From Modestobacter lapidis (GTDB lineage Bacteria; Actinomycetota; Actinomycetes; Mycobacteriales; Geodermatophilaceae): DNA of 64,000 bases. The position numbers and the translations under genes were made by a program. The stretch is from positions 62,001-126,000 of the forward strand of contig JABAKE010000007.1 in the NCBI GenBank assembly GCA_019779905.1. Direction: 5' to 3'. How positions within the stretch are numbered: the first letter of the stretch is position 1; every line of letters starts with the position of its first letter. Of this stretch, positions 1 to 64,000 are shown piece after piece. Below the pieces are notes generated by a model that saw nothing but the letters and a program-made list of their open reading frames with translations, had not been told where the DNA came from and ran no database searches.

Positions 1-2
1 CG

Positions 3-449
3 CACTACCTGAACGCCGACACCGCGGCGTTCATGCAGTTCATCGAGGGCGACCTGTTCACCCGCTTCCCGTCGCTCCGCTTCGTCATCCCGCACGGCGG
101 CGGCGCGGTGCCCTACCACTGGGGCCGCTACCGCGGGCTGGCCGAGCGGATGGGTCGGCCGCAGCCGTCGACCCTGCTGGACAACGTCTTCTTCGATACC
201 TGCGTGTACCACCAGCCCGGCATCGACCTGCTGACGCGGGTGATCCCGACGGAGAACATCCTGTTCGCCTCCGAGATGCTGGGCGCGGTCCGGGGTGGAG
301 ACCCCGAGACGGGCGTCGACTGGGACCACACCAAGCACTACGTCGACCAGGTCCCGTTGACCGACGATCAGCGCCGCCAGGTATTCGAGACCAACGCCCG
401 TCGGGTCTACCCGCGGCTGGACGCGCAGCTCACCGCTGCGGGGAGGTAG
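3..449 (+). CDS. ligJ: 4-oxalomesaconate hydratase (amidohydrolase 2 family), 5' end outside window
   Basis: The reading frame is open to the window edge, so only the C-terminal 148 or so residues are seen. They contain IPHGGGAVPYHWGRYRGLA, FFDTCVYHQPGIDLL and NILFASEMLGAVRG, which I recognise from LigJ-type 4-oxalomesaconate hydratases of the metal-dependent amidohydrolase superfamily. These act in the protocatechuate 4,5-cleavage and gallate pathways. The conserved HGGG histidine and the C-terminal NARRVYPRL are present. It ends 4 bases before the next gene, which has its own GGGAGG ribosome site, so the two are probably cotranscribed. The family is fairly sure; the exact substrate is inferred from resemblance and from the neighbour. 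Confidence 0.72.
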   Translation, partial: HYLNADTAAFMQFIEGDLFTRFPSLRFVIPHGGGAVPYHWGRYRGLAERMGRPQPSTLLDNVFFDTCVYHQPGIDLLTRVIPTENILFASEMLGAVRGGDPETGVDWDHTKHYVDQVPLTDDQRRQVFETNARRVYPRLDAQLTAAGR

Positions 450-453
450 AGAC

Positions 454-1443
454 ATGTCCCGACTGCAGCTGACCTTCGCCTGTGGCGACTACGACCGCAC
501 CCGCGCGCTGGAGGAGGGCACGGTCCGTCCCGACGGCATCGACCTGACCTACCTGCGACTGCCGGTCGAGGAGACCTTTTTCCGGATGTCCCGGCACCGG
601 GAGTTCGAGGTCGCCGAGATGTCCCTGTCGTCGTACGTGAAGTCCCTCGACCTCGACGAGCCGCCGTTCGTGGCGCTGCCGGTCTACACCTCGCGGCAGT
701 TCCGGCACGCCGGCATCTTCGTCAACGTGAACTCGGGCATCGACGAACCCGCGGACATGCGGGGCAAGATCGTCGGTACCCCGGAGTGGCAGCTCACCGC
801 CAACGTCTGGATCCGCGGCTTCCTCGCCGACCAGTACGGGGTGCCGGTCGACTCCGTCGAGTACCGGACCGGGGGGCAGGAGATGCCGGGCCGGATCGAG
901 AAGGCCGCCGTCGACCTCGGCGAGCGCATCCGCATCCGGCCCATCCCGGGTGACAAGACCCTCTCGGCGATGCTGGCCGCGGGTGAGATCGACGTGTTCC
1001 AGGGCCCGCGGGTGCCATCGTCCTTCGTCCCCGGGGGGAACGTCCGGCGGCTCTTCCCCGACCCGGTCGCCGCGGAGCAGGAGTACTTCGCGCGGACCGG
1101 GATCTTCCCGATCATGCACGTCGTCGTCGTCCGCCGGGACGTCTACGAGCGGCACCCGTGGGTGGCCCAGACGCTGACCAAGGCGTTGGGATTGGCCAAG
1201 CAGAAGGCCATGGCCGAGCTGTACGACGCCTCCGCGCTGCGGTTCATGCTGCCGTGGCTCATCCCCGGCCTGGAGGAGGCGCGTGCGCTGCTCGGCGAGG
1301 ACTACTGGTCCTACGGGCTGCAGGGCAACGAGAAGGCGCTGGGGACGTTCCTCCGCTACCACCACGAGCAGGGGCTGTCCCGGCGGCAGTACGAGCCATC
1401 GGAGCTGTTCGCCCCCGAGTCGCTGGAGTCCTTCGTCATCTAG
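454..1443 (+). CDS. 4,5-dihydroxyphthalate decarboxylase-like protein
   Basis: A 329-residue protein with the N-terminal pattern LTFACGDYDRTRALEEGTVRPDGIDL and the later LPVYTSRQFRHAGIFVN and KIVGTPEWQLTANVWIRGFLADQYGV. These are typical of 4,5-dihydroxyphthalate decarboxylases, which have a periplasmic-binding-protein fold. Characterised members convert 4,5-dihydroxyphthalate to protocatechuate. ATG follows GGGAGG by 7 bases. Pairing with an oxalomesaconate hydratase supports an aromatic carboxylate route, although many relatives are only distantly related substrate-binding proteins, so the enzyme activity is an inference. No signal peptide is visible, which favours a cytoplasmic enzyme over a transporter component. 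Confidence 0.75.
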   Translation: MSRLQLTFACGDYDRTRALEEGTVRPDGIDLTYLRLPVEETFFRMSRHREFEVAEMSLSSYVKSLDLDEPPFVALPVYTSRQFRHAGIFVNVNSGIDEPADMRGKIVGTPEWQLTANVWIRGFLADQYGVPVDSVEYRTGGQEMPGRIEKAAVDLGERIRIRPIPGDKTLSAMLAAGEIDVFQGPRVPSSFVPGGNVRRLFPDPVAAEQEYFARTGIFPIMHVVVVRRDVYERHPWVAQTLTKALGLAKQKAMAELYDASALRFMLPWLIPGLEEARALLGEDYWSYGLQGNEKALGTFLRYHHEQGLSRRQYEPSELFAPESLESFVI

Positions 1444-1491
1444 CGCGGTGCCCAGTCAGGTCGGCGACGCGCATGGCTGCAGAGAAGACCG

Positions 1492-1522
1492 AACGGCCCC
1501 GCCGGGACTCGGCGGGGCCGTT
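1492..1522. terminator. Intrinsic terminator, convergent
   Basis: A perfect 13-bp stem (AACGGCCCCGCCG pairing with its complement) with a 5-base loop, followed on the plus strand by TCGTCGTC. It lies between the convergent decarboxylase and MFS transporter genes and could serve both strands. Confidence 0.8.
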
Positions 1523-1620
1523 TCGTCGTCCGCGGTGATGAGCACTGCTGCGTGGATCCTTCGCTTTGCCAGGAGCGTCCCGTGAGCGTCGCGGGGTGCT
1601 GGGCGATCGGCGGCTGACGA

Positions 1621-2784
1621 TCAGCCGGCGGCCGGGTCCGGGCCGGGCGAGAACCGCCGCAGCGCGATGGCGGGCACGGCGATCCCGGCTCCGACCAGTG
1701 CCAGCGCGGGCGCCAGCGGAAGGACGACGACCAGCCCGGCGACGGTCAGCGGCGCGGCGAGCAGCGCGCCGGCCCGGAACGTCCCGCTGACCGCGATGGC
1801 CTCCCCGCGCTCCTCGGGGTGCACCGCCTCGGCCGCGATCGCCGGCCCGAGCACCTGCACGACGCTGGCCGCGACGCCGCTGACGACCAGCACCAGCGCG
1901 GACAGCGCGACGCTCCCGGCAACGGCGCCGGTGGCGGCGGTGGCGACCCCGGTGAGAATCATGCCGCCGGCGAGCACCCGGGTCGTCCAGGGGCGGGGGA
2001 GCCGGCCGGAGATCGCGGTCCCGACCAGCGCCGCGCCGTTGGCCGTGGCGACCAGCGCGCCGATGGTCGAGGAGGACTGCCGGGCCTGGTCCAGCGCCAC
2101 CGGGATGTAGGAGGTCAGCAGCGACCGCCAGGCCCCGGCGGTGACCCCGGCCCAGCAGCCCGCGTTCACGCCGGGCCGGCGCCACAGCCGTCCCGGGGGC
2201 CGGTCCTCCGGTGGCACGAACGGCGGCAGCCGGTCGAGGAAGAATGTCGGCGCCACCCCGAGGACGGCGACGACGGCGGCCACGGCGAGCGCCAGGGCCG
2301 GTGACCGCTCGGACAGCACACCGGCGAGCACCGGCCCGGCGAGCAGGCCCACGCTGCCGATCAGGTTCACGCGGGCCAGCGCTCCGGCCGCACTGCCCGG
2401 GCCCCGGACGACGTGGGTCTGACTGCCGGTCCAGAAGCACGCCCGGGAGACGCCCTGCAGCAGCTGGGCCAGCACGAACGGGAGGAGCCCGGCAGACAGC
2501 ACGACGATCGCGCTGCTGGCCGCCAGCAGCACCCCGGCGCCGGCGATGAGCGTCCAATCCGCCCAGATCCGCATCAGCCTGCCCAGCACCAGCCGGATGG
2601 CCAGCTGGGACACGGCGGACACTGCGGTCAGCACGCCGATCTCGGCGGCGGAGTAGCCCGCGCGCAGCGCGAGCAGGGGAAGCGCAACGCTGGCGATGCC
2701 CAGCGAAACCGAGTAGACCCCGGCGCCCGCCGCGACCGCAGCCAGGTCGCGTGCGGGCCCGCGCCGGCCCCGGTCCGGTGCCAC
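1621..2784 (-). CDS. MFS transporter
   Basis: A 387-residue protein made almost entirely of hydrophobic segments (about 11-12 predicted helices), with the short polar central loop and the R-x-x-L-G-R-L loop-2 motif (RLVLGRLMRIWADW) of the major facilitator superfamily. The start is GTG at 2784 with a GAGGG-like site close upstream. It is convergent to the aromatic-acid genes and divergent from the acVLRF1 gene, so it does not belong to either operon. Substrate is unknown. Uptake or export of an aromatic acid is possible from location only. Confidence 0.8.
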   Translation of the reverse strand: MAPDRGRRGPARDLAAVAAGAGVYSVSLGIASVALPLLALRAGYSAAEIGVLTAVSAVSQLAIRLVLGRLMRIWADWTLIAGAGVLLAASSAIVVLSAGLLPFVLAQLLQGVSRACFWTGSQTHVVRGPGSAAGALARVNLIGSVGLLAGPVLAGVLSERSPALALAVAAVVAVLGVAPTFFLDRLPPFVPPEDRPPGRLWRRPGVNAGCWAGVTAGAWRSLLTSYIPVALDQARQSSSTIGALVATANGAALVGTAISGRLPRPWTTRVLAGGMILTGVATAATGAVAGSVALSALVLVVSGVAASVVQVLGPAIAAEAVHPEERGEAIAVSGTFRAGALLAAPLTVAGLVVVLPLAPALALVGAGIAVPAIALRRFSPGPDPAAG

Positions 2785-2977
2785 GGCGCCCTCAGTCCCG
2801 GCCCGGGACGGCGGTCGCGTGCGGACGACGGCCCGGAGCGGTCACCGGGCGGCTCGGCGGGCAGGCATGGGCGCCTCCAGGGCGAGGGGGATCGGCTTAC
2901 CCTAGCGACATAGGTCTGATGTTCACACCAACCGGCCGGAACGGCGTCCCTCCGTCCGGCGCTGCCATGCTCTCCCG

Positions 2978-3643
2978 GTGACCCGTCCCCGCCCCGCTGC
3001 CGGCGGTGGCCGCCGCCTCGGCGTCGCCCCCGAGCGGCTGGGGCGCTGGCTGGATGGCGTCGCCGAGCGGCACGGTGCATTCACCGAGATCGGCGAGCTG
3101 GACGGAACGGTCCGGGTCACCTGTGCCGACGGCACGACGCTGACCCTGCGGGCACCCTTCGACTGGGCTCCGGGCCCGGCGCTGCTCACCGGCTTCGGCG
3201 CGGCCGCCCGCGCGCCCCGCCGGGTGGCCGTGCTGCTGGTCCGCCGCGGCCGGTGGGCCGTGGGAGTGTTCGACGGGCCGGACCTCGTCGTCTCCAAGGT
3301 CGACGCGCGCCAGGTGCAGGGCCGGACGGCGGCCGGGGGCTGGTCGCAGCAGCGGTTCGCCCGGCGGCGCGGGCACCAGACCGACGCCGTCGTCACGCAT
3401 GCCGCCGACACCGCCGTCCGGGTGCTGCTGCCGCACGCCACCACCCTCGCGGCGCTGGCGACCGGCGGTGACCGCGGCCTGGTCGCCGAGGTGCTCGCCG
3501 ACCCGCGGCTGCGGGCGCTGGCCACGCTGCCGCAGACCACCCCGATGGAGGTCGGCGAGCCCACCAAGGCGGTGCTGCTCACCACGCCGGGGCTGTTCCG
3601 CGCCGTCGACGTGCACATCGTCGAACCCGCCGACCGCACCTGA
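2978..3643 (+). CDS. acVLRF1-family peptidyl-tRNA hydrolase / release-factor-like protein
   Basis: A 221-residue protein matching the actinobacterial VLRF1 family, relatives of eukaryotic release factor 1 proposed to release peptides from stalled ribosomes. The mark is the loop AAGGWSQQRFARRRGHQ (about residues 117-133), which replaces the GGQ loop of canonical release factors and carries the conserved GG and Q/R residues. The N-terminal VAPERLGRWLDGVAERHG is also typical. Start is GTG at 2978; no strong ribosome site is visible, so initiation is uncertain. It stands alone, divergent from the MFS gene and convergent with the monooxygenase. Confidence 0.75.
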   Translation: MTRPRPAAGGGRRLGVAPERLGRWLDGVAERHGAFTEIGELDGTVRVTCADGTTLTLRAPFDWAPGPALLTGFGAAARAPRRVAVLLVRRGRWAVGVFDGPDLVVSKVDARQVQGRTAAGGWSQQRFARRRGHQTDAVVTHAADTAVRVLLPHATTLAALATGGDRGLVAEVLADPRLRALATLPQTTPMEVGEPTKAVLLTTPGLFRAVDVHIVEPADRT

Positions 3644-3649
3644 CGACCC

Positions 3650-3677
3650 GAGGGCCAAAGTCGCGACTTCGGCCCTC
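3650..3677. terminator. Long palindromic hairpin, bidirectional terminator
   Basis: A 28-base palindrome: outer GAGGGCC and GGCCCTC arms with an inner AAGTCGCGACTT core, and a single A/C mismatch pair. Its right end overlaps the stop codon of the minus-strand monooxygenase gene and it follows the plus-strand acVLRF1 gene by 6 bases. It has no T tract. The shape suits a shared terminator for convergent genes. Confidence 0.7.
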
Positions 3678-5523
3678 AGCAGGTGTGGTGGACCTCCTGC
3701 AGCCGGTGCACCGGCGTCGGGATGCCGACCTGGCGGGCCTTGAGCTGCAGCGCCAGGTACAGCGAGTAGTGCCGCGACTGGTGCAGGTTGCCGCCGTGGA
3801 ACCACAGCGCCTCCTGCCGGGTGGGCTTCCACATGTTGCGCTGCTCGCCCTCCCAGGGGCCCGGGTCCTTGGTGGTGTCCGAGCCCAGCCCCCACACCTT
3901 GCCGACCCTGTCGGCCACCTCCTGGGAGATGAGGTCGGCCGCCCAGCCGTTCATCGAGCCGTAGCCGGTGGCGTAGACGACCAGGTCTGCGGGCAGCTCG
4001 GTGCCGTCGGTGAGCACCACCGAGTGCTCGGTCAGGTGGTCGACCTGCCCCTTGGCCAGCGCGACGTCGCCGTTGGCCACCAGGTCGGCGGCGCCCACGT
4101 CGATGTAGTAGCCCGAGCCGCGGCGCAGGTACTTCATGAACAGCCCCGAGCCGTCCTCGCCCCAGTCGTGGTCGAACCCGGCGGCCTCCAGCCGCTGGTA
4201 GAAGTCGGCGTCGCGCTCGCGCATCTGGTCGTACAGCGGGATCTGGAACTCGTGCATGATCCGGTAGGGCAGCGAGGCGAAGACCAGGTCGGCCTTCTCC
4301 GTCGTCATTCCCGACGCCACGGCCTCCTCGGAGTACAGCGCCCCCAGGCCGATCTCCATCAGCGAGTCCGAGCGGACGATGTGCGTCGACGACCGCTGCA
4401 CCATCGTCACGTCCGCGCCGTGCTCCCACAGCGCGCCGCAGATGTCGAAGGCGCTGTTGTTCGACCCGATGACGACGCACTTCTTGCCGCGGTAGGCGTC
4501 CGGTCCCGGGTGGGCCGAGGAGTGGTGCTGGTCGCCGCGGAACACGTCCATGCCGGGCAGCTCGGGGACGTTCGGCTTGCCCGACATCCCCGTCGCCAGC
4601 ACCAGCTGCTTCGGGCGCAGCACGACCGGGACGCCGTCCCGCTCGACGGTGACCGTCCACTCGCCGGTGGCCTCGTCGTAGGAGGCGTCGATGGCGCGGG
4701 TGTTGGACCAGTAGTTCAGCTCCATCACCCGGGTGTAGGACTCCAGCCAGTCGGCGATCTTGTCCTTGGGGGCGAACACCGGCCAGTTGTCGGGGAACTT
4801 CACGTAGGGCAGGTGGTCGTACCAGACCGGGTCGTGCAGGCACAGCGACTTGTACCGGCTGCGCCACTGGTCGCCGGGCCGCGGGTGCTTGTCGATGACG
4901 ATGGTCGGGACGTCGAGCTGCCGCAGCCGCGCGCCGAGCGCGATGCCGCCCTGCCCGCCGCCGACGACCAGGACGTAGGGCTGGGTCTCGTGGCCGAGCT
5001 CGCGGGCCTCCCGCTCCCGCCGGTCCAGCCAGCTCTCCCGGTCGCGGTGGATGCCGTGCTCGGCGCCCTTGGGGCGGCGGTCGCGGGTCGGTTCCTCGTG
5101 ACCGGTCAGCTCGTACAGCGTGGTGAGCAGCGTCCAGGCCGTGCCGTCCTTGAGCCGCAGGTGGCCCCGGCCGCGGCCGACGGCGGTCTCGAACTCGATC
5201 CAGGCCTCGTCCACGCCATCGGCGCCGGCGGGTGGCTCGGCGATCCGCAAGCCGGTCGGGTCGGTGCGGTCGAGCGTCTCCTCGAGCAGTGCCCGCACCT
5301 GGCCGTGTCCCTCGGCGGTGGTGATGTTCCAGGTGAAGCTCACCAGGTCCCGCCAGAAGCAGGTGGGGGCGAACAGCTCCACCACCCGGTCCACGTCGCG
5401 CGCGGTGAGGGCCTGCTGGAAGGAGCCGAGCCAGGCCGCCACCCGGCCCTCCGGGGTGTCGGCGGCCGCCGGCCCGGGAGTGGCCGCGGTGTCGGTCGGG
5501 TCGAGGGTCTGGGTCATGCCCAC
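3676..5523 (-). CDS. Flavin-containing monooxygenase with N-terminal NTF2-like domain
   Basis: A 615-residue protein. Residues about 20-150 form an NTF2/SnoaL-like domain (VAAWLGSFQQALTARDVDRVVELFAPTCFWRD). The rest is an FAD/NADPH oxidoreductase: FAD-binding VVGGGQGGIALGARLR near 190, NADPH-binding VVIGSNNSAFDICGALWEHG near 335, and an ATGYGSMN motif near 540, as in flavin monooxygenases. The loop FRGDQHHSSAHPG corresponds to the FMO fingerprint FxGxxxHxxxY/P. Family members hydroxylate nucleophilic atoms or act as Baeyer-Villiger enzymes; the substrate is unknown. Start ATG 5523 is preceded by AGGAGGTGGGC. Single gene, convergent with the acVLRF1 gene. Confidence 0.85.
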   Translation of the reverse strand: MGMTQTLDPTDTAATPGPAAADTPEGRVAAWLGSFQQALTARDVDRVVELFAPTCFWRDLVSFTWNITTAEGHGQVRALLEETLDRTDPTGLRIAEPPAGADGVDEAWIEFETAVGRGRGHLRLKDGTAWTLLTTLYELTGHEEPTRDRRPKGAEHGIHRDRESWLDRREREARELGHETQPYVLVVGGGQGGIALGARLRQLDVPTIVIDKHPRPGDQWRSRYKSLCLHDPVWYDHLPYVKFPDNWPVFAPKDKIADWLESYTRVMELNYWSNTRAIDASYDEATGEWTVTVERDGVPVVLRPKQLVLATGMSGKPNVPELPGMDVFRGDQHHSSAHPGPDAYRGKKCVVIGSNNSAFDICGALWEHGADVTMVQRSSTHIVRSDSLMEIGLGALYSEEAVASGMTTEKADLVFASLPYRIMHEFQIPLYDQMRERDADFYQRLEAAGFDHDWGEDGSGLFMKYLRRGSGYYIDVGAADLVANGDVALAKGQVDHLTEHSVVLTDGTELPADLVVYATGYGSMNGWAADLISQEVADRVGKVWGLGSDTTKDPGPWEGEQRNMWKPTRQEALWFHGGNLHQSRHYSLYLALQLKARQVGIPTPVHRLQEVHHTC

Positions 5524-5679
5524 CTCCTGCGTCGTCGAAGGAGTGCCGCCGGCACGCGGCGCTGGACGGAGCTGATCATCCGGCGCCGGCCGGCGGCGCC
5601 CCCTCGCCGGGACGTCGTCCCGGGCTCAGCGAGAGCCGCCACGGCTCGTGTGCTGCTGATCACAGCAAGCGACGACGAC

Positions 5680-6432
5680 TCAGGTGAGCGGCGAGTCCGT
5701 CGTCAGCTCGACCTCTTCGTGGCGGAGCTCGCCCCCGACGGGCAGCTCCTCGGTGACCCACGAGGTGGCCAGCCGCACCCGCTCGAGGGGGGCCCGTTCC
5801 ATGGTCACCACCGGCTGGTCGCCGTAGAGGGTGACCCACTCGGTGGCCCGCTCGCGGCGGTCGTCGGCGGCGTCGCCGGTGTCGGCGTCGGCTCGGCCGT
5901 CGGTGGGACGCAGCGGCAGATACTCGATCCGGGCCTGCTGTCGGGTGACCGTCACCGGCACCATGACCTCCTCGGTGACCTCCTCGATCCGCAGCACCGC
6001 CCGGGTCCACGGCTCGGTCACCGACTGGACGCTGAACCGCTCCTCCGACCGGGTCATCGCCCGGTCGCCCACGGTCCCGGCCCGATCGGTGCCAATGCCG
6101 ATGCCGGTGCGGCCGGCGTAGTGCTCCTGCAGCCTGACCTCCTCGGCCGGGCTGAGCCGGTCGGGCGCGCCGGGCCGGGGCGAGCTGTGCACGGCGTCGG
6201 CCGCGACGGTCAGCCGGAGCCGGCCGTCGCCGAGCCGGGCGTCGGTGATCGGAGCCACGATGGCGACGGCGGTGGCATCCGGCGCGGCGTGCAGGCCGTC
6301 GGTCAGCCCGACCCAGGTGGGCCGGCCGGTGACGTCGTCGACGAAGACGGCGGTGACGGTGCCGAGGGGCTTTCCGTCGCGGTCATCGGCGATCGCCCCG
6401 ATGACCGGGGGCAGTTCAGGCTCACTGGTCAT
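5680..6432 (-). CDS. PRC-barrel and DUF2382 domain protein
   Basis: I chose ATG 6432, giving 250 residues starting MTSEPELPPVIGAIADDRDG. Residues 10-60 resemble a PRC-barrel (GKPLGTVTAVFVDDVTGRPTWVGL) and about residues 125-180 a DUF2382 stretch (RSEERFSVQSVTEPWTRAVLRIEEVTEEVMVPVTV). This pairing is common in actinobacteria and Deinococcus relatives and is usually tied to stress tolerance, but the molecular role is unknown. The frame continues upstream of 6432, but that part overlaps the divergent helicase gene and is unlikely to be coding. Acidic and soluble, with no membrane segment. Confidence 0.75.
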   Translation of the reverse strand: MTSEPELPPVIGAIADDRDGKPLGTVTAVFVDDVTGRPTWVGLTDGLHAAPDATAVAIVAPITDARLGDGRLRLTVAADAVHSSPRPGAPDRLSPAEEVRLQEHYAGRTGIGIGTDRAGTVGDRAMTRSEERFSVQSVTEPWTRAVLRIEEVTEEVMVPVTVTRQQARIEYLPLRPTDGRADADTGDAADDRRERATEWVTLYGDQPVVTMERAPLERVRLATSWVTEELPVGGELRHEEVELTTDSPLT

Positions 6433-6531
6433 GCCTGTGGATGATCCGGAACCAGCGGGTCTACACATCCGGCAGCGCGTCGGGCGCGGCCGGTTGAGCA
6501 CGACGGCGACCCGGCGTAGCGTCTCCCGACC

Positions 6532-8670
6532 GTGTCCCAGCACCCCGTCGGGGCCCACCCCGCCGCTCGTCCCGCCGCTCCCGATCCCGCCGACGATCCC
6601 GTCCTGGCCGCCGAGCGCGTGCACCTGGCGGTCGCCGCCGACTGCCTGACCCGGATGCGTACCGCGAGCACGGCGGTCACCGACGCCGGGGTCGACGCCT
6701 GGGCCGCCGAACGCCTCGGGGCCGCCCGCGCCGAGCGCCTGCTCGCCTTGGCCGCCGACCCCGGCGTGCCGGCGTTCTTCGGCCGGATCGACGGCGGTGC
6801 GGCCGTCGGCGGGAACCCCGCGGCCGGGGAGACCTTCCACATCGGCCGCCGGCACGTCCGGGACGCGGCCGGCGACCCGGTGGTGATCGACTGGCGGGCG
6901 CCGATGAGCCGGTCGTTCTACCAGGCCGGCCCCGCCGATCCGCAGGGCGTCGCGCGCCGTCGCCGGTTCGGCTTCGCCGGTGGGGAGCTCACCAGCTACG
7001 AGGACGAGATTCTCTCCGCCGACCAGGAGCCGGCCCCCTTGCAGGGTCCCGCGAGCTCGCGAGCGGTGGGGGGCAAGGGGGTCCTGTCACTGCTCCGGCA
7101 GGAGATCGAGCGGCCCCGGAGCGGGCCGATGCGCGACATCGTCGCCACCATCCAGCCCGACCAGGACGACATCGTGCGCGCGCCGCTCGGCGAGTCGATC
7201 TGCGTGCAGGGCGCGCCGGGCACCGGCAAGACCGCGGTGGGGCTGCACCGGGCGGCCTACCTCCTCTACACCCACGGTGGGCAGCTGGCCCGCACCGGCG
7301 TGCTGGTGGTCGGGCCCAACCGGGCGTTCCTGCGCTACATCGAGCAGGTGCTGCCCACCCTGGGCGAGGTCGACGTCGACCAGGCCACGGTCGCCGACCT
7401 CACCGCGCGGGTGCCGGTGCGGGGGGTGGACCCGCCGGAGGTCGCCGTCCTCAAGGGGGACGCGCGGATGGCCGAGGTGCTGCGCCGCGCGCTGTGGGCC
7501 GGGGTGGTCAAGCCGGTGGACTCGGTGCAGGTGACGCTGGCCGGCCGGAAGTACCGGGTGTCGGAGCAGCGGCTGCGCCGCTGCGTCGACGACCTGCGCC
7601 GGGCCGGGACGGGATCGCTGGACGACCAGCAGGTGGTGCACTACGCCGCCGGCCGGGAGCGGCTGGCGATGGCGGTGGCGGAGGACGCCCGCCGGCAGCA
7701 GGAGGCAGGCGGGGGCAGCCCGACCGACGCCGAGACGCGGACGACCGCGCGCAGCCGGGAGGTGCGGGCCTGCTGCGACGCGGTGTGGCCGGCCGTGGAC
7801 GCCGCCGGCCTGGTCTGCGGCCTGCTCTCGGATGCCGGTCGGCTGGCCCGGGCCGCCCGGGGCGTGCTGACCGAGGCGGAGCAGGCGCTGCTGGTCTGGT
7901 CCGCGCCGCCGCGCTCGGTGCGGTCCGCGCGGTGGAGCGCTGCCGATGCGGTGCTGGTCGACGAGGTGGCCGGGCTGCTGACGCGCACCCCCGGCTACGG
8001 GCACGTCGTCGTCGACGAGGCGCAGGACCTCTCCCCGATGCAGTGCCGGGCGGTGGCCCGCAGGCTGGCCGCCGGATCGCTCACCGTGCTGGGTGACCTG
8101 GCCCAGGCGACCAGCCCGTGGTCGAGCACCGACTGGGCGCCGACGCTGGCCGGGCTCGGCCGGCCGGACACTCCGGTGCGGCCGCTGACCCAGGGCTACC
8201 GGGTGCCCGGGGAGGTGCTCGACTTCGCCAACCGGCTGCTCCCGGTGATCGCCCCCGGGCTGCCCTCGGCCACGGCCACCCGCCGGGACGCCGGCTCGCT
8301 GGACGTGCGGCCGGTGACGGCGATGGCGGGCCCGCTGGCCGAGGTGGTGGGCCGGCTGGCCGCGGCACCTGGCTCCACCGGCGTGGTCTGCGCCGACGCG
8401 GACGTGCCCGACGTCGCAGGGATGCTCCGGGCCGCCGGCCTGGACGTCGCCGTGCTGGCCGACGACGGGTCCGCGCCGGAACGGGTCTGCGTCGTCCCGG
8501 CCGGGCTGGTCAAGGGGCTGGAGTTCGACTCCGTCGTGGTGGTCGAGCCGGCCGCGATCGTGGCCGCCGAGCCGCGGGGCCTGCACCGGCTCTACGTCGT
8601 CCTGACCCGTGCGGTGAGCAGCCTGGTGGTGCTGCACCGCGGCGACCTCCCGGAGCCGCTCGCGGGCTGA
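6532..8670 (+). CDS. HelD-like UvrD/Rep-family ATPase carrying an in-frame palindromic repeat
   Basis: A 712-residue superfamily-1 ATPase. Walker A GAPGTGKTAV lies near residue 226, the Q-motif-like stretch MRDIVATIQPDQDDIVRAPL just before it, Walker B VVVDEAQDLSPMQ near 492, and the C-terminal motif YVVLTRAVSSLVVLH. The layout (N-terminal extension, DWRAPMSRSFYQA, then the split ATPase) is that of HelD/HelR proteins, which free stalled RNA polymerase and in some actinobacteria give rifampicin tolerance. Residues about 167-185 (PAPLQGPASSRAVGGKGVL) are encoded by the repeat at 7032-7089, lying between the conserved DEILSADQE and LLRQEIERP segments. Start is GTG 6532; a nearby alternative cannot be ruled out. 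Confidence 0.85.
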   Translation: MSQHPVGAHPAARPAAPDPADDPVLAAERVHLAVAADCLTRMRTASTAVTDAGVDAWAAERLGAARAERLLALAADPGVPAFFGRIDGGAAVGGNPAAGETFHIGRRHVRDAAGDPVVIDWRAPMSRSFYQAGPADPQGVARRRRFGFAGGELTSYEDEILSADQEPAPLQGPASSRAVGGKGVLSLLRQEIERPRSGPMRDIVATIQPDQDDIVRAPLGESICVQGAPGTGKTAVGLHRAAYLLYTHGGQLARTGVLVVGPNRAFLRYIEQVLPTLGEVDVDQATVADLTARVPVRGVDPPEVAVLKGDARMAEVLRRALWAGVVKPVDSVQVTLAGRKYRVSEQRLRRCVDDLRRAGTGSLDDQQVVHYAAGRERLAMAVAEDARRQQEAGGGSPTDAETRTTARSREVRACCDAVWPAVDAAGLVCGLLSDAGRLARAARGVLTEAEQALLVWSAPPRSVRSARWSAADAVLVDEVAGLLTRTPGYGHVVVDEAQDLSPMQCRAVARRLAAGSLTVLGDLAQATSPWSSTDWAPTLAGLGRPDTPVRPLTQGYRVPGEVLDFANRLLPVIAPGLPSATATRRDAGSLDVRPVTAMAGPLAEVVGRLAAAPGSTGVVCADADVPDVAGMLRAAGLDVAVLADDGSAPERVCVVPAGLVKGLEFDSVVVVEPAAIVAAEPRGLHRLYVVLTRAVSSLVVLHRGDLPEPLAG
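7032..7089 (-). repeat. Palindromic stop-codon element, intragenic copy
   Basis: A copy of the repeat family that otherwise lies at 3' ends of genes. Read on the minus strand it begins TGA-C-AGGACCCCC, then the arm GGACCCCCTTGC, a core with CGCTCGCGAGCTCGCGGGACCC, and the complementary arm GCAAGGGGGCC. Arms pair over about 11 bp with one extra base. It sits inside the HelD-like gene in antisense orientation and keeps the reading frame open. Confidence 0.85.
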
Positions 8671-8674
8671 TGGA

Positions 8675-9094
8675 CTACAGCTCGGCGTTCGACGCCCAGC
8701 GAGCCAGTGCGCCCGCGAAGGCGTCGAGGTCGCCGACCAGTTCCACGTTGGCGACTACTCGGCGATCGTCGACCTCGGCGTACTCGTGGACGAGGATGTT
8801 GCGGAACCCGACCGCGACGGCGACCGACTCGGCCGTGGCTGCATCGACGATGGTGTGCCTGCCCAGCAGGCGGACGGCGTCGGCGTTGCTCTCGGGCATT
8901 CCGAGCCCCTCCGACGCGACGACGTGCTGCGCAGCTCGCACGCAGCCCTCGATCGCCGTCACGAACCCGTACTTGATGGCGCGCAGGCGCACTGCGTCGC
9001 TGTCCCAGCCGGGCGGCTCGGCCGTATTCCGGATGTCAGCAACGTCGCGACGGATACGGGCAATCGTGCGTCCGAGACGTTCAGCGTCGACCAC
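8675..9094 (-). CDS. hepT: HepT-like ribonuclease toxin (DUF86)
   Basis: A 139-residue helical protein with the HEPN toxin signature R-x4-H-x-Y, seen as RNILVHEY near residue 98. HepT proteins are RNases that are neutralised by a partner MntA nucleotidyltransferase, which AMPylates the HEPN tyrosine; the tyrosine is present here. The start lies 14 bases inside the end of the upstream mntA-like gene, so the pair is translationally coupled. It ends 4 bases from the end of the convergent helicase gene. The toxin role is inferred from the family and the partner gene. Confidence 0.85.
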   Translation of the reverse strand: MVDAERLGRTIARIRRDVADIRNTAEPPGWDSDAVRLRAIKYGFVTAIEGCVRAAQHVVASEGLGMPESNADAVRLLGRHTIVDAATAESVAVAVGFRNILVHEYAEVDDRRVVANVELVGDLDAFAGALARWASNAEL

Positions 9095-9455
9095 GGGCCA
9101 CCGCTTGCAGGTACTCCCGCGTCATGTGTTCGATGTAGGGCAGCTCGTCGAGGTACATGGTGCGGGTGTTCGCCTCCCAGACGACGCGGGCCGACGGATC
9201 ATCGTCGAACAGCAGGCGACCACGGACCGCGATCCTGCCCGCCAGGTACAGCGGTGCGTCGTCGAGTACCAGGAGGTCCACATCAGGCGGGACCGGGACC
9301 TCCCAGGCAGCGGGTGTGCGACCGCCGAAGTGGGCCGCGACGTCGAGGTCGCTGTCCGGCCGGGGCGTTCCCCCGACCTGGCTGCCGTGCAGGTAGCCGA
9401 AGAGCGCGCCGGCCGCCCGTAGCGCGGCGACGATCGTACCTTCCTCGACTGCCAC
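9081..9455 (-). CDS. mntA: MntA-like minimal nucleotidyltransferase antitoxin
   Basis: With GTG at 9455 (GGAAGAG seven bases upstream) the protein has 124 residues. It contains the minimal nucleotidyltransferase signature GS-x10-DxD as GSQVGGTPRPDSDLD, followed by VDLLVLDDAPLYLAGRIAVRGRLLFDDD, where the third acidic residue falls in VDLLVL. Members transfer AMP to the HepT toxin and so block it. The frame is open further upstream but that part lacks family resemblance. It is the first gene of the two-gene toxin-antitoxin operon, overlapping hepT by 14 bases. Confidence 0.85.
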   Translation of the reverse strand: MAVEEGTIVAALRAAGALFGYLHGSQVGGTPRPDSDLDVAAHFGGRTPAAWEVPVPPDVDLLVLDDAPLYLAGRIAVRGRLLFDDDPSARVVWEANTRTMYLDELPYIEHMTREYLQAVARGRR

Positions 9456-9690
9456 GCCGACACTCTTCCACCCGTTCTCCGTCGCAGACCAGCGGAACAC
9501 AGGGTGATGTCCCGTCTGACGTGGTGGTCGAGGACCCGGTCGACGACCTCGACCACGAAGGCCTGATCGAGGTCGCCGTCCACGGGGGCCGGCGCAGCGA
9601 GCACGCCGTCCCCACCTCGCGGGCGGGTGGCGGCCGTGGAGGCGGCCCCGGGCAGCCGACCGGGGCCGTTCGTCCCTAGGCTCTGCGGGC

Positions 9691-10548
9691 ATGGCCTCCT
9701 CGCTCCGCACCGAGCTGCGGGCGCCCGCACCGCCCGTCGCGTTGGCCGACCGGGACCCGCGCGCCACGCCGCAGGCGCCCGGCGACAAGGAGCGCACGCG
9801 GGAGCAGCTGGCCGTCGACGGCCGCCGGCTCGCCGACCTGCAGGAGCGCCTCTACGCCGAGGCCGCCGTCGGTGGCCGGCGGCGGGTCGTGGTGGTGCTG
9901 CAGGGCATGGACACCAGCGGCAAGGGTGGGGTGATCGAGCACGTCGTCGGCGCGGTCAGCCCGCAGGGCCTCTCGATCACCAGCTTCACCGCCCCCACCC
10001 CCGAGGAGCTGCGGCACTCCTTCCTCTGGCGGGTGCGCCGCGCCGTTCCCCGGCCGGGGAGGATCGGCGTCTTCGACCGTTCGCACTACGAGGACGTGCT
10101 CATCGGCCGGGTACGCGAGCTGGCCACCCCGGCGGTGATCGAACGCCGATACCGCGAGATCGTCCGGTTCGAGGAGCAGCTGGCCGCCGACGACGTGACG
10201 CTGGTCAAGTGCTTCCTGCACATCTCGCCGTGGGAGCAGAAGGAACGGCTACTCGCCCGCCTGGACGACTCCGCGAAACGGTGGAAGCTCAGTCCCGGGG
10301 ACCTCGACGACCGCGCCCTGTGGCCGGCCTACCAGCGGGCTTACGAGACGGTGCTGGAGCGGACCAGCACCGACGGCGCCCCCTGGTACGTCGTCCCCAG
10401 CGACCGCAAGTGGTATCGCAACTGGGCCGTGGGCCGGCTGTTGCTGGAGACGCTGACCGACCTCGCCCCGCGGCTGCCCGAACCGGCCTACGACGTCGAG
10501 GCACAGCGCGACCGGCTCATCGACGAGGCGCCGCTGCCCGCCTGGTGA
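9691..10548 (+). CDS. ppk2: Polyphosphate kinase 2 family protein
   Basis: A 285-residue PPK2. The P-loop is QGMDTSGKGGVIEHVVGAV near residue 70, the Walker B-like FDRSHYEDVLIGRV near 127, and the lid region CFLHISPWEQKERLLARLDD follows. PPK2 enzymes transfer phosphate between polyphosphate and nucleoside mono- or diphosphates. The single-domain length (about 280) fits class I or III members; the sequence seen does not fix the nucleotide preference. The ATG lies 10 bases after CTAGGCTC, with no strong ribosome site. Its stop codon is the first base triplet of a palindromic element. Confidence 0.88.
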   Translation: MASSLRTELRAPAPPVALADRDPRATPQAPGDKERTREQLAVDGRRLADLQERLYAEAAVGGRRRVVVVLQGMDTSGKGGVIEHVVGAVSPQGLSITSFTAPTPEELRHSFLWRVRRAVPRPGRIGVFDRSHYEDVLIGRVRELATPAVIERRYREIVRFEEQLAADDVTLVKCFLHISPWEQKERLLARLDDSAKRWKLSPGDLDDRALWPAYQRAYETVLERTSTDGAPWYVVPSDRKWYRNWAVGRLLLETLTDLAPRLPEPAYDVEAQRDRLIDEAPLPAW

Positions 10549-10603
10549 AGGACCCCCTCCTCCCCGCCCCTCGCAAGCTCGCGGCGGTGCCCTGGAGGGG
10601 GCC
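10546..10603 (+). repeat. Palindromic stop-codon element, copy after ppk2
   Basis: Starts with the ppk2 stop codon TGA, then arm AGGACCCCCTCC, core with CCCCTCGCAAGCTCGCGGCGG, and arm GGAGGGGGCC. It ends at the stop codon of the convergent YihY gene. Forms a strong hairpin and probably terminates both transcripts. Confidence 0.85.
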
Positions 10604-11494
10604 TCACGCTGGGCGGCCACGCCGCAGCCGGTCGTCCAGGGCGAGGGTGAACAGCCAGCCGGCGATGACCACCAGGTGCAGCAGGAACAGCCAGAAGCCC
10701 AGGGCGACCGCCCCGCCGACGACGTCCAGCCCGCCGAACGGGGCGCCGAGGTCCAGTGGCAGGGCCAGGAACAGCACGAATCCCTGCAGGAACCCCGACA
10801 GGCTGGCCGCGGTGAACAGCGCGCCGACGGCGACCGCCGACCAGCGCAGCCGGCCGGCGGCGACGATCCGGAACCCCCACGCCAGCGGCACGGTCAGCGC
10901 AGCGAGCACCGAGTAGTAGCCCACCGCGAAGCCGCCGATCGCGGGGCCCACGCCGGACCGCTCGGCCAGGTCGGCGAGCTCCCGGCCGGCCAGCAGCAGC
11001 GGGTACAGCAGCAGCGGGGTCACCACGACCAGGGGCAGGGCCAGCAGCCGCCCGCGCCAGGCGGTGAACCGGTCGGGCGCCGGGCTGAATCGCAGCAGCG
11101 CCCGCCGGAGCCCCTCGCCGTACAGCGAGATCGGCAGCAGGGTGAGCAGCGCCTGGAGCGGGGCGAGCGCCACGCCGGCGTCCACCAGCCGGGCCAGCGC
11201 ATCGGGGGCGCCCAGGTCGGCGGGCAGCACCTCGGCCAGCCGGCCGGCGAGCGAGCGGACGGCCTCGCCGCTGGTCAGCCAGGCAGTGAGGCCGAGGGCC
11301 AGGACCAGCAGTGGAACGACGGCGATCCCGGCGTAGAAGGTGAGGCCGGCGGCGATCAGCGCGGTGTCCCGGCCGCGCAGCTGGGTGCGGATGGCGCGCA
11401 CCAGCCCGCGTCCCTCGGCTCGCACCCACGCCCCGCGCACCGGCCCATGCCACCAGGTGCGGACCGGTCCCGCCCGTCGGGAGCCCGCGGTCAA
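10604..11494 (-). CDS. YihY/UPF0761 (BrkB-type) membrane protein
   Basis: About 296 residues with six hydrophobic segments and the family motif AAGLTFYAGIAVVPLLVLALG at the first helix (near residue 45), plus the conserved ...FAVGYYSVLAALTVPLAWGFRI region. YihY/BrkB proteins are integral membrane proteins of unsettled function; some were once called ribonuclease BN, which is now considered wrong. I placed the start at TTG 11494, overlapping the stop of the upstream oxidoreductase gene (TTGA); GTG codons slightly downstream are alternatives. The overlap suggests cotranscription with that gene. Confidence 0.78.
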   Translation of the reverse strand: MTAGSRRAGPVRTWWHGPVRGAWVRAEGRGLVRAIRTQLRGRDTALIAAGLTFYAGIAVVPLLVLALGLTAWLTSGEAVRSLAGRLAEVLPADLGAPDALARLVDAGVALAPLQALLTLLPISLYGEGLRRALLRFSPAPDRFTAWRGRLLALPLVVVTPLLLYPLLLAGRELADLAERSGVGPAIGGFAVGYYSVLAALTVPLAWGFRIVAAGRLRWSAVAVGALFTAASLSGFLQGFVLFLALPLDLGAPFGGLDVVGGAVALGFWLFLLHLVVIAGWLFTLALDDRLRRGRPA

Positions 11495-13074
11495 CCTCGG
11501 CCGAGCAGGTGCTGCGCGGCGGCGAACCCGCCCAGCCCGCTGACCGCACCGCCGCGCACGGTCCCGCCGGAGGAGGCGGCCACGATCCGCGGCCACGCCG
11601 TCGCGACGCCCCAGGTGCCGGCCTGCGCGGGGTCGTCGGCCACCGGCCAGGACAGGTCGCCGTGGAAGATGTGCCCGCCCGGCATCGCCAGCGCCGCTTC
11701 GACGTCCAGCGGTGAGGACGCCTGCAGGCAGGGCCGCCCGTCGGCGTCCAGCGCGAGGCAGTCGGTCAGCGGCTCGGCCAGGTGCGCGTCGAGCTGGGCG
11801 AGGACGCGGCGCACCGCCTCGTCGCGGGTGCCGGCGTTGTCGGCGGCGAACAGCTCGGCCGGGGTGTGCAGGCCGAACAGGGTGAGCGTGTGCAGCCCGG
11901 TGTCGCCGACGATCGAGGGGTCGGTGAGCGAGTGGCAGTACACCTCGAACGGGATGACGTCGGGCAGCGAGCCGGCCCGCGACCGGGCGTACGCGGCGTC
12001 GAGCTGGCCGGCGGCCTCGTCGACGTGGGCGGTCCCGGCGAAGACGGTGGCCGGGTCGGCGCCCGAGCGCAGCGCCGGCAACCGGCGCAGAACCATGTTG
12101 ATCTTCAGCTGCGAGCCGGAGGGACGGGTGCCCGGCGGGTCGCCCAGCAGCGCGGCGAGCACGGGGGGTGCGCAGCCGGCAACCACGTGCCCGGCGTCGG
12201 CGGCGTGCTCTCCTCCGCCGGCGTCGGTCCAGTGCACGGTGACGCCGTCGCTGCGCGTCTCGAGAGCGGTCACGGTGGCCCCGGTGCGCAGCTCGGCGCC
12301 GGCGGCGCGGGCCGCGGTGGCCAGCGCCCCGCTGACCGCGCCCATCCCGCCGACCGGCACCCGCCAGCGGCCGGTGCCGTTGCCGACCAGGTGGTAGAGG
12401 AAGCAGCGCCCGGCCAGGCCGTCGGCGGCGTGCAGGTCGGCGGCGGTGCCGATCAGCCCGTCGGTCAGCGCCATGCCCCGGACGACGTCGTCGGTCAGGT
12501 GCTCACCCACCACGTCGGCCAGCGGGCGCTCGCGCAGGTCGTGCCACAGCTGGGGGTCGCGCAGCCGGCCGGCCAGCTCGGCCCGCGTGGGCAGTGGCTC
12601 GGTGAGGGTGGGGGCGAGGTCCTCGGCGAGGGTGCTCAGCCGGCCGTAGAACCGTTGCCAGCCGGCGAACTCGGTATCGGAGCCGGTGAGGTCGCGGAAC
12701 GAGGCCGCCGTCGCCGGGCCCTCCGCGCGCTCGACGAGCAGCCCGGTGTCGCGCCCGCCGCGCCGCACCGGCGTGTACGAGGCCACTGCCCGGTCGACCA
12801 GCCGCAGCGGCAGCGCCAGGTCGCTGACGATCCGGTCGGGCAGCAGGCTGACCAGGTAGGAGTACGCCGACAGCCGGACGTCGACCCCCGGGAACACCCG
12901 GCTGCTCACCGCGGCGCCGCCGAGGGTGTCCAGCCGCTCGAGCACCAGCACCGACCGGCCGGCCCGGGCCAGGTAGGCGGCCGCGACCAGGCCGTTGTGC
13001 CCGCCGCCGACGACGACGACGTCGTACCGGGCCGCGGTTCCGGCGGAGGACGAGGGGCTCGGCATGCGGGTCAT
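11491..13074 (-). CDS. Phytoene desaturase-like FAD-dependent oxidoreductase
   Basis: A 527-residue flavoprotein with the dinucleotide-binding N terminus YDVVVVGGGHNGLVAAAYLARAGRSVLVLE, then LGGAAVSSRVFPGVDVRLSAYSYLVSLLP, and the C-terminal GGTVRGGAVSGLGGFAAAQ typical of the pyridine nucleotide-disulphide oxidoreductase/CrtI-like group (PYROXD2-like). These are often annotated as phytoene dehydrogenase, but most are not proven carotenoid enzymes, and no other carotenoid gene is nearby. I chose ATG 13074 (GGGAC just upstream); ATG 13065 is an alternative. It is followed by the overlapping YihY gene. Confidence 0.82.
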   Translation of the reverse strand: MTRMPSPSSSAGTAARYDVVVVGGGHNGLVAAAYLARAGRSVLVLERLDTLGGAAVSSRVFPGVDVRLSAYSYLVSLLPDRIVSDLALPLRLVDRAVASYTPVRRGGRDTGLLVERAEGPATAASFRDLTGSDTEFAGWQRFYGRLSTLAEDLAPTLTEPLPTRAELAGRLRDPQLWHDLRERPLADVVGEHLTDDVVRGMALTDGLIGTAADLHAADGLAGRCFLYHLVGNGTGRWRVPVGGMGAVSGALATAARAAGAELRTGATVTALETRSDGVTVHWTDAGGGEHAADAGHVVAGCAPPVLAALLGDPPGTRPSGSQLKINMVLRRLPALRSGADPATVFAGTAHVDEAAGQLDAAYARSRAGSLPDVIPFEVYCHSLTDPSIVGDTGLHTLTLFGLHTPAELFAADNAGTRDEAVRRVLAQLDAHLAEPLTDCLALDADGRPCLQASSPLDVEAALAMPGGHIFHGDLSWPVADDPAQAGTWGVATAWPRIVAASSGGTVRGGAVSGLGGFAAAQHLLGRG

Positions 13075-13395
13075 CGTCCCGTGCCCGGCCCGACCCGCTG
13101 CAGCAGACCCCACCCGGGCTGCGCCCCGGCACCGCTGTGCAGATCGCCACACCCCGGGCCTGCGGGGGGAGTGCCGGAGGGCCTGCACCGGGGGTGCACG
13201 GCATGCGCCTCGGCCTCGCCGGCCGACAGTCGGGGCAGGCTTCGAGCGCCAGGTCAGGTCGCGTGTCGGCCATCCGACGGAGCAGCCCGAGGGGGAACTC
13301 GCGCCGTGCCATCCCCGTACCCGGCGAGCCTGTCACTCACGGTGAGCGTGTCGCGGCGCACCCCCGGAGTTTCTGCACAAAGTGACCCGCGCCGT
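13075..13395. other. Intergenic region without recognised gene
   Basis: Spacer between the divergent oxidoreductase and hydrolase genes. Short open frames on both strands here are highly arginine- and proline-rich and look like noise. Apart from the promoter and riboswitch listed next, I see no feature. Confidence 0.5.
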
Positions 13396-13424
13396 TTGTC
13401 ACAAGCGCATCACGGCCCTATCGT
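13396..13424 (+). promoter_or_regulatory. Candidate sigma-70-type promoter for the riboswitch transcript
   Basis: TTGTCA at 13396-13401 and TATCGT at 13419-13424 are separated by exactly 17 bases, in one of the less GC-rich patches of the spacer. It lies about 45 bases upstream of the riboswitch start. Confidence 0.5.
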
Positions 13425-13467
13425 CGGCCCGTCCGGACGGGTCGTTCCGTCACCTACCGGGTGACAA

Positions 13468-13642
13468 CCGACCGGGCGCCGCCGAACCACCGTGCCAGTG
13501 CTCCCTGCTGGCCAGATGGACCGGGGACCCACCGCAGTACTGGGGTGAAGCACCCCGGCTCGACCGAGCCGGGATGCCGGGCGTCTTCCCGCCCGAACCC
13601 GTCAGCTAACTCGGTAGGCGGCACGTGGAAGAAAGGAAACAC
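13468..13642 (+). ncRNA. c-di-AMP riboswitch (ydaO/yuaA class)
   Basis: The leader carries the conserved ydaO-class landmarks in order: CGCCGAACCACCGTGCCAG near 13479, GACCGGGGACCCA near 13519, TACTGGGGTGAAGCACC near 13538, and the highly conserved CCCGAACCCGTCAGCTAAC near 13592, then TCGGTAGGCGGCACG and GAAGAAAGGAAA. In actinobacteria this class binds c-di-AMP and controls cell-wall hydrolases of the RipA/Rpf type. It sits directly upstream of an NlpC/P60 gene, as expected. High c-di-AMP would be predicted to turn the gene off. Confidence 0.9.
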
Positions 13643-13651
13643 CCGCCGAAC

Positions 13652-14770
13652 ATGGCGAGTTCCCGCATGCCTGCCCGCCGCCGGGTCTTCACCGGCCGAC
13701 GGGTGCTCGTCACCCTCGTCGCCGCCACCGGTGTCGCGCTCTCTCCCCTAACCGCGCACGCCGTTCCCGAAACGCCGGGCACCTCCCAGGAGGCCGCGGC
13801 CCTCGTCGCCGCCCGCGGGCACGACCTCGAGGTCGTCACCGAGAAGTTCAACGACGCCCGCGTGCAGCTCGAGGCCCAGCAGGCCGCCGCCACGAAGGCC
13901 GCCGAGGACGTCGCCGCCGCGGACGCCGCCGTCGCCGAGGCCCGGAACAAGGTCCGCGAGGTGGCCCGCAGCGCCTACACCGGCGACCAGCTGAGCACCC
14001 TCCAGGCGATGCTGACCAGCGAGTCCACCGACGAGCTGCTCGACCGGATCGGCACGCTGGACACCATCGCCCAGCACAACAACGGCATCCTCGGGGCGGC
14101 CCAGCAGGCCACCGAGACGGCCGCGACGAGCAAGGCGGCCGCCGACCGGGCCGCCGCCGAGGCCACGGCCCAGCTCGACCGGGTGGCGGCCCAGCAGGCC
14201 GACCTGCAGTCGCAGATCGCCGAGTACCAGGCCCAGTACGACCGGCTCAGCGCGCAGGAGCGGGAGCGGGCGCGGCAGCTCGCCGAGCAGGCGCACGCCG
14301 CTGCCGCGGCCCGCTCGACCGCCATCGACCGCACCGACCGCGAGGCGCCCGCCGCCAGCCGGTCCACGCGCGGCGGCTCCGTGCCGGCGCCGTCCGCCCC
14401 GGTGGTGGCCAGCAGCTCGGCGGCCGGTACCGCGGTGAACGCCGCCATGGGCAAGCGCGGCGCGCCCTACGTCTGGGCCGCCGCCGGGCCAGGCTCGTTC
14501 GACTGCTCCGGCCTGGTGCAGTACGCCTACAAGGCCGCCGGGATCTCCGTGCCGCACTCCAGCCGGATCCAGGCCACGATGGGCCGGGCCGTGTCCCGCG
14601 CCGAGCTGCAGCCGGGCGACCTGATCGCCTTCTACAGCCCGGTGAGCCACATCGGCATCTACATCGGCAACGGCCAGATGGTGCACGCCCCGACGTCGGG
14701 TTCCGTGGTGAAGGTGGTCAGCATCGACGTCATGGGCAGCATCACCGCCATGCGCCGGATCGCCGGCTGA
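13652..14770 (+). CDS. Secreted NlpC/P60 peptidoglycan endopeptidase, RipA-like
   Basis: From ATG 13652 the protein has 372 residues: a basic start (MPARRRVFTGRR), a hydrophobic signal segment ending AHA near residue 39, a long coiled-coil-like alanine/glutamate/glutamine region (about 45-230), a short linker, and a C-terminal NlpC/P60 domain. The catalytic cysteine is in FDCSGLVQYAYKAAG (near 283) and the histidine in VSHIGIYIGNGQMVHAP (near 333). Such enzymes cut the D-Glu-mDAP bond in wall peptides during growth or division. AAAGGAAA lies about 13 bases before the ATG; GTG 13625 is an in-frame alternative. Controlled by the upstream riboswitch. Confidence 0.88.
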   Translation: MASSRMPARRRVFTGRRVLVTLVAATGVALSPLTAHAVPETPGTSQEAAALVAARGHDLEVVTEKFNDARVQLEAQQAAATKAAEDVAAADAAVAEARNKVREVARSAYTGDQLSTLQAMLTSESTDELLDRIGTLDTIAQHNNGILGAAQQATETAATSKAAADRAAAEATAQLDRVAAQQADLQSQIAEYQAQYDRLSAQERERARQLAEQAHAAAAARSTAIDRTDREAPAASRSTRGGSVPAPSAPVVASSSAAGTAVNAAMGKRGAPYVWAAAGPGSFDCSGLVQYAYKAAGISVPHSSRIQATMGRAVSRAELQPGDLIAFYSPVSHIGIYIGNGQMVHAPTSGSVVKVVSIDVMGSITAMRRIAG

Positions 14771-14830
14771 GGAAGGACCTTCCTGCCCCCCACCGCTCGC
14801 ACGCTCGCGGCGGGACCCTGCAGGGAGGCC
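14768..14830 (+). repeat. Palindromic stop-codon element, copy after NlpC/P60 gene
   Basis: Starts with the gene's TGA, then GGAAGGACCTTCCTGC, core CCACCGCTCGCACGCTCGCGG, and arm GCAGGGAGGCC. A degenerate partial copy (CCGTTCGCAGGCTCGCGGCG) follows at about 14838-14870. Confidence 0.8.
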
Positions 14831-14888
14831 GCACCACTCCCGTTCGCAGGCTCGCGGCGAGCCGCTGAACCGGGCCGTTCCAACGAAT

Positions 14889-14928
14889 GGCCGTGCCCCG
14901 ACCGCCTCTCGGCGGCCGGGGCACGGCC
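14889..14928 (+). terminator. Strong intrinsic hairpin
   Basis: A perfect 12-bp stem, GGCCGTGCCCCG with its complement, and a 16-base loop that itself contains CCGCC/GGCGG pairs. It lies downstream of the NlpC/P60 gene and its repeat and would back up termination before the DUF3817 gene. Confidence 0.7.
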
Positions 14929-15032
14929 GCGTCCCGACCGCGACGACCTGCACCGGACGCGAGCCACGTCACACAGCCCTACCGGGCAGGATCGTCGGAG
15001 TCACCCCGTCGCCCCCGACACCTGAGGAACCG

Positions 15033-15374
15033 ATGAGCTCCCTGACCGAGCCCCGCACCGTCGCCGGTGCCTTCCGCGTGGTCGCCGTGGCCGAGGCCGT
15101 CTCCTGGGCCCTGCTGCTGGCCGGCATGTTCGTCAAGTGGGTGCTGGGCACCTCGGAGGTCGGCGTGCAGGTGGCCGGCCCGATCCACGGTGCGGTGTTC
15201 GTCGCCTACGTCGCGGTCACCCTGCTGACCTGGCGGGTGCTGCGCTGGTCGCCGGGGACGGCGCTGCTCGCGCTGGCGGCCTCGGTGCCGCCGTTCACCA
15301 CCGTGTGGTTCGAGCGCTGGGCGCAGCGCACCGGCCGGCTGCCGGCCGCGGGGGCCGCGCCGGTGGCTGGATAG
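15033..15374 (+). CDS. DUF3817 membrane protein
   Basis: A 113-residue protein with three hydrophobic helices and the DUF3817 pattern: FRVVAVAEAVSWALLLAGMFVKWV, then VAGPIHGAVFVAYVAVTLL, then the third helix LLALAASVPPFTTVWFERW. ATG follows GAGGAA by 3-4 bases. The family is widespread in actinobacteria and of unknown function; members sit in the inner membrane. It ends 9 bases before the serine hydrolase gene and is probably cotranscribed with it. Confidence 0.85.
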   Translation: MSSLTEPRTVAGAFRVVAVAEAVSWALLLAGMFVKWVLGTSEVGVQVAGPIHGAVFVAYVAVTLLTWRVLRWSPGTALLALAASVPPFTTVWFERWAQRTGRLPAAGAAPVAG

Positions 15375-15383
15375 CCTCGCGGG

Positions 15384-16706
15384 ATGGCCGACCCGGTGCT
15401 GCCCACCACCGCCCGCACGCTGCTGGCCCGCACCGCCCGCGTGCAGCGGGAGGGCCGGGCGCCCAGCCTGGTCGCCGGCGTGGTCCGGGACGGCGGGCTG
15501 GCCTGGTCCGCCGGCCGTGGCGCGGTCGCCGACCCGCACACCGACGTGCAGTACCGCATCGGGTCGATCAGCAAGACCGTGACGGCGGTGGCGGTGCTCC
15601 GGCTGCGCGACGAGGGCCGGCTCGACCTCGACGACCCGCTGGAGCGGCACCTGCCCGGCACCCCGCTGGGCGACCGGACCGTCGGCCACCTGCTGTCCCA
15701 CCTGGCCGGTGCCACCTCGGAGAGCCCCGGCGGCTGGTGGGAGCGGGTGCCCGGCGGCTCGCTCGAGGAGCTGCGCCTCGGTGCCGCCGACGTGGTGCTC
15801 GGGGCGGCCCGCCGGTTCCACTACTCCAACCTCGGATTCGGCCTGCTCGGCGAGCTCGTCGCCCGGCACCGTGGCCGGCCGTGGGCGGAGGTGGTCGGCG
15901 CGGAGGTGCTCGCGCCGCTGGGGATGACCCGGACGACGCCCCGCCCGGCCGGCGCCGCGGCCTCGGGCGCCGCCGTCCACCCGTGGGCCGACGTCGTCCT
16001 GTCCGAACCGGAGCACGACGCCGGCGCGATGGCCGCCGCCGGCCAGCTGTGGGCGACCCTGGCCGACCTGGGCCGGTTCGCCGCCTTCCTGCTCGGCGAC
16101 ACCGGTGACGTGCTCTCGCCGGCGACGCTGGAGGAGATGACCGTGCCGGCCGGCGTCGACTCCGCCGCGCCGGGCTGGTCGGCCTACGGGCTGGGATTGC
16201 AGGTGCTGCGGGTCGACGGGCAGACGCTGGTCGGGCACGGCGGCTCGATGCCGGGCTTCCTGGCCGGGGTGTTCGTGGACCGGGCCGAGCAGACCGGTGG
16301 CGTGATGATGACCAACACCACCAGCGGTGTCGAGCCGCTCGTCCCCGGTCTGTTGGCCGATCTGCGGGCCGCCGAGCCGCGGGTGGTCGAGGCCTGGACG
16401 CCGTCGTCCGCGCCGGTGGCGCTGGATCTGCTCGGCGTCTGGTTTTGGGGGCCGGCGCCGCACGTGCTGCGCGCCTCGGCCGGTGGGCTGCTGCACCTGG
16501 GCCCGCTGCCGGGGCGCACCGGGCGGGCCAGCCGGTTCTCGCCGCGGGCCGACGGCACCTGGGTGGGGCTGGACGGCTACTACGCGGGCGAGACGCTGCA
16601 GATCGCGCCCGACCACCTGGACCTGGCCACCTTCGTCTTCACCCGTACGCCCTACGACCCTGCGGCTCCCGTGCCCGGGGGCGTGGACGAGGCCGGCTGG
16701 CGCTGA
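15384..16706 (+). CDS. Serine hydrolase, class C beta-lactamase / EstB family
   Basis: A 440-residue protein. The SxxK motif is SISK near residue 62 (YRIGSISKTVTAVAVL), the Y-S-N motif is HYSNLGFGLLGELVA near 147, and HGGSMPGF near 285 replaces the KTG box, as usual in this family. A C-terminal extension of about 110 residues resembles the DUF3471-like barrel of beta-lactamase relatives. There is no clear signal peptide, so a cytoplasmic esterase or peptidase is as likely as a penicillin-interacting enzyme. It follows the DUF3817 gene closely. Confidence 0.85.
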   Translation: MADPVLPTTARTLLARTARVQREGRAPSLVAGVVRDGGLAWSAGRGAVADPHTDVQYRIGSISKTVTAVAVLRLRDEGRLDLDDPLERHLPGTPLGDRTVGHLLSHLAGATSESPGGWWERVPGGSLEELRLGAADVVLGAARRFHYSNLGFGLLGELVARHRGRPWAEVVGAEVLAPLGMTRTTPRPAGAAASGAAVHPWADVVLSEPEHDAGAMAAAGQLWATLADLGRFAAFLLGDTGDVLSPATLEEMTVPAGVDSAAPGWSAYGLGLQVLRVDGQTLVGHGGSMPGFLAGVFVDRAEQTGGVMMTNTTSGVEPLVPGLLADLRAAEPRVVEAWTPSSAPVALDLLGVWFWGPAPHVLRASAGGLLHLGPLPGRTGRASRFSPRADGTWVGLDGYYAGETLQIAPDHLDLATFVFTRTPYDPAAPVPGGVDEAGWR

Positions 16707-16716
16707 CCGGACGGGC

Positions 16717-17235
16717 TCAGAGCCGGTCGAACGCGTCCATCGTCGTCTTCACCACCGCGCCGTAGGCCAGGTGCGGCACCAGGTCGCTGATCCAGGCGGT
16801 CGCCGACCAGGTGCGCGGGTCGGTGATGCCCAGGACGGTCATCGGGCCGTTGGCCGCGACCAGCACGCCGGCGGTGGTGAGCAGCGTCCCGACCAGCGGC
16901 TGGGAGCGGAAGCCCGTGGCGCGCGCCAGCCCGACCAGGACGCCGACTCCCACCCCGGCCGCCAGCCCGGTGAGCGGGCCGAGCCCCTGCACCCGGTTGT
17001 CGCGGGTATCGCCCTCGCCGGGGATCGGGAGGTGTGCCTTCGCGGCGAGCGCCTCGACGGTCTGCTCGGGCGTGGAGCTGGTGCCGCGGCCGCGGACGGC
17101 CATGTCCAGGTAGGTGACCGCGTTGAGCGCCGTCGAGCCGGCCGCGCCGGCCGCCGCTCCGCGCAGTGCCCAGCCGGGGGTGCTGATCCCCCGTCGTCCC
17201 TTGCCGAAGGTGCCCACCGGTGTCCGCTTGGCCAT
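16717..17235 (-). CDS. Hypothetical membrane protein
   Basis: From ATG 17235 the protein has 172 residues. It has a basic glycine-rich start (MAKRTPVGTFGKGRRG), then hydrophobic stretches near residues 20-40, 80-105 and 110-135, and ends AYGAVVKTTMDAFDRL. I do not recognise a named family; the glycine/alanine-rich helices suggest a small integral membrane protein. It is convergent with the serine hydrolase gene, with only 10 bases between them, and lies downstream of the lrp-type gene on the same strand. Confidence 0.65.
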   Translation of the reverse strand: MAKRTPVGTFGKGRRGISTPGWALRGAAAGAAGSTALNAVTYLDMAVRGRGTSSTPEQTVEALAAKAHLPIPGEGDTRDNRVQGLGPLTGLAAGVGVGVLVGLARATGFRSQPLVGTLLTTAGVLVAANGPMTVLGITDPRTWSATAWISDLVPHLAYGAVVKTTMDAFDRL

Positions 17236-17381
17236 GCCGGGGTCTACCCGCACCTCGTCGCCGGGCAAACGGAGCCGGTCCGTCGGTGGGCCGGGCGTTG
17301 CCCGCTCAGCGGCCACACCTGGGCTGGAAGGGGCCGATAGCGGGCCCTTGCTCGCCGAGCAGGTTGACGACGCCGGCCGGG

Positions 17382-17924
17382 TCACTCACCGGCAGCGGGC
17401 GCCGACCCGGCGGCGCGCTCCAGCAGCGGGGTCATCCGGTGGTCGACGAAGCGGCGCAGCGCCAGGTTGGTGTCGGTGCGCTGCACGCCGGGGAGAGCCA
17501 GCACCTGCTCGGAGATCCGCCAGAGGTCGTCGGCGTCCACCGCGACGACCTGGACGAGCAGGTCGGCCACCCCGGACAGCCCGGTGACCTCCAGGACCTC
17601 CGGGATCTGGGCGAGCGCGGCGCTGACGTCGGTGAGGCTGCGCTGCACGACCTGCACGGTGACGTAGGCGCCCAGCCGGTATCCCAGCGCCTCGGGCCGC
17701 ACCCGGCGCTCGAAGGGTGCCAGCGCCCCGCCGGCCTCCAGCCGGGCCAGCCGCCCCTGCACGGTGTTGCGGGCCAGGCCGAGTTGCTGCGAGAGCGCCA
17801 GCACGGTCGTCCGCGGGTCGCGGGAGAGGGCCAGCAGCAGGCGTGCGTCGGTGGCATCCAGTTGATCGCCGGCAGCGGGCACGGCGCTCAGTCTGCCACG
17901 TCGACTGGGGCTCCGACCGAGCAT
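17382..17924 (-). CDS. Lrp/AsnC-family transcriptional regulator (BkdR-like)
   Basis: About 180 residues: an N-terminal winged helix-turn-helix (LDATDARLLLALSRDPRTTVLALSQQLGLARNTVQGRLARLEAGG) and a C-terminal RAM/AsnC ligand domain (VLEVTGLSGVADLLVQVVAVDADDLWRISEQVLALPGVQRTDTNLALR). ATG 17924 was chosen; GTG 17882, just ahead of the domain, is equally possible. It is transcribed away from the 2-oxoacid dehydrogenase operon, the arrangement of BkdR regulators, which sense branched-chain amino acids. That regulatory link is an inference from position. Confidence 0.82.
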   Translation of the reverse strand: MLGRSPSRRGRLSAVPAAGDQLDATDARLLLALSRDPRTTVLALSQQLGLARNTVQGRLARLEAGGALAPFERRVRPEALGYRLGAYVTVQVVQRSLTDVSAALAQIPEVLEVTGLSGVADLLVQVVAVDADDLWRISEQVLALPGVQRTDTNLALRRFVDHRMTPLLERAAGSAPAAGE

Positions 17925-18005
17925 CCTGCTCAGTTCCTGGACGGGGTGTTGTGCACTTCGCGGGAGGAGTGATCTTCTCCACAGGGCGCTCGTGCGTGTC
18001 ACCAT

Positions 18006-18025
18006 GGTGTGAGCGGTGCCACACC
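18006..18025. promoter_or_regulatory. Inverted repeat between lrp-type gene and bkd operon
   Basis: GGTGTG and CACACC arms separated by 8 bases, located in the shared upstream region about 68 bases before the E1 alpha start. A candidate operator for the divergent Lrp-type protein; no direct proof. Confidence 0.35.
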
Positions 18026-18092
18026 CCGGCGCCCAGGACGTCCATGACCGGTGCCCGGTGACCCCGGGCCGGGAGACGGCGAGGAGATCGGC

Positions 18093-19232
18093 ATGACGGC
18101 GCTCCAGCAGGCCACCGAGGTGGTCGACCCGGTACCCGGGGCCCAGGCCCCCCACCTGCCCGGCCAACCGGATCTGGTCCAGTTGCTCACGCCCGAGGGC
18201 GAGCGGGTCGAGCACCCCGAGTACTCGATCGACGTCTCCGACGACGAGCTGCGCGCCGTGTACCGGGACCTGGCCCTGGTCCGCCGCTGGGACGTCGAGG
18301 CGACCGCGCTGCAACGGCAGGGCGAGCTGGGCATCTGGGCCTCCCTGCTCGGTCAGGAGGCCGCCCAGGTGGGTGCCGGCCGGGCCATGGAGGCCGGCGA
18401 CATGGCCTTCCCCACCTACCGCGAGCACGGCGTCGCCTGGACCCGCGGCGTCGACCCGCTGCACGTCATCAGCCTGTTCCGGGGCGTCGACATGGGCGGC
18501 TGGGACCCGATCGCGGCCGGACTCAACCTCTACACGGTGGTCATCGGCGCGCAGTGCCTGCACGCGACCGGCTATGCCATGGCCCTCCAGCGCGACGGCG
18601 CCGAGCACGCCGCGCTGGCCTTCCTCGGCGACGGCGCGACCAGCCAGGGCGAGGTGAACGAGGCGATGATCTGGGCCGCGGCCTTCAGCGCCCCGGTCGT
18701 CTTCTTCTGCCAGAACAACCAGTACGCGATCAGCGTGCCGATCGAGCGGCAGTCCCGGGTCCCGCTGTACCAGCGGGCGGCCGGCTTCGGCTTTCCGGGC
18801 GTGCGGGTCGACGGCAACGACGTGCTCGCCGTCCTGGCCGTCACCCGGGCCGCGCTGGCGGCCGCCCGCGAGGGGCAGGGCCCGACCTTCATCGAGGCCT
18901 TCACCTACCGGATGGGCGCGCACACCACCTCCGACGACCCCACCCGCTACCGGCTGGGCGGCGAGCTGGAGCAGTGGAAGCTGCGCGACCCGATCGCCCG
19001 GCTCAAGGCCTACCTGTCCCGCAGCGGCATCGCCGACGCGGCGTTCTTCGACGGCGTGGACGCCGAGGGGGACGAGCTGGCCGCCCGGATCAGGAAGGGC
19101 ACGGTGGAGATGCCCGCGCCGGCCGGCACGGAGATCTTCGACTCTGTCTACGCCGAGCAGACCCCGGAGCTCGCCCGGCAGCGGGCCGAGTTCGTGGCAT
19201 ACCACGAGGGCTTCGAGGAGGCGGGGGAGTGA
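18093..19232 (+). CDS. bkdA: Branched-chain 2-oxoacid (or pyruvate) dehydrogenase E1 alpha subunit
   Basis: From ATG 18093 (GAGGAGA six bases upstream) the protein has 379 residues. The thiamine diphosphate motif is GDGATSQGEVNEAMIWAAAF near 182, followed by FFCQNNQYAISVPIERQ; VDGNDVLAV and GAHTTSDDPTRYR are the usual later landmarks. It pairs with the next two genes to make the decarboxylating E1 of a 2-oxoacid dehydrogenase. It resembles the mycobacterial BkdA of the BCKDH complex, and the divergent Lrp gene supports a branched-chain role, but pyruvate cannot be excluded from sequence alone. Confidence 0.85.
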   Translation: MTALQQATEVVDPVPGAQAPHLPGQPDLVQLLTPEGERVEHPEYSIDVSDDELRAVYRDLALVRRWDVEATALQRQGELGIWASLLGQEAAQVGAGRAMEAGDMAFPTYREHGVAWTRGVDPLHVISLFRGVDMGGWDPIAAGLNLYTVVIGAQCLHATGYAMALQRDGAEHAALAFLGDGATSQGEVNEAMIWAAAFSAPVVFFCQNNQYAISVPIERQSRVPLYQRAAGFGFPGVRVDGNDVLAVLAVTRAALAAAREGQGPTFIEAFTYRMGAHTTSDDPTRYRLGGELEQWKLRDPIARLKAYLSRSGIADAAFFDGVDAEGDELAARIRKGTVEMPAPAGTEIFDSVYAEQTPELARQRAEFVAYHEGFEEAGE

Positions 19233-19252
19233 GCGCCACGAAGGCGACGGTC

Positions 19253-19374
19253 GAGCGAGCATCGCAGGGAGATGCCGGGAGCCGACAGGGAGCGAGCATC
19301 GCAGCGAGCGCCAGCGAGCGAGGAGCGGAACGACCGCGGAGGCGACCCGTGCTGTCGACCGAGGAGCGGAACGA
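19253..19374 (+). repeat. Short direct repeats in the E1 alpha-E1 beta spacer
   Basis: The 157-base spacer holds GAGCGAGCATCGCAG twice (19253-19267, 19290-19304; 37 bases apart) and GAGGAGCGGAACGA twice (19320-19333, 19361-19374; 41 bases apart), with further GCGAG units between them. An unusual purine-rich spacer for subunits of one complex; no ORF is evident in it. Confidence 0.7.
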
Positions 19375-19389
19375 GACCGGAGTCGAGTC

Positions 19390-20367
19390 ATGACGCAGAA
19401 GCTGGCCCTGGGCAAGGCGCTCAACCTCGGCCTGCGCCGGGCGATGGAGGACGACCCGAAGGTCCTGCTGATGGGCGAGGACATCGGCCGGCTCGGCGGG
19501 GTCTTCCGGATCACCGACGGGCTGCAGAAGGACTTCGGCGAGGACCGCGTCGTGGACACCCCGCTGGCCGAGGCCGGCATCCTGGGTACCGCGGTCGGCC
19601 TGGCGATGCGCGGCTACCGCCCGGTGTGCGAGATCCAGTTCGACGGGTTCGTGTTCCCCGCCTACAACCAGCTGGTCACCCAGGTGGCCAAGATCCACAA
19701 CCGCTCGCGCGGCAAGCTGCCGATGCCCATCGTCGTCCGGATCCCCTTCGGCGGCGGCATCGGCGCGGTCGAGCACCACAGCGAGAGCCCCGAGGCGTAC
19801 TTCGCGCACACCGCCGGGCTCAAGGTGGTCGCCGTCTCCAACCCGGTCGACGCCTACTGGGGCATCCAGCAGGCCATCGCCTCGCCCGATCCGGTCATCT
19901 TCCTGGAGCCCAAGCGGCGGTACTGGGAGAAGGCCGAGGTCGACCTGGACGCCGCTCCCGGGCCGCTGTTCGCCTCCCGGGTGGTCCGCGGCGGCGACGA
20001 CGTGACCCTGCTGGCCTACGGACCGATGGTGAAGACGGCGCTGCAGGCCGCCGAGGCCGCCGCCGAGGAGGGCCGCTCGCTGGAGGTGGTCGACCTGCGC
20101 ACGCTGTCGCCGCTGGACCTCGACCCGGTCTTCGAGTCGGTGCGCCGCACCGGCCGCTGCGTCGTCGTGCACGAGGCGCCGCTGACCCTGGGGTTGGGCG
20201 CGGAGATCGCCGCCCGGGTCGCCGAGACCTGCTTCCACTCCCTGGAGGCGCCGGTGCTGCGGGTCGGCGGGTACGACACCCCGTACCCGCCGTCCAAGCT
20301 CGAGGAGGAGTACCTGCCCGACCTGGACCGGGTGCTCGACGCCGTCGACCGTTCGCTGGCGTTCTGA
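19390..20367 (+). CDS. bkdB: 2-oxoacid dehydrogenase E1 beta subunit
   Basis: A 325-residue transketolase-type subunit: LMGEDIGRLGGVFRITDGL near residue 28, VDTPLAEAGILGTAVGLAMRG, FGGGIGAVEHHSESPEAYFAHTAGLKVV near 120, and a C-terminal VVVHEAPLTLGLGAEIAARV. It forms the E1 heterotetramer with the preceding alpha subunit. It is separated from it by a 157-base repeat-rich spacer, yet its last base is shared with the E2 start codon (TGATG), so beta and E2 are tightly coupled. Confidence 0.88.
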   Translation: MTQKLALGKALNLGLRRAMEDDPKVLLMGEDIGRLGGVFRITDGLQKDFGEDRVVDTPLAEAGILGTAVGLAMRGYRPVCEIQFDGFVFPAYNQLVTQVAKIHNRSRGKLPMPIVVRIPFGGGIGAVEHHSESPEAYFAHTAGLKVVAVSNPVDAYWGIQQAIASPDPVIFLEPKRRYWEKAEVDLDAAPGPLFASRVVRGGDDVTLLAYGPMVKTALQAAEAAAEEGRSLEVVDLRTLSPLDLDPVFESVRRTGRCVVVHEAPLTLGLGAEIAARVAETCFHSLEAPVLRVGGYDTPYPPSKLEEEYLPDLDRVLDAVDRSLAF

Positions 20368-21866
20368 TGGGCCGGCTGCGCCAGTTCACGCTGCCCGACG
20401 TCGGCGAGGGCCTCACCGAGGGCGAGATCCTCTCCTGGCTGGTCGCGGTGGGCGACACCGTCACGGTGAACCAGCCGCTGTGCGAGGTGGAGACGGCCAA
20501 GGCCGCCGTCGAGCTGCCCAGCCCGTTCGCCGGCACGGTCACCGAACTGCTGCACGAGGTCGGGACGACGGTCGACGTCGGCGCGCCGATCATCACCATC
20601 GACGTCGGCGGGGACGGGCCGGCACCGGCAGCGGCGCCGCCGGCGTCCGCGCCGGCCGAGGAGGCGGTCGAGGCCGGCCTGATCGGTGGCCCGGCGCCCG
20701 GTGGCCGCACCTCGGTGCTGGTCGGCTACGGCCCGCGCACCACCGAGGCCAAGCGCCGTCCGCGCCGGTCCGGAACCGCCGTCGCCGCCCGGGCCACCGC
20801 ACCGCAGGCGCCCGCGGAGGCCGACCACGGCTCGGGCCCCGATCGGCCGCCGCTGCTGGCGACCGCGCCCGATGCCACCACCAAGCCGGTCCGGCACGGC
20901 GGCCTGGAGGTCGGCCGGGCCGCGGAGGCGAACGCCGCCGCGGCCGCCGCGGCCGAGGCTGCGACGTCCGTCGCCCGCGACCCCGGCCGGGGCGCGCTGC
21001 GCCCGCTGGCCAAGCCGCCGGTGCGCAAGTACGCCAAGGACCTCGGCGTCGACCTGGCCACCGTCCCCGGCAGCGGGCCGGGCGGCGTCATCACCCGCGC
21101 CGATGTCGACGCCGCCCTGGCGGCCCCCGCCGCACCCACCCCGGAGCGGGCTTCCGGTACCGAGAGCCCGGGGGAGACGCGGGTGCCGATCAAGGGGGTG
21201 CGGAAGCACACCGCGGCGGCGATGGTGGCCAGCGCGTTCACCGCGCCGCACGTCACCGAGTTCCTGACCGTCGACGTCACCCGGATGATGAAGCTGCGCG
21301 GCCGGCTGGCCGAGCGGCCGGAGTTCGCCGGGCTCACGGTGAGCCCGCTGCTGTTCGTCGCCCGGGCGGTGGTGCTGGCCGCCCGCCGGCACCCGATGGT
21401 CAACAGCTCCTGGGACGACGCGGCCCAGGAGATCGTGCTGAAGGGGCAGGTGAACCTCGGGATCGCGGCCGCCACACCGCGGGGCCTGGTCGTCCCGAAC
21501 GTGAAGGACGCCGCTCGGCTGACCCTGCCCGAGCTGGCCGCGGCGCTCACCGCGCTGACCAGCACGGCGCGGGAGGGCCGCACCGCCCCGGCCGACATGG
21601 CCGGCGGAACGATCACCATCACCAACGTCGGGGTGTTCGGCGTCGACACCGGGACGCCGATCCTCAACCCCGGCGAGTCGGCGATCCTGGCGTTCGGCAC
21701 GGTGCGGGCGATGCCGTGGGTGCACCGGGGCAAGGTGCGGCCCCGGCAGGTGACCACCCTGGCGCTGTCGTTCGACCACCGGGTCATCGACGGGGAACTG
21801 GGCTCCCGGTTCCTCGCCGACGTCGGCGCACTGCTGCACGATCCGGGCAACGTCTGGGCCTGGTGA
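20367..21866 (+). CDS. bkdC: Dihydrolipoamide acyltransferase (E2) of the 2-oxoacid dehydrogenase
   Basis: A 499-residue E2 starting at ATG 20367. One lipoyl domain (residues 1-80) with the lipoylated lysine in CEVETAKAAVELPSPF, an alanine/proline-rich linker, a subunit-binding domain (VRKYAKDLGVDLATVPGSGPGGVITRADV near 215-245), and a catalytic domain ending with the active-site LSFDHRVIDGELGSRFLADV near 465-485. It transfers the acyl group to CoA and forms the complex core. No E3 (lipoamide dehydrogenase) gene is in the window. Start overlaps the E1 beta stop by one base. Confidence 0.9.
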   Translation: MGRLRQFTLPDVGEGLTEGEILSWLVAVGDTVTVNQPLCEVETAKAAVELPSPFAGTVTELLHEVGTTVDVGAPIITIDVGGDGPAPAAAPPASAPAEEAVEAGLIGGPAPGGRTSVLVGYGPRTTEAKRRPRRSGTAVAARATAPQAPAEADHGSGPDRPPLLATAPDATTKPVRHGGLEVGRAAEANAAAAAAAEAATSVARDPGRGALRPLAKPPVRKYAKDLGVDLATVPGSGPGGVITRADVDAALAAPAAPTPERASGTESPGETRVPIKGVRKHTAAAMVASAFTAPHVTEFLTVDVTRMMKLRGRLAERPEFAGLTVSPLLFVARAVVLAARRHPMVNSSWDDAAQEIVLKGQVNLGIAAATPRGLVVPNVKDAARLTLPELAAALTALTSTAREGRTAPADMAGGTITITNVGVFGVDTGTPILNPGESAILAFGTVRAMPWVHRGKVRPRQVTTLALSFDHRVIDGELGSRFLADVGALLHDPGNVWAW

Positions 21867-21880
21867 ACGCGACGGCGCGC

Positions 21881-21943
21881 GGCCCCGCTGCAGGGTCCCG
21901 CCGCGAGCTTGCGAGTGGCGGGGGGCAGCGGGGTCCTTCTTCA
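21881..21943 (-). repeat. Palindromic stop-codon element, copy after ptsH
   Basis: On the minus strand it starts with the ptsH stop codon TGA, then AGAAGGACCCCGCTGC, core CGCCACTCGCAAGCTCGCGG, and arm GCAGCGGGGCC. It separates convergent E2 and ptsH genes. Arms pair over 11 bases. Confidence 0.88.
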
Positions 21944-22201
21944 GTCGGCATCCAGATCGGCGGCGACCAGGTCCGCGATCCGGGTGAGGACCGTCTCGTC
22001 GTCGCTGGTGACGGTGACCTCGGTGCCCTGCTTGGCGCCCAGTGTCATGATCATCAGTGGCGATCCGGCGTCCACGGCCGTGCCGCCGGCCGTGGCCAGG
22101 GTGACGGGCACGCCGGCCTTGGTGACGGCCTCGGCGATGAGCCCGGCAGGGCGGGCGTGCAGGCCGACGGTGGAGCCGACGGTCACGGTGGTGCTGGGCA
22201 T
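21941..22201 (-). CDS. ptsH: HPr phosphocarrier protein
   Basis: An 86-residue HPr. The phosphorylated histidine is in VGLHARPAGLIAEAV (His15), and the second landmark is DAGSPLMIMTLGAKQGTEVTV, where serine 46 of low-GC HPr would lie (MIMTLGAK; no typical HPr-kinase serine context). It carries phosphate from enzyme I to the fructose EIIA domain. AGGAAGAGG lies 6 bases before the ATG. It follows fruA by 43 bases and closes the fru operon. Confidence 0.92.
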   Translation of the reverse strand: MPSTTVTVGSTVGLHARPAGLIAEAVTKAGVPVTLATAGGTAVDAGSPLMIMTLGAKQGTEVTVTSDDETVLTRIADLVAADLDAD

Positions 22202-22244
22202 GAGTGCCTCTTCCTGGTAGTCGGTGCGGGGCTGAGCCTGCCGG

Positions 22245-24353
22245 TCAGGCGACGGCGGTGCCTGCCGGGCGGGCGGGAGTGCCGGTGTGGGCGTGCGCGA
22301 GGTCGACGGCGTCCTCGGGAGCGCTGCCGGCCGTGGTGCGGCCGATGCTCTTGGCGAGGGTCACCGCGACGCCACCGACGACCGCCCCGACGAGCACGGC
22401 CAGGAGGAACAGCACGGCGTTGCTCATCGCGAAGAACACGAAGACCCCGCCGTGCGGGGCGCGCAGCTCGATCCCCAGGCCGGCGACGATCGCACCGGTG
22501 GTGGCCCCGCCGAGCATCATCGAGGGGATGACCCGCAGCGGGTCGGCCGCGGCGAACGGGATGGCGCCCTCGGAGATGAACGAGGCACCCAGCAGCCAGG
22601 CGGCCTTGCCGTTGTCCCGCTCGGCCGGGGTGTACAGCTTCGGCCGCAGGATCGTGCTGGAGATGGCCATCGCCAGCGGCGGCACCATGCCCGCGGCCAT
22701 GACCGTGGCCATGATCACCAGCGAGCCGCCGGTGGCGGCCGCGGTCAGCCCGGTGGTGGCGAAGACGTAGGCGGCCTTGTTGACCGGACCGCCGAGGTCG
22801 AAGCACATCATCAGTCCGAGGATGACCCCGAGCAGGACCGCCGAGGTGCCGGTCAGGCCGTTGAGGAAGTTGCCGAGGCCGGTGAGGGCGGCGGCCAGCG
22901 GACGGCCGAGGGCGATGACCATCAGGCCACTGGAGATCAGCGTGGCGAGCAGCGGGATGATCACGACGGGCTGCAGGCCGCGGGCCCAGGTGGGCAGCTT
23001 CCAGCGGCTGATCCAGCGTGCGGCGAAGCCGGCGATGATGCCGCCGACCAGGCCACCGAGGAAGCCGGCGCCCACGGTGAGCGACACGGCACCGACGACG
23101 AAGCCGGGGACGATGCCGGGCCGGTCGGCGATCGCGTAGGCGATGTAGCCGGCCAGTGCCGGAACGAGGAAGCCGAAGGCCGCCTGGCCGAGCACGGTGC
23201 ACAGCGCGCCCAGGTAGCCGAGCAGGCCGTCGTTGAGCCCTTCCGTCGGAGCGGCGCCGGGCAGGTCGAAGAAGGTGTTGTTCAGCGCCCAGTTGGCGGC
23301 GTAGCTCAGACCCTCGGCGTCCGGGTCGGGGTTGACGATCTGGTACCCGCCGAGCAGGAAGCCCAGCGCGATGAGCAGCCCGCCGGCCGCGACGAACGGG
23401 ATCATGTAGCTGACGCCGGTCAGCAGCCACCGCCGGATCTCGCCGCCCAGCGACGGCCTGCCACCGGCAGGGGCGGTCGCGCCGCCGGTCGTGGCGGAGC
23501 CGGGCACCCGGCGGCCGTTCGGATCGTCGGCGGCGGCCAGCGCCTCGCGGATCATCACCCCGGGCTCGTTCATCGCCCGCTTGGTGCCCGACTGGACGAC
23601 GGGCTTGCCGGCGAAGCGCTGCTGGTCCGTGACGCCGACGTCCACGGCGAAGATCACCGCGTCGGCCTGGCTGATCACCGACGGGTCCAGCGGGGTGGAC
23701 CCCGCCGAGCCCTGGGTCTCCACCTGCAGGTCGACGCCCATCTCTCGGGCGGCGGCGGTCAGCTTGTCCGCGGCCATGTAGGTGTGCGCGATGCCGGTCG
23801 GGCAGGCGCTGACCGCGACGATGCTGCGCTGGGGGGCCTCCACCGCCGGCGCAGGGGCCGCGGCCACCGGCGCACCGGCGGGGGCGACCGCGGAAACAGG
23901 GGCGGGGGAGACGACCTCCTCCACCAGCGCCACCACCTCCTCGGCCGATGCCGCCGCCCGCAGCGACGCGACGAACTCCGGCCGCACCAGGGCCCGGGCC
24001 AGCGCGGTGAGCAGGGTGAGGTGGTCGGCGTCGCCGTGCTCGGGGGCGGCGATGAGGAAGGCCAGGTCGGCCGGCCCGTCGGGAGCGCCGAAGTCGACCG
24101 GCGGGGAGAGCCGGGCGAAGGCCAGCGACGCCTGGGTGACCGCGCCGGACCGGCAGTGCGGGATGGCGATGCCGCCGGGGAGCCCGGTGGCCGCCTTCGC
24201 CTCGCGGGCCATGGCATCGGCGCGCAGCGCCTCGGCGGCGGTGGCCCGGCCGGCGTCGGCGACCAGCCCGGCCAGCCGGCCGACGACGTCGCTCTTGTCG
24301 CGGCCGAGGTCGGCGTCGATCGCCACCAGCGAGGTGGTGATGAGTGCGGACAT
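22245..24353 (-). CDS. fruA: Fructose-specific PTS enzyme IIABC
   Basis: With ATG 24353 (GGGAGAC six bases upstream) the protein has 702 residues. Domains: EIIA (about 1-145; phosphohistidine in GGIAIPHCRSG near 64), EIIB (about 170-270; phosphocysteine in VSACPTGIAHTYMAADKL near 182), and EIIC (about 315-680) with multiple membrane helices and the GFLGGLVGGIIAGF and MCFDLGGPVNKAAY motifs. It takes up fructose as fructose 1-phosphate. ATG 24374, overlapping the fruK stop (ATGA), is an alternative start. Confidence 0.92.
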   Translation of the reverse strand: MSALITTSLVAIDADLGRDKSDVVGRLAGLVADAGRATAAEALRADAMAREAKAATGLPGGIAIPHCRSGAVTQASLAFARLSPPVDFGAPDGPADLAFLIAAPEHGDADHLTLLTALARALVRPEFVASLRAAASAEEVVALVEEVVSPAPVSAVAPAGAPVAAAPAPAVEAPQRSIVAVSACPTGIAHTYMAADKLTAAAREMGVDLQVETQGSAGSTPLDPSVISQADAVIFAVDVGVTDQQRFAGKPVVQSGTKRAMNEPGVMIREALAAADDPNGRRVPGSATTGGATAPAGGRPSLGGEIRRWLLTGVSYMIPFVAAGGLLIALGFLLGGYQIVNPDPDAEGLSYAANWALNNTFFDLPGAAPTEGLNDGLLGYLGALCTVLGQAAFGFLVPALAGYIAYAIADRPGIVPGFVVGAVSLTVGAGFLGGLVGGIIAGFAARWISRWKLPTWARGLQPVVIIPLLATLISSGLMVIALGRPLAAALTGLGNFLNGLTGTSAVLLGVILGLMMCFDLGGPVNKAAYVFATTGLTAAATGGSLVIMATVMAAGMVPPLAMAISSTILRPKLYTPAERDNGKAAWLLGASFISEGAIPFAAADPLRVIPSMMLGGATTGAIVAGLGIELRAPHGGVFVFFAMSNAVLFLLAVLVGAVVGGVAVTLAKSIGRTTAGSAPEDAVDLAHAHTGTPARPAGTAVA

Positions 24354-24370
24354 GGACGGGTCTCCCTGGG

Positions 24371-25396
24371 TCATCGGGGGTCGGTGCCGGCGACCGGGCG
24401 GGCGCCGAGGAGTGCGGACGGGGTGGTCACGGCGTCGTCGCCGGGCCGGACGTGGACGGCGGAGACGTCGACCTGCTCGGGCGTCGGGACGGCGGATCCC
24501 GGCAGCGCGGCGCTGCCGGAGCCGTAGGCCACCGCGGTGCGCAACCGGTCGGCCGGGCCGGCGCCGGCCAGCTCGGCGAGCAGGAACCCGGCGAGGCTGC
24601 TGTCGCCCGCGCCGACGGTGCTGCGCACCGTGATCCGGGGTGGCCGGGCCGACCAGCGCTCGCCGTCCCCGGTGGACAGCAGCGCGCCGTCGGCGCCGAG
24701 GGTGAGCAGCACCTGACCGACGCCCCGGGAGTGCAGCGAGTCGACCGCGGCCAGCAGCGCGACCGGGTCGGCGGACAGCTCGGCCTCGGTGGTGCCGGCC
24801 AGCTGGGCCAGCTCCTCGGTGTTGGGCTTGAGCAGGTCGGGGGCGGCGTCCGGGCCGGCGGCCAGCAGCGCCAGCAGCGGGGCCTCCGAGGTGTCCACGG
24901 CGATCCGGGCGCCGGTCGCGCGCAGCGTGCGGACGAGGTCGGCGTACCAGCCGTCCGGGGTGCCCGGGGGCAGCGAGCCGGACAGCGCGATCCAGCCGGC
25001 CGGGTCGGCGTGCTCCCGGACCGCCGCGGCCAGCGCGGCCCGGGTGCCGGCGGTCAGCGGGGCGCCGGGCTCGTTGAGCTTGGTGGTGGTGCCGTCGGGC
25101 TCGGTGAGCGTGTAGTTGGTGCGCACCGGAGCGCCGACCGGAACGGTCACCAGCGGCAGGCCGAGGGCCTGCAGCGCGGCGACGATCGGGTCGGCGCCGT
25201 CGGCCGGCAGCACCGGGACGACGGGGATCCCGGCCGCGGCCACCGCGCGGGCGACGTTGACGCCCTTGCCGCCGGGCTCGGTGCGGCTGGGCCCGAGCCG
25301 GGCGACGCCGCCGCGGTGCAGCGGCCCGGGCAGGGCGAGCGTGCGGTCCAGGCTCGGGTTGGCGGTCAGCGTGACGACCGGCGCGCGGGTGATCAC
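24371..25396 (-). CDS. fruK: 1-phosphofructokinase
   Basis: A 341-residue PfkB-family kinase starting at GTG 25396, which overlaps the fruR stop as GTGA. Landmarks are TANPSLDRTLALPGPL at the N terminus, EPGGKGVNVARAVAAAG, LSGSLPPGTPDGWYADLV, LLKPNTEELAQLAG, and the catalytic TVGAGDSSLAGFLLAELA. It converts fructose 1-phosphate to fructose 1,6-bisphosphate. The end is slightly long (about 20 residues beyond the usual fold). Coupled between fruR and fruA. Confidence 0.9.
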   Translation of the reverse strand: MITRAPVVTLTANPSLDRTLALPGPLHRGGVARLGPSRTEPGGKGVNVARAVAAAGIPVVPVLPADGADPIVAALQALGLPLVTVPVGAPVRTNYTLTEPDGTTTKLNEPGAPLTAGTRAALAAAVREHADPAGWIALSGSLPPGTPDGWYADLVRTLRATGARIAVDTSEAPLLALLAAGPDAAPDLLKPNTEELAQLAGTTEAELSADPVALLAAVDSLHSRGVGQVLLTLGADGALLSTGDGERWSARPPRITVRSTVGAGDSSLAGFLLAELAGAGPADRLRTAVAYGSGSAALPGSAVPTPEQVDVSAVHVRPGDDAVTTPSALLGARPVAGTDPR

Positions 25397-26160
25397 GCCA
25401 CCACCACCTCGACGCCCTGTTCCTCCAGGTCGGCCAGCACGTCGGGGCCGGCGTCCGCGTCGGTCACCAGGACGTCGACGTCGCCGAGCGCGGCGAAGCG
25501 GACCAGGTGCTCGCGGCCGAGCTTGCTGCTGTCGGCCAGCACGACGACCCGCTGACCCGCCCGGACCATGGCCCGCTTGACCGCCGCCTCGCGCTCGTCG
25601 GGAGTGGAGAAGCCGTGTCCGGCGCTGATCCCGTTGGCGCCGAGGAAGACCACGTCGACGCGCAGCTCGGCCAGCCCGCGCACGGTGGTCTCGCCGACCG
25701 CGGTCTGCGTGACGCCGCGGACCCGCCCGCCGAGCATGTGCAGCTCGACGCCGGCGGCGGCCGACAGCCGGGCGGCGATGGGCACCGAGTTGGTGGCGGC
25801 GAGCAGCTGCCGGTGGGCGGGCAGGAGGTCGGCCAGCGCGGCGGTGGTGGTGCCGCCGTCGAGCAGGAGGCTGCCGTGGACCCCGGGTACGAGGTCCAGC
25901 GCGGCCGCGGCGATCCGCCGCTTCTGCTCGGTGCGGGCGCCACTGCGTTCTCCCAGCCCGGGCTCGGCGACGGTGAGCAGCCCCGCCGGAACGGCGCCGC
26001 CGTGCACCCGGCGCAGCAGGCCGGCGCGCTCGAGGACGGCGAGGTCGCGACGGACCGTCTCGGTGGTCACGCCGAACCGCTCGGCCACGGCCGTGACCGC
26101 CACCCGCCCGCGGTCGGTGACGAGGCCGGCGATGGCCTGCTGACGTTCCTCGGCGTACAT
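25393..26160 (-). CDS. fruR: DeoR-family transcriptional repressor of the fructose operon
   Basis: A 255-residue protein with a DeoR helix-turn-helix (RQQAIAGLVTDRGRVAVTAVAERFGVTTETVRRDLAVLERAGLLRRVHGG) and the DeoR sensor domain (LLDGGTTTAALADLLP, VFLGANGISAGHGFSTPDEREAAVKRAMV). Relatives bind fructose 1-phosphate or similar effectors. It is the first gene of fruR-fruK-fruA-ptsH and lies beside phased GTTGTT repeats that are likely its operator. Confidence 0.88.
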   Translation of the reverse strand: MYAEERQQAIAGLVTDRGRVAVTAVAERFGVTTETVRRDLAVLERAGLLRRVHGGAVPAGLLTVAEPGLGERSGARTEQKRRIAAAALDLVPGVHGSLLLDGGTTTAALADLLPAHRQLLAATNSVPIAARLSAAAGVELHMLGGRVRGVTQTAVGETTVRGLAELRVDVVFLGANGISAGHGFSTPDEREAAVKRAMVRAGQRVVVLADSSKLGREHLVRFAALGDVDVLVTDADAGPDVLADLEEQGVEVVVA

Positions 26161-26224
26161 GGCGCCTCCGTTCGCTGTGGCGCTGCGCCGGCACCCGTTT
26201 CTGTGGGGAACGGCGTTGCCTTGT

Positions 26225-26257
26225 GTTGTTCTACGTTGTTTCATGTTGACAAGTCAA
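26225..26257 (-). promoter_or_regulatory. fruR promoter with three 10-bp-phased repeats (candidate FruR operator)
   Basis: On the minus strand TTGACT (26257-26252) and TAGAAC (26233-26228) are 18 bases apart, a good promoter for fruR. On the plus strand GTTGTT, GTTGTT and GTTGAC start at 26225, 26235 and 26245, exactly one helical turn apart, covering this promoter. DeoR-type repressors bind such direct repeats, so this is probably the FruR site controlling fruR and possibly ptsI. Confidence 0.55.
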
Positions 26258-26380
26258 GCGGAACTGGTGACTCTGGTCACCGAATCGCATGCCGGGGTGC
26301 ATCCCGGCTGCCACCACCGCGCGAGCGGGTGGACCGTCCTCCCGGGGCATCCGGGTACGAGTCAGACAGCGAGGCACGCC

Positions 26381-28087
26381 ATGTCATCTCCCACCTCAAG
26401 CACGGCGCCCGACATCCTCGCCGGGCCGGCGGTGTTCGCCGGCACCCCGGTGGTGCCCGGCGTGGCGGTCGGCCCGGTGGTCCGGCCGGCCGGCGCGGTC
26501 CGGCTCCCGGAGGGGGGTGCCGCGCCGGTCGCCGAGGCCGACCGCCCGGTGGAGCGCGACCGGTTCGCCGCCGCCGCCGGGGCGGTCGCCCGGCGGCTGG
26601 CCGCGCGGGCGGCGGCCGCCACCGGCGTCAGTGCGGAGGTGCTGTCGTCCACCGCCCAGCTGGCCACCGACCGGGGGCTGCTGTCGGCCGTCGAGCAGCG
26701 GATCGACGCCGGCGCCTCCGCCGCGGTGGCCACGGTGGGCGCCGCCCAGCAGTTCGTGGAGCTGTTCACCGGCCTGGGCGGGGTGATGGCCGAGCGGGCC
26801 ACCGACGTCCGCGACGTCCGCGACCGGATCGTCGCCGAGCTGACCGGCCAGGGCGAGCCGGGGGTGCCGGCGCCGGAGACGCCGTCGGTCCTGCTGGCCG
26901 ACGACCTGGCCCCGGCCGACACCGCCGGGCTCGATCCGGCCCGGATCGTCGCGCTGGCCACCCGGCTCGGCGGGGCGACCAGCCACACCGCGATCATCGC
27001 CCGCCAGCTGGGGCTGCCCTGCGTGGTCGGGGTCGGTGGGCTCGGCGACGTGCCGTCCGGTGCGCTGGTCCTGGTCGACGGTGAGCGGGGCACGGTCACC
27101 GTCGATCCGGAACCGGTCGCGGCCCGCGCCCGGGTGGCCGAGGCGCAGGCGGTCACTGCGGCCCTGGCGAGCTATCGCGGCCCCGGCTCGACCCGCGACG
27201 GGCACCCGGTCCAGGTGCTGGCCAACGTGCAGGACGGCGTCGGTGCCCGCGCCGCGGCTGCGGCCCATGCCGAGGGGGTCGGCCTGCTGCGCACCGAGCT
27301 CGCCTTCTTCGGGCACGCCACGGAGCCCCCGGTCGACGAGCAGGCCGCCGGGTACGCCGAGGTGTTCGCCGCCTTCCCGGGCGGCAAGGTGGTGCTGCGC
27401 ACCCTGGATGCCGGCTCGGACAAGCCGCTGGCCTTCGCCACCCCGCCGGACGAGGCCAACCCGGCCCTGGGTGTCCGGGGGGTGCGGGTGGCCCGCCGCG
27501 ACCCGGGCCTGCTGACCCGTCAGCTGGATGCCGTGGCGCAGGCGGCCCGGTCCACCGGCGCCACGCCGTGGGTGATGGCCCCGATGGTCGCCACCGTGGC
27601 CGAGGCCGCGGACTTCGCCGCCGCCGTCCGGGCGCGCGGTCTGGTGCCCGGCGTCATGGTGGAGGTGCCGTCGGTGGCGTTGCTGGCCGACCGCTTCCTG
27701 GAGCACCTGGACTTCCTGTCGATCGGGACCAACGACCTCTCGCAGTACACGCTGGCCGCCGACCGGCTCTCCGCCGAGCTCGCCGACCTGACCGATCCCT
27801 GGCAGCCGGCCCTGCTCGCCCTGGTTCGTGCCACCGCGGCGGCGGGGGAGCGGGCCGGCAAGCCGGTCGGCGTCTGCGGCGAGGCCGCGGCCGATCCGCT
27901 GCTCGCCTGCGTGCTGGTGGGCATGGGCGTGACGTCGCTGTCCTGTGCGGCCGGCTCGGTCGCCGGGGTCGGCGCCAAACTCGCCACCGTCGACCTGGCC
28001 GACTGCCGCCGGGCGGCCCGGGCCGCGCTCGCGGCCGCCGACCCGAGCGCGGCCCGGCTGGCGGCGCGGGCGGCGCTGGCCGGCTGA
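26381..28087 (+). CDS. ptsI: PTS enzyme I (phosphoenolpyruvate-protein phosphotransferase)
   Basis: From ATG 26381 (GAGG eight bases upstream) the protein has 568 residues. The phosphohistidine is in GGATSHTAIIARQLGLPCVVG near 202; later landmarks are EGVGLLRTELAFF, LRTLDAGSDKPL, ALGVRGVRVARRDPGLL, and the PEP-site DFLSIGTNDLSQYTLAADR near 450, with CGEAAADPLLACVLVGMGVTSLS. It starts the PTS phosphorelay by moving phosphate from PEP to HPr. It is divergent from the fru operon, so all PTS parts for fructose lie in 6 kb. Confidence 0.92.
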   Translation: MSSPTSSTAPDILAGPAVFAGTPVVPGVAVGPVVRPAGAVRLPEGGAAPVAEADRPVERDRFAAAAGAVARRLAARAAAATGVSAEVLSSTAQLATDRGLLSAVEQRIDAGASAAVATVGAAQQFVELFTGLGGVMAERATDVRDVRDRIVAELTGQGEPGVPAPETPSVLLADDLAPADTAGLDPARIVALATRLGGATSHTAIIARQLGLPCVVGVGGLGDVPSGALVLVDGERGTVTVDPEPVAARARVAEAQAVTAALASYRGPGSTRDGHPVQVLANVQDGVGARAAAAAHAEGVGLLRTELAFFGHATEPPVDEQAAGYAEVFAAFPGGKVVLRTLDAGSDKPLAFATPPDEANPALGVRGVRVARRDPGLLTRQLDAVAQAARSTGATPWVMAPMVATVAEAADFAAAVRARGLVPGVMVEVPSVALLADRFLEHLDFLSIGTNDLSQYTLAADRLSAELADLTDPWQPALLALVRATAAAGERAGKPVGVCGEAAADPLLACVLVGMGVTSLSCAAGSVAGVGAKLATVDLADCRRAARAALAAADPSAARLAARAALAG

Positions 28088-28178
28088 GCGGCGGGTACGC
28101 GACATGTGACGAATCCACGGGTGTGCAGCCGTATGGACAAGTGATCCGTCGGTCACATCACTGGTGGACCCCTTGTTT

Positions 28179-28195
28179 CGTCGGAATATTCGACG
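28179..28195. promoter_or_regulatory. AT-rich near-palindrome upstream of small ORF
   Basis: CGTCGGAATATTCGACG, a near-perfect inverted repeat with one extra base, inside an AT-rich patch about 60 bases before the 51-residue gene. Possible operator or start of the transcript; no regulator can be assigned. Confidence 0.3.
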
Positions 28196-28252
28196 CGCAG
28201 CCTGCTTTACTGCAGATGCATCACCGGATGTACCGACGAGAGAAGGCATGAC

Positions 28253-28408
28253 ATGAGCAGCGTGACCTCCAGCTGGCGAGCCCGTCGGCAGGCGGCGCGT
28301 ACCCGGCGGGCCCTGGACCTCGCCGTGGCCCGCACCAGCAGCCCCGCGATGCGCGACGAGCTGCTGACCCTGGCGAACAGCACCCCGTTCGGCCCCGCCC
28401 CGCGCTGA
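28253..28408 (+). CDS. Small basic hypothetical protein (51 residues)
   Basis: ATG follows GAGAGAAGG by 6 bases, a strong ribosome site. The protein starts MSSVTSSWRARRQAARTRRA and continues with an amphipathic helix (LDLAVARTSSPAMRDELLTLANS), ending PFGPAPR. It is short and strongly basic at the N terminus. I do not recognise a named family. The AT-rich upstream region, good ribosome site and a downstream palindromic element at its stop codon support a real gene. Confidence 0.65.
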   Translation: MSSVTSSWRARRQAARTRRALDLAVARTSSPAMRDELLTLANSTPFGPAPR

Positions 28409-28467
28409 AGCAGGACCCCCTCCTCCGCACCCCCGCACAGGCTCGGGGCGAACCGCTGGAGGGGGCC
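28406..28467 (+). repeat. Palindromic stop-codon element, copy after 51-residue gene
   Basis: Starts with the gene's TGA, then AGCAGGACCCCCTCC, a more diverged core (CCCCGCACAGGCTCGGGGCG), and arm GGAGGGGGCC. Arms pair over 10 bases although the core has drifted. Confidence 0.8.
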
Positions 28468-28645
28468 GGCAGGGACGTGCCCGGACGACACCCGCCCCCG
28501 GCCTCCACGACGGAGACCGGGGGCGTCTGCCGTGCGGGGCACCCCAACGGGTGGGTCCGGGGCCGGTGGCGCTCAGCCGGCCCTCCCGACGCGCCGATGA
28601 CGAGGACGTGAGCACCTCCGCCCCGACCCGCAGCCGGCACCCGGC

Positions 28646-30715
28646 ATGACCGGCACCGCCGCGCCGTCCGTCGCGCGGGAGACCTCCTCGGCCACGACGG
28701 CCGGGCTGCTGCGGTACGTCCGGGCCGCGGCCGGGGACGACGCGGTCGCCGAGACCATCCGCCGGGCCGGGGTGCCGCACGGCGAGGTGGACCTGCTGGA
28801 CCCGGCGAACTGGACGAGCTACGACACCCGAATCCGGCTCTTCGCCGCGGCCACCGAGGTGCTCGGCGACCCCCGGACGATGTTCCAGGTCGGCGCCACC
28901 GCCCTGGCCCGGGGGATGTCGCCGTCCGTCGTCCTGGTGGTGCGGGCGATGGGCTCGCCGCGGCAGGTCGTCCGCCAGCTGCCCGGCGCGGTGCTCAAGT
29001 TCTCGACCACCTCCACGATGGAGGTCCTGGACTCCGGGGTCACGCACGCCACGGTCAGCATGAGGCTGCACCCGGCCTACGAGCACTCCCGGCTGGACTG
29101 CCAGTACGCCCAGGGCCTGCTGACGTCGGTCCCGTCGGTCTTCGGGCTCCCGCCGGCCCGCATCGTGCACGACGAGTGCGAGTCCGACGGGCATCCCACC
29201 TGCCTGTACCACCTGACCTGGGAGCCGCGGTCCCGGCTGCCGTGGCGCCGGCACCGGCGGAACGCCGCCGACACCGAGCTCACCGCGCTGCGCGAGCAGG
29301 TCCGGGCCCTCCAGTCCGCGGCCACCGACCTGGTCACCAGCGACGACCTCGACACGGTGCTGGACAGGATCGTGGCGCGCGCGGCGCAGGCCGTCCTCGC
29401 GCCGGCGTACGTGCTCGCCATCCACCCGCCGGCCGGTGGCCCGCCGCTCGTGCACAGCGCGGGTCTCTCGGACGCCGAGGCGCAGGACCTGGCCGCGGCG
29501 CTGCTCGACGGGCGGGACCTCGGCGCGCACGCAATCGTCGTGGACGTCGCCTCGTCCCGCCGGATGCACGGCCGGCTGGCCGCGGTCTACCGCGTCGAGC
29601 TCCGCGGCGCGGGCGATGAGGGCTTCCTCCTGTCCGCCTACGCAGGCCATGCCGCTGCGGCGCTGGACCTGTTGATCGCGCTCGAGGAGACCCGCAGCCA
29701 GGGCGCCCGGTCCGCGGCGCTCCTGGAGCTCGCCCACGAGCTGGCCGGCTCGGCCGGTGCCGACGGGGTGTGTGACGTGGTGGCCCGTGCGCTGCCCCGG
29801 GTGATCGGCTGCACCAGCGGCTCGGTCATGCTCTGGAACCCCTCCCACGGCTGCCTGCAGGCCCGGTCGTCGACCGGGCTGGACGATGAGCGGCACGCGT
29901 TCTTCCTCGACCACCCGCTCCGGCCGGAAGACACTCCCGAGCTGGTCGGCATGCTGACCGACCGGGAGCCGCGGGTGCTGACCGCGGACCGCGCCAGCCC
30001 GGCCCTGCGCGCGCTCCTGGACGCACTGGAGGTGACCGACGTCATCGCCGTCCCGCTGGTCGCCGGCGGCGCCTTCCTGGGCGTGGCCACCGCATGCTGG
30101 CAGCAGGGCCAGGCCCCGTCCCAGCTGGACGGCGACGTCCTGGCCCGGCTACGCGGCGTGGGCGACCAGGCGGCGACCGCGCTGGAGAAGGCGCGGCTGC
30201 TGGAGACCGTCCAGCACCAGGCCCTGCACGACGCCCTCACCGGGCTGCCGAACCGGGTGCTGGTGGCCCGGCGCCTGGAGGCGCACCTGGAGGCCGCCGG
30301 CCCGGAGGCGCCGCTCGCCGTGCTGTTCTGCGACCTCGACCGGTTCAAGGCGGTCAACGACGGCCTCGGGCACGCCGCCGGTGACGAACTGCTGCGGCAG
30401 GTGGCCGCCCGGCTGCGCGCCGTCGTCCGCCCCGGGGACACCGTCGGACGGCTCAGCGGCGACGAGTTCGTCCTGCTCCTGCCCGACGTCACCGACCTCG
30501 GGCACGCCGAGGGGCTGGCCGAGCGGGTCGCCGGCTGCTTCGCCGAGCCGTTCCGGCTGGCCGGCTCGCCGGTGGCCGTGCGGGCCAGCATCGGCCTGGC
30601 CCTGCACGCCGACCCGGACACCGACCGCACGGGCGAACGGCTGCTCAGCGAGGCCGACGCTGCCATGTACCGCGCCAAGCACGCCGACCGCCGGCGCGAC
30701 GACCTGCCGCGCTGA
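28646..30715 (+). CDS. Diguanylate cyclase with V4R-like and GAF sensor domains
   Basis: A 689-residue soluble protein. Residues 1-190 end in CESDGHPTCLYHLTW, a Cys-rich pattern like V4R ligand-binding domains; residues about 215-340 and 355-520 resemble two GAF domains; residues about 525-680 are a GGDEF domain (HDALTGLPNRVLVARRL, LAVLFCDLDRFKAVNDGLGHAAGDELL) with active-site signature SGDEF near 605 and an inhibitory I-site RPGD five residues before it. It should make c-di-GMP with product inhibition, responding to a small ligand. No EAL domain. Start ATG 28646. Confidence 0.85.
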   Translation: MTGTAAPSVARETSSATTAGLLRYVRAAAGDDAVAETIRRAGVPHGEVDLLDPANWTSYDTRIRLFAAATEVLGDPRTMFQVGATALARGMSPSVVLVVRAMGSPRQVVRQLPGAVLKFSTTSTMEVLDSGVTHATVSMRLHPAYEHSRLDCQYAQGLLTSVPSVFGLPPARIVHDECESDGHPTCLYHLTWEPRSRLPWRRHRRNAADTELTALREQVRALQSAATDLVTSDDLDTVLDRIVARAAQAVLAPAYVLAIHPPAGGPPLVHSAGLSDAEAQDLAAALLDGRDLGAHAIVVDVASSRRMHGRLAAVYRVELRGAGDEGFLLSAYAGHAAAALDLLIALEETRSQGARSAALLELAHELAGSAGADGVCDVVARALPRVIGCTSGSVMLWNPSHGCLQARSSTGLDDERHAFFLDHPLRPEDTPELVGMLTDREPRVLTADRASPALRALLDALEVTDVIAVPLVAGGAFLGVATACWQQGQAPSQLDGDVLARLRGVGDQAATALEKARLLETVQHQALHDALTGLPNRVLVARRLEAHLEAAGPEAPLAVLFCDLDRFKAVNDGLGHAAGDELLRQVAARLRAVVRPGDTVGRLSGDEFVLLLPDVTDLGHAEGLAERVAGCFAEPFRLAGSPVAVRASIGLALHADPDTDRTGERLLSEADAAMYRAKHADRRRDDLPR

Positions 30716-30726
30716 CCCGGCCAGCT

Positions 30727-30789
30727 GGCCCTCCTGCAGGGTCCCGCCGCGAGCCTGCGAGTGGTGGGGGGCCGGAGGGGCCTTCCTCA
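30727..30789 (-). repeat. Palindromic stop-codon element, copy after phosphatase gene
   Basis: On the minus strand: TGA stop codon of the phosphatase gene, GGAAGGCCCCTCC, core CCACTCGCAGGCTCGCGGCGG, and arm GGAGGGCC. Lies between convergent cyclase and phosphatase genes. Confidence 0.85.
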
Positions 30790-31623
30790 GGTCCGCAGCC
30801 GCGCACGCAGCGCGGCCTGCTCGCCGGCGCCGAAGCCGTGCTCGGTCAGCCAGCCGACCGGCCCGCCGTGCCGTTCCTCGAGCACCTCCAGCACCCGGCG
30901 CATCGTCTCGGCCCGCGGCGTGTGGGTGGCGACGTCGCGGGTGGTCATGTCCGCGGCGTAGGTGGGGCTGGTCGCGAGCCGGGCCACCAGCGCGTCGATC
31001 ACCTCCGCGGTCAGCGCGTAGTCGGCGACGATCGCCGCGGGCTCGACGTCGGCGACCGCCAGGGCCAGGGCGGAGACCACCCCGGTGCGGTCCTTGCCCG
31101 CCGCGCAGTGCACCACGGCGGCCCCCGTCCCGGCGGTGAGCGCACGCAGGGCGGCGAGCACGTTGTCCCGGCCGTCGACCAGGTAGCCCAGGTAGGCCCG
31201 GACCGCCGGCGGCTCGTCCTCGGCGCCGGGGGCGGTCTGCCGGGGCAGCAGCGACTCGCCCCAGTCGGCGGGCAGCCGGCTGCGCACCTCCTCGTCGTCC
31301 TCCTCGCCGGCGAAGACGTCGGTGCGCCGGCCGCGCTCGGGAAGCAGGGTGAAGTGCCGGTGGGTCACCGTCGCGACGTCGCGCAGCGGCCCGCGGCCCT
31401 CGAGCAGGATCTCCGCGGTGGTGCGCAGGTCGACGACGTCGGTCAGCCCGAGCCCGCCGACCAGACGGTCGACGTCGGCCGGGCTGAGGCTCTGCAGGTT
31501 GTCACTGCGCAGCACCCGGCCGTGCACCGTCTTGCCGCCGTCCCGGGTCGGCAGGCCACCGAGGTCACGGGTGTTCGCCGTCCCCTGCAGCGGAACCCAG
31601 CGGCCGGTGCGGATCGAGGTCAC
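30787..31623 (-). CDS. Tyrosine/lipid phosphatase family protein (PtpB-like)
   Basis: A 278-residue protein from GTG 31623. The N terminus WVPLQGTANTRDLGGLPTRDG and the P-loop VVHCAAGKDRTGVVSALAL near residue 170 match the PtpB/DUF1-type bacterial protein tyrosine phosphatases, in which the lysine after CAAG broadens specificity to lipid phosphates. GLTDVVDLRTTAEI holds the general-acid region found in the family. Its stop codon begins a palindromic element, and the glycosylase-like gene lies 31 bases upstream on the same strand. Confidence 0.85.
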   Translation of the reverse strand: MTSIRTGRWVPLQGTANTRDLGGLPTRDGGKTVHGRVLRSDNLQSLSPADVDRLVGGLGLTDVVDLRTTAEILLEGRGPLRDVATVTHRHFTLLPERGRRTDVFAGEEDDEEVRSRLPADWGESLLPRQTAPGAEDEPPAVRAYLGYLVDGRDNVLAALRALTAGTGAAVVHCAAGKDRTGVVSALALAVADVEPAAIVADYALTAEVIDALVARLATSPTYAADMTTRDVATHTPRAETMRRVLEVLEERHGGPVGWLTEHGFGAGEQAALRARLRT

Positions 31624-31654
31624 CCCGCGACGGTACGACGGCGGCGGCCCCGGT

Positions 31655-32608
31655 TCAGCGTGAGCAGGCGAGCAGGCCCTCGCACACGGCCAGCAGCCGG
31701 GCGCGCAGCACGGCGCCGCGCGCGGCGAACCCGCGCTGCGCCGCGACGTACTCGGCCCTGCCCTCGGCAGTCTCGATCCGCACCGGCGGGTAACCGAGGT
31801 CGGCCAGGTCGTACGGGGAGGCCCGCATGTCCATCTCCCGCACGTCCGCCGCGAGCTCGAAGCAGTCGCCGACCAGCTCGCCGGGAGTCGCCGGGGCGAG
31901 CTTGTAGGCCCACTTGTACAGGTCCATCGTGGCGTGCAAGCAGCCCGGCTGCTCCAGCTGCACCTGGGTGTCCCGGGTGGGTTGCAGGGTGTTGAGCGGC
32001 CGCGCGCGGGGGGTGAAGAACCGGAAGGCGTCGACGTGGCTGCACTGCACGCGGGCGCGGTCGACCACCGCGGCGGTGCCGGCCGCACCCAGCCGCAGCG
32101 GAACGGCGTCGTGCCGCACCGCGCCGTCGTCCGGCCGGTAGGCCATGGCCCATTCGTGCAGCCCGAAGCACCCGAACGACGCCGGCCGCCCGGCCGTGGC
32201 CGACAGCAGCTCGGCGATCCAGGCGACGGTGTCCCGCCGCTGCTGGAGGAAGGCCGGGACGTCGAGGGCGACCCCGGTTCCCTCCCGGCCGGCGTCGTCC
32301 ACCGCCGTCAGCTCGGTGTGGAACGGCCAGCTCAGCCGCTCGCGCGCGGCCTCGCCCAGCAGGACCGTGCCCCGGCCCGGGTGCCAGCGCCGGAGCCGGC
32401 CGGGCGGGTGGGAGTAGTAGGTGAACAGGAAGTCCAGGACCGGGTGCGTGCGCCCCGCGCGGCGACGCTGCTGGTGCGGCCGCACCCAGCGGTCCACCTG
32501 CCGTCGGTGGGCGGCGTCCCGCGCCGTCCAGTCCGCCTCCGCCACGGCCCCCGTCACGGCCACGGCCTCTGTCACGGCCACGGTGAGATCGCGGTGGCCG
32601 GTGCGCAC
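31655..32608 (-). CDS. Predicted 3-methyladenine DNA glycosylase-like protein
   Basis: About 317 residues, starting at one of several in-frame GTG codons near 32608-32540; the N-terminal run [17 protein letters not shown] comes from a small tandem repeat, so the true start is uncertain. Conserved blocks are [58 protein letters not shown] and [18 protein letters not shown]. Actinobacterial relatives are annotated as 3-methyladenine DNA glycosylase, but I see no helix-hairpin-helix or MPG motif, so the activity is doubtful. Probably cotranscribed with the phosphatase. Confidence 0.65.
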
Positions 32609-32691
32609 CGGATCAGAATAGGCCGGTACGACCGCCCCCCGGCGGGGGGATTCGGGTCCAGTTGCCCACGACCCATGCCGATGTACCGGGT

Positions 32692-34020
32692 GTGACATCG
32701 ATTGCACACGCGGCCGCCGAGAACGTCCGGCCCGCTGCCCGCGGTTCCCGCATCCCGCGCACGGTGCCGCTGGAGGAGCCGGCCTTCCGTGCCCGCCACC
32801 GGGTGATCTCGGTGGTGCTGGCCGCGCACCTGCCGGTGCTGGCCGCGATCGGTGTCATCCGGGACGTCGGCGGCCTGCTGCTGTGGGGCCAGCTGGCCGT
32901 CATGGTCGTGCTGCTCCTGGCCGGGCAGCTGTTCTCCGGCCAGGCGGCGCGCGGCAGCGCGGTGAGCCTCGGGCTGATGATCGGCGCCGACGTGCTGGTG
33001 CACGTCGGCGGCGGCCTGACCGACCTGCACATCTGGTTCTACGTGCTGCTGGCGATGGTCGCGCTGTACCAGAACTGGACGCCGTTCCTGCTCGCCGTCG
33101 CGTTCGTCGCCGTCCACCACGCGGCGATGAGCCTCTGGATGCCGATGTCGGTGTTCTCCACCCATGAGGCGCAGCACGCCCCGGTGCTCTTCGCAGGGCT
33201 GCACGCGGCGTTCCTGCTGGCCGAGGCGGTCTTCCTGGCCTACGGCTGGAAGTTCACCGAGGAGGCCGAGCGCGCCCGCGCCGCCCAGCAGGCCCTCGCC
33301 GAGCAGCAGCAGGCCGCCCAGGTGCAGGCCGAGGCCGAGCTCGCCGCCGAGCGCGCCGCCGTGGCCGAGGAGGAGGCGCGGCGGCTGCGCGCCCGCGAGG
33401 AGCGGGCCGCCGGTATGGCGCAGCGACTGGCCGCGCTGGAGGGTGCCGGCCGTCGCCTGGACGAGAACGTGTCGACGGCGACGTCGGTCATGGAGGGCCT
33501 GCGCTCGGCGATCGAGGAGATCTCCGCGGCGGCCAGCCGGGCCAGCAGCACCGCGCAGGAGGCCAGCGTGCAGTCCCGCGGCAGCGCGGCCACGATCGAG
33601 CGGCTCGCCGGGACGATGGCCGAGATCGACCAGATCGCCGGGAGCATCTCGGGCATCGCCGACCAGACCAACCTGCTCGCGCTCAACGCCACCATCGAGT
33701 CGGCCCGCGCCGGGGAGGCCGGCCGCGGGTTCGCCGTGGTGGCCGGCGAGGTCAAGGACCTCGCGACCGAGACCGCCCGGGCCACCGAGCGGATCCGCGG
33801 GGTCGTCGACGCCGTGCGCGCCGACGTCGGCGCGGCCGGCGCGGCGCTGGCCAGCATCCAGGAGATCATCGCCGGGGTGGTGGAGAGCCAGTCGACCATC
33901 GCTGCCGCCGTCCAGGAGCAGAACAGCTCCACCGCCGAGGCGCAGGCGGCGATGTGCGGTGCCTCCCGGGAGGCGACCCGGATGGCCAGCGACCTGTCCG
34001 GCATCGTCCGCGAGGACTGA
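32692..34020 (+). CDS. Methyl-accepting chemotaxis protein
   Basis: About 442 residues from GTG 32692 (TTG 32662 is an alternative). Five or six hydrophobic helices in residues 40-185 form a membrane sensor without a large outer domain. A glutamate/alanine-rich coiled coil follows (185-250), then the signalling domain with the highly conserved hairpin tip [38 protein letters not shown] near 322-358. It would pass signals to CheA. No other che gene is in the window. The C terminus lacks a CheR-tethering pentapeptide. Confidence 0.88.
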
Positions 34021-34038
34021 GCCGCCGGGCGGCGGCGC

Positions 34039-34060
34039 CCGGGGCGGCACACCGCCCCGG
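34039..34060. terminator. Intrinsic hairpin between convergent genes
   Basis: A perfect 9-bp stem (CCGGGGCGG with CCGCCCCGG) and a CACA loop, 19 bases after the chemoreceptor stop and 9 bases before the end of the minus-strand small gene. Confidence 0.7.
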
Positions 34061-34068
34061 CCCGCCGG

Positions 34069-34248
34069 TCAGGTGTTGCCCGGCCGGGCCACGCTCTCGT
34101 CGTGCTGGGCCGCGTCGTCGGTGGTCAGCACGGTGTCCGCGGCACCCTTGTCGCTGACGTTCTCCCCGGTCTTGCCGTCGATCAGGTTCTCGTCGGTGTC
34201 TGCCGTGTCGGGGGACTCGGAGTAGCCGGTCGGGTCGGATTCGCTCAC
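34069..34248 (-). CDS. Small acidic hypothetical protein (59 residues)
   Basis: From GTG 34248 (GAGGAGA four to five bases upstream). The protein is Asp/Glu/Thr-rich and has no hydrophobic segment: MSESDPTGYSESPDTADTDE, then NLIDGKTGENVSDKGAADTV. Likely disordered. Its start overlaps the stop of the gene before it as GTGA, so the pair is translationally coupled. Unknown function; not assigned to a family. Confidence 0.6.
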   Translation of the reverse strand: MSESDPTGYSESPDTADTDENLIDGKTGENVSDKGAADTVLTTDDAAQHDESVARPGNT

Positions 34249-34475
34249 GGGTTCTCCTCGGACGTCGGGTCGGGTGCGGCGCGCTGGGCGAGCGAGGGCT
34301 CGGTGCCGGTGCGGGCGGGCTGCTCGTCGTCGGACGCCGAGTCCCGGGCGATCGCCTCGTCGGCGGTGAGCGGGACGTCGTCGAAGCTGTCGGTCCCGGT
34401 GCTGCTGTTGTCGCCGGTCCCCGAGGCGGTGGGTACGTCCTGCTGGATGCGGTCGCTGCCGCCGGTCTCGCTCAT
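34245..34475 (-). CDS. Small acidic hypothetical protein (76 residues)
   Basis: From ATG 34475. The sequence begins MSETGGSDRIQQDVPTASGT and is rich in Ser, Thr, Asp and Glu with no membrane segment, so it is likely disordered. It overlaps the next small gene by 4 bases (GTGA). Both share the MSE start and an acidic composition, which suggests an old duplication or a common role. No recognised family. Confidence 0.6.
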   Translation of the reverse strand: MSETGGSDRIQQDVPTASGTGDNSSTGTDSFDDVPLTADEAIARDSASDDEQPARTGTEPSLAQRAAPDPTSEENP

Positions 34476-34566
34476 CGGCTCGTCCTCTCGTCGGTCCGGC
34501 TCCAGCCATGCCCGCGACCGGCGGCCCCCATGCACGCACGACGGCGGCCAGGTGACCGGATGGAAC

Positions 34567-34675
34567 GGCCCCGCTGCAGGGCCCCGCGCCGAGCCCGCGA
34601 GGCGGCCGTCGGTCAGGCCCCGTCCCGGGCCCCGCCCTGAGCTTGCGAAGGGTGGGGAGGACGGGGCCTTCCTCA
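34567..34675 (-). repeat. Palindromic stop-codon element, full plus partial copy after acyl-CoA dehydrogenase
   Basis: The full copy (34616-34675) reads on the minus strand TGA-GGAAGGCCCCGTCC, core CCCTTCGCAAGCTCAGGGCGG, arm GGACGGGGCC; the arms are a perfect 10-bp pair. A truncated second copy (34567-34605; GGCCCCGCTGCAGGGCCCCG) lies just beyond it. Confidence 0.8.
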
Positions 34676-36517
34676 GAAGGCGGCCTCGTCGACCTCCATC
34701 AGCGCGTTGTCGGTGTTCTCCACGATGGTCCGCTCGCTGGTCAGCGTGGGCAGCACCTGGGCGCAGAAGAAATGGGTGGCGGCCAGTTTCCCCTCGTAGA
34801 AGTGCCGGTCCCGGTCGGTCACGTCGCCGGCCAGCGCGGCCAGGGCCACCTCGGACTGGCGGACCAGCAGCCACCCGGTGATCAGGTCGCCGACCGCCAG
34901 CAGCAGCCGGGAGGTGTTCTGGCCGACCAGGTACAGCTTCGTGGGGTCCTGCTGGGCCGCGGTGAGGTGGCCGAACATCGCCGTCAGCATGCCCTGCACG
35001 TCGGCCAGGGCGGTGGCGAGCAGGGCCCGCTCCTCCTTGAGCCGGCCGTTGCCGACCTCGGCGTCGATCGTGGCCTGCACCTGGCCGGCCAGCCAGGTCA
35101 GCGCCACCCCGCCGTCCCGGACGATCTTGCGGAAGAAGAGGTCCTGGCCCTGGATCGCCGTCGTCCCCTCGTAGAGGGTGTCGATCTTGGAGTCCCGGAT
35201 GTACTGCTCGATCGGGTAGTCCTGCAGGTAGCCCGAGCCGCCGAGCGTCTGCAGCGACTCGCTGGTGAGCAGCTGGGTGGCCCGCTCGGAGCCGAAGCCC
35301 TTGACGACCGGCAGCAGCAGGTCGTTGACGCGGGCGGCCAGCCGCGCCTGCTCGCTGTCGGCGGTGCCGGCGGCCTCGGCCTCCATCACCTGGTCGCGGA
35401 AGGTCGCGGTGTACAGGTACAGCGCCCGCATGCCCTCGGCGTAGGCCTTCTGCCGCATCAGCGAGCGGCGGACGTCGGGGTGCTGGGTGATGGTCACCCG
35501 CGGCGCGTCCTTGGCCGGGGCGGCGAGGTCGGCGCCCTGGACCCGCTCCTTGGCGTAGGCCAGCGCCACCTGGTAGCCGGCGGAGAGGGTGGCGATGGCC
35601 TTGGTGCCGACGAACATCCGGGCGTACTCGATCACCTTGAACATCTGGGCGATGCCGTCGTGCACCTCGCCGACCAGCCGGCCGACGGCCGGGACCGGGC
35701 CGTCGCCGAAGGTGAGCTCGCAGGTCGTGGAGACCTTGAGCCCCATCTTCCGCTCCACGTTGGTGACGTACACGCCGTTGCGCTCGCCGAGCGCGCCGGT
35801 CGCGAGATCCACGTGGAACTTGGGGACGACGAACAGCGACAGCCCCTTGGTGCCCGGCCCGGCACCCTCCGGGCGGGCCAGGACCAGGTGGACGATGTTG
35901 TCCGCCAGGTCGTGCTCGGCCGAGGTGATGAAGCGCTTGACGCCGCTGATGTGCCAGGAGCCGTCGTCCTGCCGCACGGCCCTGGTGCGCCCGGCGCCGA
36001 CGTCGGAGCCGGCGTCGGGCTCGGTGAGCACCATGGTGGCGCCCCAGAGGTGCTCGATCATCAGCTCGGCGAGGCGCTGCTGGTCCGGGGTGCCCAGCGA
36101 GTGCAGGATCGCCGCGAAGGTGGCGCCCGAGCCGTACATGAAGGCCGCCGGATTGGCGCCCAGCATCATCTCGAACGCCGCCCAGCGCAGGCTGAACGGC
36201 GCACCGAACCCGCCGAGTTCGTCGGGCAGGTCCAGCCGCCACCACTCGCCGGCGTTGACCGCCCGCACCGACTCCTTGAACGACTCGGGCAGCGTGACGC
36301 TGTGCGTCGCCGGATCGAACACCGGCGGGTTGCGGTCGGCGTCGGTGAAGGAGGCGGCCAGCGGGCCCTCGGCCAGCCGGCGCACCTCGGCGAGCACACC
36401 GCGCGCGGTCTCGGCATCCATCTGCTCGAACGGGCCGGTTCCGAACCGGTCCCTGGTGGTCTGGAACTCGAAGAGGTTGAACTCGAGGTCGCGCAGGTTG
36501 GCGGTGTAGTGGCTCAC
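34673..36517 (-). CDS. Acyl-CoA dehydrogenase, long form with C-terminal extension
   Basis: A 614-residue protein from GTG 36517 (CAGGAGC four bases upstream). It is longer than the usual 380-400 residue acyl-CoA dehydrogenase and matches the long bacterial group with N- and C-terminal extensions (FadE5-like). Landmarks: [42 protein letters not shown] (flavin and substrate region), [26 protein letters not shown], and [34 protein letters not shown] near the C-terminal third. FAD-dependent fatty acyl-CoA oxidation is expected. Single gene; its stop codon opens a repeat element. Confidence 0.9.
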
Positions 36518-36568
36518 GGGTGCTCCTGTGCTGCCGGACGCGGGCCGGCTCGTACCAGCCGGTAACAA

Positions 36569-36589
36569 AGCTATTACCGACGGGTAACC
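36569..36589 (-). promoter_or_regulatory. Candidate operator upstream of acyl-CoA dehydrogenase gene
   Basis: GGTAAC and ATTACC units around 36561-36589, including TATTACC next to GGGTAAC, form an imperfect inverted arrangement about 50-70 bases before the gene start. TetR-type fatty-acid regulators often bind such sites. Tentative. Confidence 0.3.
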
Positions 36590-36656
36590 GGAGCAAGCTC
36601 CCCGGTCGCGACTCGCCCGGAGGGGTAGCCGGAACCCACTCGTGGCCCGGCCGGCG

Positions 36657-36815
36657 TCAGTCCCGGCTGTCCGCGTGCGCGTCCGGCTCGGCCTCCGGCG
36701 GCGGGTACACCGGCCCGGCGGTGCCGTCGGCGTCGTCCCCGTCGGGCGGGGACGTCGCGCCGCCCAGCGGGGCGACGTCGCGGTCGGGAGCGGGCTGGGG
36801 GCCGGAGGTGCTCAT
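36657..36815 (-). CDS. Possible small proline/aspartate-rich protein (52 residues)
   Basis: ATG 36815 opens a frame [20 protein letters not shown] continuing with [25 protein letters not shown]. No good ribosome site, no recognised family, low complexity. Composition resembles the other small acidic proteins in the window, so it may be real, but evidence is weak. Confidence 0.35.
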
Positions 36816-36948
36816 CGACCGAGTGTCCGCCCGGGCGGCCCGGCCCACCCGCCGGGACGTGTGGCGCCCCGCGCCGTGCGATCGGGGAGCGCCGGGTGGC
36901 ATCGTCCCACTCCGTCCCCCGACCGATCGCCGATCCTGGGAGCAGCCC

Positions 36949-37149
36949 GTGGCCCCGAACCCCCGATCCTTCCCCTCCGAGGCGCTCGCACACGGCGCCC
37001 GCGGTGCCCGCCTCGACCTCGCCCCGGAACGGGCCGAGGTGGTCGGCGCGGTGCTGGCGGAGATGTACGCGCTGATCGACCGGCTCGACGACGTCCCCTT
37101 GGGGGATACGCCACCGGCCACCGCGTTCGACGCCCGCTGGGAGGCCTGA
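36949..37149 (+). CDS. AtzG-like small amidase partner (DUF4089)
   Basis: A 66-residue protein from GTG 36949 (GGGAG eight bases upstream): helical [39 protein letters not shown]. This matches the small AtzG/DUF4089 subunit that wraps around AtzE-type amidases, playing the role GatC plays for GatA. It ends 2 bases before the amidase start codon, so the two are co-translated and probably form a complex. Confidence 0.72.
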
Positions 37150-37151
37150 GC

Positions 37152-38546
37152 ATGCAGCCGTACGAGCTGTCGCTGACCGCGGCGGCCGCCGAGATCGGCG
37201 CGCGCCGGCTGTCGCCGGTCGAGCTGACCGAATCCGTCCTCGGGCGGATCGAGGCCACCGAGCCGGCGCTCGGCGCCTTCGCCCACGTCACCGGCGACCT
37301 GGCCCGCGAGGCCGCCGCGGCCGCCGAGGCGGAGATCGCCGCCGGCCGGTACCGCGGCCCGCTGCACGGCATCCCGCTGGGTGTGAAGGACCTGTACGAC
37401 ACCGCCGGGGTGCCGTCCACGTCCAGCTCCAAGGTGCGCGCCGAGCACGTGCCCGACACCGATGCGGCCGCGGTCGAGCGGCTGCTCGCCGCCGGGATGG
37501 TGATGGTGGGCAAGACGCACACCCACGAGTTCGCCTTCGGCGGCATCACCCCCACGACCCGGAACCCCTGGGACACCGGGCGGATCCCGGGCGGCTCGAG
37601 CGGCGGGTCCGGTGCCGCCGTCGCCGCGGGGTCGTGCATGGTGGGCCTGGGCACCGACACCGCCGGGTCGATCCGCATCCCGGCCAACCTCTGCGGCACC
37701 GTGGGGCTGAAGCCGACCTACGGCCGGACCTCGCGACGGGGCGTGACGTCGCTGTCCTGGTCGCTGGACCACGTCGGGCCGCTGACCCGCAACGTGACCG
37801 ACGCCGCGCTGGTGCTCGACGCGATCGCGGGGCACGACCCGCTGGACCCGGCCTCGGTCGACGTCCCGGTACCCGACCACGCGGCGGGCCTGACCGGCGA
37901 CGTCACCGGCCTGCGCGTCGGGGTGCCCACGAACTACTTCTTCGACCACGTGCATCCCGACGTCGAGCGGTCCGTCCGGGCAGCGGTCGAGGTGCTCGTG
38001 GGGCTGGGCGCCCAGGTGCGGGAGGTGACGATCCCGTACCCCGACCAGGTGCTGGGCACCGAGTGGGGGATCGTGCTGCCCGAGGCCGCCGCCTACCACC
38101 AGCAGTCGCTGCGGGCCGGCGCGGACCTGTACCTCGAGACGACCCGGCTGTCGCTGGAGGTGGGGGAGCTCGTCCTCGCCACCGACTACATCAAGGCGCT
38201 GCGGGTGCGCACCCTCGTCCAGCGCGCCTGGGCGGCGATGTTCGCCGACATCGACGTGCTGGTCACCCCGGTCCAGCCCTTCGTCGCACCCCGGGTCGGG
38301 GAGACGGAGGTGACCTGGCCGGACGGCTCCACCGAGTCGGTGGACCAGGCCATGGTCCGCCTGACGTCCCCCGGGAACCTCACCGGCCTGCCGGTCCTGG
38401 CCGTACCCGTCGGCTTCGACGCCGCCGGCCTGCCGCTCGGCATGCAGATCACCGGAAGGCCCTTCGACGAGGCGACGGTGCTCGACGTGGGGAAGGCCTA
38501 CGAGGCCGCCACCGACGTGGTCGGCCGGATCGCGCCGGTCGGCTGA
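37152..38546 (+). CDS. Amidase signature hydrolase, AtzE/GatA type
   Basis: A 464-residue amidase-signature enzyme. The catalytic triad Ser-cisSer-Lys is visible: lysine in [15 protein letters not shown] near 78, cis-serine in [17 protein letters not shown] near 148, and nucleophile in [23 protein letters not shown] near 171. It hydrolyses an amide or carbamoyl compound. The small upstream partner suggests an AtzE-like enzyme (1-carboxybiuret hydrolase relatives) rather than GatA, but the substrate here is unknown; no other s-triazine or urea gene is nearby. Confidence 0.88.
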
Positions 38547-38547
38547 G

Positions 38548-38592
38548 ACCCGGCCCGGGCGGACCCTTCGGAGGGCCGCCCGGGCGCCGGGT
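38548..38592. terminator. Bidirectional terminator hairpin
   Basis: ACCCGGCCCGGGCGG pairs with CCGCCCGGGCGCCGGGT (two extra bases), with an inner CCCT-TCGG-AGGG hairpin. It begins 1 base after the amidase stop and ends at the stop of the convergent gene. Confidence 0.7.
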
Positions 38593-39014
38593 CACTCGTC
38601 GAGGGCGGGGCCCGCCAACTGGTGCGGATGGCCGGGGGTGCGCTCGCGCTGCTTCATCCGCGCCTCGAACACGTGCCGGTCGCCGTCGGCGAGCTCGTCG
38701 CGGGCGCGCTGGTCGAAGGCGCGGAAGGCGGCCCAGTAGCTCGCGTCGAAATCCTCGACGACCTGGAAGGTCCACCGGTCGGCGATCACGTTGCGGCCCA
38801 CCAGGTCGCGCTCGAGGGCGTCGGCGAGGTCGGTCTGGCCGGCGTCGCGGAACCCGGCCACGGCGTCCTGCAGCAGCCGGTCGGCCTTGCCGGTCAGCTG
38901 GTGGAAGCCGTACAGCAGGCCGCGGGCCTGGTCGACGGTCTCCAGCGCCTCGGACAGCTTGCCGAGGGCGGACACCGTGTCGTCGTCGAGATCGGGGCGG
39001 GTGCGGTCGCTCAC
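38592..39014 (-). CDS. Conserved hypothetical protein (140 residues)
   Basis: Starts at GTG 39014 with AGGA ahead of it. A soluble, mostly helical protein: LSEALETVDQARGLLYGFHQLTGKADRLLQDAVAGFRDAG, then LVGRNVIADRWTFQVVEDFDASYWAAFRAFDQRARDEL. It looks like a well-folded conserved actinobacterial protein (the frame contains ordered helices and no low complexity), but I cannot name its family. It is convergent with the amidase and lies upstream of no other gene on its strand within 140 bases. Confidence 0.7.
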   Translation of the reverse strand: MSDRTRPDLDDDTVSALGKLSEALETVDQARGLLYGFHQLTGKADRLLQDAVAGFRDAGQTDLADALERDLVGRNVIADRWTFQVVEDFDASYWAAFRAFDQRARDELADGDRHVFEARMKQRERTPGHPHQLAGPALDE

Positions 39015-39076
39015 CCGACCATCCTGGGGCCCGCCGGCGGGCGCCGCCGCTCGACCGCCGTCCTACCGCACCCAGC

Positions 39077-39166
39077 CGGCTCCGCTGCAGGGTCCAGCAC
39101 GCAGCGGCCCCGTCCAGCGGCTCGCCCTGAGCGTGCGACGGGTGCGGGGGACGCAGTCCCTCTTCA
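39077..39166 (-). repeat. Palindromic stop-codon element, degenerate nested copies after TetR gene
   Basis: On the minus strand it opens with the TetR gene's TGA, then AGAGGGACTGCGTCC, core CCCGTCGCACGCTCAGGGCG and GGACGGGGCC. A second fragment (GGCTCCGCTGCAGGGTCC at 39078-39095) lies beyond. Arms of the first copy have decayed. Confidence 0.65.
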
Positions 39167-39802
39167 GGCCGGCTGCTCCTGGGCGATCGCCACGTCGATG
39201 AGCCGCTCGGCCAGCGCGCGCCCGTGCGAGGCGGGGCCGTCGGGGCCGAGCAGGCCGCCGGAGAGGTACATGCCGTCGATGATCAGGTGCACCTGTGCGG
39301 CGAGGTCCTCGGCGTACCCGGGCACGAGCTCGCCGGCCAGGGCGAGCAGCCGCATGTGCAGCTCGTACTTGTAGTCCGCCGCGGCGCTGCGCGCCGGGTG
39401 CTGCGGGTCGTCGTACTCGCTGCTGACGTTGGTGAACGGGCAGCCGCGGAAACCGACCCGGGTGACGTCGGACTCGACGATGTCCACGACCGACAGCAGA
39501 GCGGCGCGGGGATTCCCGTCCAGCCGGTCCAGCTCGGCGTCGACGTACCCCAGCACGGTGGCGGCCTTGCGGCTCAGGTAGGCACCGACCAGGTCGTCCT
39601 TGCTCTTGAAGAGCCGGTAGACCGTCATCTTGCCCAGGCCGGTCTCGCGCACGAGCTCGTCCATGCCGACGCTGCGCGAGCTGCGGGCGGCGAACAACCG
39701 CTCCGCGGTGTCCAGGACGATCTGCTGCCGCTCGGCGCGGGAGCGCCGGAGCGGCGCCTGCCCGTCGTCAGCGGGGTGCAGGGGGAGAGCTGCGGCAGTC
39801 AC
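39164..39802 (-). CDS. TetR-family transcriptional regulator
   Basis: A 212-residue TetR protein. The helix-turn-helix is DTAERLFAARSSRSVGMDELVRETGLGKMTVYRLFKSKDDLVGAYL (residues about 30-75). The ligand-binding part contains ESDVTRVGFRGCPFTNVSSEYDDPQHPARSAA, typical of the YcdC/AcrR-like group whose members have a conserved RGCPF motif. Ligand and targets are unknown; no adjacent gene on the opposite strand shares a short promoter with it, apart from the small ORF region at about 40 kb. Confidence 0.85.
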   Translation of the reverse strand: MTAAALPLHPADDGQAPLRRSRAERQQIVLDTAERLFAARSSRSVGMDELVRETGLGKMTVYRLFKSKDDLVGAYLSRKAATVLGYVDAELDRLDGNPRAALLSVVDIVESDVTRVGFRGCPFTNVSSEYDDPQHPARSAAADYKYELHMRLLALAGELVPGYAEDLAAQVHLIIDGMYLSGGLLGPDGPASHGRALAERLIDVAIAQEQPA

Positions 39803-39991
39803 GCGACCGATCGTGCAGCACCACGTGACGGAGCAGTTCGCGGCACGCCGGGGGGCAGCGCCGATTGCGCTGAGTCACTGGGGAGGGGGTGCATCCCGGG
39901 ACGACGGGGGTTCCTGGTGCGCATGTGACAGCGGTGCGTCACCGCCAGCACCTGGGCCGCCGCCGTCCGCGACCCCGCGCCACCGGTCGGG

Positions 39992-40123
39992 TCAGGCCCG
40001 GCGCGTCCGGCGGGGGTTGGCCAGCATCCGGGCGACCACGGCGGCCTGCGCGTGCGTCTCGGTGGCGGCCGGCTCGGGGGCCTGCTGGTCGTCGTCGCGG
40101 TGGTCGTCGTCGATGTCACGCAT
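39992..40123 (-). CDS. Small hypothetical protein (43 residues)
   Basis: ATG 40123 with GGGGAAG about ten bases upstream. The sequence begins MRDIDDDHRDDDQQAPEPAA and ends VVARMLANPRRTRRA: an acidic first half and a basic helical second half. Too short for standard calling. The ordered charge pattern and ribosome site favour a real small gene; I know no family for it. Confidence 0.45.
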   Translation of the reverse strand: MRDIDDDHRDDDQQAPEPAATETHAQAAVVARMLANPRRTRRA

Positions 40124-40219
40124 GTTGTCCAGCTTCCCCTGTGTCACCGGCCGGAAAACAGGCCCGGAACGGGTGAAACCCGGTCGGGTGGTGAGACGTC
40201 GCTCACGGGGGGCCGGCGG

Positions 40220-41125
40220 TCAGGGAGTGCGCTCGGGTACCAGCGGGCCGGCCACCTCGGGCGCCGGGGCGGCTCCCGGGCGGATGCGCTCCCGGGTCGC
40301 GGCGAGCGACCCCACCCAGACCAGCGTGGCGACCGCGACGATGAAGAAGCTCGGCGGGAGGTCGACCATGGCCGAGAGCAGCAGCCCCAGCCACACCGAG
40401 CCCAGGGCGAACAGCACCGCCAGGCCGGCCACGGCCCCGGGACGGGCGGTGAGCCGCAGGGCCGCGGCCGCCGGGGTGACCACCAGGGCGAACAGCAGCA
40501 GGGTCCCGACGACCTGCACCGCCATGGTGATGGTGAGCGCCAGCAGCACGACGAAGGCGATGCCCAGCGCGCGTACCGGCACGCCCCGGGCCTCCGCGAC
40601 GGCGGGGTCGACCGAGGCGAAGACCAGCGGGCGGGCCAGCACCGCCAGGGTCAGGACGACGACGGCGGTGAACGCGCCGAAGATCCACAGCTGACCCGAG
40701 GAGATGGCCAGCAGGTTGCCGAACAGCACGTTGGTGGTCGCGCTGGCGTTCGCGGCGGCGAGCGAGGCGAACAGCACGCCCAGCCCGGTGGCCGCGGCCA
40801 GCACCGTGCCCGTGGCGACCTCGCGGTCGGCGCCGCGGCTGCCGAACAGCCCGATCAGCAGGCCACCACCGAGGCAGAACACCGCCAGCCCGAGGGTCAC
40901 CGGGGCGCCGAGCAGGATCGCCCCGGTCGCGCCGGGGAAGCCGATGTGGGCCAGGGCGTGGGCGGCGAAGGCGTTCTGCCGGGTGATGACGAACCAGCCC
41001 ATCAGCCCGGCCGCCAGCGCGACCAGCGTGCCGCCGATGAACGCGTGCTGCATGAAGGTGGTCTGCAGCACCTGGAGCCAGTTGCTCTGGAACTGCACCG
41101 CGGCGGCCTGCACCTCGGTGGTCAC
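40220..41125 (-). CDS. znuB: Zinc (manganese) ABC transporter permease
   Basis: A 301-residue ABC-3 family permease from GTG 41125, with eight or nine hydrophobic helices. Family landmarks: FMQHAFIGGTLVALAAGLMGWFVITRQNAFAAHALAHIGFPGATGAILLG at the N terminus and MAVQVVGTLLLFALVVTPAAAALRLT further on. It forms the membrane channel of the uptake system encoded by the three-gene operon. The start overlaps the ATPase stop by 4 bases (GTGA). Confidence 0.88.
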   Translation of the reverse strand: MTTEVQAAAVQFQSNWLQVLQTTFMQHAFIGGTLVALAAGLMGWFVITRQNAFAAHALAHIGFPGATGAILLGAPVTLGLAVFCLGGGLLIGLFGSRGADREVATGTVLAAATGLGVLFASLAAANASATTNVLFGNLLAISSGQLWIFGAFTAVVVLTLAVLARPLVFASVDPAVAEARGVPVRALGIAFVVLLALTITMAVQVVGTLLLFALVVTPAAAALRLTARPGAVAGLAVLFALGSVWLGLLLSAMVDLPPSFFIVAVATLVWVGSLAATRERIRPGAAPAPEVAGPLVPERTP

Positions 41126-41940
41126 GAGGTGCTGCTCCGGCCACCGCGGGTGAACAGGTCGCCCTGCGGCGTGCGCACCACCCGGATCGGCGTGCCGTAG
41201 AGGTGGGTCAGCAGATCCTCCTGCACCACCTCGTCGATCCGGTCGTGGTGCGGGTGCCCGTCGAGCAGGTAGACCGCGTCGGTCAGCACCGGCAGCAGCG
41301 GGTTGAGGTCGTGCGCGACCACCATGATCGTCACCGGGCGCTCCTCGCGGAGCGCGCCGAGCAGCTCGACGACCTCGTGCTGGTGGCGCAGGTCGAGGTT
41401 GGCCAGCGGCTCGTCGAGCAGCAGCAGCTCGGCGTCGTCGACGATCGCCTGGGCGATCGCCACCCGTTGCTGCTGCCCGCCGGAGAGCCGGGACATCCGC
41501 TCGTCGGCGTAGTCGCGGGCGCCCACGCGGGCCAGCGCCTCGTCGACGCGCGCGCGGTCGGCGGCGGAGATCCGGCGGACCCCGAACCGGGTGCCGGTCA
41601 GGCCCAGGGTCACCAGGTCGCGCGCCCGGACGGCGTCGCTCACGGCGGAGCGGTAGTTCTGCGGGACGTACCCGATGCGCCGGTCGCCGCGCCGCGGAAT
41701 TCCGCCGAGCACCTCGATCCGCCCCTCGGCCACCGGCAGCAGGCCCAGCACGAGCTGGAAGAGCGTCGTCTTGCCGGCCCCGTTCGGCCCGATGACGCCG
41801 ACGATGGCGCCGGTCCCGACGCGCAGGGTGCCGTCGGACCAGATGGTGCGGCCGCCGCGCACCGCCCGGACGCCGTCGAGGACGAGGGCGTCGTCGGTGC
41901 GCGGCCGCGCCGTCGTCCGGTCCGGGCTCGTCGTGGTCAT
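41122..41940 (-). CDS. znuC: Zinc (manganese) ABC transporter ATP-binding protein
   Basis: A 272-residue ATPase. Walker A GVIGPNGAGKTTLFQLVLG near residue 50, Q-loop VPQNYRSAV, signature MSRLSGGQQQRVAIAQAI near 152, Walker B ELLLLDEPLANLD, and the switch histidine in VVAHDLNPLL. It powers uptake with the adjacent permease and binding protein. Start overlaps the binding-protein stop (ATGA) and its stop overlaps the permease start (GTGA), so all three are coupled. Confidence 0.9.
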   Translation of the reverse strand: MTTTSPDRTTARPRTDDALVLDGVRAVRGGRTIWSDGTLRVGTGAIVGVIGPNGAGKTTLFQLVLGLLPVAEGRIEVLGGIPRRGDRRIGYVPQNYRSAVSDAVRARDLVTLGLTGTRFGVRRISAADRARVDEALARVGARDYADERMSRLSGGQQQRVAIAQAIVDDAELLLLDEPLANLDLRHQHEVVELLGALREERPVTIMVVAHDLNPLLPVLTDAVYLLDGHPHHDRIDEVVQEDLLTHLYGTPIRVVRTPQGDLFTRGGRSSTS

Positions 41941-42944
41941 GTCCCGCCCAGTGCGTCCGACAGTTGCCGCAGCTGGTCCAGCTGCCATGCCACGAACGAA
42001 CTGCCACCGGCGGGCTGCGATTCCGTGACCTCCACGACGGGCACGCCGGCGTCCTCCGCGGCGGCCCGCAACTGTGCGGGGATGCTGCCCTCGGTCTGGG
42101 TGTTGTGGACCAGCACGTCGATGGAGCCGTCGTCCAGGGCGGCCTGGAAGGCAGCGATGTCGCCGGGGGCGGGATCGGTCTCGTTGCTGGCGGCGGCCCG
42201 GTAGCCCGGCGGCGTCGCGTCGGTCAGGCCGATCTCCGCGGCCATCGGGTCGAAGACCGTCTCGGTGGCGGCGTAGCTCCGGCCGGTGGCGTCGGCCTGC
42301 AGGGCGGTGATCGCGTCCCGGTAGGGCCGCAGGTCCGCGGTCCAGGCGTCGGCCTGCGCGGCGAAGAAGCCGGCGGCGTCGGGAGACAGCTCGCTCAGCG
42401 CCGCGGTCACCGCCGCCCCCGTCGCGGTGACGCCGTCCGGGGAGGACCAGAGGTGCGGGTTCGCCCCGCCGGCGGCGTGGCCGTGGTCGGTCTCGTGCTC
42501 GGTCTCGTGCTCGGCCGCGCCGTGCTCCCCGGCTCCCTCCACGCCGGCGGCCGCGGCGGCGTCGACCACCACCGGCGCGGGGTCCAGGGTGGCGACGGCG
42601 GCCGACGCCCAGGAGTCGTAGCCGGCGCCGTTGACCACGACGAGTTCGGCGTCCTCGAACGCGGCGAGGTCGCCGGCGGTGGGCTCGAAGTCGTGCGGGT
42701 CGACGGCGGCGGAGTCGACGATCGTGGTGACGTTGGCGCAGTCGCCGGCCAGCGATCGGACGAGATCGCCCCACTGGCCGACCGACACGACGACGTCGAC
42801 CACCTCGCCCGGGCAGTTCGCCGGGTCGCCGGCGCTGGTCGGGTCGCCCGCGTCGGCCGCGCCGGAGCAGGCGCTCAGGGCGAGCGCCGCGGCGGCGGCG
42901 AGGGCGGCAGCGCGAGCAGGGGCGGTGGTGCGGGGGCGGTGCAC
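41937..42944 (-). CDS. znuA: Zinc ABC transporter substrate-binding lipoprotein
   Basis: A 335-residue lipoprotein from GTG 42944 (GGAG eight bases upstream). Signal peptide ends with lipobox LSAC (Cys 25). A histidine/acid-rich loop EHGAAEHETEHETDHGHA lies near residues 138-155, the mark of zinc-specific cluster A-I binding proteins; metal ligands are expected at the histidine in DSAAVDPHDFEPTAGD, in NPHLW, and in the C-terminal VHNTQTEG. It captures zinc outside the membrane and delivers it to the ZnuBC pump. Confidence 0.88.
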   Translation of the reverse strand: MHRPRTTAPARAAALAAAAALALSACSGAADAGDPTSAGDPANCPGEVVDVVVSVGQWGDLVRSLAGDCANVTTIVDSAAVDPHDFEPTAGDLAAFEDAELVVVNGAGYDSWASAAVATLDPAPVVVDAAAAAGVEGAGEHGAAEHETEHETDHGHAAGGANPHLWSSPDGVTATGAAVTAALSELSPDAAGFFAAQADAWTADLRPYRDAITALQADATGRSYAATETVFDPMAAEIGLTDATPPGYRAAASNETDPAPGDIAAFQAALDDGSIDVLVHNTQTEGSIPAQLRAAAEDAGVPVVEVTESQPAGGSSFVAWQLDQLRQLSDALGGT

Positions 42945-42966
42945 GATGGGACTCCGGTCGGCCTAG

Positions 42967-42981
42967 TGACAATGATTCTCA
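42967..42981. promoter_or_regulatory. Zur-type operator upstream of znuA
   Basis: TGACAATGATTCTCA is a 7-1-7 inverted repeat (6 of 7 pairs match) of the Fur/Zur kind, 23 bases before the znuA start. GATACT at about 42989-42994 on the minus strand could be the -10 box, placing the site over the transcript start. Zinc-bound Zur would then repress the operon. Confidence 0.7.
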
Positions 42982-43071
42982 AAGTCAGTATCACTGGTCC
43001 GGCCGTCCGGCGTCCACCCGCCCCTCCCGGCCGCCGGGGGCGGCCGGGCCGGCGGTGCGATCAGCTGCTGG

Positions 43072-43230
43072 TCACCGGGTGTCCGGGCCGCTTCCGGACG
43101 TGTCGTCGTCGGCGCCCTCGGCAGGCTCGGCGGGGTGCGGCGTGCGCCCGGTGCCCTCCTCGTCGCGGGACGCCGCCCCGCCGTCGGGCTGGTCCACGTC
43201 ACTGGCACGCTGCGGTGCGCTCTCGGTCAT
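43072..43230 (-). CDS. Small hydrophilic hypothetical protein (52 residues)
   Basis: ATG 43230 follows GGGGAAGG by 7 bases and its ATG overlaps the ribokinase stop (ATGA), so it is coupled to rbsK translation. Sequence MTESAPQRASDVDQPDGGAA continues with acidic, Pro- and Gly-rich residues. Probably disordered. No family recognised. Confidence 0.5.
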   Translation of the reverse strand: MTESAPQRASDVDQPDGGAASRDEEGTGRTPHPAEPAEGADDDTSGSGPDTR

Positions 43231-44207
43231 GCCCCGGCCCTTCCCCGCGGCCCGGCCGGGCAACCGTCCGGCGCTCCCGCGCCTCGGTCGACCGGAACGG
43301 CGGCCGGCGTCCGGGAGAGCAGGTCGCGCACGGCGGTGTCGTCGGGCAGCGCACCGCGCGCCCCGGGGCCGGTCGTCGAGGACGCCGCGGCGGCGACCGC
43401 GTAGCGCACGGCCCCCGCCAGCTCGGTGCCCCCGGCCAGCGCCTGGGCCAGCGCGCCGCAGAAGCAGTCGCCGGCGCCGGTGGTGTCGACCGGCGACACC
43501 ACCGGTGCGGCCTGCAGCAGCGCCGGCCCCGTGGCCGGGACCACCAGCGCGCCGCGGGCGCCCAGGGTGACCACCACGGCCGGCACGCCCAGCTGCCGGC
43601 TCAGCGCGGTCAGCTCGGCGGGTGTGCGGTCGCCGTCGTCCGCGCCGGTCAGCCGCACCAGCTCGTGCTCGTTGGGCACCAGCACGTCGACCCGGTCCAG
43701 CAGTCCGGCCGGCAGCGGTTGCGCCGGCGCCGGGTTGAGGACGACGGTGCCCCGGGCCGCCGCGGCCGCCGCCCGCACGGTGTCCAGCCGGTTCTCCAGC
43801 TGGAGCAGCACCACGGCGGCCCGGTGCACCTCGGGCCGGTCGACGTCGTCCGGGCCGAGGGCGGTGTTGGCACCGGGCACGACGACGATGAGGTTCTCCC
43901 CGCCGGCCGCCTCCACCGGGATGGTGGCGGTGCCGGTCAGCTCGCCGGGGGTGCGGTGCACCAGCCGCACGTCCACCCCGAGGTCGGCCAGCGCGGCCCG
44001 CTGCCGCTCGCCGGCCGGGTCGTCCCCGACCCGGCCCACCATGGCCACCCCCGGGCCGAGCCGGCCGGCGGCAGCGGCCTGGTTCGCCCCCTTGCCCCCG
44101 GGGGCGACCCGTACGGACGTGCCGATCACGGTCTCCCCGCGGCCGGGCAACCGGTCCACGGTGACCAGCACGTCCTCGTTGAGACTGCCGACGACGAGAA
44201 CGGACAC
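43227..44207 (-). CDS. rbsK: Ribokinase (PfkB family)
   Basis: A 326-residue kinase from GTG 44207, with AGGAGG four bases upstream. Landmarks: SVLVVGSLNEDVLVTVDRLPGRGETV, APGGKGANQAAAAGRLG (PfkB signature 1), VLVPNEHELVRLTG, and the catalytic VDTTGAGDCFCGALAQAL near 265. Phosphorylates ribose or a similar sugar at O5. No ribose transporter is adjacent, so the sugar may come from nucleoside salvage. The last 30 residues (from VDRGAGAPDG) look like a non-conserved tail. Confidence 0.87.
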   Translation of the reverse strand: MSVLVVGSLNEDVLVTVDRLPGRGETVIGTSVRVAPGGKGANQAAAAGRLGPGVAMVGRVGDDPAGERQRAALADLGVDVRLVHRTPGELTGTATIPVEAAGGENLIVVVPGANTALGPDDVDRPEVHRAAVVLLQLENRLDTVRAAAAAARGTVVLNPAPAQPLPAGLLDRVDVLVPNEHELVRLTGADDGDRTPAELTALSRQLGVPAVVVTLGARGALVVPATGPALLQAAPVVSPVDTTGAGDCFCGALAQALAGGTELAGAVRYAVAAAASSTTGPGARGALPDDTAVRDLLSRTPAAVPVDRGAGAPDGCPAGPRGRAGA

Positions 44208-44269
44208 CGTTCCTCCTGTTCGCTGACCGGTCGCGGTCCCGGTCAGCAGAGCACAGGTGCCCCGCCGGG

Positions 44270-44767
44270 TCAGCCGCCCGGCCGCGACCGTTCCCGCAGC
44301 GGAGCGACGTACCAGCTGAGCAGCCCGACCGCGGTCACCAGCGCGCAGCCGACGACCGCGGGCCACCGGCCCAGCGCCACGTCGAGGACGAGCAGCACCG
44401 CGCTGCCGATACCGGTCAGCAGCAGCGCCAGGCCGAGGGACAGCGTCAGCGCCGCGAAGTCGACGAGGGCCTCCTTCCGGCGCTTGCGGAAGACCGCGCG
44501 GTGGAACGAGACGGGCGCGATGAGCAGCATGGTGGCCAGCGCGCTGCTGGTCAGGGTCACGGTGTAGACGGTGGTGCCGAAGGTGTCGAGCTCGCTGAAA
44601 CGGGACTGGAACGGCAGGGTCAGCAGGAAGGCGAAGAGCACCTGGACGCCGGTGATGGCCACCCGCATCTCCTGCAGCAGCTCGTTGACGTTGCGGTCGA
44701 GCACCTCGTCCGGTGTCTCGCCACGGGCGCGGGCGGACCGGTGCACGTCCTTCCCGTCTGTGGCCAC
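44270..44767 (-). CDS. DUF6328 family membrane protein
   Basis: From GTG 44767 the protein has 165 residues. A conserved first part ETPDEVLDRNVNELLQEMRVAITGVQVLFAFLLTLPFQSRF is followed by TFGTTVYTVTLTSSALATMLLIAPVSFHRAVFRKRRKEALV and two more helices, giving four membrane segments. This matches the actinobacterial DUF6328 family; function is unknown. The frame is open further upstream into the methyltransferase gene and I consider that part non-coding. Confidence 0.75.
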   Translation of the reverse strand: MATDGKDVHRSARARGETPDEVLDRNVNELLQEMRVAITGVQVLFAFLLTLPFQSRFSELDTFGTTVYTVTLTSSALATMLLIAPVSFHRAVFRKRRKEALVDFAALTLSLGLALLLTGIGSAVLLVLDVALGRWPAVVGCALVTAVGLLSWYVAPLRERSRPGG

Positions 44768-44859
44768 CTCCGGCCGGTACCCGCCGGACCGGCCCGCCGA
44801 CACCCGGGGGAGGTCGGTGGGCAGCCATCGCCGGCCGTCGCGGAAGTAGCGTCCGCACC

Positions 44860-45570
44860 ATGGCGCACCCTCCGTCCCGGGCCCGCAACGACCCGGCCCA
44901 GTACGACGAGCTCGTCGACCAGTGGTGGGAACCGGCCGGGTCCTTCGCGATGCTGCACTGGCTGGCTGCTGCGCGGGCCGAGCACGTGCCACCCGCGCCC
45001 GGGCCGGACGCCCTGCTGGTCGACCTGGCCTGCGGCGGCGGCCTGATGGCGCCGCACGTGGCCCGGCTGGGCTACCGGCACGTCGGCGTGGACCTCGGGC
45101 TGACCGGCCTGGCGGTGGCCCGCACCCACGGGGTCACGGTGGTCGGCGGATCGGTGCTCGCCGTCCCGCTGGCCGACGGGTGTGCCGACGTGGTGCTCGC
45201 CGGCGAGATCCTCGAGCACGTCGCCGACCACGACCGGGTGCTCCGCGAGTGCGCCCGGTTGCTGCGGCCCGGGGGCACCCTCGTGGTGGACGCGATCGCC
45301 GCCACCCGGCTGGCCGACCTGATCGCCGTCCGGATCGCGGAGCGGCTGCCCGGGGGCCCGCCGCCGGGCCTGCACGACCCCGCCCTGTTCGTCGACCGCG
45401 CGGCGCTCACCGCCACCGCCGAGCAACTGGGGCTGGACCTGCGGCTGGTCGGGCTGCGCCCGTCGGTGCGCGACCTGCTGGCCTGGCGGCGCGACGGGCG
45501 GACGAGCGTGCGGATGCGCCCGCTGCGCTACACCGGGGTGCTGTTCGCCGGGTACGGGCGGAAGCGGTGA
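44860..45570 (+). CDS. SAM-dependent methyltransferase, UbiG-like
   Basis: A 236-residue class I methyltransferase. The N terminus NDPAQYDELVDQWWEPAGSFAMLHWLAAARAEH resembles the UbiG/Coq3 start; the SAM-binding loop is LLVDLACGGGLMAPHVA near 50, followed by GVDLGLTGLAVAR and AGEILEHVADHDRVLRECARLLRPGGTLVVDA. UbiG-type enzymes O-methylate phenolic rings. It lies 94 bases before a type III polyketide synthase on the same strand, which suggests it methylates that enzyme's phenolic or pyrone product. Confidence 0.8.
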   Translation: MAHPPSRARNDPAQYDELVDQWWEPAGSFAMLHWLAAARAEHVPPAPGPDALLVDLACGGGLMAPHVARLGYRHVGVDLGLTGLAVARTHGVTVVGGSVLAVPLADGCADVVLAGEILEHVADHDRVLRECARLLRPGGTLVVDAIAATRLADLIAVRIAERLPGGPPPGLHDPALFVDRAALTATAEQLGLDLRLVGLRPSVRDLLAWRRDGRTSVRMRPLRYTGVLFAGYGRKR

Positions 45571-45617
45571 GCCGGCTCCGGCGGCGGGCGGTCGGCGGCC
45601 CACGTACTTTCGGGGGC

Positions 45618-45668
45618 ATGAGCGAGAACGGCTGGGTGGACCCGAACGTGCTGGTGACCGGCCCGTGA
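45618..45668 (+). CDS. Possible 16-residue leader peptide coupled to type III PKS
   Basis: ATG 45618 opens MSENGWVDPNVLVTGP and its TGA overlaps the PKS start codon (GTGA). Could be a translational coupling peptide or chance. A GGGGG run lies just before the ATG. Confidence 0.3.
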   Translation: MSENGWVDPNVLVTGP

Positions 45669-46693
45669 CGGCGGCGGTACTCACCGGCGCCGGGCGGGCC
45701 CTGCCGGCGACCTACTCCCAGGACGAGGTGTGGGACGGCTTCTTCGCCCGGCACTACTCCGAGATCCGGGCGGCGGAGCGCATCTTCAAGGCCACCGGGG
45801 TGCGCACCCGGCACGCGGTGGCCAACCCGGTGGACGAGGACCTCTCGAACTGGGGGACGGGTGCCCGGATGGAGCGGTACCTGACCGAGGCGCTGCCGCT
45901 GGGGAAGCAGGCGGTCGCCGGCGCGCTCGACGCGGCCGGCCTGGCGCCCGGGGACGTCGGGCTGTTCGCCGTCGCCACGTGCACCGGGTACGCCACCCCC
46001 GGTCTGGACATCCGGCTGGCCAGCGACCTGGGCATGCCCGGTGGGCTGCAGCGGCTGCTGATCGGGCACATGGGCTGCTACGCCGCGTTGCCCGGCCTCG
46101 GCGCGGTGACCGACTTCGTGGCGGCACGGTCGCGGCCGGCAGTCCTGCTGTGCTGCGAGCTGACCAGCCTGCACGTCCAGCCGGCGCAGCGCGACCTCGA
46201 CCAGGTGGTCGCCCACGCGCTGTTCAGCGACGCCGCCGCCGCGGTCGTCGTCGAGCCGGGCGCCGGTCGCGGACGACGGATGGCCGGCCTGGTCGCCCGC
46301 ACCGACGCCTCGACCGCCGACCACATGACCTGGGACGTCACCGACCTCGGCTTCCGGATGGGGCTGTCCCCCCGGGTCCCCGACGTGCTGGCGCGGCACG
46401 TGGGCGAGGTGGTCACCGAGCTGCTGGACGGTGCCGGGCTGCGCTTCGGGGACGTCGCCGGCTGGGCGGTGCACCCGGGGGGGCCGCGGATCCTCGACGT
46501 CGTCCGCGACGAGCTGGGGCTGACCGAGCCGCAGATGGCGGCCTCCCGGCGGGTGCTGGCCGAGCACGGGAACTGCTCGTCGGCGACCGTCCTGCTGGTG
46601 CTGGAGGAGCTCGCCGACGTCGACGGCCCGGTGGTGGCCATGGCGTTCGGTCCCGGGCTGACGCTCTACGCCGCCCTGTTGCTGCCGGCCTGA
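45665..46693 (+). CDS. Type III polyketide synthase (chalcone/stilbene synthase family)
   Basis: A 342-residue condensing enzyme. The catalytic cysteine is in LIGHMGCYAALPGLG near 138, histidine in WAVHPGGPRILDVV near 269 and asparagine in EHGNCSSATVLLVLEELA near 303, the complete Cys-His-Asn triad. VATCTGYATPGLDIRLASDLG and AFGPGLTLYAALL are further family marks. It condenses malonyl-CoA on an acyl-CoA starter to make alkylresorcinols, pyrones or naphthols. The upstream methyltransferase suggests a methylated alkylresorcinol or pyrone. GTG start overlaps a short upstream frame. Confidence 0.9.
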   Translation: MTAAVLTGAGRALPATYSQDEVWDGFFARHYSEIRAAERIFKATGVRTRHAVANPVDEDLSNWGTGARMERYLTEALPLGKQAVAGALDAAGLAPGDVGLFAVATCTGYATPGLDIRLASDLGMPGGLQRLLIGHMGCYAALPGLGAVTDFVAARSRPAVLLCCELTSLHVQPAQRDLDQVVAHALFSDAAAAVVVEPGAGRGRRMAGLVARTDASTADHMTWDVTDLGFRMGLSPRVPDVLARHVGEVVTELLDGAGLRFGDVAGWAVHPGGPRILDVVRDELGLTEPQMAASRRVLAEHGNCSSATVLLVLEELADVDGPVVAMAFGPGLTLYAALLLPA

Positions 46694-46786
46694 CGCCCGG
46701 CGCACCGCAGGGGCTTCCTCGGGCACCTCGCGCGGCCCTACCCTCCACGGGACCACCTCAGCGTGGAGGCGGTCGAGGAGGGCGGC

Positions 46787-47419
46787 GTGAGCGGTCCAGG
46801 GCCTGGCCCGGTACGGGTGTTCCTGTTCTGCCCCGACGAGGTGTTCCGCCGGGGGATGGCGGGGGTGCTCGGCGACGATCCGGAGCTCGCCGTTGTCGGC
46901 GAGGCCGGGTCGGTGGCCGAGGCCCTGGCCCGGTTGCCCGCGCTGCGCCCGGACGTGGCCGTGCTGGACCTGCCCGGCGCCGACCTCGTCGAGGTCCACC
47001 GCCGGTTGCGCGGTCTGCTGCCCCGCACCGCGGTGCTGGTCCTGCAGGGCCCGGGTGGGGCGTTCCCCGAGGGGAACGGCGCGCCCGCGGCGCTCCGCAA
47101 GCCGGTCCGCGGCAACGCCCTGGTGGCCGCGGTGCACGCGGTCGCTGCCGGGATGCACCCGTCGTCGGCCGGGCCGCTCCGGCACCGGCGTCGCGATCTG
47201 GGAGGGGACCGGCTGGCCGTGCTGACCGAACGCGAGCGGGCGGTGCTGCGGCTGATCGGCGAGGGGCTGACCAACCGGCAGATCGCCGACCGGATGGGGC
47301 TGGCGGAGAAGACGGTGAAGAACTACACCTCCCACCTGCTCGCCAAGCTCGGCCTCGAACGGCGTACCCAGGCCGCGATCCTCGCGACGAAGCTGGGACA
47401 GCCGGACCCCACGGGCTGA
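46787..47419 (+). CDS. LuxR/FixJ-type response regulator with degenerate receiver
   Basis: From GTG 46787 (GAGGAG six bases upstream) the protein has 210 residues. The C-terminal helix-turn-helix is intact (LTERERAVLRLIGEGLTNRQIADRMGLAEKTVKNYTSHLLAKLGLERRTQAAI), close to DosR/DevR. The receiver is altered: the acidic pair expected after strand one reads CPD (VFLFCPDEVFRRGM) and the loop after the phospho-acceptor aspartate (VAVLDLPGADL) is shorter than usual; the lysine (LRKPVRG) is kept. It may act without normal phosphorylation. No histidine kinase is adjacent. Confidence 0.82.
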   Translation: MSGPGPGPVRVFLFCPDEVFRRGMAGVLGDDPELAVVGEAGSVAEALARLPALRPDVAVLDLPGADLVEVHRRLRGLLPRTAVLVLQGPGGAFPEGNGAPAALRKPVRGNALVAAVHAVAAGMHPSSAGPLRHRRRDLGGDRLAVLTERERAVLRLIGEGLTNRQIADRMGLAEKTVKNYTSHLLAKLGLERRTQAAILATKLGQPDPTG

Positions 47420-47460
47420 GCCGCAGCGGCCGGCGGCGGGCCGCGCGGTGCGGAGTTCCC

Positions 47461-47498
47461 CCGAGACGACCGGACGGGGCAGGGCCCGGTCGTCTCGG
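47461..47498. terminator. Intrinsic hairpin between regulator and Usp-like gene
   Basis: A perfect 13-bp stem, CCGAGACGACCGG with CCGGTCGTCTCGG, and a 12-base loop. It lies between convergent genes and probably serves both. Confidence 0.75.
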
Positions 47499-47513
47499 TG
47501 GGCGGGGGAGGAG

Positions 47514-48068
47514 TCAGGCGATCCGGGCGACGCGCCGGAGCGGGGTGCGGGCCACGGCCGGACGCAACAGGGTCTTGCCGTGGGTGCCGACGACGACCAG
47601 GTCGGCGCCCCGGGCGGCGCCGGCGAACGCCTCGAACACCTGGGCGTCCAGCACGGCGGTGCGCACCTGCGGCTGCACGCCGGCTTCCGCGCTGGCGGCG
47701 CGGACGCGGGCGTCCAGCTCGGCCAGCAAGGCCCCGTGCCCGGGCCGCTCGACGAGCAGGTCGTCCCCGGCCGCATCGGCACGGACGCTGACCGCGACGA
47801 CGGTCGCCTCGCGGCGGGCCGCCTCGCGCAGGGCCCACACCAGGGCGGTGGAACTGGACGGGTCGGCGTCCACCGCCACGAGCAGCCACGGACGCTGGCG
47901 GCGGGGGAGGCGCGGGATGGGACGGGCCGGGGCGGCGGCCGTCGGGGTGCCGGCGGACGGCGGGGTCAGGGCATCGGTCCGGCCGGGGACGGTGCAGTCG
48001 GCGACGGCCACGGGTGGCGGCGCGGCGGGGGCGTCGGGGGCCACGACGAGCAGTCGCGCGGGGTGCAT
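47514..48068 (-). CDS. Universal stress protein-like protein with Ala/Pro-rich N-terminal extension
   Basis: A 184-residue protein. Residues 1-58 are Ala/Pro/Thr-rich and likely disordered; residues 59-184 form one Usp domain (WLLVAVDADPSSSTALVWALREAARREATVVAVSV ... GADLVVVGTHGKTLLRPAVARTPLRRVARIA). The ATP-binding G-2x-G-9x-G(S/T) motif is incomplete after GTHGK, so nucleotide binding is doubtful. It faces a DosR-like regulator gene, a pairing that recalls the dormancy regulon, but they are convergent and not in one operon. Confidence 0.75.
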   Translation of the reverse strand: MHPARLLVVAPDAPAAPPPVAVADCTVPGRTDALTPPSAGTPTAAAPARPIPRLPRRQRPWLLVAVDADPSSSTALVWALREAARREATVVAVSVRADAAGDDLLVERPGHGALLAELDARVRAASAEAGVQPQVRTAVLDAQVFEAFAGAARGADLVVVGTHGKTLLRPAVARTPLRRVARIA

Positions 48069-48129
48069 GCGGGCATCGTGTCCACGCCGTCACGCTGTGG
48101 ACAGAGACGAAAGGCCCGGTCCCTGACGA

Positions 48130-48215
48130 TCCAAACCCGTCCGGTACCGAAAGAGCGCTGCTTCCGGCGCGCCTCTACAGTCAGTAGCCGTATCACTGCA
48201 AGTTACGAACTACCA
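48130..48215 (-). promoter_or_regulatory. AT-rich promoter region upstream of Usp-like gene
   Basis: A patch clearly lower in GC than its surroundings. On the minus strand TTGCAG and TGTAGA are 16 bases apart (about 48198-48171). Two CTACCAG-type units (48209 and 48229 region) may be regulator sites. Tentative. Confidence 0.35.
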
Positions 48216-48228
48216 GGTGGTCTACAAC

Positions 48229-48789
48229 CTACCAGAGCGTGCCCCGCCGCCAGTCGCACGTCAGCGTCCGGTCCAGGTCGAGGGGTCTGGGGGTGGACGG
48301 GGTGGGGAGCACGAAGACCGGCCCATCCGGCGTCGGGACGACGCCCGTCGGGGTCAGCGCTGCCAATGGTCCCGCCCAGGGCAGCCAGCCGCGGCGGGCG
48401 TAGAGCCGTGCGCCGTCCTCGCTGGCGGCGAGGGCGCCGAGCTCGAAGCCGCCGCTGACCAGTCGCTCCACCGGGGCCATCAGCCGGCCGCCGACACCCC
48501 GGCGCCGCCACGCGGCGCCGGTGGCGACCGCCTCGACGTAGCCGGTGCGGAGGGTGTGCTCCCCGACCACCATCTGCCGCCCGACGACGGCCGCGTGGGC
48601 CGCCAGGTCGCCGTCGACCGTGGCGAGCACGTGCACTCCACCGAGCGCGTGGGACCAGTCGTCGTCGCCGAACCGGCCGGCGAAGGCGTCGTTCAGGAAC
48701 GCGCGGAGCAGGTCGGTCTCGGCGGCGGTGAGGTCGGCGGTGACGACCGTGCGGAGGTCGACCCGCCCGGTGGGAGGAGCGCTGGTCAC
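48229..48789 (-). CDS. AAC(2')-I-like aminoglycoside 2'-N-acetyltransferase (GNAT)
   Basis: A 186-residue GNAT protein from GTG 48789. Alignment by eye to mycobacterial AAC(2')-Ic is continuous: AFAGRFGDDDWSHALGGVHVLA, HAAVVGRQMVVGEHTLRTGYVEAVA, the acetyl-CoA loop AAWRRRGVGGRLM, LGALAASEDGARLYARRGWLPWAGPL, and FVLPTPSTPRPLDLDRTLTCDWRRG at the C terminus. Mycobacterial members acetylate aminoglycosides but are chromosomal and may have a native wall-related substrate. Whether this one affects drug susceptibility cannot be told from sequence. Confidence 0.85.
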   Translation of the reverse strand: MTSAPPTGRVDLRTVVTADLTAAETDLLRAFLNDAFAGRFGDDDWSHALGGVHVLATVDGDLAAHAAVVGRQMVVGEHTLRTGYVEAVATGAAWRRRGVGGRLMAPVERLVSGGFELGALAASEDGARLYARRGWLPWAGPLAALTPTGVVPTPDGPVFVLPTPSTPRPLDLDRTLTCDWRRGTLW

Positions 48790-48861
48790 CGGACCAGCTT
48801 CGTCGAGCCGGGCGCGAAGCGCAGTGGTGCGGCCTCGGGACGGGGCCCGGTGGAGGCGGAG

Positions 48862-48932
48862 AGCGGGTGACGAGAATCGAACTCGCACTGTCAGCTTGGG
48901 AAGCTGATGTTCTACCATTGAACTACACCCGC
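48862..48932 (-). tRNA. tRNA-Gly (anticodon CCC)
   Basis: On the minus strand the acceptor stem GCGGGTG pairs with CACCCGC, the D arm is GTTC-AATGGTA-GAAC, the anticodon arm TCAGC-TTCCCAA-GCTGA gives anticodon CCC, and the T arm is GCGAG-TTCGATT-CTCGT. The discriminator base is U, usual for tRNA-Gly. CCA is not encoded. About 70 bases upstream of the AAC(2')-like gene. Confidence 0.95.
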
Positions 48933-49008
48933 GGTGGGGCCTTGCAGCCCTCGTCGGAGAGCGTAGCAAGGCCCGTAGCCCGGTCGGCAGGCCGTCCGGG
49001 CGGTCGCT

Positions 49009-51732
49009 CTAGATCACGACCCCGCTGCAGCCCGCGCTGCAGTCCATCGCCCAGAATCCCGCCCGCAGCGAGGCGTACTTCGCCGTCCGGACGAGCCGCT
49101 CGCCGCGCGGCCCGGCCTTCGTCGGGGTGCCGGCCTCGGCGCCCCCGCCCGCCCCGGCGTCCGGTCCGCTGCCCGGCGCAGGGAGGCTCGGGGCCGGCGT
49201 GCTCGGCGCCGGGGTGCCGGGCGCCGGGGTGCCCGCTCCGGCCACGTAGGTCAACCCGCCGGCCAGCACCGAGGACTGCTGCCCGCTGGCGGAGAACAGG
49301 GTGACGTCGTAGGTGCCCGCCGCCCGGGCGGGTGCCCGGAAGGTCAGCGAGGTCGCCGACCAGCGCACCACGGTCGCCATGGCGCTCGGGCCCACCAGGA
49401 CCCGCGCCCCGGAGGTGATGCCCGACCCGGTGATCGTCACCTCGGTGCCGCCCGCGGTGCCCACCGTGGACGGGGCGATCCGGGTGACCCGGAAGGCGCC
49501 GGTGCTCGGGTAGTCCCTGGAACCGCCGGTGGCCGGCGGGGTGCCGCCCGGGGTCGTGCCGGTACCCGGCGTGGTGCCGGTACCTGGGGTGGTGCCGGTA
49601 CCCGGGGTGGTGCCGGTACCCGGGCTCCCCGTGCTGGGGGGCGTGGTGCCGGTGTCCGGCGTCGGGGTCCCCGTGCCCGGGGTGGTGCCGCTGCCGGGCG
49701 TGGTACCGGGGGCCGGGCTCCCGGTGCTGGGAGGCGTGGTGCCGGTGCCCGGGGTCGTGCCGGGCGTGGTGCCGGTGCCGGGCGTCGGGGTGCCGGGCGT
49801 CGGGGTGCCGGGCGTCGGGGTGCCGGTACCCGGGGTTCCCGTGCTGGGGGGCGTGGTGCCGGTGCCCGGCGTCGGGCTGCCGGGCGTCGGGCTGCCGGGC
49901 GTCGGGCTGCCGGGCGTCGGGCTGCCGGGCGTCGGGGTGCCCGGCGTGGTGCCGGTGCCCGGCGTCGCTCCGGGGCCGGGGGTGGCTGCTGCCGTGCCGA
50001 CCAGCAGCGGAGCCGCCTGGGTGCGGCCCACGGCCTCGCCGTCGCGGTACAGCTGCACGTCCAGCACGTACCGGCCGTCCGCCAGCTCCACCGAGGGGGC
50101 CAGCTCCAGCTGGTCCACCGACGGCCGGCTGCCGAGGGCGAACGTGGCCTGTCCGGCGTCGTCCGTGGTCTGCTCGACGCCGTCCAGCGTGATCCCCGTG
50201 TCGGCCAGCGCCCACGTCTCACCGTCCTGGGCCATGCCGAGGCCGACGGTCACCGACCACTCGCCGGCGGCCGGCGGGCTGGTGACGGTGACCCGGGGGG
50301 TCAGCGTGCCCGCCGGGCCGGTCATGCCGCCGAACCGGTAGGAGGTGGTGGCGGCGATCCGCGACGGCAGGTGGGCGAGCGTGAGCCGCCCGCCGGTGAC
50401 GGACCTGCCGGCGAAGGCGGCGACCGGGTCCACGTCACCGAGCAGCGCCGCCTTGAGCTCGGCCGCGGTGGCCGAGGGCATCAGCGAGCGGTACAGCGCG
50501 ACCGCAGCGGCGACATGGGGTGCGGAGAAGGAGGTGCCGTTGATCGGCCGGTAGCCGCCGTCGTTCCACGTGGTCACGATCCAGCTGCCGGGCGCGAACA
50601 GGTCGACCGATCGGGCGCCGTACGCGGAGAAGGAGCTGACCGTGTCACCGGCCGTGCTGCTCCCCACGGTGATGACGTTGGGGTCCGTCAGGCTGGCCGG
50701 GTACACGATCGAGGTGTCCCGGTTGCCGGCATCGTTGCCGGCCGCAGCCACGACCAGGACGTTCTTGCTGGCGGCGTAGGCCACTGCGGCCTGCAGCGTG
50801 GTCAGCGGGTGGCCGGAGACCGCCCCGCCGAAGGAGGCGTTGACGACTGCCGCGCCGTGGTCCACGGCGTAGCGGATGGCCTCTGCCGCGAGGTACACGT
50901 CCAGCGTGTCGCCGCTACCGACGGCCAGGGGCATGATCGTGGCGTCCGGCGCTATCCCGGCGGAGCCGTGGCCGTTGCCCGCCGCGGCGGCGACGACGCC
51001 GGAGACGGCGGTCCCGTGGCTGCCGCCGGCGCCGTTGTCCACGTCCGCGGAGTTGGCGGCGAAGTTCCAGCCGTGGCAGTCGCCGGCCTTGCCGTTGCCG
51101 TCGGTGTCGACCGCGCCGCAGCGCTCGGCCGGGTTGGTCCACAGCGAACCGGCGAGGTCGGGGTGGTCGGAGTCGAATCCGGTGTCGATGACCGCCACGA
51201 TGACGCCCTGGCCCGTGGTGGCGGTCCAGCCGTCCGTGGCGTCGACGTCGGCGTCAGCGCGGGCGGCCTGCTGGTAGGCGTTGGAGCCGGTGTTCTCCAG
51301 GTTCCAGCCGTACTGCGCCCAGTAGGGATCGGTGACCGAGCCCGCGACGGGCACCGCGGGAGAGAAGTCCACCGTCGCCACGCCCGGCAGCGTCCGGAGC
51401 TCCTGCGGGGTCAGGCCGGCGGTGGCCACCAGCGCGGATCCGTCGTGCAGGGCCTGCGCGGAGTCGACGCCGGCGACGTCGTCCAGTGCGGTGAGGAACT
51501 CCGGCGTCACCGCGCCGTCCGCGGCGGTGAGGACGTACCGGATCAGCCCGTCCCCGGGACCGAACCCCTGGGCGACCGTCAGCGCGGGCTGGGCCAGGGC
51601 GTCGACGGCGGCGGCGCCGCCGAACCCGGTCAGGGCGGCGGCGGCGACCGCCACCACGCGGGTGCGGGTGCGGGTGCTGGTCGACCGGGCCGTGCTCGGT
51701 GGGGCGGCGCTCGGGGTGGGGATGCGTGTCAT
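49009..51732 (-). CDS. Secreted S8 subtilisin-like peptidase with Pro/Gly/Thr-repeat linker and IPT/TIG domain
   Basis: A 907-residue exported protein from ATG 51732, with AGGAGAGG five bases upstream and a signal segment (VVAVAAAALTGFGGAAAVDALA). An inhibitor-like prodomain precedes the subtilase domain with Asp in VIAVIDTGFDSDHPDL (near 180), His in GSHGTAVSGVVA (near 238) and Ser in INGTSFSAPHVAAAVAL (near 399). Residues about 580-725 are a low-complexity linker of TPGTGTTPG and SPTPG units, followed by an IPT/TIG immunoglobulin-like domain (about 735-825) and a Pro/Ala-rich tail ending with cysteines. Likely wall-associated or secreted. Confidence 0.88.
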   Translation of the reverse strand: MTRIPTPSAAPPSTARSTSTRTRTRVVAVAAAALTGFGGAAAVDALAQPALTVAQGFGPGDGLIRYVLTAADGAVTPEFLTALDDVAGVDSAQALHDGSALVATAGLTPQELRTLPGVATVDFSPAVPVAGSVTDPYWAQYGWNLENTGSNAYQQAARADADVDATDGWTATTGQGVIVAVIDTGFDSDHPDLAGSLWTNPAERCGAVDTDGNGKAGDCHGWNFAANSADVDNGAGGSHGTAVSGVVAAAAGNGHGSAGIAPDATIMPLAVGSGDTLDVYLAAEAIRYAVDHGAAVVNASFGGAVSGHPLTTLQAAVAYAASKNVLVVAAAGNDAGNRDTSIVYPASLTDPNVITVGSSTAGDTVSSFSAYGARSVDLFAPGSWIVTTWNDGGYRPINGTSFSAPHVAAAVALYRSLMPSATAAELKAALLGDVDPVAAFAGRSVTGGRLTLAHLPSRIAATTSYRFGGMTGPAGTLTPRVTVTSPPAAGEWSVTVGLGMAQDGETWALADTGITLDGVEQTTDDAGQATFALGSRPSVDQLELAPSVELADGRYVLDVQLYRDGEAVGRTQAAPLLVGTAAATPGPGATPGTGTTPGTPTPGSPTPGSPTPGSPTPGSPTPGTGTTPPSTGTPGTGTPTPGTPTPGTPTPGTGTTPGTTPGTGTTPPSTGSPAPGTTPGSGTTPGTGTPTPDTGTTPPSTGSPGTGTTPGTGTTPGTGTTPGTGTTPGGTPPATGGSRDYPSTGAFRVTRIAPSTVGTAGGTEVTITGSGITSGARVLVGPSAMATVVRWSATSLTFRAPARAAGTYDVTLFSASGQQSSVLAGGLTYVAGAGTPAPGTPAPSTPAPSLPAPGSGPDAGAGGGAEAGTPTKAGPRGERLVRTAKYASLRAGFWAMDCSAGCSGVVI
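49555..49990 (-). repeat. Minisatellite encoding the protease linker
   Basis: Dense tandem repetition of 9-12 base units such as CCCGGGGTGGTGCCGGTA and GTCGGGCTGCCGGGC (the latter four times in a row near 49870-49935). All are multiples of 3, so length changes keep the frame. Expected to vary between strains. Confidence 0.8.
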
Positions 51733-52106
51733 CGGGCCCTCTCCTGGCGCGTGCCGGACGGCACGCCACTGAGGAGCCAACGGCGGCAGCGGGTGTTACC
51801 GGGAGGGGGTGCACCGCTGGAGTCGCCCAGAGTGGTGACGCACCGAGGCCGGATCGCAACTCTCCGTGCGGCCTGGGCTGCTGCCGCTCAGCCTCGCATC
51901 TCGCCCAGGAAGCCGGTCATCTCCGACCGGAGCCGCTCCGCCATCCGGAAGAGCCCGGTGATGTCGGAGTCGCCCCGCACCACGCTCGCCGAGCCGTGGC
52001 GGACAGTGCGCCCCACCGGGGTGGATCGGCAGGGGGCGGCCCGGGTGGACCCGGCTCCCGCGGGTGAGACGACGGCCCCGGCCGGTCCGTCCCTAGACTC
52101 CGCGCC
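51733..52106. other. Intergenic region with possible gene remnant
   Basis: 374-base spacer between the divergent protease and dcd genes. On the minus strand, frame 51888-51990 reads VVRGDSDITGLFRMAERLRSEMTGFLGEMRG then stop, which looks like the last 30 residues of a methyl-accepting chemotaxis protein; no upstream part is recognisable. Otherwise no gene. Confidence 0.35.
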
Positions 52107-52700
52107 ATGCTGCTGTCCGACCGTGACATCCGCGCCGCCCTGGCGGCCGGCCGGCTGGGCATCGCGCCCTACGACGCCGGGATGGTCCAGCCCTCGAGCA
52201 TCGACGTGCGCCTGGACCGGTTCTTCCGGGTGTTCAACAACGCCCGGTACACCCACATCGACCCGGCGCTGCAGCAGGACGACCTGACCACCCTGGTCGA
52301 GCCGGCGGGCGAGGAGCCGTTCGTCCTGCACCCCGGCGAGTTCGTGCTCGGGTCCACCCTCGAGGTCGTCTCCGTCCCCGATGACCTCGCCGCCCGGCTG
52401 GAGGGCAAGTCGTCGCTGGGCCGGCTGGGTCTGCTGACGCACTCCACGGCGGGGTTCGTGGATCCCGGGTTCTCCGGCCACATCACCCTGGAGCTCTCGA
52501 ACGTGGCCAACCTGCCGATCACGTTGTGGCCGGGCATGAAGATCGGGCAGCTGTGCCTGTTCCAGCTGAGCTCGCCGGCCGAGCACCCCTACGGCTCGGC
52601 GGTGTACGGCTCGCGGTACCAGGACCAGCGCGGGCCGACGCCGTCCCGGTCGTTCCGGAACTTCAGCCGGGCCGACACCCGCCGGCTCGACCCGGCCTGA
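52107..52700 (+). CDS. dcd: dCTP deaminase
   Basis: A 197-residue enzyme. Landmarks: [36 protein letters not shown], the nucleotide-binding [27 protein letters not shown] with the catalytic glutamate following in [10 protein letters not shown], and [20 protein letters not shown] at the C terminus. Length and motifs fit actinobacterial Dcd; mycobacterial homologues are bifunctional dCTP deaminase/dUTPases producing dUMP for thymidylate synthesis, and this one is probably the same. Single gene. Confidence 0.93.
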
Positions 52701-52776
52701 CCGTCGTCCCCCGCTCGGCAGGGTGAGATCGATCATGGGCCGGGTGACGAGCGGGGCGGCGGGGTAGGGGCCGCCC

Positions 52777-53553
52777 ATGGACCTCCGGGACAGCCCTGAC
52801 GCCGCGGTGCTGCGGCCCCCTCCCGCCGCACCCGACAGCGTCGGCTCCTTCGAGTGCGCGGAGGAGTCCGCGCACTACGCCTTCTCCGTGCAGCTCCTGC
52901 TCACCCAGTACGCATCCCTCGTGCCCTGGCGGCAGGAGGGGGTCGCCGAGCTCGGCAGCGGCGATGCCCGGGCCATCGGCCAGGTGGTGCGCACCCAACC
53001 CGGGCTGCGGGTGCACGGCACCGACATCAGCGCCACGTCGGTGCAGCGGGCCCGCGAGTCCATCGCCGAGCTCGGTGTGGCCGACCGCTACACCGTCGAG
53101 CTGGGCGACTTCTTCGAGTGGGCCGACTCCCCGGCGGGGCAGCGGATCGCCACGGCGATCGCCAACCCGCCCTACCTCCCCGCCCCCGACGGCGACCTCC
53201 TGATGCCCGAGCTGTGGGGCGGCGAGCACGGCAACGACCTGGTGCTGCGGCTGCTGAAGGCCGGCTTCGAGCACGTCCTCGTGGCCCTGCCCAGCTACTC
53301 CGATCCGGCTGAGACGCTCAGCACCGCGGCCCATCTGGGCTACCGGGTGGCGAATTTCCTGGCCATGGGCCTGGAGTTCGGCCGCTACAGCCGTGAGCCG
53401 AAGGTGCTCCGGCACATCCAGCAACTGGTCGCCGAAGGACGCGGCTGGGCCGGCGATGACGAGTACGTCGTCGCCGTCGCCCTGCTCACCCGGTCACCCG
53501 AGGTCCGGGACCGGTCCGACCAGGTGCGCCGCGCCCTGCAGCTGCCGGGCTGA
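52777..53553 (+). CDS. N5-glutamine methyltransferase-like protein (HemK/PrmC fold)
   Basis: A 258-residue methyltransferase. GVAELGSGDARAIGQVV replaces the canonical glycine-rich loop (the usual DxGxGxG reads ELGSGDA), GTDISATSVQRARE follows, and the catalytic NPPY is in IANPPYLPAP near residue 130, the signature of enzymes that methylate amide or amino nitrogen. It could modify a release factor, ribosomal protein or nucleic acid. It follows dcd by 76 bases. Confidence 0.78.
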   Translation: MDLRDSPDAAVLRPPPAAPDSVGSFECAEESAHYAFSVQLLLTQYASLVPWRQEGVAELGSGDARAIGQVVRTQPGLRVHGTDISATSVQRARESIAELGVADRYTVELGDFFEWADSPAGQRIATAIANPPYLPAPDGDLLMPELWGGEHGNDLVLRLLKAGFEHVLVALPSYSDPAETLSTAAHLGYRVANFLAMGLEFGRYSREPKVLRHIQQLVAEGRGWAGDDEYVVAVALLTRSPEVRDRSDQVRRALQLPG

Positions 53554-53581
53554 CCGTCCGGGGCCGGCCACCGCGGTGGGG

Positions 53582-54916
53582 TCAGGCGCCCGGCTCCCGG
53601 TGGGCGTGCGACACGGTCACCGGGAGCTCGGCGCCGGCCACCTCGACGTCCGGACCCTGGGCTCCGGCGGCGTCGGTGCGGGATCCCGCGGGGCCGGCGG
53701 CACCGGGCAGCTCGTCGTCGACGTACCGCTCCCGGCAGACGGCCCAGCCGCTGACCAGCAGCAGCGCCACGGCCACGTAGACCAGCACGAACATGCCGGT
53801 GTAGCCGCCCGTGACCCCCCGCAGCACCCCGACCAGCAGCGGTCCGACCCCGGCCAGGACGTATCCCCAGCTCTGGGTCACCGTCGACAGCGCCGCCGTC
53901 GACTCCGGCGTCCTGGCCCGCAGGCCCATCAGGGTCAGCACCATCGCGAACGTACCCATGCCCAGGGCGAGCAGGCTCATCCACAGCCAGGTCGCGGTCA
54001 GCGGCGACACCAGCAGACCGGTCCAGCCGGCGAGGTAGCAGCCGAGGAAGAGCAGCAGTAGCGGCCGCTGCAGGCGCTGCCGGACCGTCAGGGACGGGAC
54101 GACAGCGTTCACCGGGATGACGACCACCGCGTTGAGGCCGAGCAGGAGGCCGGCGGTGGCCGCCGCCATGCCCTGGTCGCGGAGGTACTGCGCGGTCCAG
54201 CCGATGATCACGTAGGCCTGCATCGCCTGCAGCCCGAACATCACCCCCATCGCCCAGGTCAGCCGGCTGCGGGCGAGGGCACGCATCCGCACCGAGCGGT
54301 GCGCGCCGCGCGAGCTGCCCGGCCGGGCCGGCACGGCGAGCCACGGCACCGCGGCCACCAGCGCGAGCGCCGCCCAGATGCCCAGGGCCCAGCGCCAGCC
54401 GTCGGTGCCGATGCCGGCCGCGATGCCCGCCGTGGCGCCGGAGGCCAGGGCGCCGCCGATGGCCATCGAGGTGCCGTAGGCGCCGACGAGCAGGCCGGTC
54501 CGCTCGGGGAAGTACCGCTTGACCAGGCCCGGGAGCAGCACGTTGCCCAGGGCACCGCCGGCCATCGCCGCGACCGTGCCCAGCACGAACAGCGCGAACG
54601 AGCCGGCCACCGCCCGCCCCACCAGCCCGAGGGCCATGGCCAGCATCGCGGCGGCGAGCACGTGGCCGTCGCGGAAGCGGGCGGCCAGCGGCGGCCCGGC
54701 CAGACCCAGGAGGGCGAAGCACAGGACGGGCAGCGTCGTGATGACCCCGGCCGCGGCGGAGGACACGCCGAGTCCGTGCTCGATCTCGGCGAGCACCGGA
54801 CCGACCGAGTTGACCGCCGTGCGCAGGTTCAGCCCGGTGAGCACGATCGCCGCACCGACGAGCAGCAGGCCCCGCCGGCCCGGGGCGGACGGCGGCGCGG
54901 GGGTGGTGCGGGTCAC
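53582..54916 (-). CDS. CynX/NimT-type MFS transporter
   Basis: A 444-residue protein with twelve predicted helices starting GLLLVGAAIVLTGLNLRTAVNSVGPVLAEIEHGLGVSSAAAGVITTLPVLCFALLG. The L-N-L-R-T/P-A-V-x-S-V-G/P-P motif after helix 1 is the mark of the CynX/NimT (cyanate/nitroimidazole) family of the major facilitators. Substrate here is unknown. The last 45 residues are a hydrophilic tail (ELPGAAGPAGSRTDAAG). GTG start 54916. Upstream on the same strand is the DUF-type membrane protein gene. Confidence 0.87.
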   Translation of the reverse strand: MTRTTPAPPSAPGRRGLLLVGAAIVLTGLNLRTAVNSVGPVLAEIEHGLGVSSAAAGVITTLPVLCFALLGLAGPPLAARFRDGHVLAAAMLAMALGLVGRAVAGSFALFVLGTVAAMAGGALGNVLLPGLVKRYFPERTGLLVGAYGTSMAIGGALASGATAGIAAGIGTDGWRWALGIWAALALVAAVPWLAVPARPGSSRGAHRSVRMRALARSRLTWAMGVMFGLQAMQAYVIIGWTAQYLRDQGMAAATAGLLLGLNAVVVIPVNAVVPSLTVRQRLQRPLLLLFLGCYLAGWTGLLVSPLTATWLWMSLLALGMGTFAMVLTLMGLRARTPESTAALSTVTQSWGYVLAGVGPLLVGVLRGVTGGYTGMFVLVYVAVALLLVSGWAVCRERYVDDELPGAAGPAGSRTDAAGAQGPDVEVAGAELPVTVSHAHREPGA

Positions 54917-54960
54917 GACCGGTCATCGTCCTCCGACGACCGGGCCGCAGCGCCCCGGGG

Positions 54961-55521
54961 TCAGCGCGTGCCGCTGACGGTGACCTGCACCTCCGCGACC
55001 GGCCGGCTGGTGCCGTCGGCGGCGACCTGCCGCAGGACCAGCCGGTGCGGACCGTCGCCGGCCGGGGTGGCCACCGTCAGGGTGGGGCTCAGGCACTGCT
55101 GCAGCTCCAGCTGCGGGCCGGCCGCCGACTCGGTGTAGGAGACGGTGCTGCCGGCGTTCCCGCGCACCGGTACGCCGTCCAGGGTGACCACGTAGAGCAC
55201 GCCGTCGGGGCCGGTGAGCCGGAACCGGAGCGGCTGCCCGGCCGTGACCGCGCTGGTCTCCACGCCGATGGCCGGGGTGCGGCAGTCGGCGGCCAGGGGC
55301 ACCGGCTCGGCACCGCGACCACCGATCGCCGCCAGCACGGCCATGACCACCACCGCGACCGCCAGCCAGGTCCAGTGCCGGCTGCGGTGCACCGGGGGAC
55401 GGTCGTCGGCGAGCGCCCGCTCGTCGTTGACGTCACGGGCGTAGTGCATCCGGGTGCGGCGGTTGCCGGCAGCCAGCTCGGCGTCCGCCCGGCCCCGGGC
55501 GCCGCCGAAGACGAAACTCAC
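54961..55521 (-). CDS. Hypothetical single-pass membrane protein
   Basis: A 186-residue protein from GTG 55521. A basic cytoplasmic start (about residues 1-45), one membrane helix (WTWLAVAVVVMAVLAAIGG near 50-68), then an extracytoplasmic beta-rich domain (LRFRLTGPDGVLYVVTLDGVPV, PAGDGPHRLVLRQVAADGTSRPVAEVQVTVSG) with two cysteines (near 80 and 142) that may form a disulphide. Not assigned to a named family. It lies 44 bases upstream of the MFS gene on the same strand. Confidence 0.7.
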   Translation of the reverse strand: MSFVFGGARGRADAELAAGNRRTRMHYARDVNDERALADDRPPVHRSRHWTWLAVAVVVMAVLAAIGGRGAEPVPLAADCRTPAIGVETSAVTAGQPLRFRLTGPDGVLYVVTLDGVPVRGNAGSTVSYTESAAGPQLELQQCLSPTLTVATPAGDGPHRLVLRQVAADGTSRPVAEVQVTVSGTR

Positions 55522-55553
55522 GCCGCCCAGTGTCCCTGGTGACGCGCTGGAGC

Positions 55554-55714
55554 GGCCCCCGTGCAGGGTCCCGCGCCGAGCTTGCGAGGGGTGGGGGGCG
55601 CGGGCGGCCCCCGTGCAGGGTCCCGCGCCGAGCGTGGTGACGTGCTGGAGCGGCCCCGCTGCAGGGGCCCGCCGCGAGCTCGCGAGCGGTGGGGGGCAGC
55701 GGGGTCCTTCTTCA
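55554..55714 (-). repeat. Palindromic stop-codon elements, three tandem copies after Fe-S reductase gene
   Basis: Copies start (plus-strand coordinates) at 55554, 55606 and 55652. The copy next to the gene (55652-55714) is complete: minus strand TGA-AGAAGGACCCCGCTGC, core CCACCGCTCGCGAGCTCGCGG, arm GCAGCGGGGCC. The other two share GGCCCCCGTGCAGGGTCCCG. The flank GGTGACG(C/T)GCTGGAGCGG occurs before the first and third copies, so a unit of about 98 bp was duplicated. Confidence 0.85.
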
Positions 55715-58000
55715 GTGTTGCGTGGCGGCCGAGCCGGTGCCGGCGTCGTCCCCCGGGACCGTGCCGACGTCCGGGCCGGAGCCGGTGCCGGGCGTGCCGG
55801 CCGGCGCGAGCGAGCGCAGCAGGATCTGGCTGACGTCGAGGACCTCCACGTGCTCCTTGGCCTCGCCGTTCTGCTTCTTGCTGGTCAGCGCGTCGCTCAG
55901 CATGGTGATGCAGAACGGGCACGCGGTGGAGATGACGTCGGGATCGAGCTCGAGCGCCTCCTCGGTGCGCTCGACGTTGATCCGCTTGCCGATCTTCTCC
56001 TCCATCCACATGCGCGCGCCGCCGGCGCCGCAGCAGAAGCCGCGGTCCTTGCAGCGGTGCATCTCCTGCGTGCGCAGGCCCTGCACGGAGTCGAGGATCT
56101 CCCGGGGCGGGGTGTAGACCTTGTTGTGCCGGCCCAGGAAGCACGGGTCGTGGTAGGTGACCTTGCGATCGATCGGCGTGACCGGGGTGAGCCGCCCCTC
56201 CTCCACGAGCTTCCCCAGCAGCTGGGTGTGGTGGACGACCTCGTAGTCGCCCCCCAGCTGGGGGTACTCCCGGCCGAGGGAGTTGAAGCAGTGCGGGCAG
56301 GTGGCGACGATCTTCCGGCGTCCGGCCGGGCGCTCCTCGAAGACGGTGTTCAGCGTCTCGACGTTCTCCTGGGCCAGCTGCTGGAACAGGAACTCGTTGC
56401 CCATCCGGCGGGCCGGGTCGCCCGAGCAGGTCTCACCGGACCCGAGGACGGCGAACTCCACGCCGGCGGTGTGCAGCAGCTCGGCGACGGCCTTGGTGAC
56501 CTTCTTCGCCCGGTCGTCGATGGCGCCCGCGCAGCCGACCCAGAACAGGTACTCGACGTCGTCGTCGATGGCGCCGTCGACCTGGCGCACCTCGAAGTCG
56601 AGGTCCTTCATCCACTCCTCGCGGACGTTGCCGCCCACGCCCCACGGGTTCCCGCGGTTCTCCAGGTTGCGCATCATCACGCCGGCCTCGGAGGGGAAGC
56701 TCGACTCGATCAGCACCTGGTAGCGGCGCATGTCCATGATGTGGTCGACGTGCTCGATGTCGACCGGGCACTGCTCGACGCAGGCCCCGCAGCTGGTGCA
56801 GCTCCACAGCACGTCGGGGTCGATGACCCCGCCCTCTTCCAGCGTGCCGACCAGGGGCCGGTGGGCCTGGGCGTCGTTGGTGCCCTCGATCCGGCCGTAG
56901 CCGCCGGCCCACACCTGCTCGTCGCTGGGCTCCAGCGTCGTGTAGTCGGCGAAGTCCGGTGCCTCGTCGGAGGCCTTGGTCGCGCCGGTGAGGTAGGGGG
57001 CCTTGGCGTAGAGGTGGTCCCGCAGGTCCATGACCACCATCTTCGGTGACAGCGGCTTGCCGGTGTTCCAGGCCGGGCACTGGCTCTGGCACCGCCCGCA
57101 CTCGGTGCAGGTGGTGAAGTCCAGCATCCCCTTCCAGGTGAAGTCCTCGATCTTGCCGCGGCCGAAGACGTCGTCCTCACCGGGGTCCTCGAAGTCGATC
57201 GGCTTGCCGGCCGAGGTCATCGCCGGCAGCGGGCCGAGGGCCTGGCCGCCGTCGTCCTCGCGCTTGAAGTAGATGTTGAAGAAGGCGCTGAACCGGTGCC
57301 AGGCGACGCCCATGTTGAGGATCCGGGAGATCACCATGAGCCAGACCAGCGAGACGACGATCTTGACGAAGGCGATGACGCTGACCAGGTCGGGGCTGGC
57401 CGGCAGCAGGTTCGCCAGCGCCCCGGAGACCGGGTGCGACCAGCCGGGGGCGTCGTCCAGCCCGGCGGCGATCTTCGCGGCCCGGATGCCCAGGATGCAC
57501 AGGCCGATGACCAGGACGACGGCCTCGACGAAGTAGCCGCGGCCCTCGTTCGTCCCGGCGAAGCGGCTGGCGCGGCCCTTGCGGCGTGGGTGGTCGAGCT
57601 GTCGCCGGACGATCAGGTAGCCGATGCCGAGCACGGTGCCGGTGCCGATCACGTCGACGAAGAGGTTCCACAGGCTCCAGGTACCGATCAGCGGCAGGTG
57701 GAACGCCGGATCGAACACCTCGCCGAAGGCCTCGACCAGGGTGAGGAACAGCCCGTAGAAGCCGAGGAAGACGAACCAGTGGGCGACGCCGATGGTCGAC
57801 CACTTGAGCATCCGGGTGTGCCCGAGCGATTCGATGGCCAGCGTCTTCAACCGGGGTCCGACCGGACCGGAGCGGCTGCCGTCGGGCTGGCCGGTCCGGA
57901 TGATCGCGAGCATCGAGCGCACGGCCTTCACGGCGTACACCACCGCCACGACGAGCAACACCACGGCGAGCGTGCCGAGGACGATCTGCAACGGGCCCAT
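55712..58000 (-). CDS. Membrane-bound heterodisulfide-reductase-type Fe-S oxidoreductase (Rv0338c-like)
   Basis: A 762-residue protein. Residues 1-250 contain about six membrane helices with histidines that could bind haem, then two 4Fe-4S motifs, CTECGRCQSQCP near 296 and CTSCGACVEQCP near 400, and two CCG domains, including GCAGAIDDRAKKVTK and FCCGAGGARMWMEEKIG near 665. This is the architecture of the mycobacterial Rv0338c iron-sulphur reductase, thought to move electrons between the quinone pool and a dithiol or acyl-CoA partner (for example electron-transfer flavoprotein). Acidic alanine-rich tail. Single gene, with repeat elements at its end. Confidence 0.87.
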   Translation of the reverse strand: MGPLQIVLGTLAVVLLVVAVVYAVKAVRSMLAIIRTGQPDGSRSGPVGPRLKTLAIESLGHTRMLKWSTIGVAHWFVFLGFYGLFLTLVEAFGEVFDPAFHLPLIGTWSLWNLFVDVIGTGTVLGIGYLIVRRQLDHPRRKGRASRFAGTNEGRGYFVEAVVLVIGLCILGIRAAKIAAGLDDAPGWSHPVSGALANLLPASPDLVSVIAFVKIVVSLVWLMVISRILNMGVAWHRFSAFFNIYFKREDDGGQALGPLPAMTSAGKPIDFEDPGEDDVFGRGKIEDFTWKGMLDFTTCTECGRCQSQCPAWNTGKPLSPKMVVMDLRDHLYAKAPYLTGATKASDEAPDFADYTTLEPSDEQVWAGGYGRIEGTNDAQAHRPLVGTLEEGGVIDPDVLWSCTSCGACVEQCPVDIEHVDHIMDMRRYQVLIESSFPSEAGVMMRNLENRGNPWGVGGNVREEWMKDLDFEVRQVDGAIDDDVEYLFWVGCAGAIDDRAKKVTKAVAELLHTAGVEFAVLGSGETCSGDPARRMGNEFLFQQLAQENVETLNTVFEERPAGRRKIVATCPHCFNSLGREYPQLGGDYEVVHHTQLLGKLVEEGRLTPVTPIDRKVTYHDPCFLGRHNKVYTPPREILDSVQGLRTQEMHRCKDRGFCCGAGGARMWMEEKIGKRINVERTEEALELDPDVISTACPFCITMLSDALTSKKQNGEAKEHVEVLDVSQILLRSLAPAGTPGTGSGPDVGTVPGDDAGTGSAATQH

Positions 58001-58147
58001 GAGCTCCCTCTCGTGCGCGTGCGCAGGCGTGCTCGCCCACCCCGGACCGGACCATAACCGGGCGGCTCAGGCTACTCGCCAGTAACACCTCGTCCGGACC
58101 GCACCGCCCCGGTCGGGACCGTTCCGTCGCGGGACGGGCCGCACGTT

Positions 58148-58189
58148 GTGGTCGCCATCCTCATCCCGTAGCGCGAGGACGGCGACCAC
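58148..58189. repeat. Hairpin flanking the split AbiEi/DUF559 gene, 3' side
   Basis: GTGGTCGCCATCCTC (58148-58162) pairs with GAGGACGGCGACCAC (58175-58189) with one mismatch. The same GTGGTCGCC(G)TCC word occurs in the hairpin on the other side of the gene at 59289-59343. Confidence 0.7.
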
Positions 58190-58210
58190 GAGGTGAGTCC
58201 GGTGGAACGG

Positions 58211-59212
58211 CTACTCGGACCGTCGGAGCACTCCTGCCGTCCGCCGCACCACCGTGAACCGCCGTTGCGCAGGTCCCGCCCCGGTCAGGAGGTCGCGCAG
58301 CCGCTGCTCCACCCGTGCCCATCCCCGGCCGAGGTCGGTGTCGGCGATGCGCACGACCCCGATGCCCAGGGCGCGCAGTCCGTCCTCGCGTCGCTTCTCC
58401 TCCCACAGCACCTGGCCTGCGGTGCGGTCGCGCCAGGGGTCGGTGTACTTGAGCCGACCGTCGAACTCGATCGCCACCGCGGCGTCCTCGTACCACCCGT
58501 CCAGGACGGCGACCAGGCGCGCACCGACCCGCACCTCCACCTGCGGCTCGAAGACGGGCAGGCCGGCGCCGATGACCCGGAGCCGGCCGCGGGACTCCAG
58601 TGGGGACTCGGCCCTCCCGTCGGCCAGCGCGACCGCCCGCGCGGCACGCGCCGAACCGGGCCAGCGGCGCACCGCCGCCGTGGCGCGCTCGAGCTCGGCA
58701 GGCGAGGTGTGTCGACGGAGCAGGGCGGCGTCGATCGCCACCACGGCGTCCTCGAGGGGCATCTCACGAGCGCAGTCGACGAGCGTCCGGGCCGGCGAGG
58801 TCGGGGGAACCGGCCCGCGTGTGGTGACGTCCCTCACCGGGAGGGGCGCGCAGGTCATCAGGTAGTCCGCGCGACGCCGCCACTGCTCCGGGTCGGTCAG
58901 CCGGACGGTGGGGGCCGGGTCGCGCGGGAGCGGCCACCCCTAGAGGCGGGCCGCTGACGTGTGGCTCACGACGGTGTGCGGGCGGGCCAGCGTCAGCAGG
59001 ACGCCGAGACAGTCGATCGCGTGGCGGACCCCGCGCTGCTCGACCTCGGCCAGGTCGGCGGCGCTCGCGAACACGCCACGGCGCAGCCGGACCCAGCGAC
59101 CGGACGAGCAGAGGTGACGGACCTCGCCGTGCGTGTAGCCGGCGAGCCGGGCCTCGGCCGAGGTGAAGACGCCCAGCCGGTGGGCAGCGACGTGGCGCAG
59201 GGCGGGGTGCAC
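58211..59212 (-). pseudogene. AbiEi-like / DUF559 endonuclease-type gene interrupted by one in-frame TAG
   Basis: From GTG 59212 the frame runs 90 codons (HPALRHVAAHRLGVFTSAEARLAGYTHGEVRHLC..., an AbiEi-like winged-helix start), meets TAG at 58942-58940 in ...HTSAARL-stop-GWPLPRDPAPTVRL, and continues in the same frame for 243 codons to 58211. The downstream part has the PD-(D/E)xK-like core ESRGRLRVIGAGLPVFEPQVEV, VLDGWYEDAAVAIEFDGRLKY (D and ExD) and EEKRREDGLRALG. Nothing else is damaged. Either a recent nonsense mutation or restart at ATG 58858. Flanked by related hairpins on both sides. Confidence 0.78.
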
Positions 59213-59288
59213 CGGGCAAGGCTGGCCGGGCCGACGCGCTGCCGGGGCGGTGCCAGGCGATCTGTGGACACGGCGGCTCCGGTTCGTC

Positions 59289-59343
59289 GCCGTCCTCACC
59301 CGGTGGTCGCCGTCCCCACGCTGTGGGGTGAGGACGGCAACCA
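59289..59343. repeat. Hairpin flanking the split AbiEi/DUF559 gene, 5' side
   Basis: GCCGTCCTCACC (59289-59300) pairs perfectly with GGTGAGGACGGC (59327-59338); the loop holds a second GTGGTCGCCGTCC word and a nested CCCCAC-GCT-GTGGGG hairpin. Related to the hairpin at 58148-58189. Confidence 0.7.
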
Positions 59344-59417
59344 GGAGCGGGTCGTCGCGTATGCCGGCGGACCCCGGGAACACCGCGGCGCGGCCTGCCG
59401 TTAGGGTGGGCAGGAAA

Positions 59418-59438
59418 GTTGAGCGGCTCCGGCGCAAG
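59418..59438 (+). promoter_or_regulatory. HAIR-like HspR operator upstream of dnaK
   Basis: GTTGAGC-N7-GCGCAAG resembles the HspR operator CTTGAGT-N7-ACTCAAG, matching TTGAG on the left and CAAG on the right. It lies 75 bases before dnaK in the expected promoter position, and hspR is the last gene of the operon. Confidence 0.5.
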
Positions 59439-59512
59439 GGCCGGCGAAGGCCCCCCGGACGCTCGGCTCCCGCAGCAGGAACCACCACCGATCGACAAGG
59501 AAGGCCCTCTCC

Positions 59513-61387
59513 ATGGCACGAGCAGTCGGAATCGACCTCGGCACCACCAACTCCGTCGTCGCGGTCCTCGAGGGCGGCGAGCCCACCGTCATCGCCAACG
59601 CCGAGGGCGCACGCACCACCCCGTCCGTCGTCGCCTTCGCCAAGAACGGCGAGGTGCTGGTCGGCCAGTCGGCGAAGAACCAGGCGGTCACCAACGTCGA
59701 CCGCACCATCCGCAGCGTCAAGCGCGAGATGGGCACGAACTGGAAGACCGGCGAGATCGACGGCAAGGCCTACACCCCGCAGGAGATCAGCGCGCGGGTG
59801 CTGCAGAAGCTGAAGCGCGACGCCGAGACCTACCTGGGCGAGCCGGTCACCGAGGCGGTCATCACCGTCCCGGCGTACTTCGAGGACGCCCAGCGGCAGG
59901 CCACCAAGGAGGCCGGTGAGATCGCCGGCCTGAACGTGCTGCGAATCGTCAACGAGCCGACCGCGGCCGCGCTGGCCTACGGCCTCGACAAGGGCGAGAC
60001 CGAGCAGACCATCCTGGTCTTCGACCTCGGTGGCGGCACGTTCGACGTCAGCCTGCTGGAAATCGGCGACGGCGTCATCGAGGTCAAGTCCACCGCCGGT
60101 GACAACAAGCTCGGTGGTGACGACTGGGACCAGAAGGTCGTCGACCACCTGGTGAAGACGTTCAACGCCGCCAACGGCATCGACCTGTCCAAGGACAAGC
60201 TGGCCTCCCAGCGGCTGCGCGAGGCGGCCGAGAAGGCGAAGATCGAGCTGTCCGGCGCGCAGTCGACGAACATCAACCTGCCCTACATCACCGCCGGCGC
60301 CGAGGGCCCGCTGCACCTGGACGTCACGATCACCCGCGCCGAGTTCCAGCGGATGACCCAGGACCTGCTGGACCGCGCGAAGGCCCCGTTCAACCAGGCG
60401 ATCCGCGACGCCGGCGTGAAGGTCGGCGACATCGACCACGTCGTCCTCGTCGGTGGCTCCACCCGGATGCCCGCCGTCACCGATCTGGTCCGTGAGCTGA
60501 CCGGCGGCAAGGAGCCCAACAAGGGGGTCAACCCCGACGAGGTCGTCGCCGTGGGTGCGGCGCTGCAGGCCGGTGTGCTCCGCGGTGAGGTCAAGGACGT
60601 CCTGCTGCTCGACGTCACCCCGCTCTCCCTGGGCATCGAGACCAAGGGCGGGATCATGACCAAGCTCATCGAGCGCAACACCACGATCCCGACCAAGCGC
60701 TCGGAGATCTTCACGACGGCCGACGACAACCAGCCGAGCGTGCAGATCCAGGTCTTCCAGGGCGAGCGCGAGATGGCGGCCTACAACAAGAAGCTCGGCA
60801 TGTTCGAGCTGACCGGGCTGCCGCCGGCCCCGCGCGGCGTGCCGCAGATCGAGGTCGCCTTCGACATCGACGCCAACGGCATCGTGCACGTCCACGCGAA
60901 GGACCTCGGGACGGGCAAGGAGCAGTCGATGACGATCACCGGCGGCTCGGCCCTGCCCAAGGACGACATCGAGCGGATGATGAAGGACGCCGAGTCGCAC
61001 GCCGAGGAGGACAAGAAGCGGCGCGACGAGGCGGAGACCCGCAACCTGGCCGAGTCGCTGCAGTACCAGACCGAGAAGTTCCTGGCCGAGAACGGTGACA
61101 AGATCCCGGCCGAGAAGAAGGACGAGCTCGGCGAGGCGCTGACGGAGCTGCGCTCGGCCCTCGGTGGCTCGGACATCGCCGCCATCAAGACCGCGCAGGA
61201 GAAGGTCGCCCGCGTCTCGCAGGAGGTCGGCGGCGCGCTCTACGCCCAGGCCGGCCAGGACGCCGCCGGCGCCCCGGGTGCGGAGGGGGCCGCCGGTGAC
61301 CCGACCGACGCCCCGGGTACCGCGCCGGGCAACGACGACGACGTCGTCGACGCCGAGATCGTGGACGAGGACGCCGACAAGCGCTGA
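59513..61387 (+). CDS. dnaK: Hsp70 chaperone DnaK
   Basis: A 624-residue Hsp70. Nucleotide-binding landmarks: [55 protein letters not shown] and [14 protein letters not shown]; substrate-binding domain from [17 protein letters not shown]. The acidic tail ends [17 protein letters not shown] as in actinobacterial DnaK. It folds and protects proteins with DnaJ and GrpE encoded next. AAGGAAGG lies nine bases before the ATG. First gene of the HspR-controlled operon. Confidence 0.96.
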
Positions 61388-61477
61388 CGGTGCGCCCTTC
61401 GCGCGTCCCCCCGGCCCGGGCGACCGGGCCGGGGGGACGCGCGGTCCACCACGAGCCGACCGGCACAGGGAGAGCAG

Positions 61478-62143
61478 ATGAGCGAGCAGTACAGCGAGAC
61501 GGACGCCGCGGCGACCGCCCAGCAGGCCGACGCCGGGGCCCCGGACGACGCCACCCGCGAGCTGGCGGAACGCACCGAGGACCTGCAGCGGGTCACCGCG
61601 GAGTACGCCAACTACCGGCGGCGGGTCGAGCGCGACCGGTCGTTGGTCGTCGACCAGGCGGCCGAGCGCTTCGCCGGCCAGTTGTTCCCGATCGTCGACG
61701 ACATCGAGCGGGCCCGCGACCACGGTGACCTCACCGGCGCGTTCAAGGGCGTCGCCGACCGGGTCCTCGGGCTGCTCGACGGGCTCGGTGTGACCGCCTT
61801 CGGTCAGGCCGGTGACCCGTTCGACCCGGCCCTGCACGAGGCCGTGCTGCACGACACCTCCCCGGACGTGTCGGCGCCGACCGCCACCACGGTGCTGCGC
61901 CCGGGATTCCGGCGCGGCGACCGGGTGCTGCGGACGGCGATGGTCGGGGTCACCGACCCCGAGGCGCCTGCCGCGTCGGCGGCCGCGGACTCCGGTCAGG
62001 TGCCCGAGGGGCAGGTGCCCGAGGGGCAGGTGTTCGAGGGTCAGGCGATCGACGGGCAGGTGATCGACGGCGATGTCGTCGACACCCCGGCCGACACCCC
62101 GGCCGGCGACCCGGGCCGCTCCACGGGCTCGACCGCAGGCTGA
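61478..62143 (+). CDS. grpE: Nucleotide exchange factor GrpE
   Basis: A 221-residue GrpE. Core: [95 protein letters not shown], then [22 protein letters not shown]. The N-terminal acidic tail is short. The C terminus carries unusual pentapeptide-like repeats ([16 protein letters not shown], then [10 protein letters not shown]) beyond the family end, rich in Gln and Val. AGGGAGAGC lies about five bases before ATG 61478. Releases ADP from DnaK. Confidence 0.93.
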
Positions 62144-62210
62144 GCGCCCGCCACTCCCACCGTCCGTTCCGGCCTCCGCGGAGGCCACTCCCCGCAGGAA
62201 GGGGGCGCCC

Positions 62211-63431
62211 GTGAGCAGCACCCGGGACTTCATCGAGAAGGACTACTACGCGGCCCTGGGCGTTCCCAAGGACGCCGACGCCGCGGCCATCAAGAAGGCC
62301 TACCGGCAGCTGGCCCGTGAGCTGCACCCGGACAAGAACCCGGACAACGCCGCGGCCGAGAACCGCTTCAAGGACGTCTCGGAGGCCTACGACGTCCTGT
62401 CCGATCCCAAGCGGCGGGCCGAGTACGACGAGGCCCGGCGGCTGTTCGGATCCGGCGGCTTCCGCACCGGTGCTCCCGGTGGCGCCGGCGGGTTCCCCGG
62501 CGGTGCCGGGGGCAGCGCCTTCGACCTGGGCGACCTGTTCACCGGCGCCGGGGCTCCCGGCGCCGGGAGCCGGGGCGCCGGTGGCCTGGGTGACATCTTC
62601 GGCGGGTTGTTCGGCGGAGCCGGTGGCGCCACCGGCCCGCGCAGCCGCAGCCAGGCGGCATCGGGCCCGGCCCGCGGCCAGGACGTCGAGACCGAGGCGA
62701 CCCTGTCCTTCGACGAGGCCGTCCTCGGCGTGACCGTGCCCCTGCGCATGCAGAGTCCGGGCTCCTGCCCGACCTGCCACGGCAACGGGGCACGCCCCGG
62801 CACCAGCCCGCACACCTGCCCGGTGTGCAACGGCGCCGGGGTGACCAGCCGCAGCCAGGGCGCGTTCGCGTTCTCCGAGCCGTGTCGCGAGTGCCGGGGC
62901 ACCGGCTCGGTCGTCGACGACCCCTGCCCGGAGTGCCGGGGGAACGGGGTCACCACCCAGACCCGGACGATCACCGTGCGGATCCCCGCCGGGGTCAAGG
63001 ACGGGCAGCGGATCCGGTTGGCCGGCAAGGGCGCTCCGGGGCGCCGCGGTGGACCGGCCGGTGACCTGTTCGTCGTCGTCCACGTGTCCGGGCACGACCT
63101 GTTCGGCCGCAACGGGAACGACCTGACGCTGAGCGTGCCGATCAGCTTCGCCGAGGCCTCGCTGGGGACGACGCTGACCGTCCCGACCCTGGATGGCCCC
63201 GTGTCGCTGAAGGTGCCACCGGGCACCGCCAGCGGGCGGACGTTCCGGGTGCGGGGCCGCGGTGTGCCCGGCAAGGGGGTCACCGGTGACCTGCTCGTGA
63301 CCGTGGAGGTCGCGGTGCCCAAGAAGCTCACCCCGGGCGCCCGGGAGGCGATCGAGAAGCTCGCCGCCGAACTGCCCGACGACCCGCGCCCGGAGATCAC
63401 CGCGGTGCTGGGGGCCGGAGGTGCGCGATGA
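62211..63431 (+). CDS. dnaJ: Chaperone DnaJ
   Basis: From GTG 62211 (GGAAGGGGG upstream) the protein has 406 residues. J domain with [34 protein letters not shown] (HPD near 44), a Gly/Ala/Phe-rich stretch (about 80-150), four zinc-finger motifs [24 protein letters not shown] and CPECRGNG, and the C-terminal substrate-binding region. A type I Hsp40; stimulates DnaK ATPase. Its stop overlaps the hspR start (ATGA). Confidence 0.94.
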
Positions 63432-63886
63432 CCGCTCCCGACGGCGGCGTGCCGGGCCCCCGCGGGGCCGCCCGGCCGGTCGCTGAGGACGCGCCGGTCT
63501 TCGTCATCTCGGTGGCCGCCCAGCTGGCCGGCATGCACGCCCAGACGCTGCGCCAGTACGACCGGCTCGGTCTGGTCCGCCCCGGCCGCACCCCCGGTGG
63601 AGGCCGGCGGTACAGCCCGCGGGACGTCGCCCTGCTGCGCGAGGTGCAGCGGCTGAGCCAGGAGGCCGGCGTCAACCTGGCCGGCATCAAGCGGATCATC
63701 GAGCTGGAGTCCCAGGTCGAGGCGCTGCAGGACCGGGTGCGCGAGCTGCTGCACGAGGTCGAGGTGTCCGAGAGCCGGCGGATCGCCGCGGAGTCCGCCG
63801 TCCCTGCCGGTTACCGCCGCGACCTGGTCCCGTTGTCGACCCCCGGTTCGGCCCTCGTGGTGTGGCGCCCGGCGGCCCGCCCGTGA
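63428..63886 (+). CDS. hspR: MerR-family heat-shock repressor HspR
   Basis: A 152-residue MerR-type protein: winged helix [71 protein letters not shown], then a coiled coil ([19 protein letters not shown]). HspR represses the dnaK operon with DnaK as co-repressor, an autoregulated feedback. Start ATG 63428 overlaps the dnaJ stop by 4 bases. The N-terminal 22 residues are a variable Pro/Gly-rich extension. Confidence 0.93.
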
Positions 63887-64000
63887 CGCCCTCGGCGGCC
63901 CCGGGCGGGGACGACGGGTCGGCACCGAACGGGAACGCGGTGCCGTTCCGGCACGTCGAAGACGGTGTGAGCACCACGCCCGGCCCCGGCCCGGAGAAGG
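63883..64000 (+). CDS. Possible further gene of the dnaK operon, 3' end outside window
   Basis: GTG 63883 overlaps the hspR stop (GTGA) and stays open to the edge: [20 protein letters not shown], then PFRHVEDGVSTTPGPG. GTG 63967 is an in-frame alternative. An inverted GAACGG/CCGTTC pair (63928-63950) could instead be a terminator. Too short to identify. Confidence 0.35.
   Translation, partial: MTPSAAPGGDDGSAPNGNAVPFRHVEDGVSTTPGPGPEK

Follow-up and report, generated by a model that had tools for sequence, protein, structure and literature searches.

Closest described repeats

The mycobacterial interspersed repetitive units (MIRUs) are intergenic repeats of actinobacteria that enter at TGA sites in a fixed orientation and also occur in tandem forms; they lie within operons at stop/start overlaps and carry small ORFs. 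The hairpin repeat that we describe here, met in a 64-kb window of Modestobacter DNA (the whole stretch analysed), shares their actinobacterial host, intergenic position, TGA sites, fixed orientation and tandem forms, and differs from them in being rare in tight operons. Integron attC sites also sit behind stop codons, with GTT/AAC as their core sites, whereas neither GTT nor AAC occurs in the consensus of our repeat, be it the 57-nt or the 55-nt one.

Among palindromic repeats, the GTAG and CGTC REPs are described in the available part of PMC3733652 as high-copy short palindromes, mostly intergenic, in dimers or clusters, with some copies in ORFs. The ORFs next to them are reported often to take their TAG stop from a REP terminus, and the CGTC REPs also occur without a dedicated transposase (same excerpt). 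As far as that excerpt goes, our repeat is alike in being a high-copy, mostly intergenic palindrome with dimers, clusters and some copies within ORFs, but it has a longer hairpin with very variable, covarying stems, lies mostly 0-4 nt after sense stops and belongs to an actinobacterial family in 76 genomes of which no Y1 transposase was found. Stop lending has thus already been reported for GTAG REPs, and the present repeat is a variant. The rickettsial palindromic elements mentioned there resemble it through in-frame insertion in protein genes, whereas our repeat is mostly intergenic, at stop codons. Finally, hairpin clusters as terminators and the compensatory evolution of terminators are the subjects of PMC8355165 and PMC5381666, respectively, in their available parts. 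In the open-access literature we found no description of the repeat itself, and an earlier one may exist.

Architecture and copies in the window

The repeat starts with (R)GAAGGACC, conserved across copies (5' logo RGA-AGGACC, n = 166 copies), and ends with GGCC. In between, an outer stem of 11 bp, variable in sequence with its pairing kept, encloses an inner stem and a near-constant apical loop, TCGCRNGCTC. The stems covary: when column pairs are ranked by mutual information, the top seven all belong to stems, and pairing reaches 92-98% in six of these (68% in pair 22-35). Such covariation exceeds the needs of a passive insert and hints at a function. Folded as gene-sense RNA, the nine full copies of the window have only a modest overall advantage over shuffles; in two (30727 and 39106) the hairpin is not the best fold, and the sense-strand fold is no better than shuffles. 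Rfam matched only a tRNA and a riboswitch in the whole window at gathering level, leaving the repeat unmatched, and gave zero matches at E<=1 for 55480-55800, the sole stretch queried at that level.

A previous sequence-only reading of the window had described these nine copies, and a sequence check found every one of them where and in the direction it had placed them; each reads TGA, 0-3 bases, AGGACC, AGGCCC or GGGACT, arm, core, arm and GGCC. The outer arms are unlike between copies yet mostly complementary. Its partial copies are present as well, tandem ones included.

On the forward strand, the copy at 10546..10603 (+) has AGGACC directly after the TGA stop of 9691-10548(+) and occupies the entire gap up to the convergent gene 10604-11401(-). 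The copy at 14768..14830 (+) follows the stop of 13703-14770(+), labelled NlpC/P60 by the sequence-only reading, and the 3' part of a second copy lies at 14840..14876 (+). The full copy at 28406..28467 (+), of the shorter subtype, follows the TGA of a weak 19-aa ORF. On the reverse strand, full copies at 21881..21943 (-), 30727..30789 (-) and 55652..55714 (-) follow the stops of 21941-22201(-) (previously labelled ptsH), 30787-31623(-) and 55712-58000(-), with two tandem partial copies at 55554..55632 (-). The copy at 34616..34675 (-) follows the stop of 34673-36517(-), previously labelled acyl-CoA dehydrogenase, a stop that is conserved in orthologues without the element; a partial copy lies downstream of it at 34567..34602 (-). 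A decayed copy at 39106..39166 (-) follows the stop of 39164-39802(-) and adjoins a partial 3' arm remnant at 39078..39105 (-).

The ninth full copy, at 7032..7089 (-), has a 3-nt deletion in its core and lies antisense and in frame inside a helicase-like gene, 6619-8670(+). The insert is missing in five relatives at this gene; it carries TGAC, a tetranucleotide that is lacking in both orthologues whose DNA was obtained (five tried). Its TGA ends no likely gene, and the 516-aa ORF opposite the helicase-like gene has zero Pfam matches. The earlier claim that in the eight intergenic copies the TGA is the stop codon of the neighbouring gene stands in the sense that each of these TGAs closes a called ORF, but at 28406 the stop is unproven because the preceding ORF is just 19 aa long and scores weakly.

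Copy number and distribution

A covariance model, the check proposed along with the earlier claims, found matches well beyond the window, in its own genome and across the family. All these counts are lower bounds, as the number of candidates scored per genome was capped (150, 144, 50 or 28, depending on the search). The own genome holds at least 152 matches, with E values down to 4.5e-14, and these include 22 or more partial tandem units; 23 copies in an unselected 400 kb extrapolate to roughly 270 genome-wide. Within the Geodermatophilaceae, at least 99 of 112 genomes have a match, and there were none among the candidates scored in 196 genomes sampled from elsewhere in the class. So far, the repeat is found in a single actinobacterial family. 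A strict pattern gave 17 exact matches versus 0 when reversed, and one narrow query each of viral contigs and plasmids returned no match. Most of the 166 copies examined are intergenic, and nested, tandem and intragenic copies also occur.

Position relative to stop codons

The 166 copies comprise 53 of 56 from contiguous stretches, 82 of 89 from density-picked stretches of the own genome and 31 of 48 from best-hit loci. Left out were four truncated hits (three contiguous, one density-picked), six density-picked tandem partials and 17 best-hit copies (8 tandem or partial, 7 covered by other stretches and 2 in L026). With genes taken from our own codon-usage calls and not from annotation, 132 of the 166 start -1 to +4 nt past a sense stop codon, and in 88 of these the distance is exactly 3 nt; among random non-coding positions, 60 of 3131 do so. 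By set, in the order above, the counts are 44/53, 65/82 and 23/31, and among the best copies of other genera 24 of 30 are placed -1..10 nt past a sense stop. The fixed position and orientation claimed for the window are thus supported in the genus and, for the best-scoring copies, in other genera, and scoring by stop distance and orientation, as had been proposed, gives a non-random result. Among copies without a sense stop, 14 of 27 also have no stop triplet at -1..4. An upstream C before the stop (72% vs 61% background) is not special.

Copies are rare within tight operons: where neighbouring genes run in the same direction, the residual gap is below 20 nt in 3% of 68 element-bearing pairs versus 36% of 656 element-free ones. 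For convergent pairs, the figures are 48% of 42 and 33% of 322.

Filled and empty sites

Comparing homologous gene ends, as also suggested earlier, shows who supplies the stop. At 16 gene ends polymorphic between sister species, read by eye (at one, the empty relative has a one-codon longer end; at another, a single relative is comparable), the stop position is kept at 13 and shifted by one codon at three (L161:5233, L264:11911 and L270:14699). In most cases the element has thus landed behind a stop that was already there, and in some it contributes the stop. At four of the 13 ends with a kept position (by eye), the TGA/TAG identity differs. In one of the hit sets behind these comparisons, 14 of 16 hits were examined. 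TAA is commoner at element ends (9/109 vs 15/964), and one non-genic copy (L166:15273) sits on a TAG already found in three empty sites. That the element provides the stop codon itself consequently holds for a minority of sites; as a general rule it was rejected, as the same stop is found in element-free orthologues at most sites.

The element is gained or lost between species with 93-97% protein identity. Such presence and absence, along with the nested copies and the in-gene copy, bears out the view of a dispersed, spreading repeat. Orthologous stops that carry copies in several species may reflect old vertical inheritance. Some sites lost roughly 10-24 target bases and others none (by eye). 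Unlike a classical MITE, the repeat has no target-site duplication: compared with shuffled pairing, no left/right repeat stood out in more than a handful of copies.

Strand bias

Non-Watson-Crick pairs on the sense strand are mostly A.C (162 vs 12 G.T), alike in same-direction and convergent contexts; a sense A.C is a G.T/G.U on the opposite strand. The argument comes mostly from two inner pairs per subtype, with pairing assigned by us, and outside these the count is 31 versus 11 (p 0.003), plus 38 other mismatches. The opposite strand folds more stably in 158 of 159 copies; since 95% of shuffled controls behave alike, folding energy was not used for strand choice.

Nature of the repeat

We read the repeat as a family-specific, non-autonomous dispersed hairpin repeat (REP/MITE-like) with a preference for stop codons, at a probability of about 60%, the preference being read largely from where surviving copies lie. 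The evidence suggests a repeat that propagates by lodging at stop codons and at times taking their place. Copies would enter by a process favouring stop-like triplets (TGA/TAG), because the 5' end carries or regenerates one (TGA, TAG-A, T+GA or TA+A); the stop would then survive at, or within one codon of, its old place. Selection would afterward purge copies that disrupt a gene or a tight operon. The relevant structure is probably that of one single strand, opposite the upstream mRNA, since departures from pairing are mostly sense A.C.

A more specific version, which we put forward tentatively, is that a folded single DNA strand copies itself into gene ends through short homology with the stop codon, the element carrying its own stop triplet at one end. 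If so, the element could land safely at stop codons with no known transposase involved, and a gene's stop would be reset when the element lands within it. CAGCAGA was rejected as the ancestral 5' end, with only 23 matches in 108 genomes and in mixed contexts.

Rather unlikely is a 3'-UTR hairpin selected as a T-tract-less terminator or mRNA 3'-end protector and copied between genes by recombination. As in intrinsic terminators, a GC-rich hairpin stands behind the stop codon in sense orientation, here at 0-4 nt, its stems covary around near-constant loops, and it is rare in tight operons. This scarcity is possibly a terminator-like polar effect, but it would also follow if copies harmed the ribosome site of the gene behind them. 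Unlike in intrinsic terminators, none of the 166 hairpins is followed on its sense side by a T-rich stretch (>=5 T in 10 nt; 13 have one on the antisense side), relatives keep native hairpins downstream (by eye) and the wobble bias fits the opposite strand; moreover, one copy lies antisense within a gene and loss between close species is frequent. The terminator role proposed by the sequence-only reading is weakened by the missing T-tract, the native hairpins and the wobble.

By analogy with integron attC, the repeat could instead be a strand-specific folded ssDNA substrate of some recombinase. A stem that varies yet stays paired, the constancy of ends and loops, and the opposite-strand wobble would suit this, but the copies stand behind ordinary chromosomal genes and the attC core triplets are missing, so we consider it improbable. 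Still harder to sustain is a REP family mobilised by a RAYT/IS200-type Y1 transposase: copy number, palindromes, nested, tandem and intragenic copies, and the stop codons reported at GTAG REP termini (available part of PMC3733652) recall one, but Y1_Tnp (PF01797) was detected with the Pfam model in 0 of 76 family genomes, the own one included, versus 5 of 14 controls, and the 5' logo of the 166 copies has no GTAG or CGTC tag at the hairpin foot, which largely rules it out. Chance or composition, by which a genome of 75% GC would have GC-rich palindromes behind its stop codons by coincidence, is excluded by the family-restricted covariance matches and the stop adjacency, for all that hairpins are common at high GC and that sense-strand folds beat shuffles modestly or, in two of the nine copies, not at all.

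Meaning for the family

Mobile repeats need safe landing sites, and in nine genera the surviving copies of this one are mostly at stop codons; it is a natural case of gene-end settlement where the genome is compact. Because sister species differ in which copies they have, they make its entry, its loss and its effect on 3' ends directly testable. Throughout the Geodermatophilaceae, the repeat would confuse both the annotation of gene ends and the prediction of terminators.

Distribution of the Hairpin Repeat

All nine copies of the hairpin repeat that the sequence-only reading had located in the window are confirmed, coordinates included. Its layout of TGA, spacer, AGGACC and hairpin is borne out (AGGACC or a variant, with GGCC at the end), while the spacer, put at up to about six bases, measures 0–3 nt. 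Each of the eight TGAs proposed as gene stops closes an ORF in our codon-usage calls, the one at 28408 merely a weak 19-aa ORF. When gene-sense RNA is folded, the hairpin forms in seven of the nine copies and fails to form in those at 30727 and 39106. The copy at 7032 differs in that it sits inside a helicase-like gene (domains UvrD and AAA_19), in antisense direction and keeping the frame; five orthologues of this gene in relatives lack the insert. Stretches L239 and L251, from two genera, also have copies within a coding frame, one that bears a GxSxG-like motif; judged by eye and unaligned, the position seems to be the same in both. A c-di-AMP riboswitch (Rfam RF00379; 13470-13635, plus strand) lies upstream of gene 13703-14770, which carries a copy at its end.

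The element is not restricted to the window but widespread in the family Geodermatophilaceae, to which Modestobacter belongs (NCBI). A first covariance model, built from 11 copies, gave at least 152 matches in the own genome (4.78 Mb, 383 contigs), among which partial tandem units number 22 or more, and matched 23/23 Modestobacter genomes and at least 99 of 112 family genomes, in 9 of 12 genera (E<=1e-6). Among the matches listed, none fell in 16 genomes that share the order but belong to other families, and the own genome was the sole match in a class-wide sample of 197. A second model matched 23 times in 400 kb of the own genome taken without selection, which extrapolates to roughly 270 copies per genome.

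Some copies are nested inside others near the apical loop (L234, L235, L250, L261:2985), and others stand in tandem, where the unit can bring its TGA along (L190). Tandem arrays with a 54-nt period (L012:1559-1821, L013:1345-1557, L190:15195-15409) are joined via the 3' arm or TGACC, and possibly reflect recent expansion or an assembly effect. Dense tandem repeats of 15-18 nt (GTGGTGCCGGTACCCGGG-like) were also seen at 49531-49974 of the window, within called gene 49009-51732 (minus strand).

Placement at Stop Codons

For the position analysis, 166 copies were retained from three second-model scans: the window together with 400 kb from its own genome and, from five relatives, another 340 kb (56 matches), a further 400 kb of own stretches chosen for density (89), and 34 best-hit loci (48). 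The proposed fixed position and orientation relative to stops held: the stop of the upstream gene, in the element's orientation (sense stop), lies at -1 to 4 nt from AGGACC in 132/166 copies versus 60/3131 random non-coding 57-mers (odds ratio 199), and in 44/53 copies of the contiguous sample alone. Most copies have a distance of 3 nt (88), followed by 0 (15), 1 (10), 4 (10), -1 (7) and 2 (2); seven lie at 7 to 29 nt, and 27 have no sense stop within 30 nt, 13 of which still carry a stop triplet ending at -1 to 4. Among the best copies from other genera (n=30), 23 lie at -1 to 3 and one at 10. The spacing varies with stop type (TGA, 3 or 0 in 101/116; TAG, 1 or 4 in 12/12; TAA, -1 in 5/11), as expected from a 5' end (R)GAAGGACC fused to T, TA or TGA; one TAG at spacing 3 was seen in another genus (L200).

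MIRU elements insert at TGA, and integron attC sites also lie behind stop codons. The element partly resembles GTAG REPs, whose ends are reported to supply adjoining ORFs frequently with a TAG stop (PMC3733652). Our search of open papers found no description of this repeat, although an earlier one is possible; stem-loop families are catalogued in PMC2267715, and PMC8266576 gives an account of REP recognition.

A second near-perfect palindrome, GGCCRAAGTCGCGACTTYGGCC, occurs with close variants seven times in 1.2 Mb (window 3653-3674; L142:15826, L142:19615, L152:1231, L155:18412, L156:15434, L180:17097); six of these have a stop codon 1-16 nt away.

Filled and Empty Sites Among Relatives

Across reciprocal best pairs from six species, 26 sites are filled in both, 68 in one and 666 in none. 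Shared filled sites often differ in subtype or arm, as would be seen if copies had arrived repeatedly or if stems change fast. The suggestion that the element itself supplies the stop survives in part. Comparison with relatives shows that the stop ahead of the element is usually the gene's old one. Among four genomes (G001, G004, G013, G018; median protein identity 93-97%), 16 genic sites that are filled in some and empty or reduced to a remnant in others were read by eye. The stop keeps its codon position at 13 of them, with TGA/TAG identity differing at four of the 13, and is moved by one codon at 3/16 (L161:5233, L264:11911, L270:14699). Some insertions lost roughly 10-24 target bases (for example about 15 nt behind 10548) and others none (acyl-CoA dehydrogenase, L268:9508). 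AGGAC scars mark apparent losses (acyl-CoA dehydrogenase in G013), and native hairpins still follow the element at ptsH, the Fe-S reductase and L263:16297.

Stem Conservation and Strand Bias

When column pairs are ranked by mutual information over 95 distinct ungapped copies of 57 nt, the top seven (10-50, 9-51, 22-35, 21-36, 8-52, 7-53, 11-49) all belong to the stem and are 92-98% paired, except 22-35 (68%, owing to A.C); pair 12-48 ranks below two neighbour effects. The 55-nt subtype (34 copies) behaves similarly. The apical loop and the GGACC and GGCC ends are near invariant.

Non-Watson-Crick pairs on the gene-sense strand comprise 162 A.C (G.T on the opposite strand), 12 G.T and 41 other mismatches. 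Same-direction and convergent neighbours show the same bias (A.C versus G.T, 88 versus 3 and 59 versus 7), so antisense transcription from a convergent gene does not account for it. Without two inner pairs per subtype the counts are 31 versus 11, and folding energy gives no guidance, its strand preference being nearly matched by shuffled controls.

Origin and Retention

The element may give a terminator-like benefit; hairpin clusters as terminators are the subject of PMC8355165, and the compensatory evolution of terminators that of PMC5381666. A T-rich tail follows the hairpin in 0/166 copies. Residual gaps below 20 nt occur in 3% of same-direction pairs with the element (n=68) versus 36% without (656), and in 48% (42) versus 33% (322) of convergent pairs; their scarcity in same-direction pairs may come from a polar effect, or just from harm done to the start of the gene that follows.

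A Y1 transposase domain was found in 0/76 family genomes, the own included (5/14 control genomes were positive), and no target duplication was found at the copies; CGTC REPs are likewise reported to be without a transposase (PMC3733652). Given the lack of transposase domain, target duplication and T-rich tail, we hold that the element is a non-autonomous hairpin repeat, which would prefer stop-like triplets and whose copies would be kept where they are least harmful.
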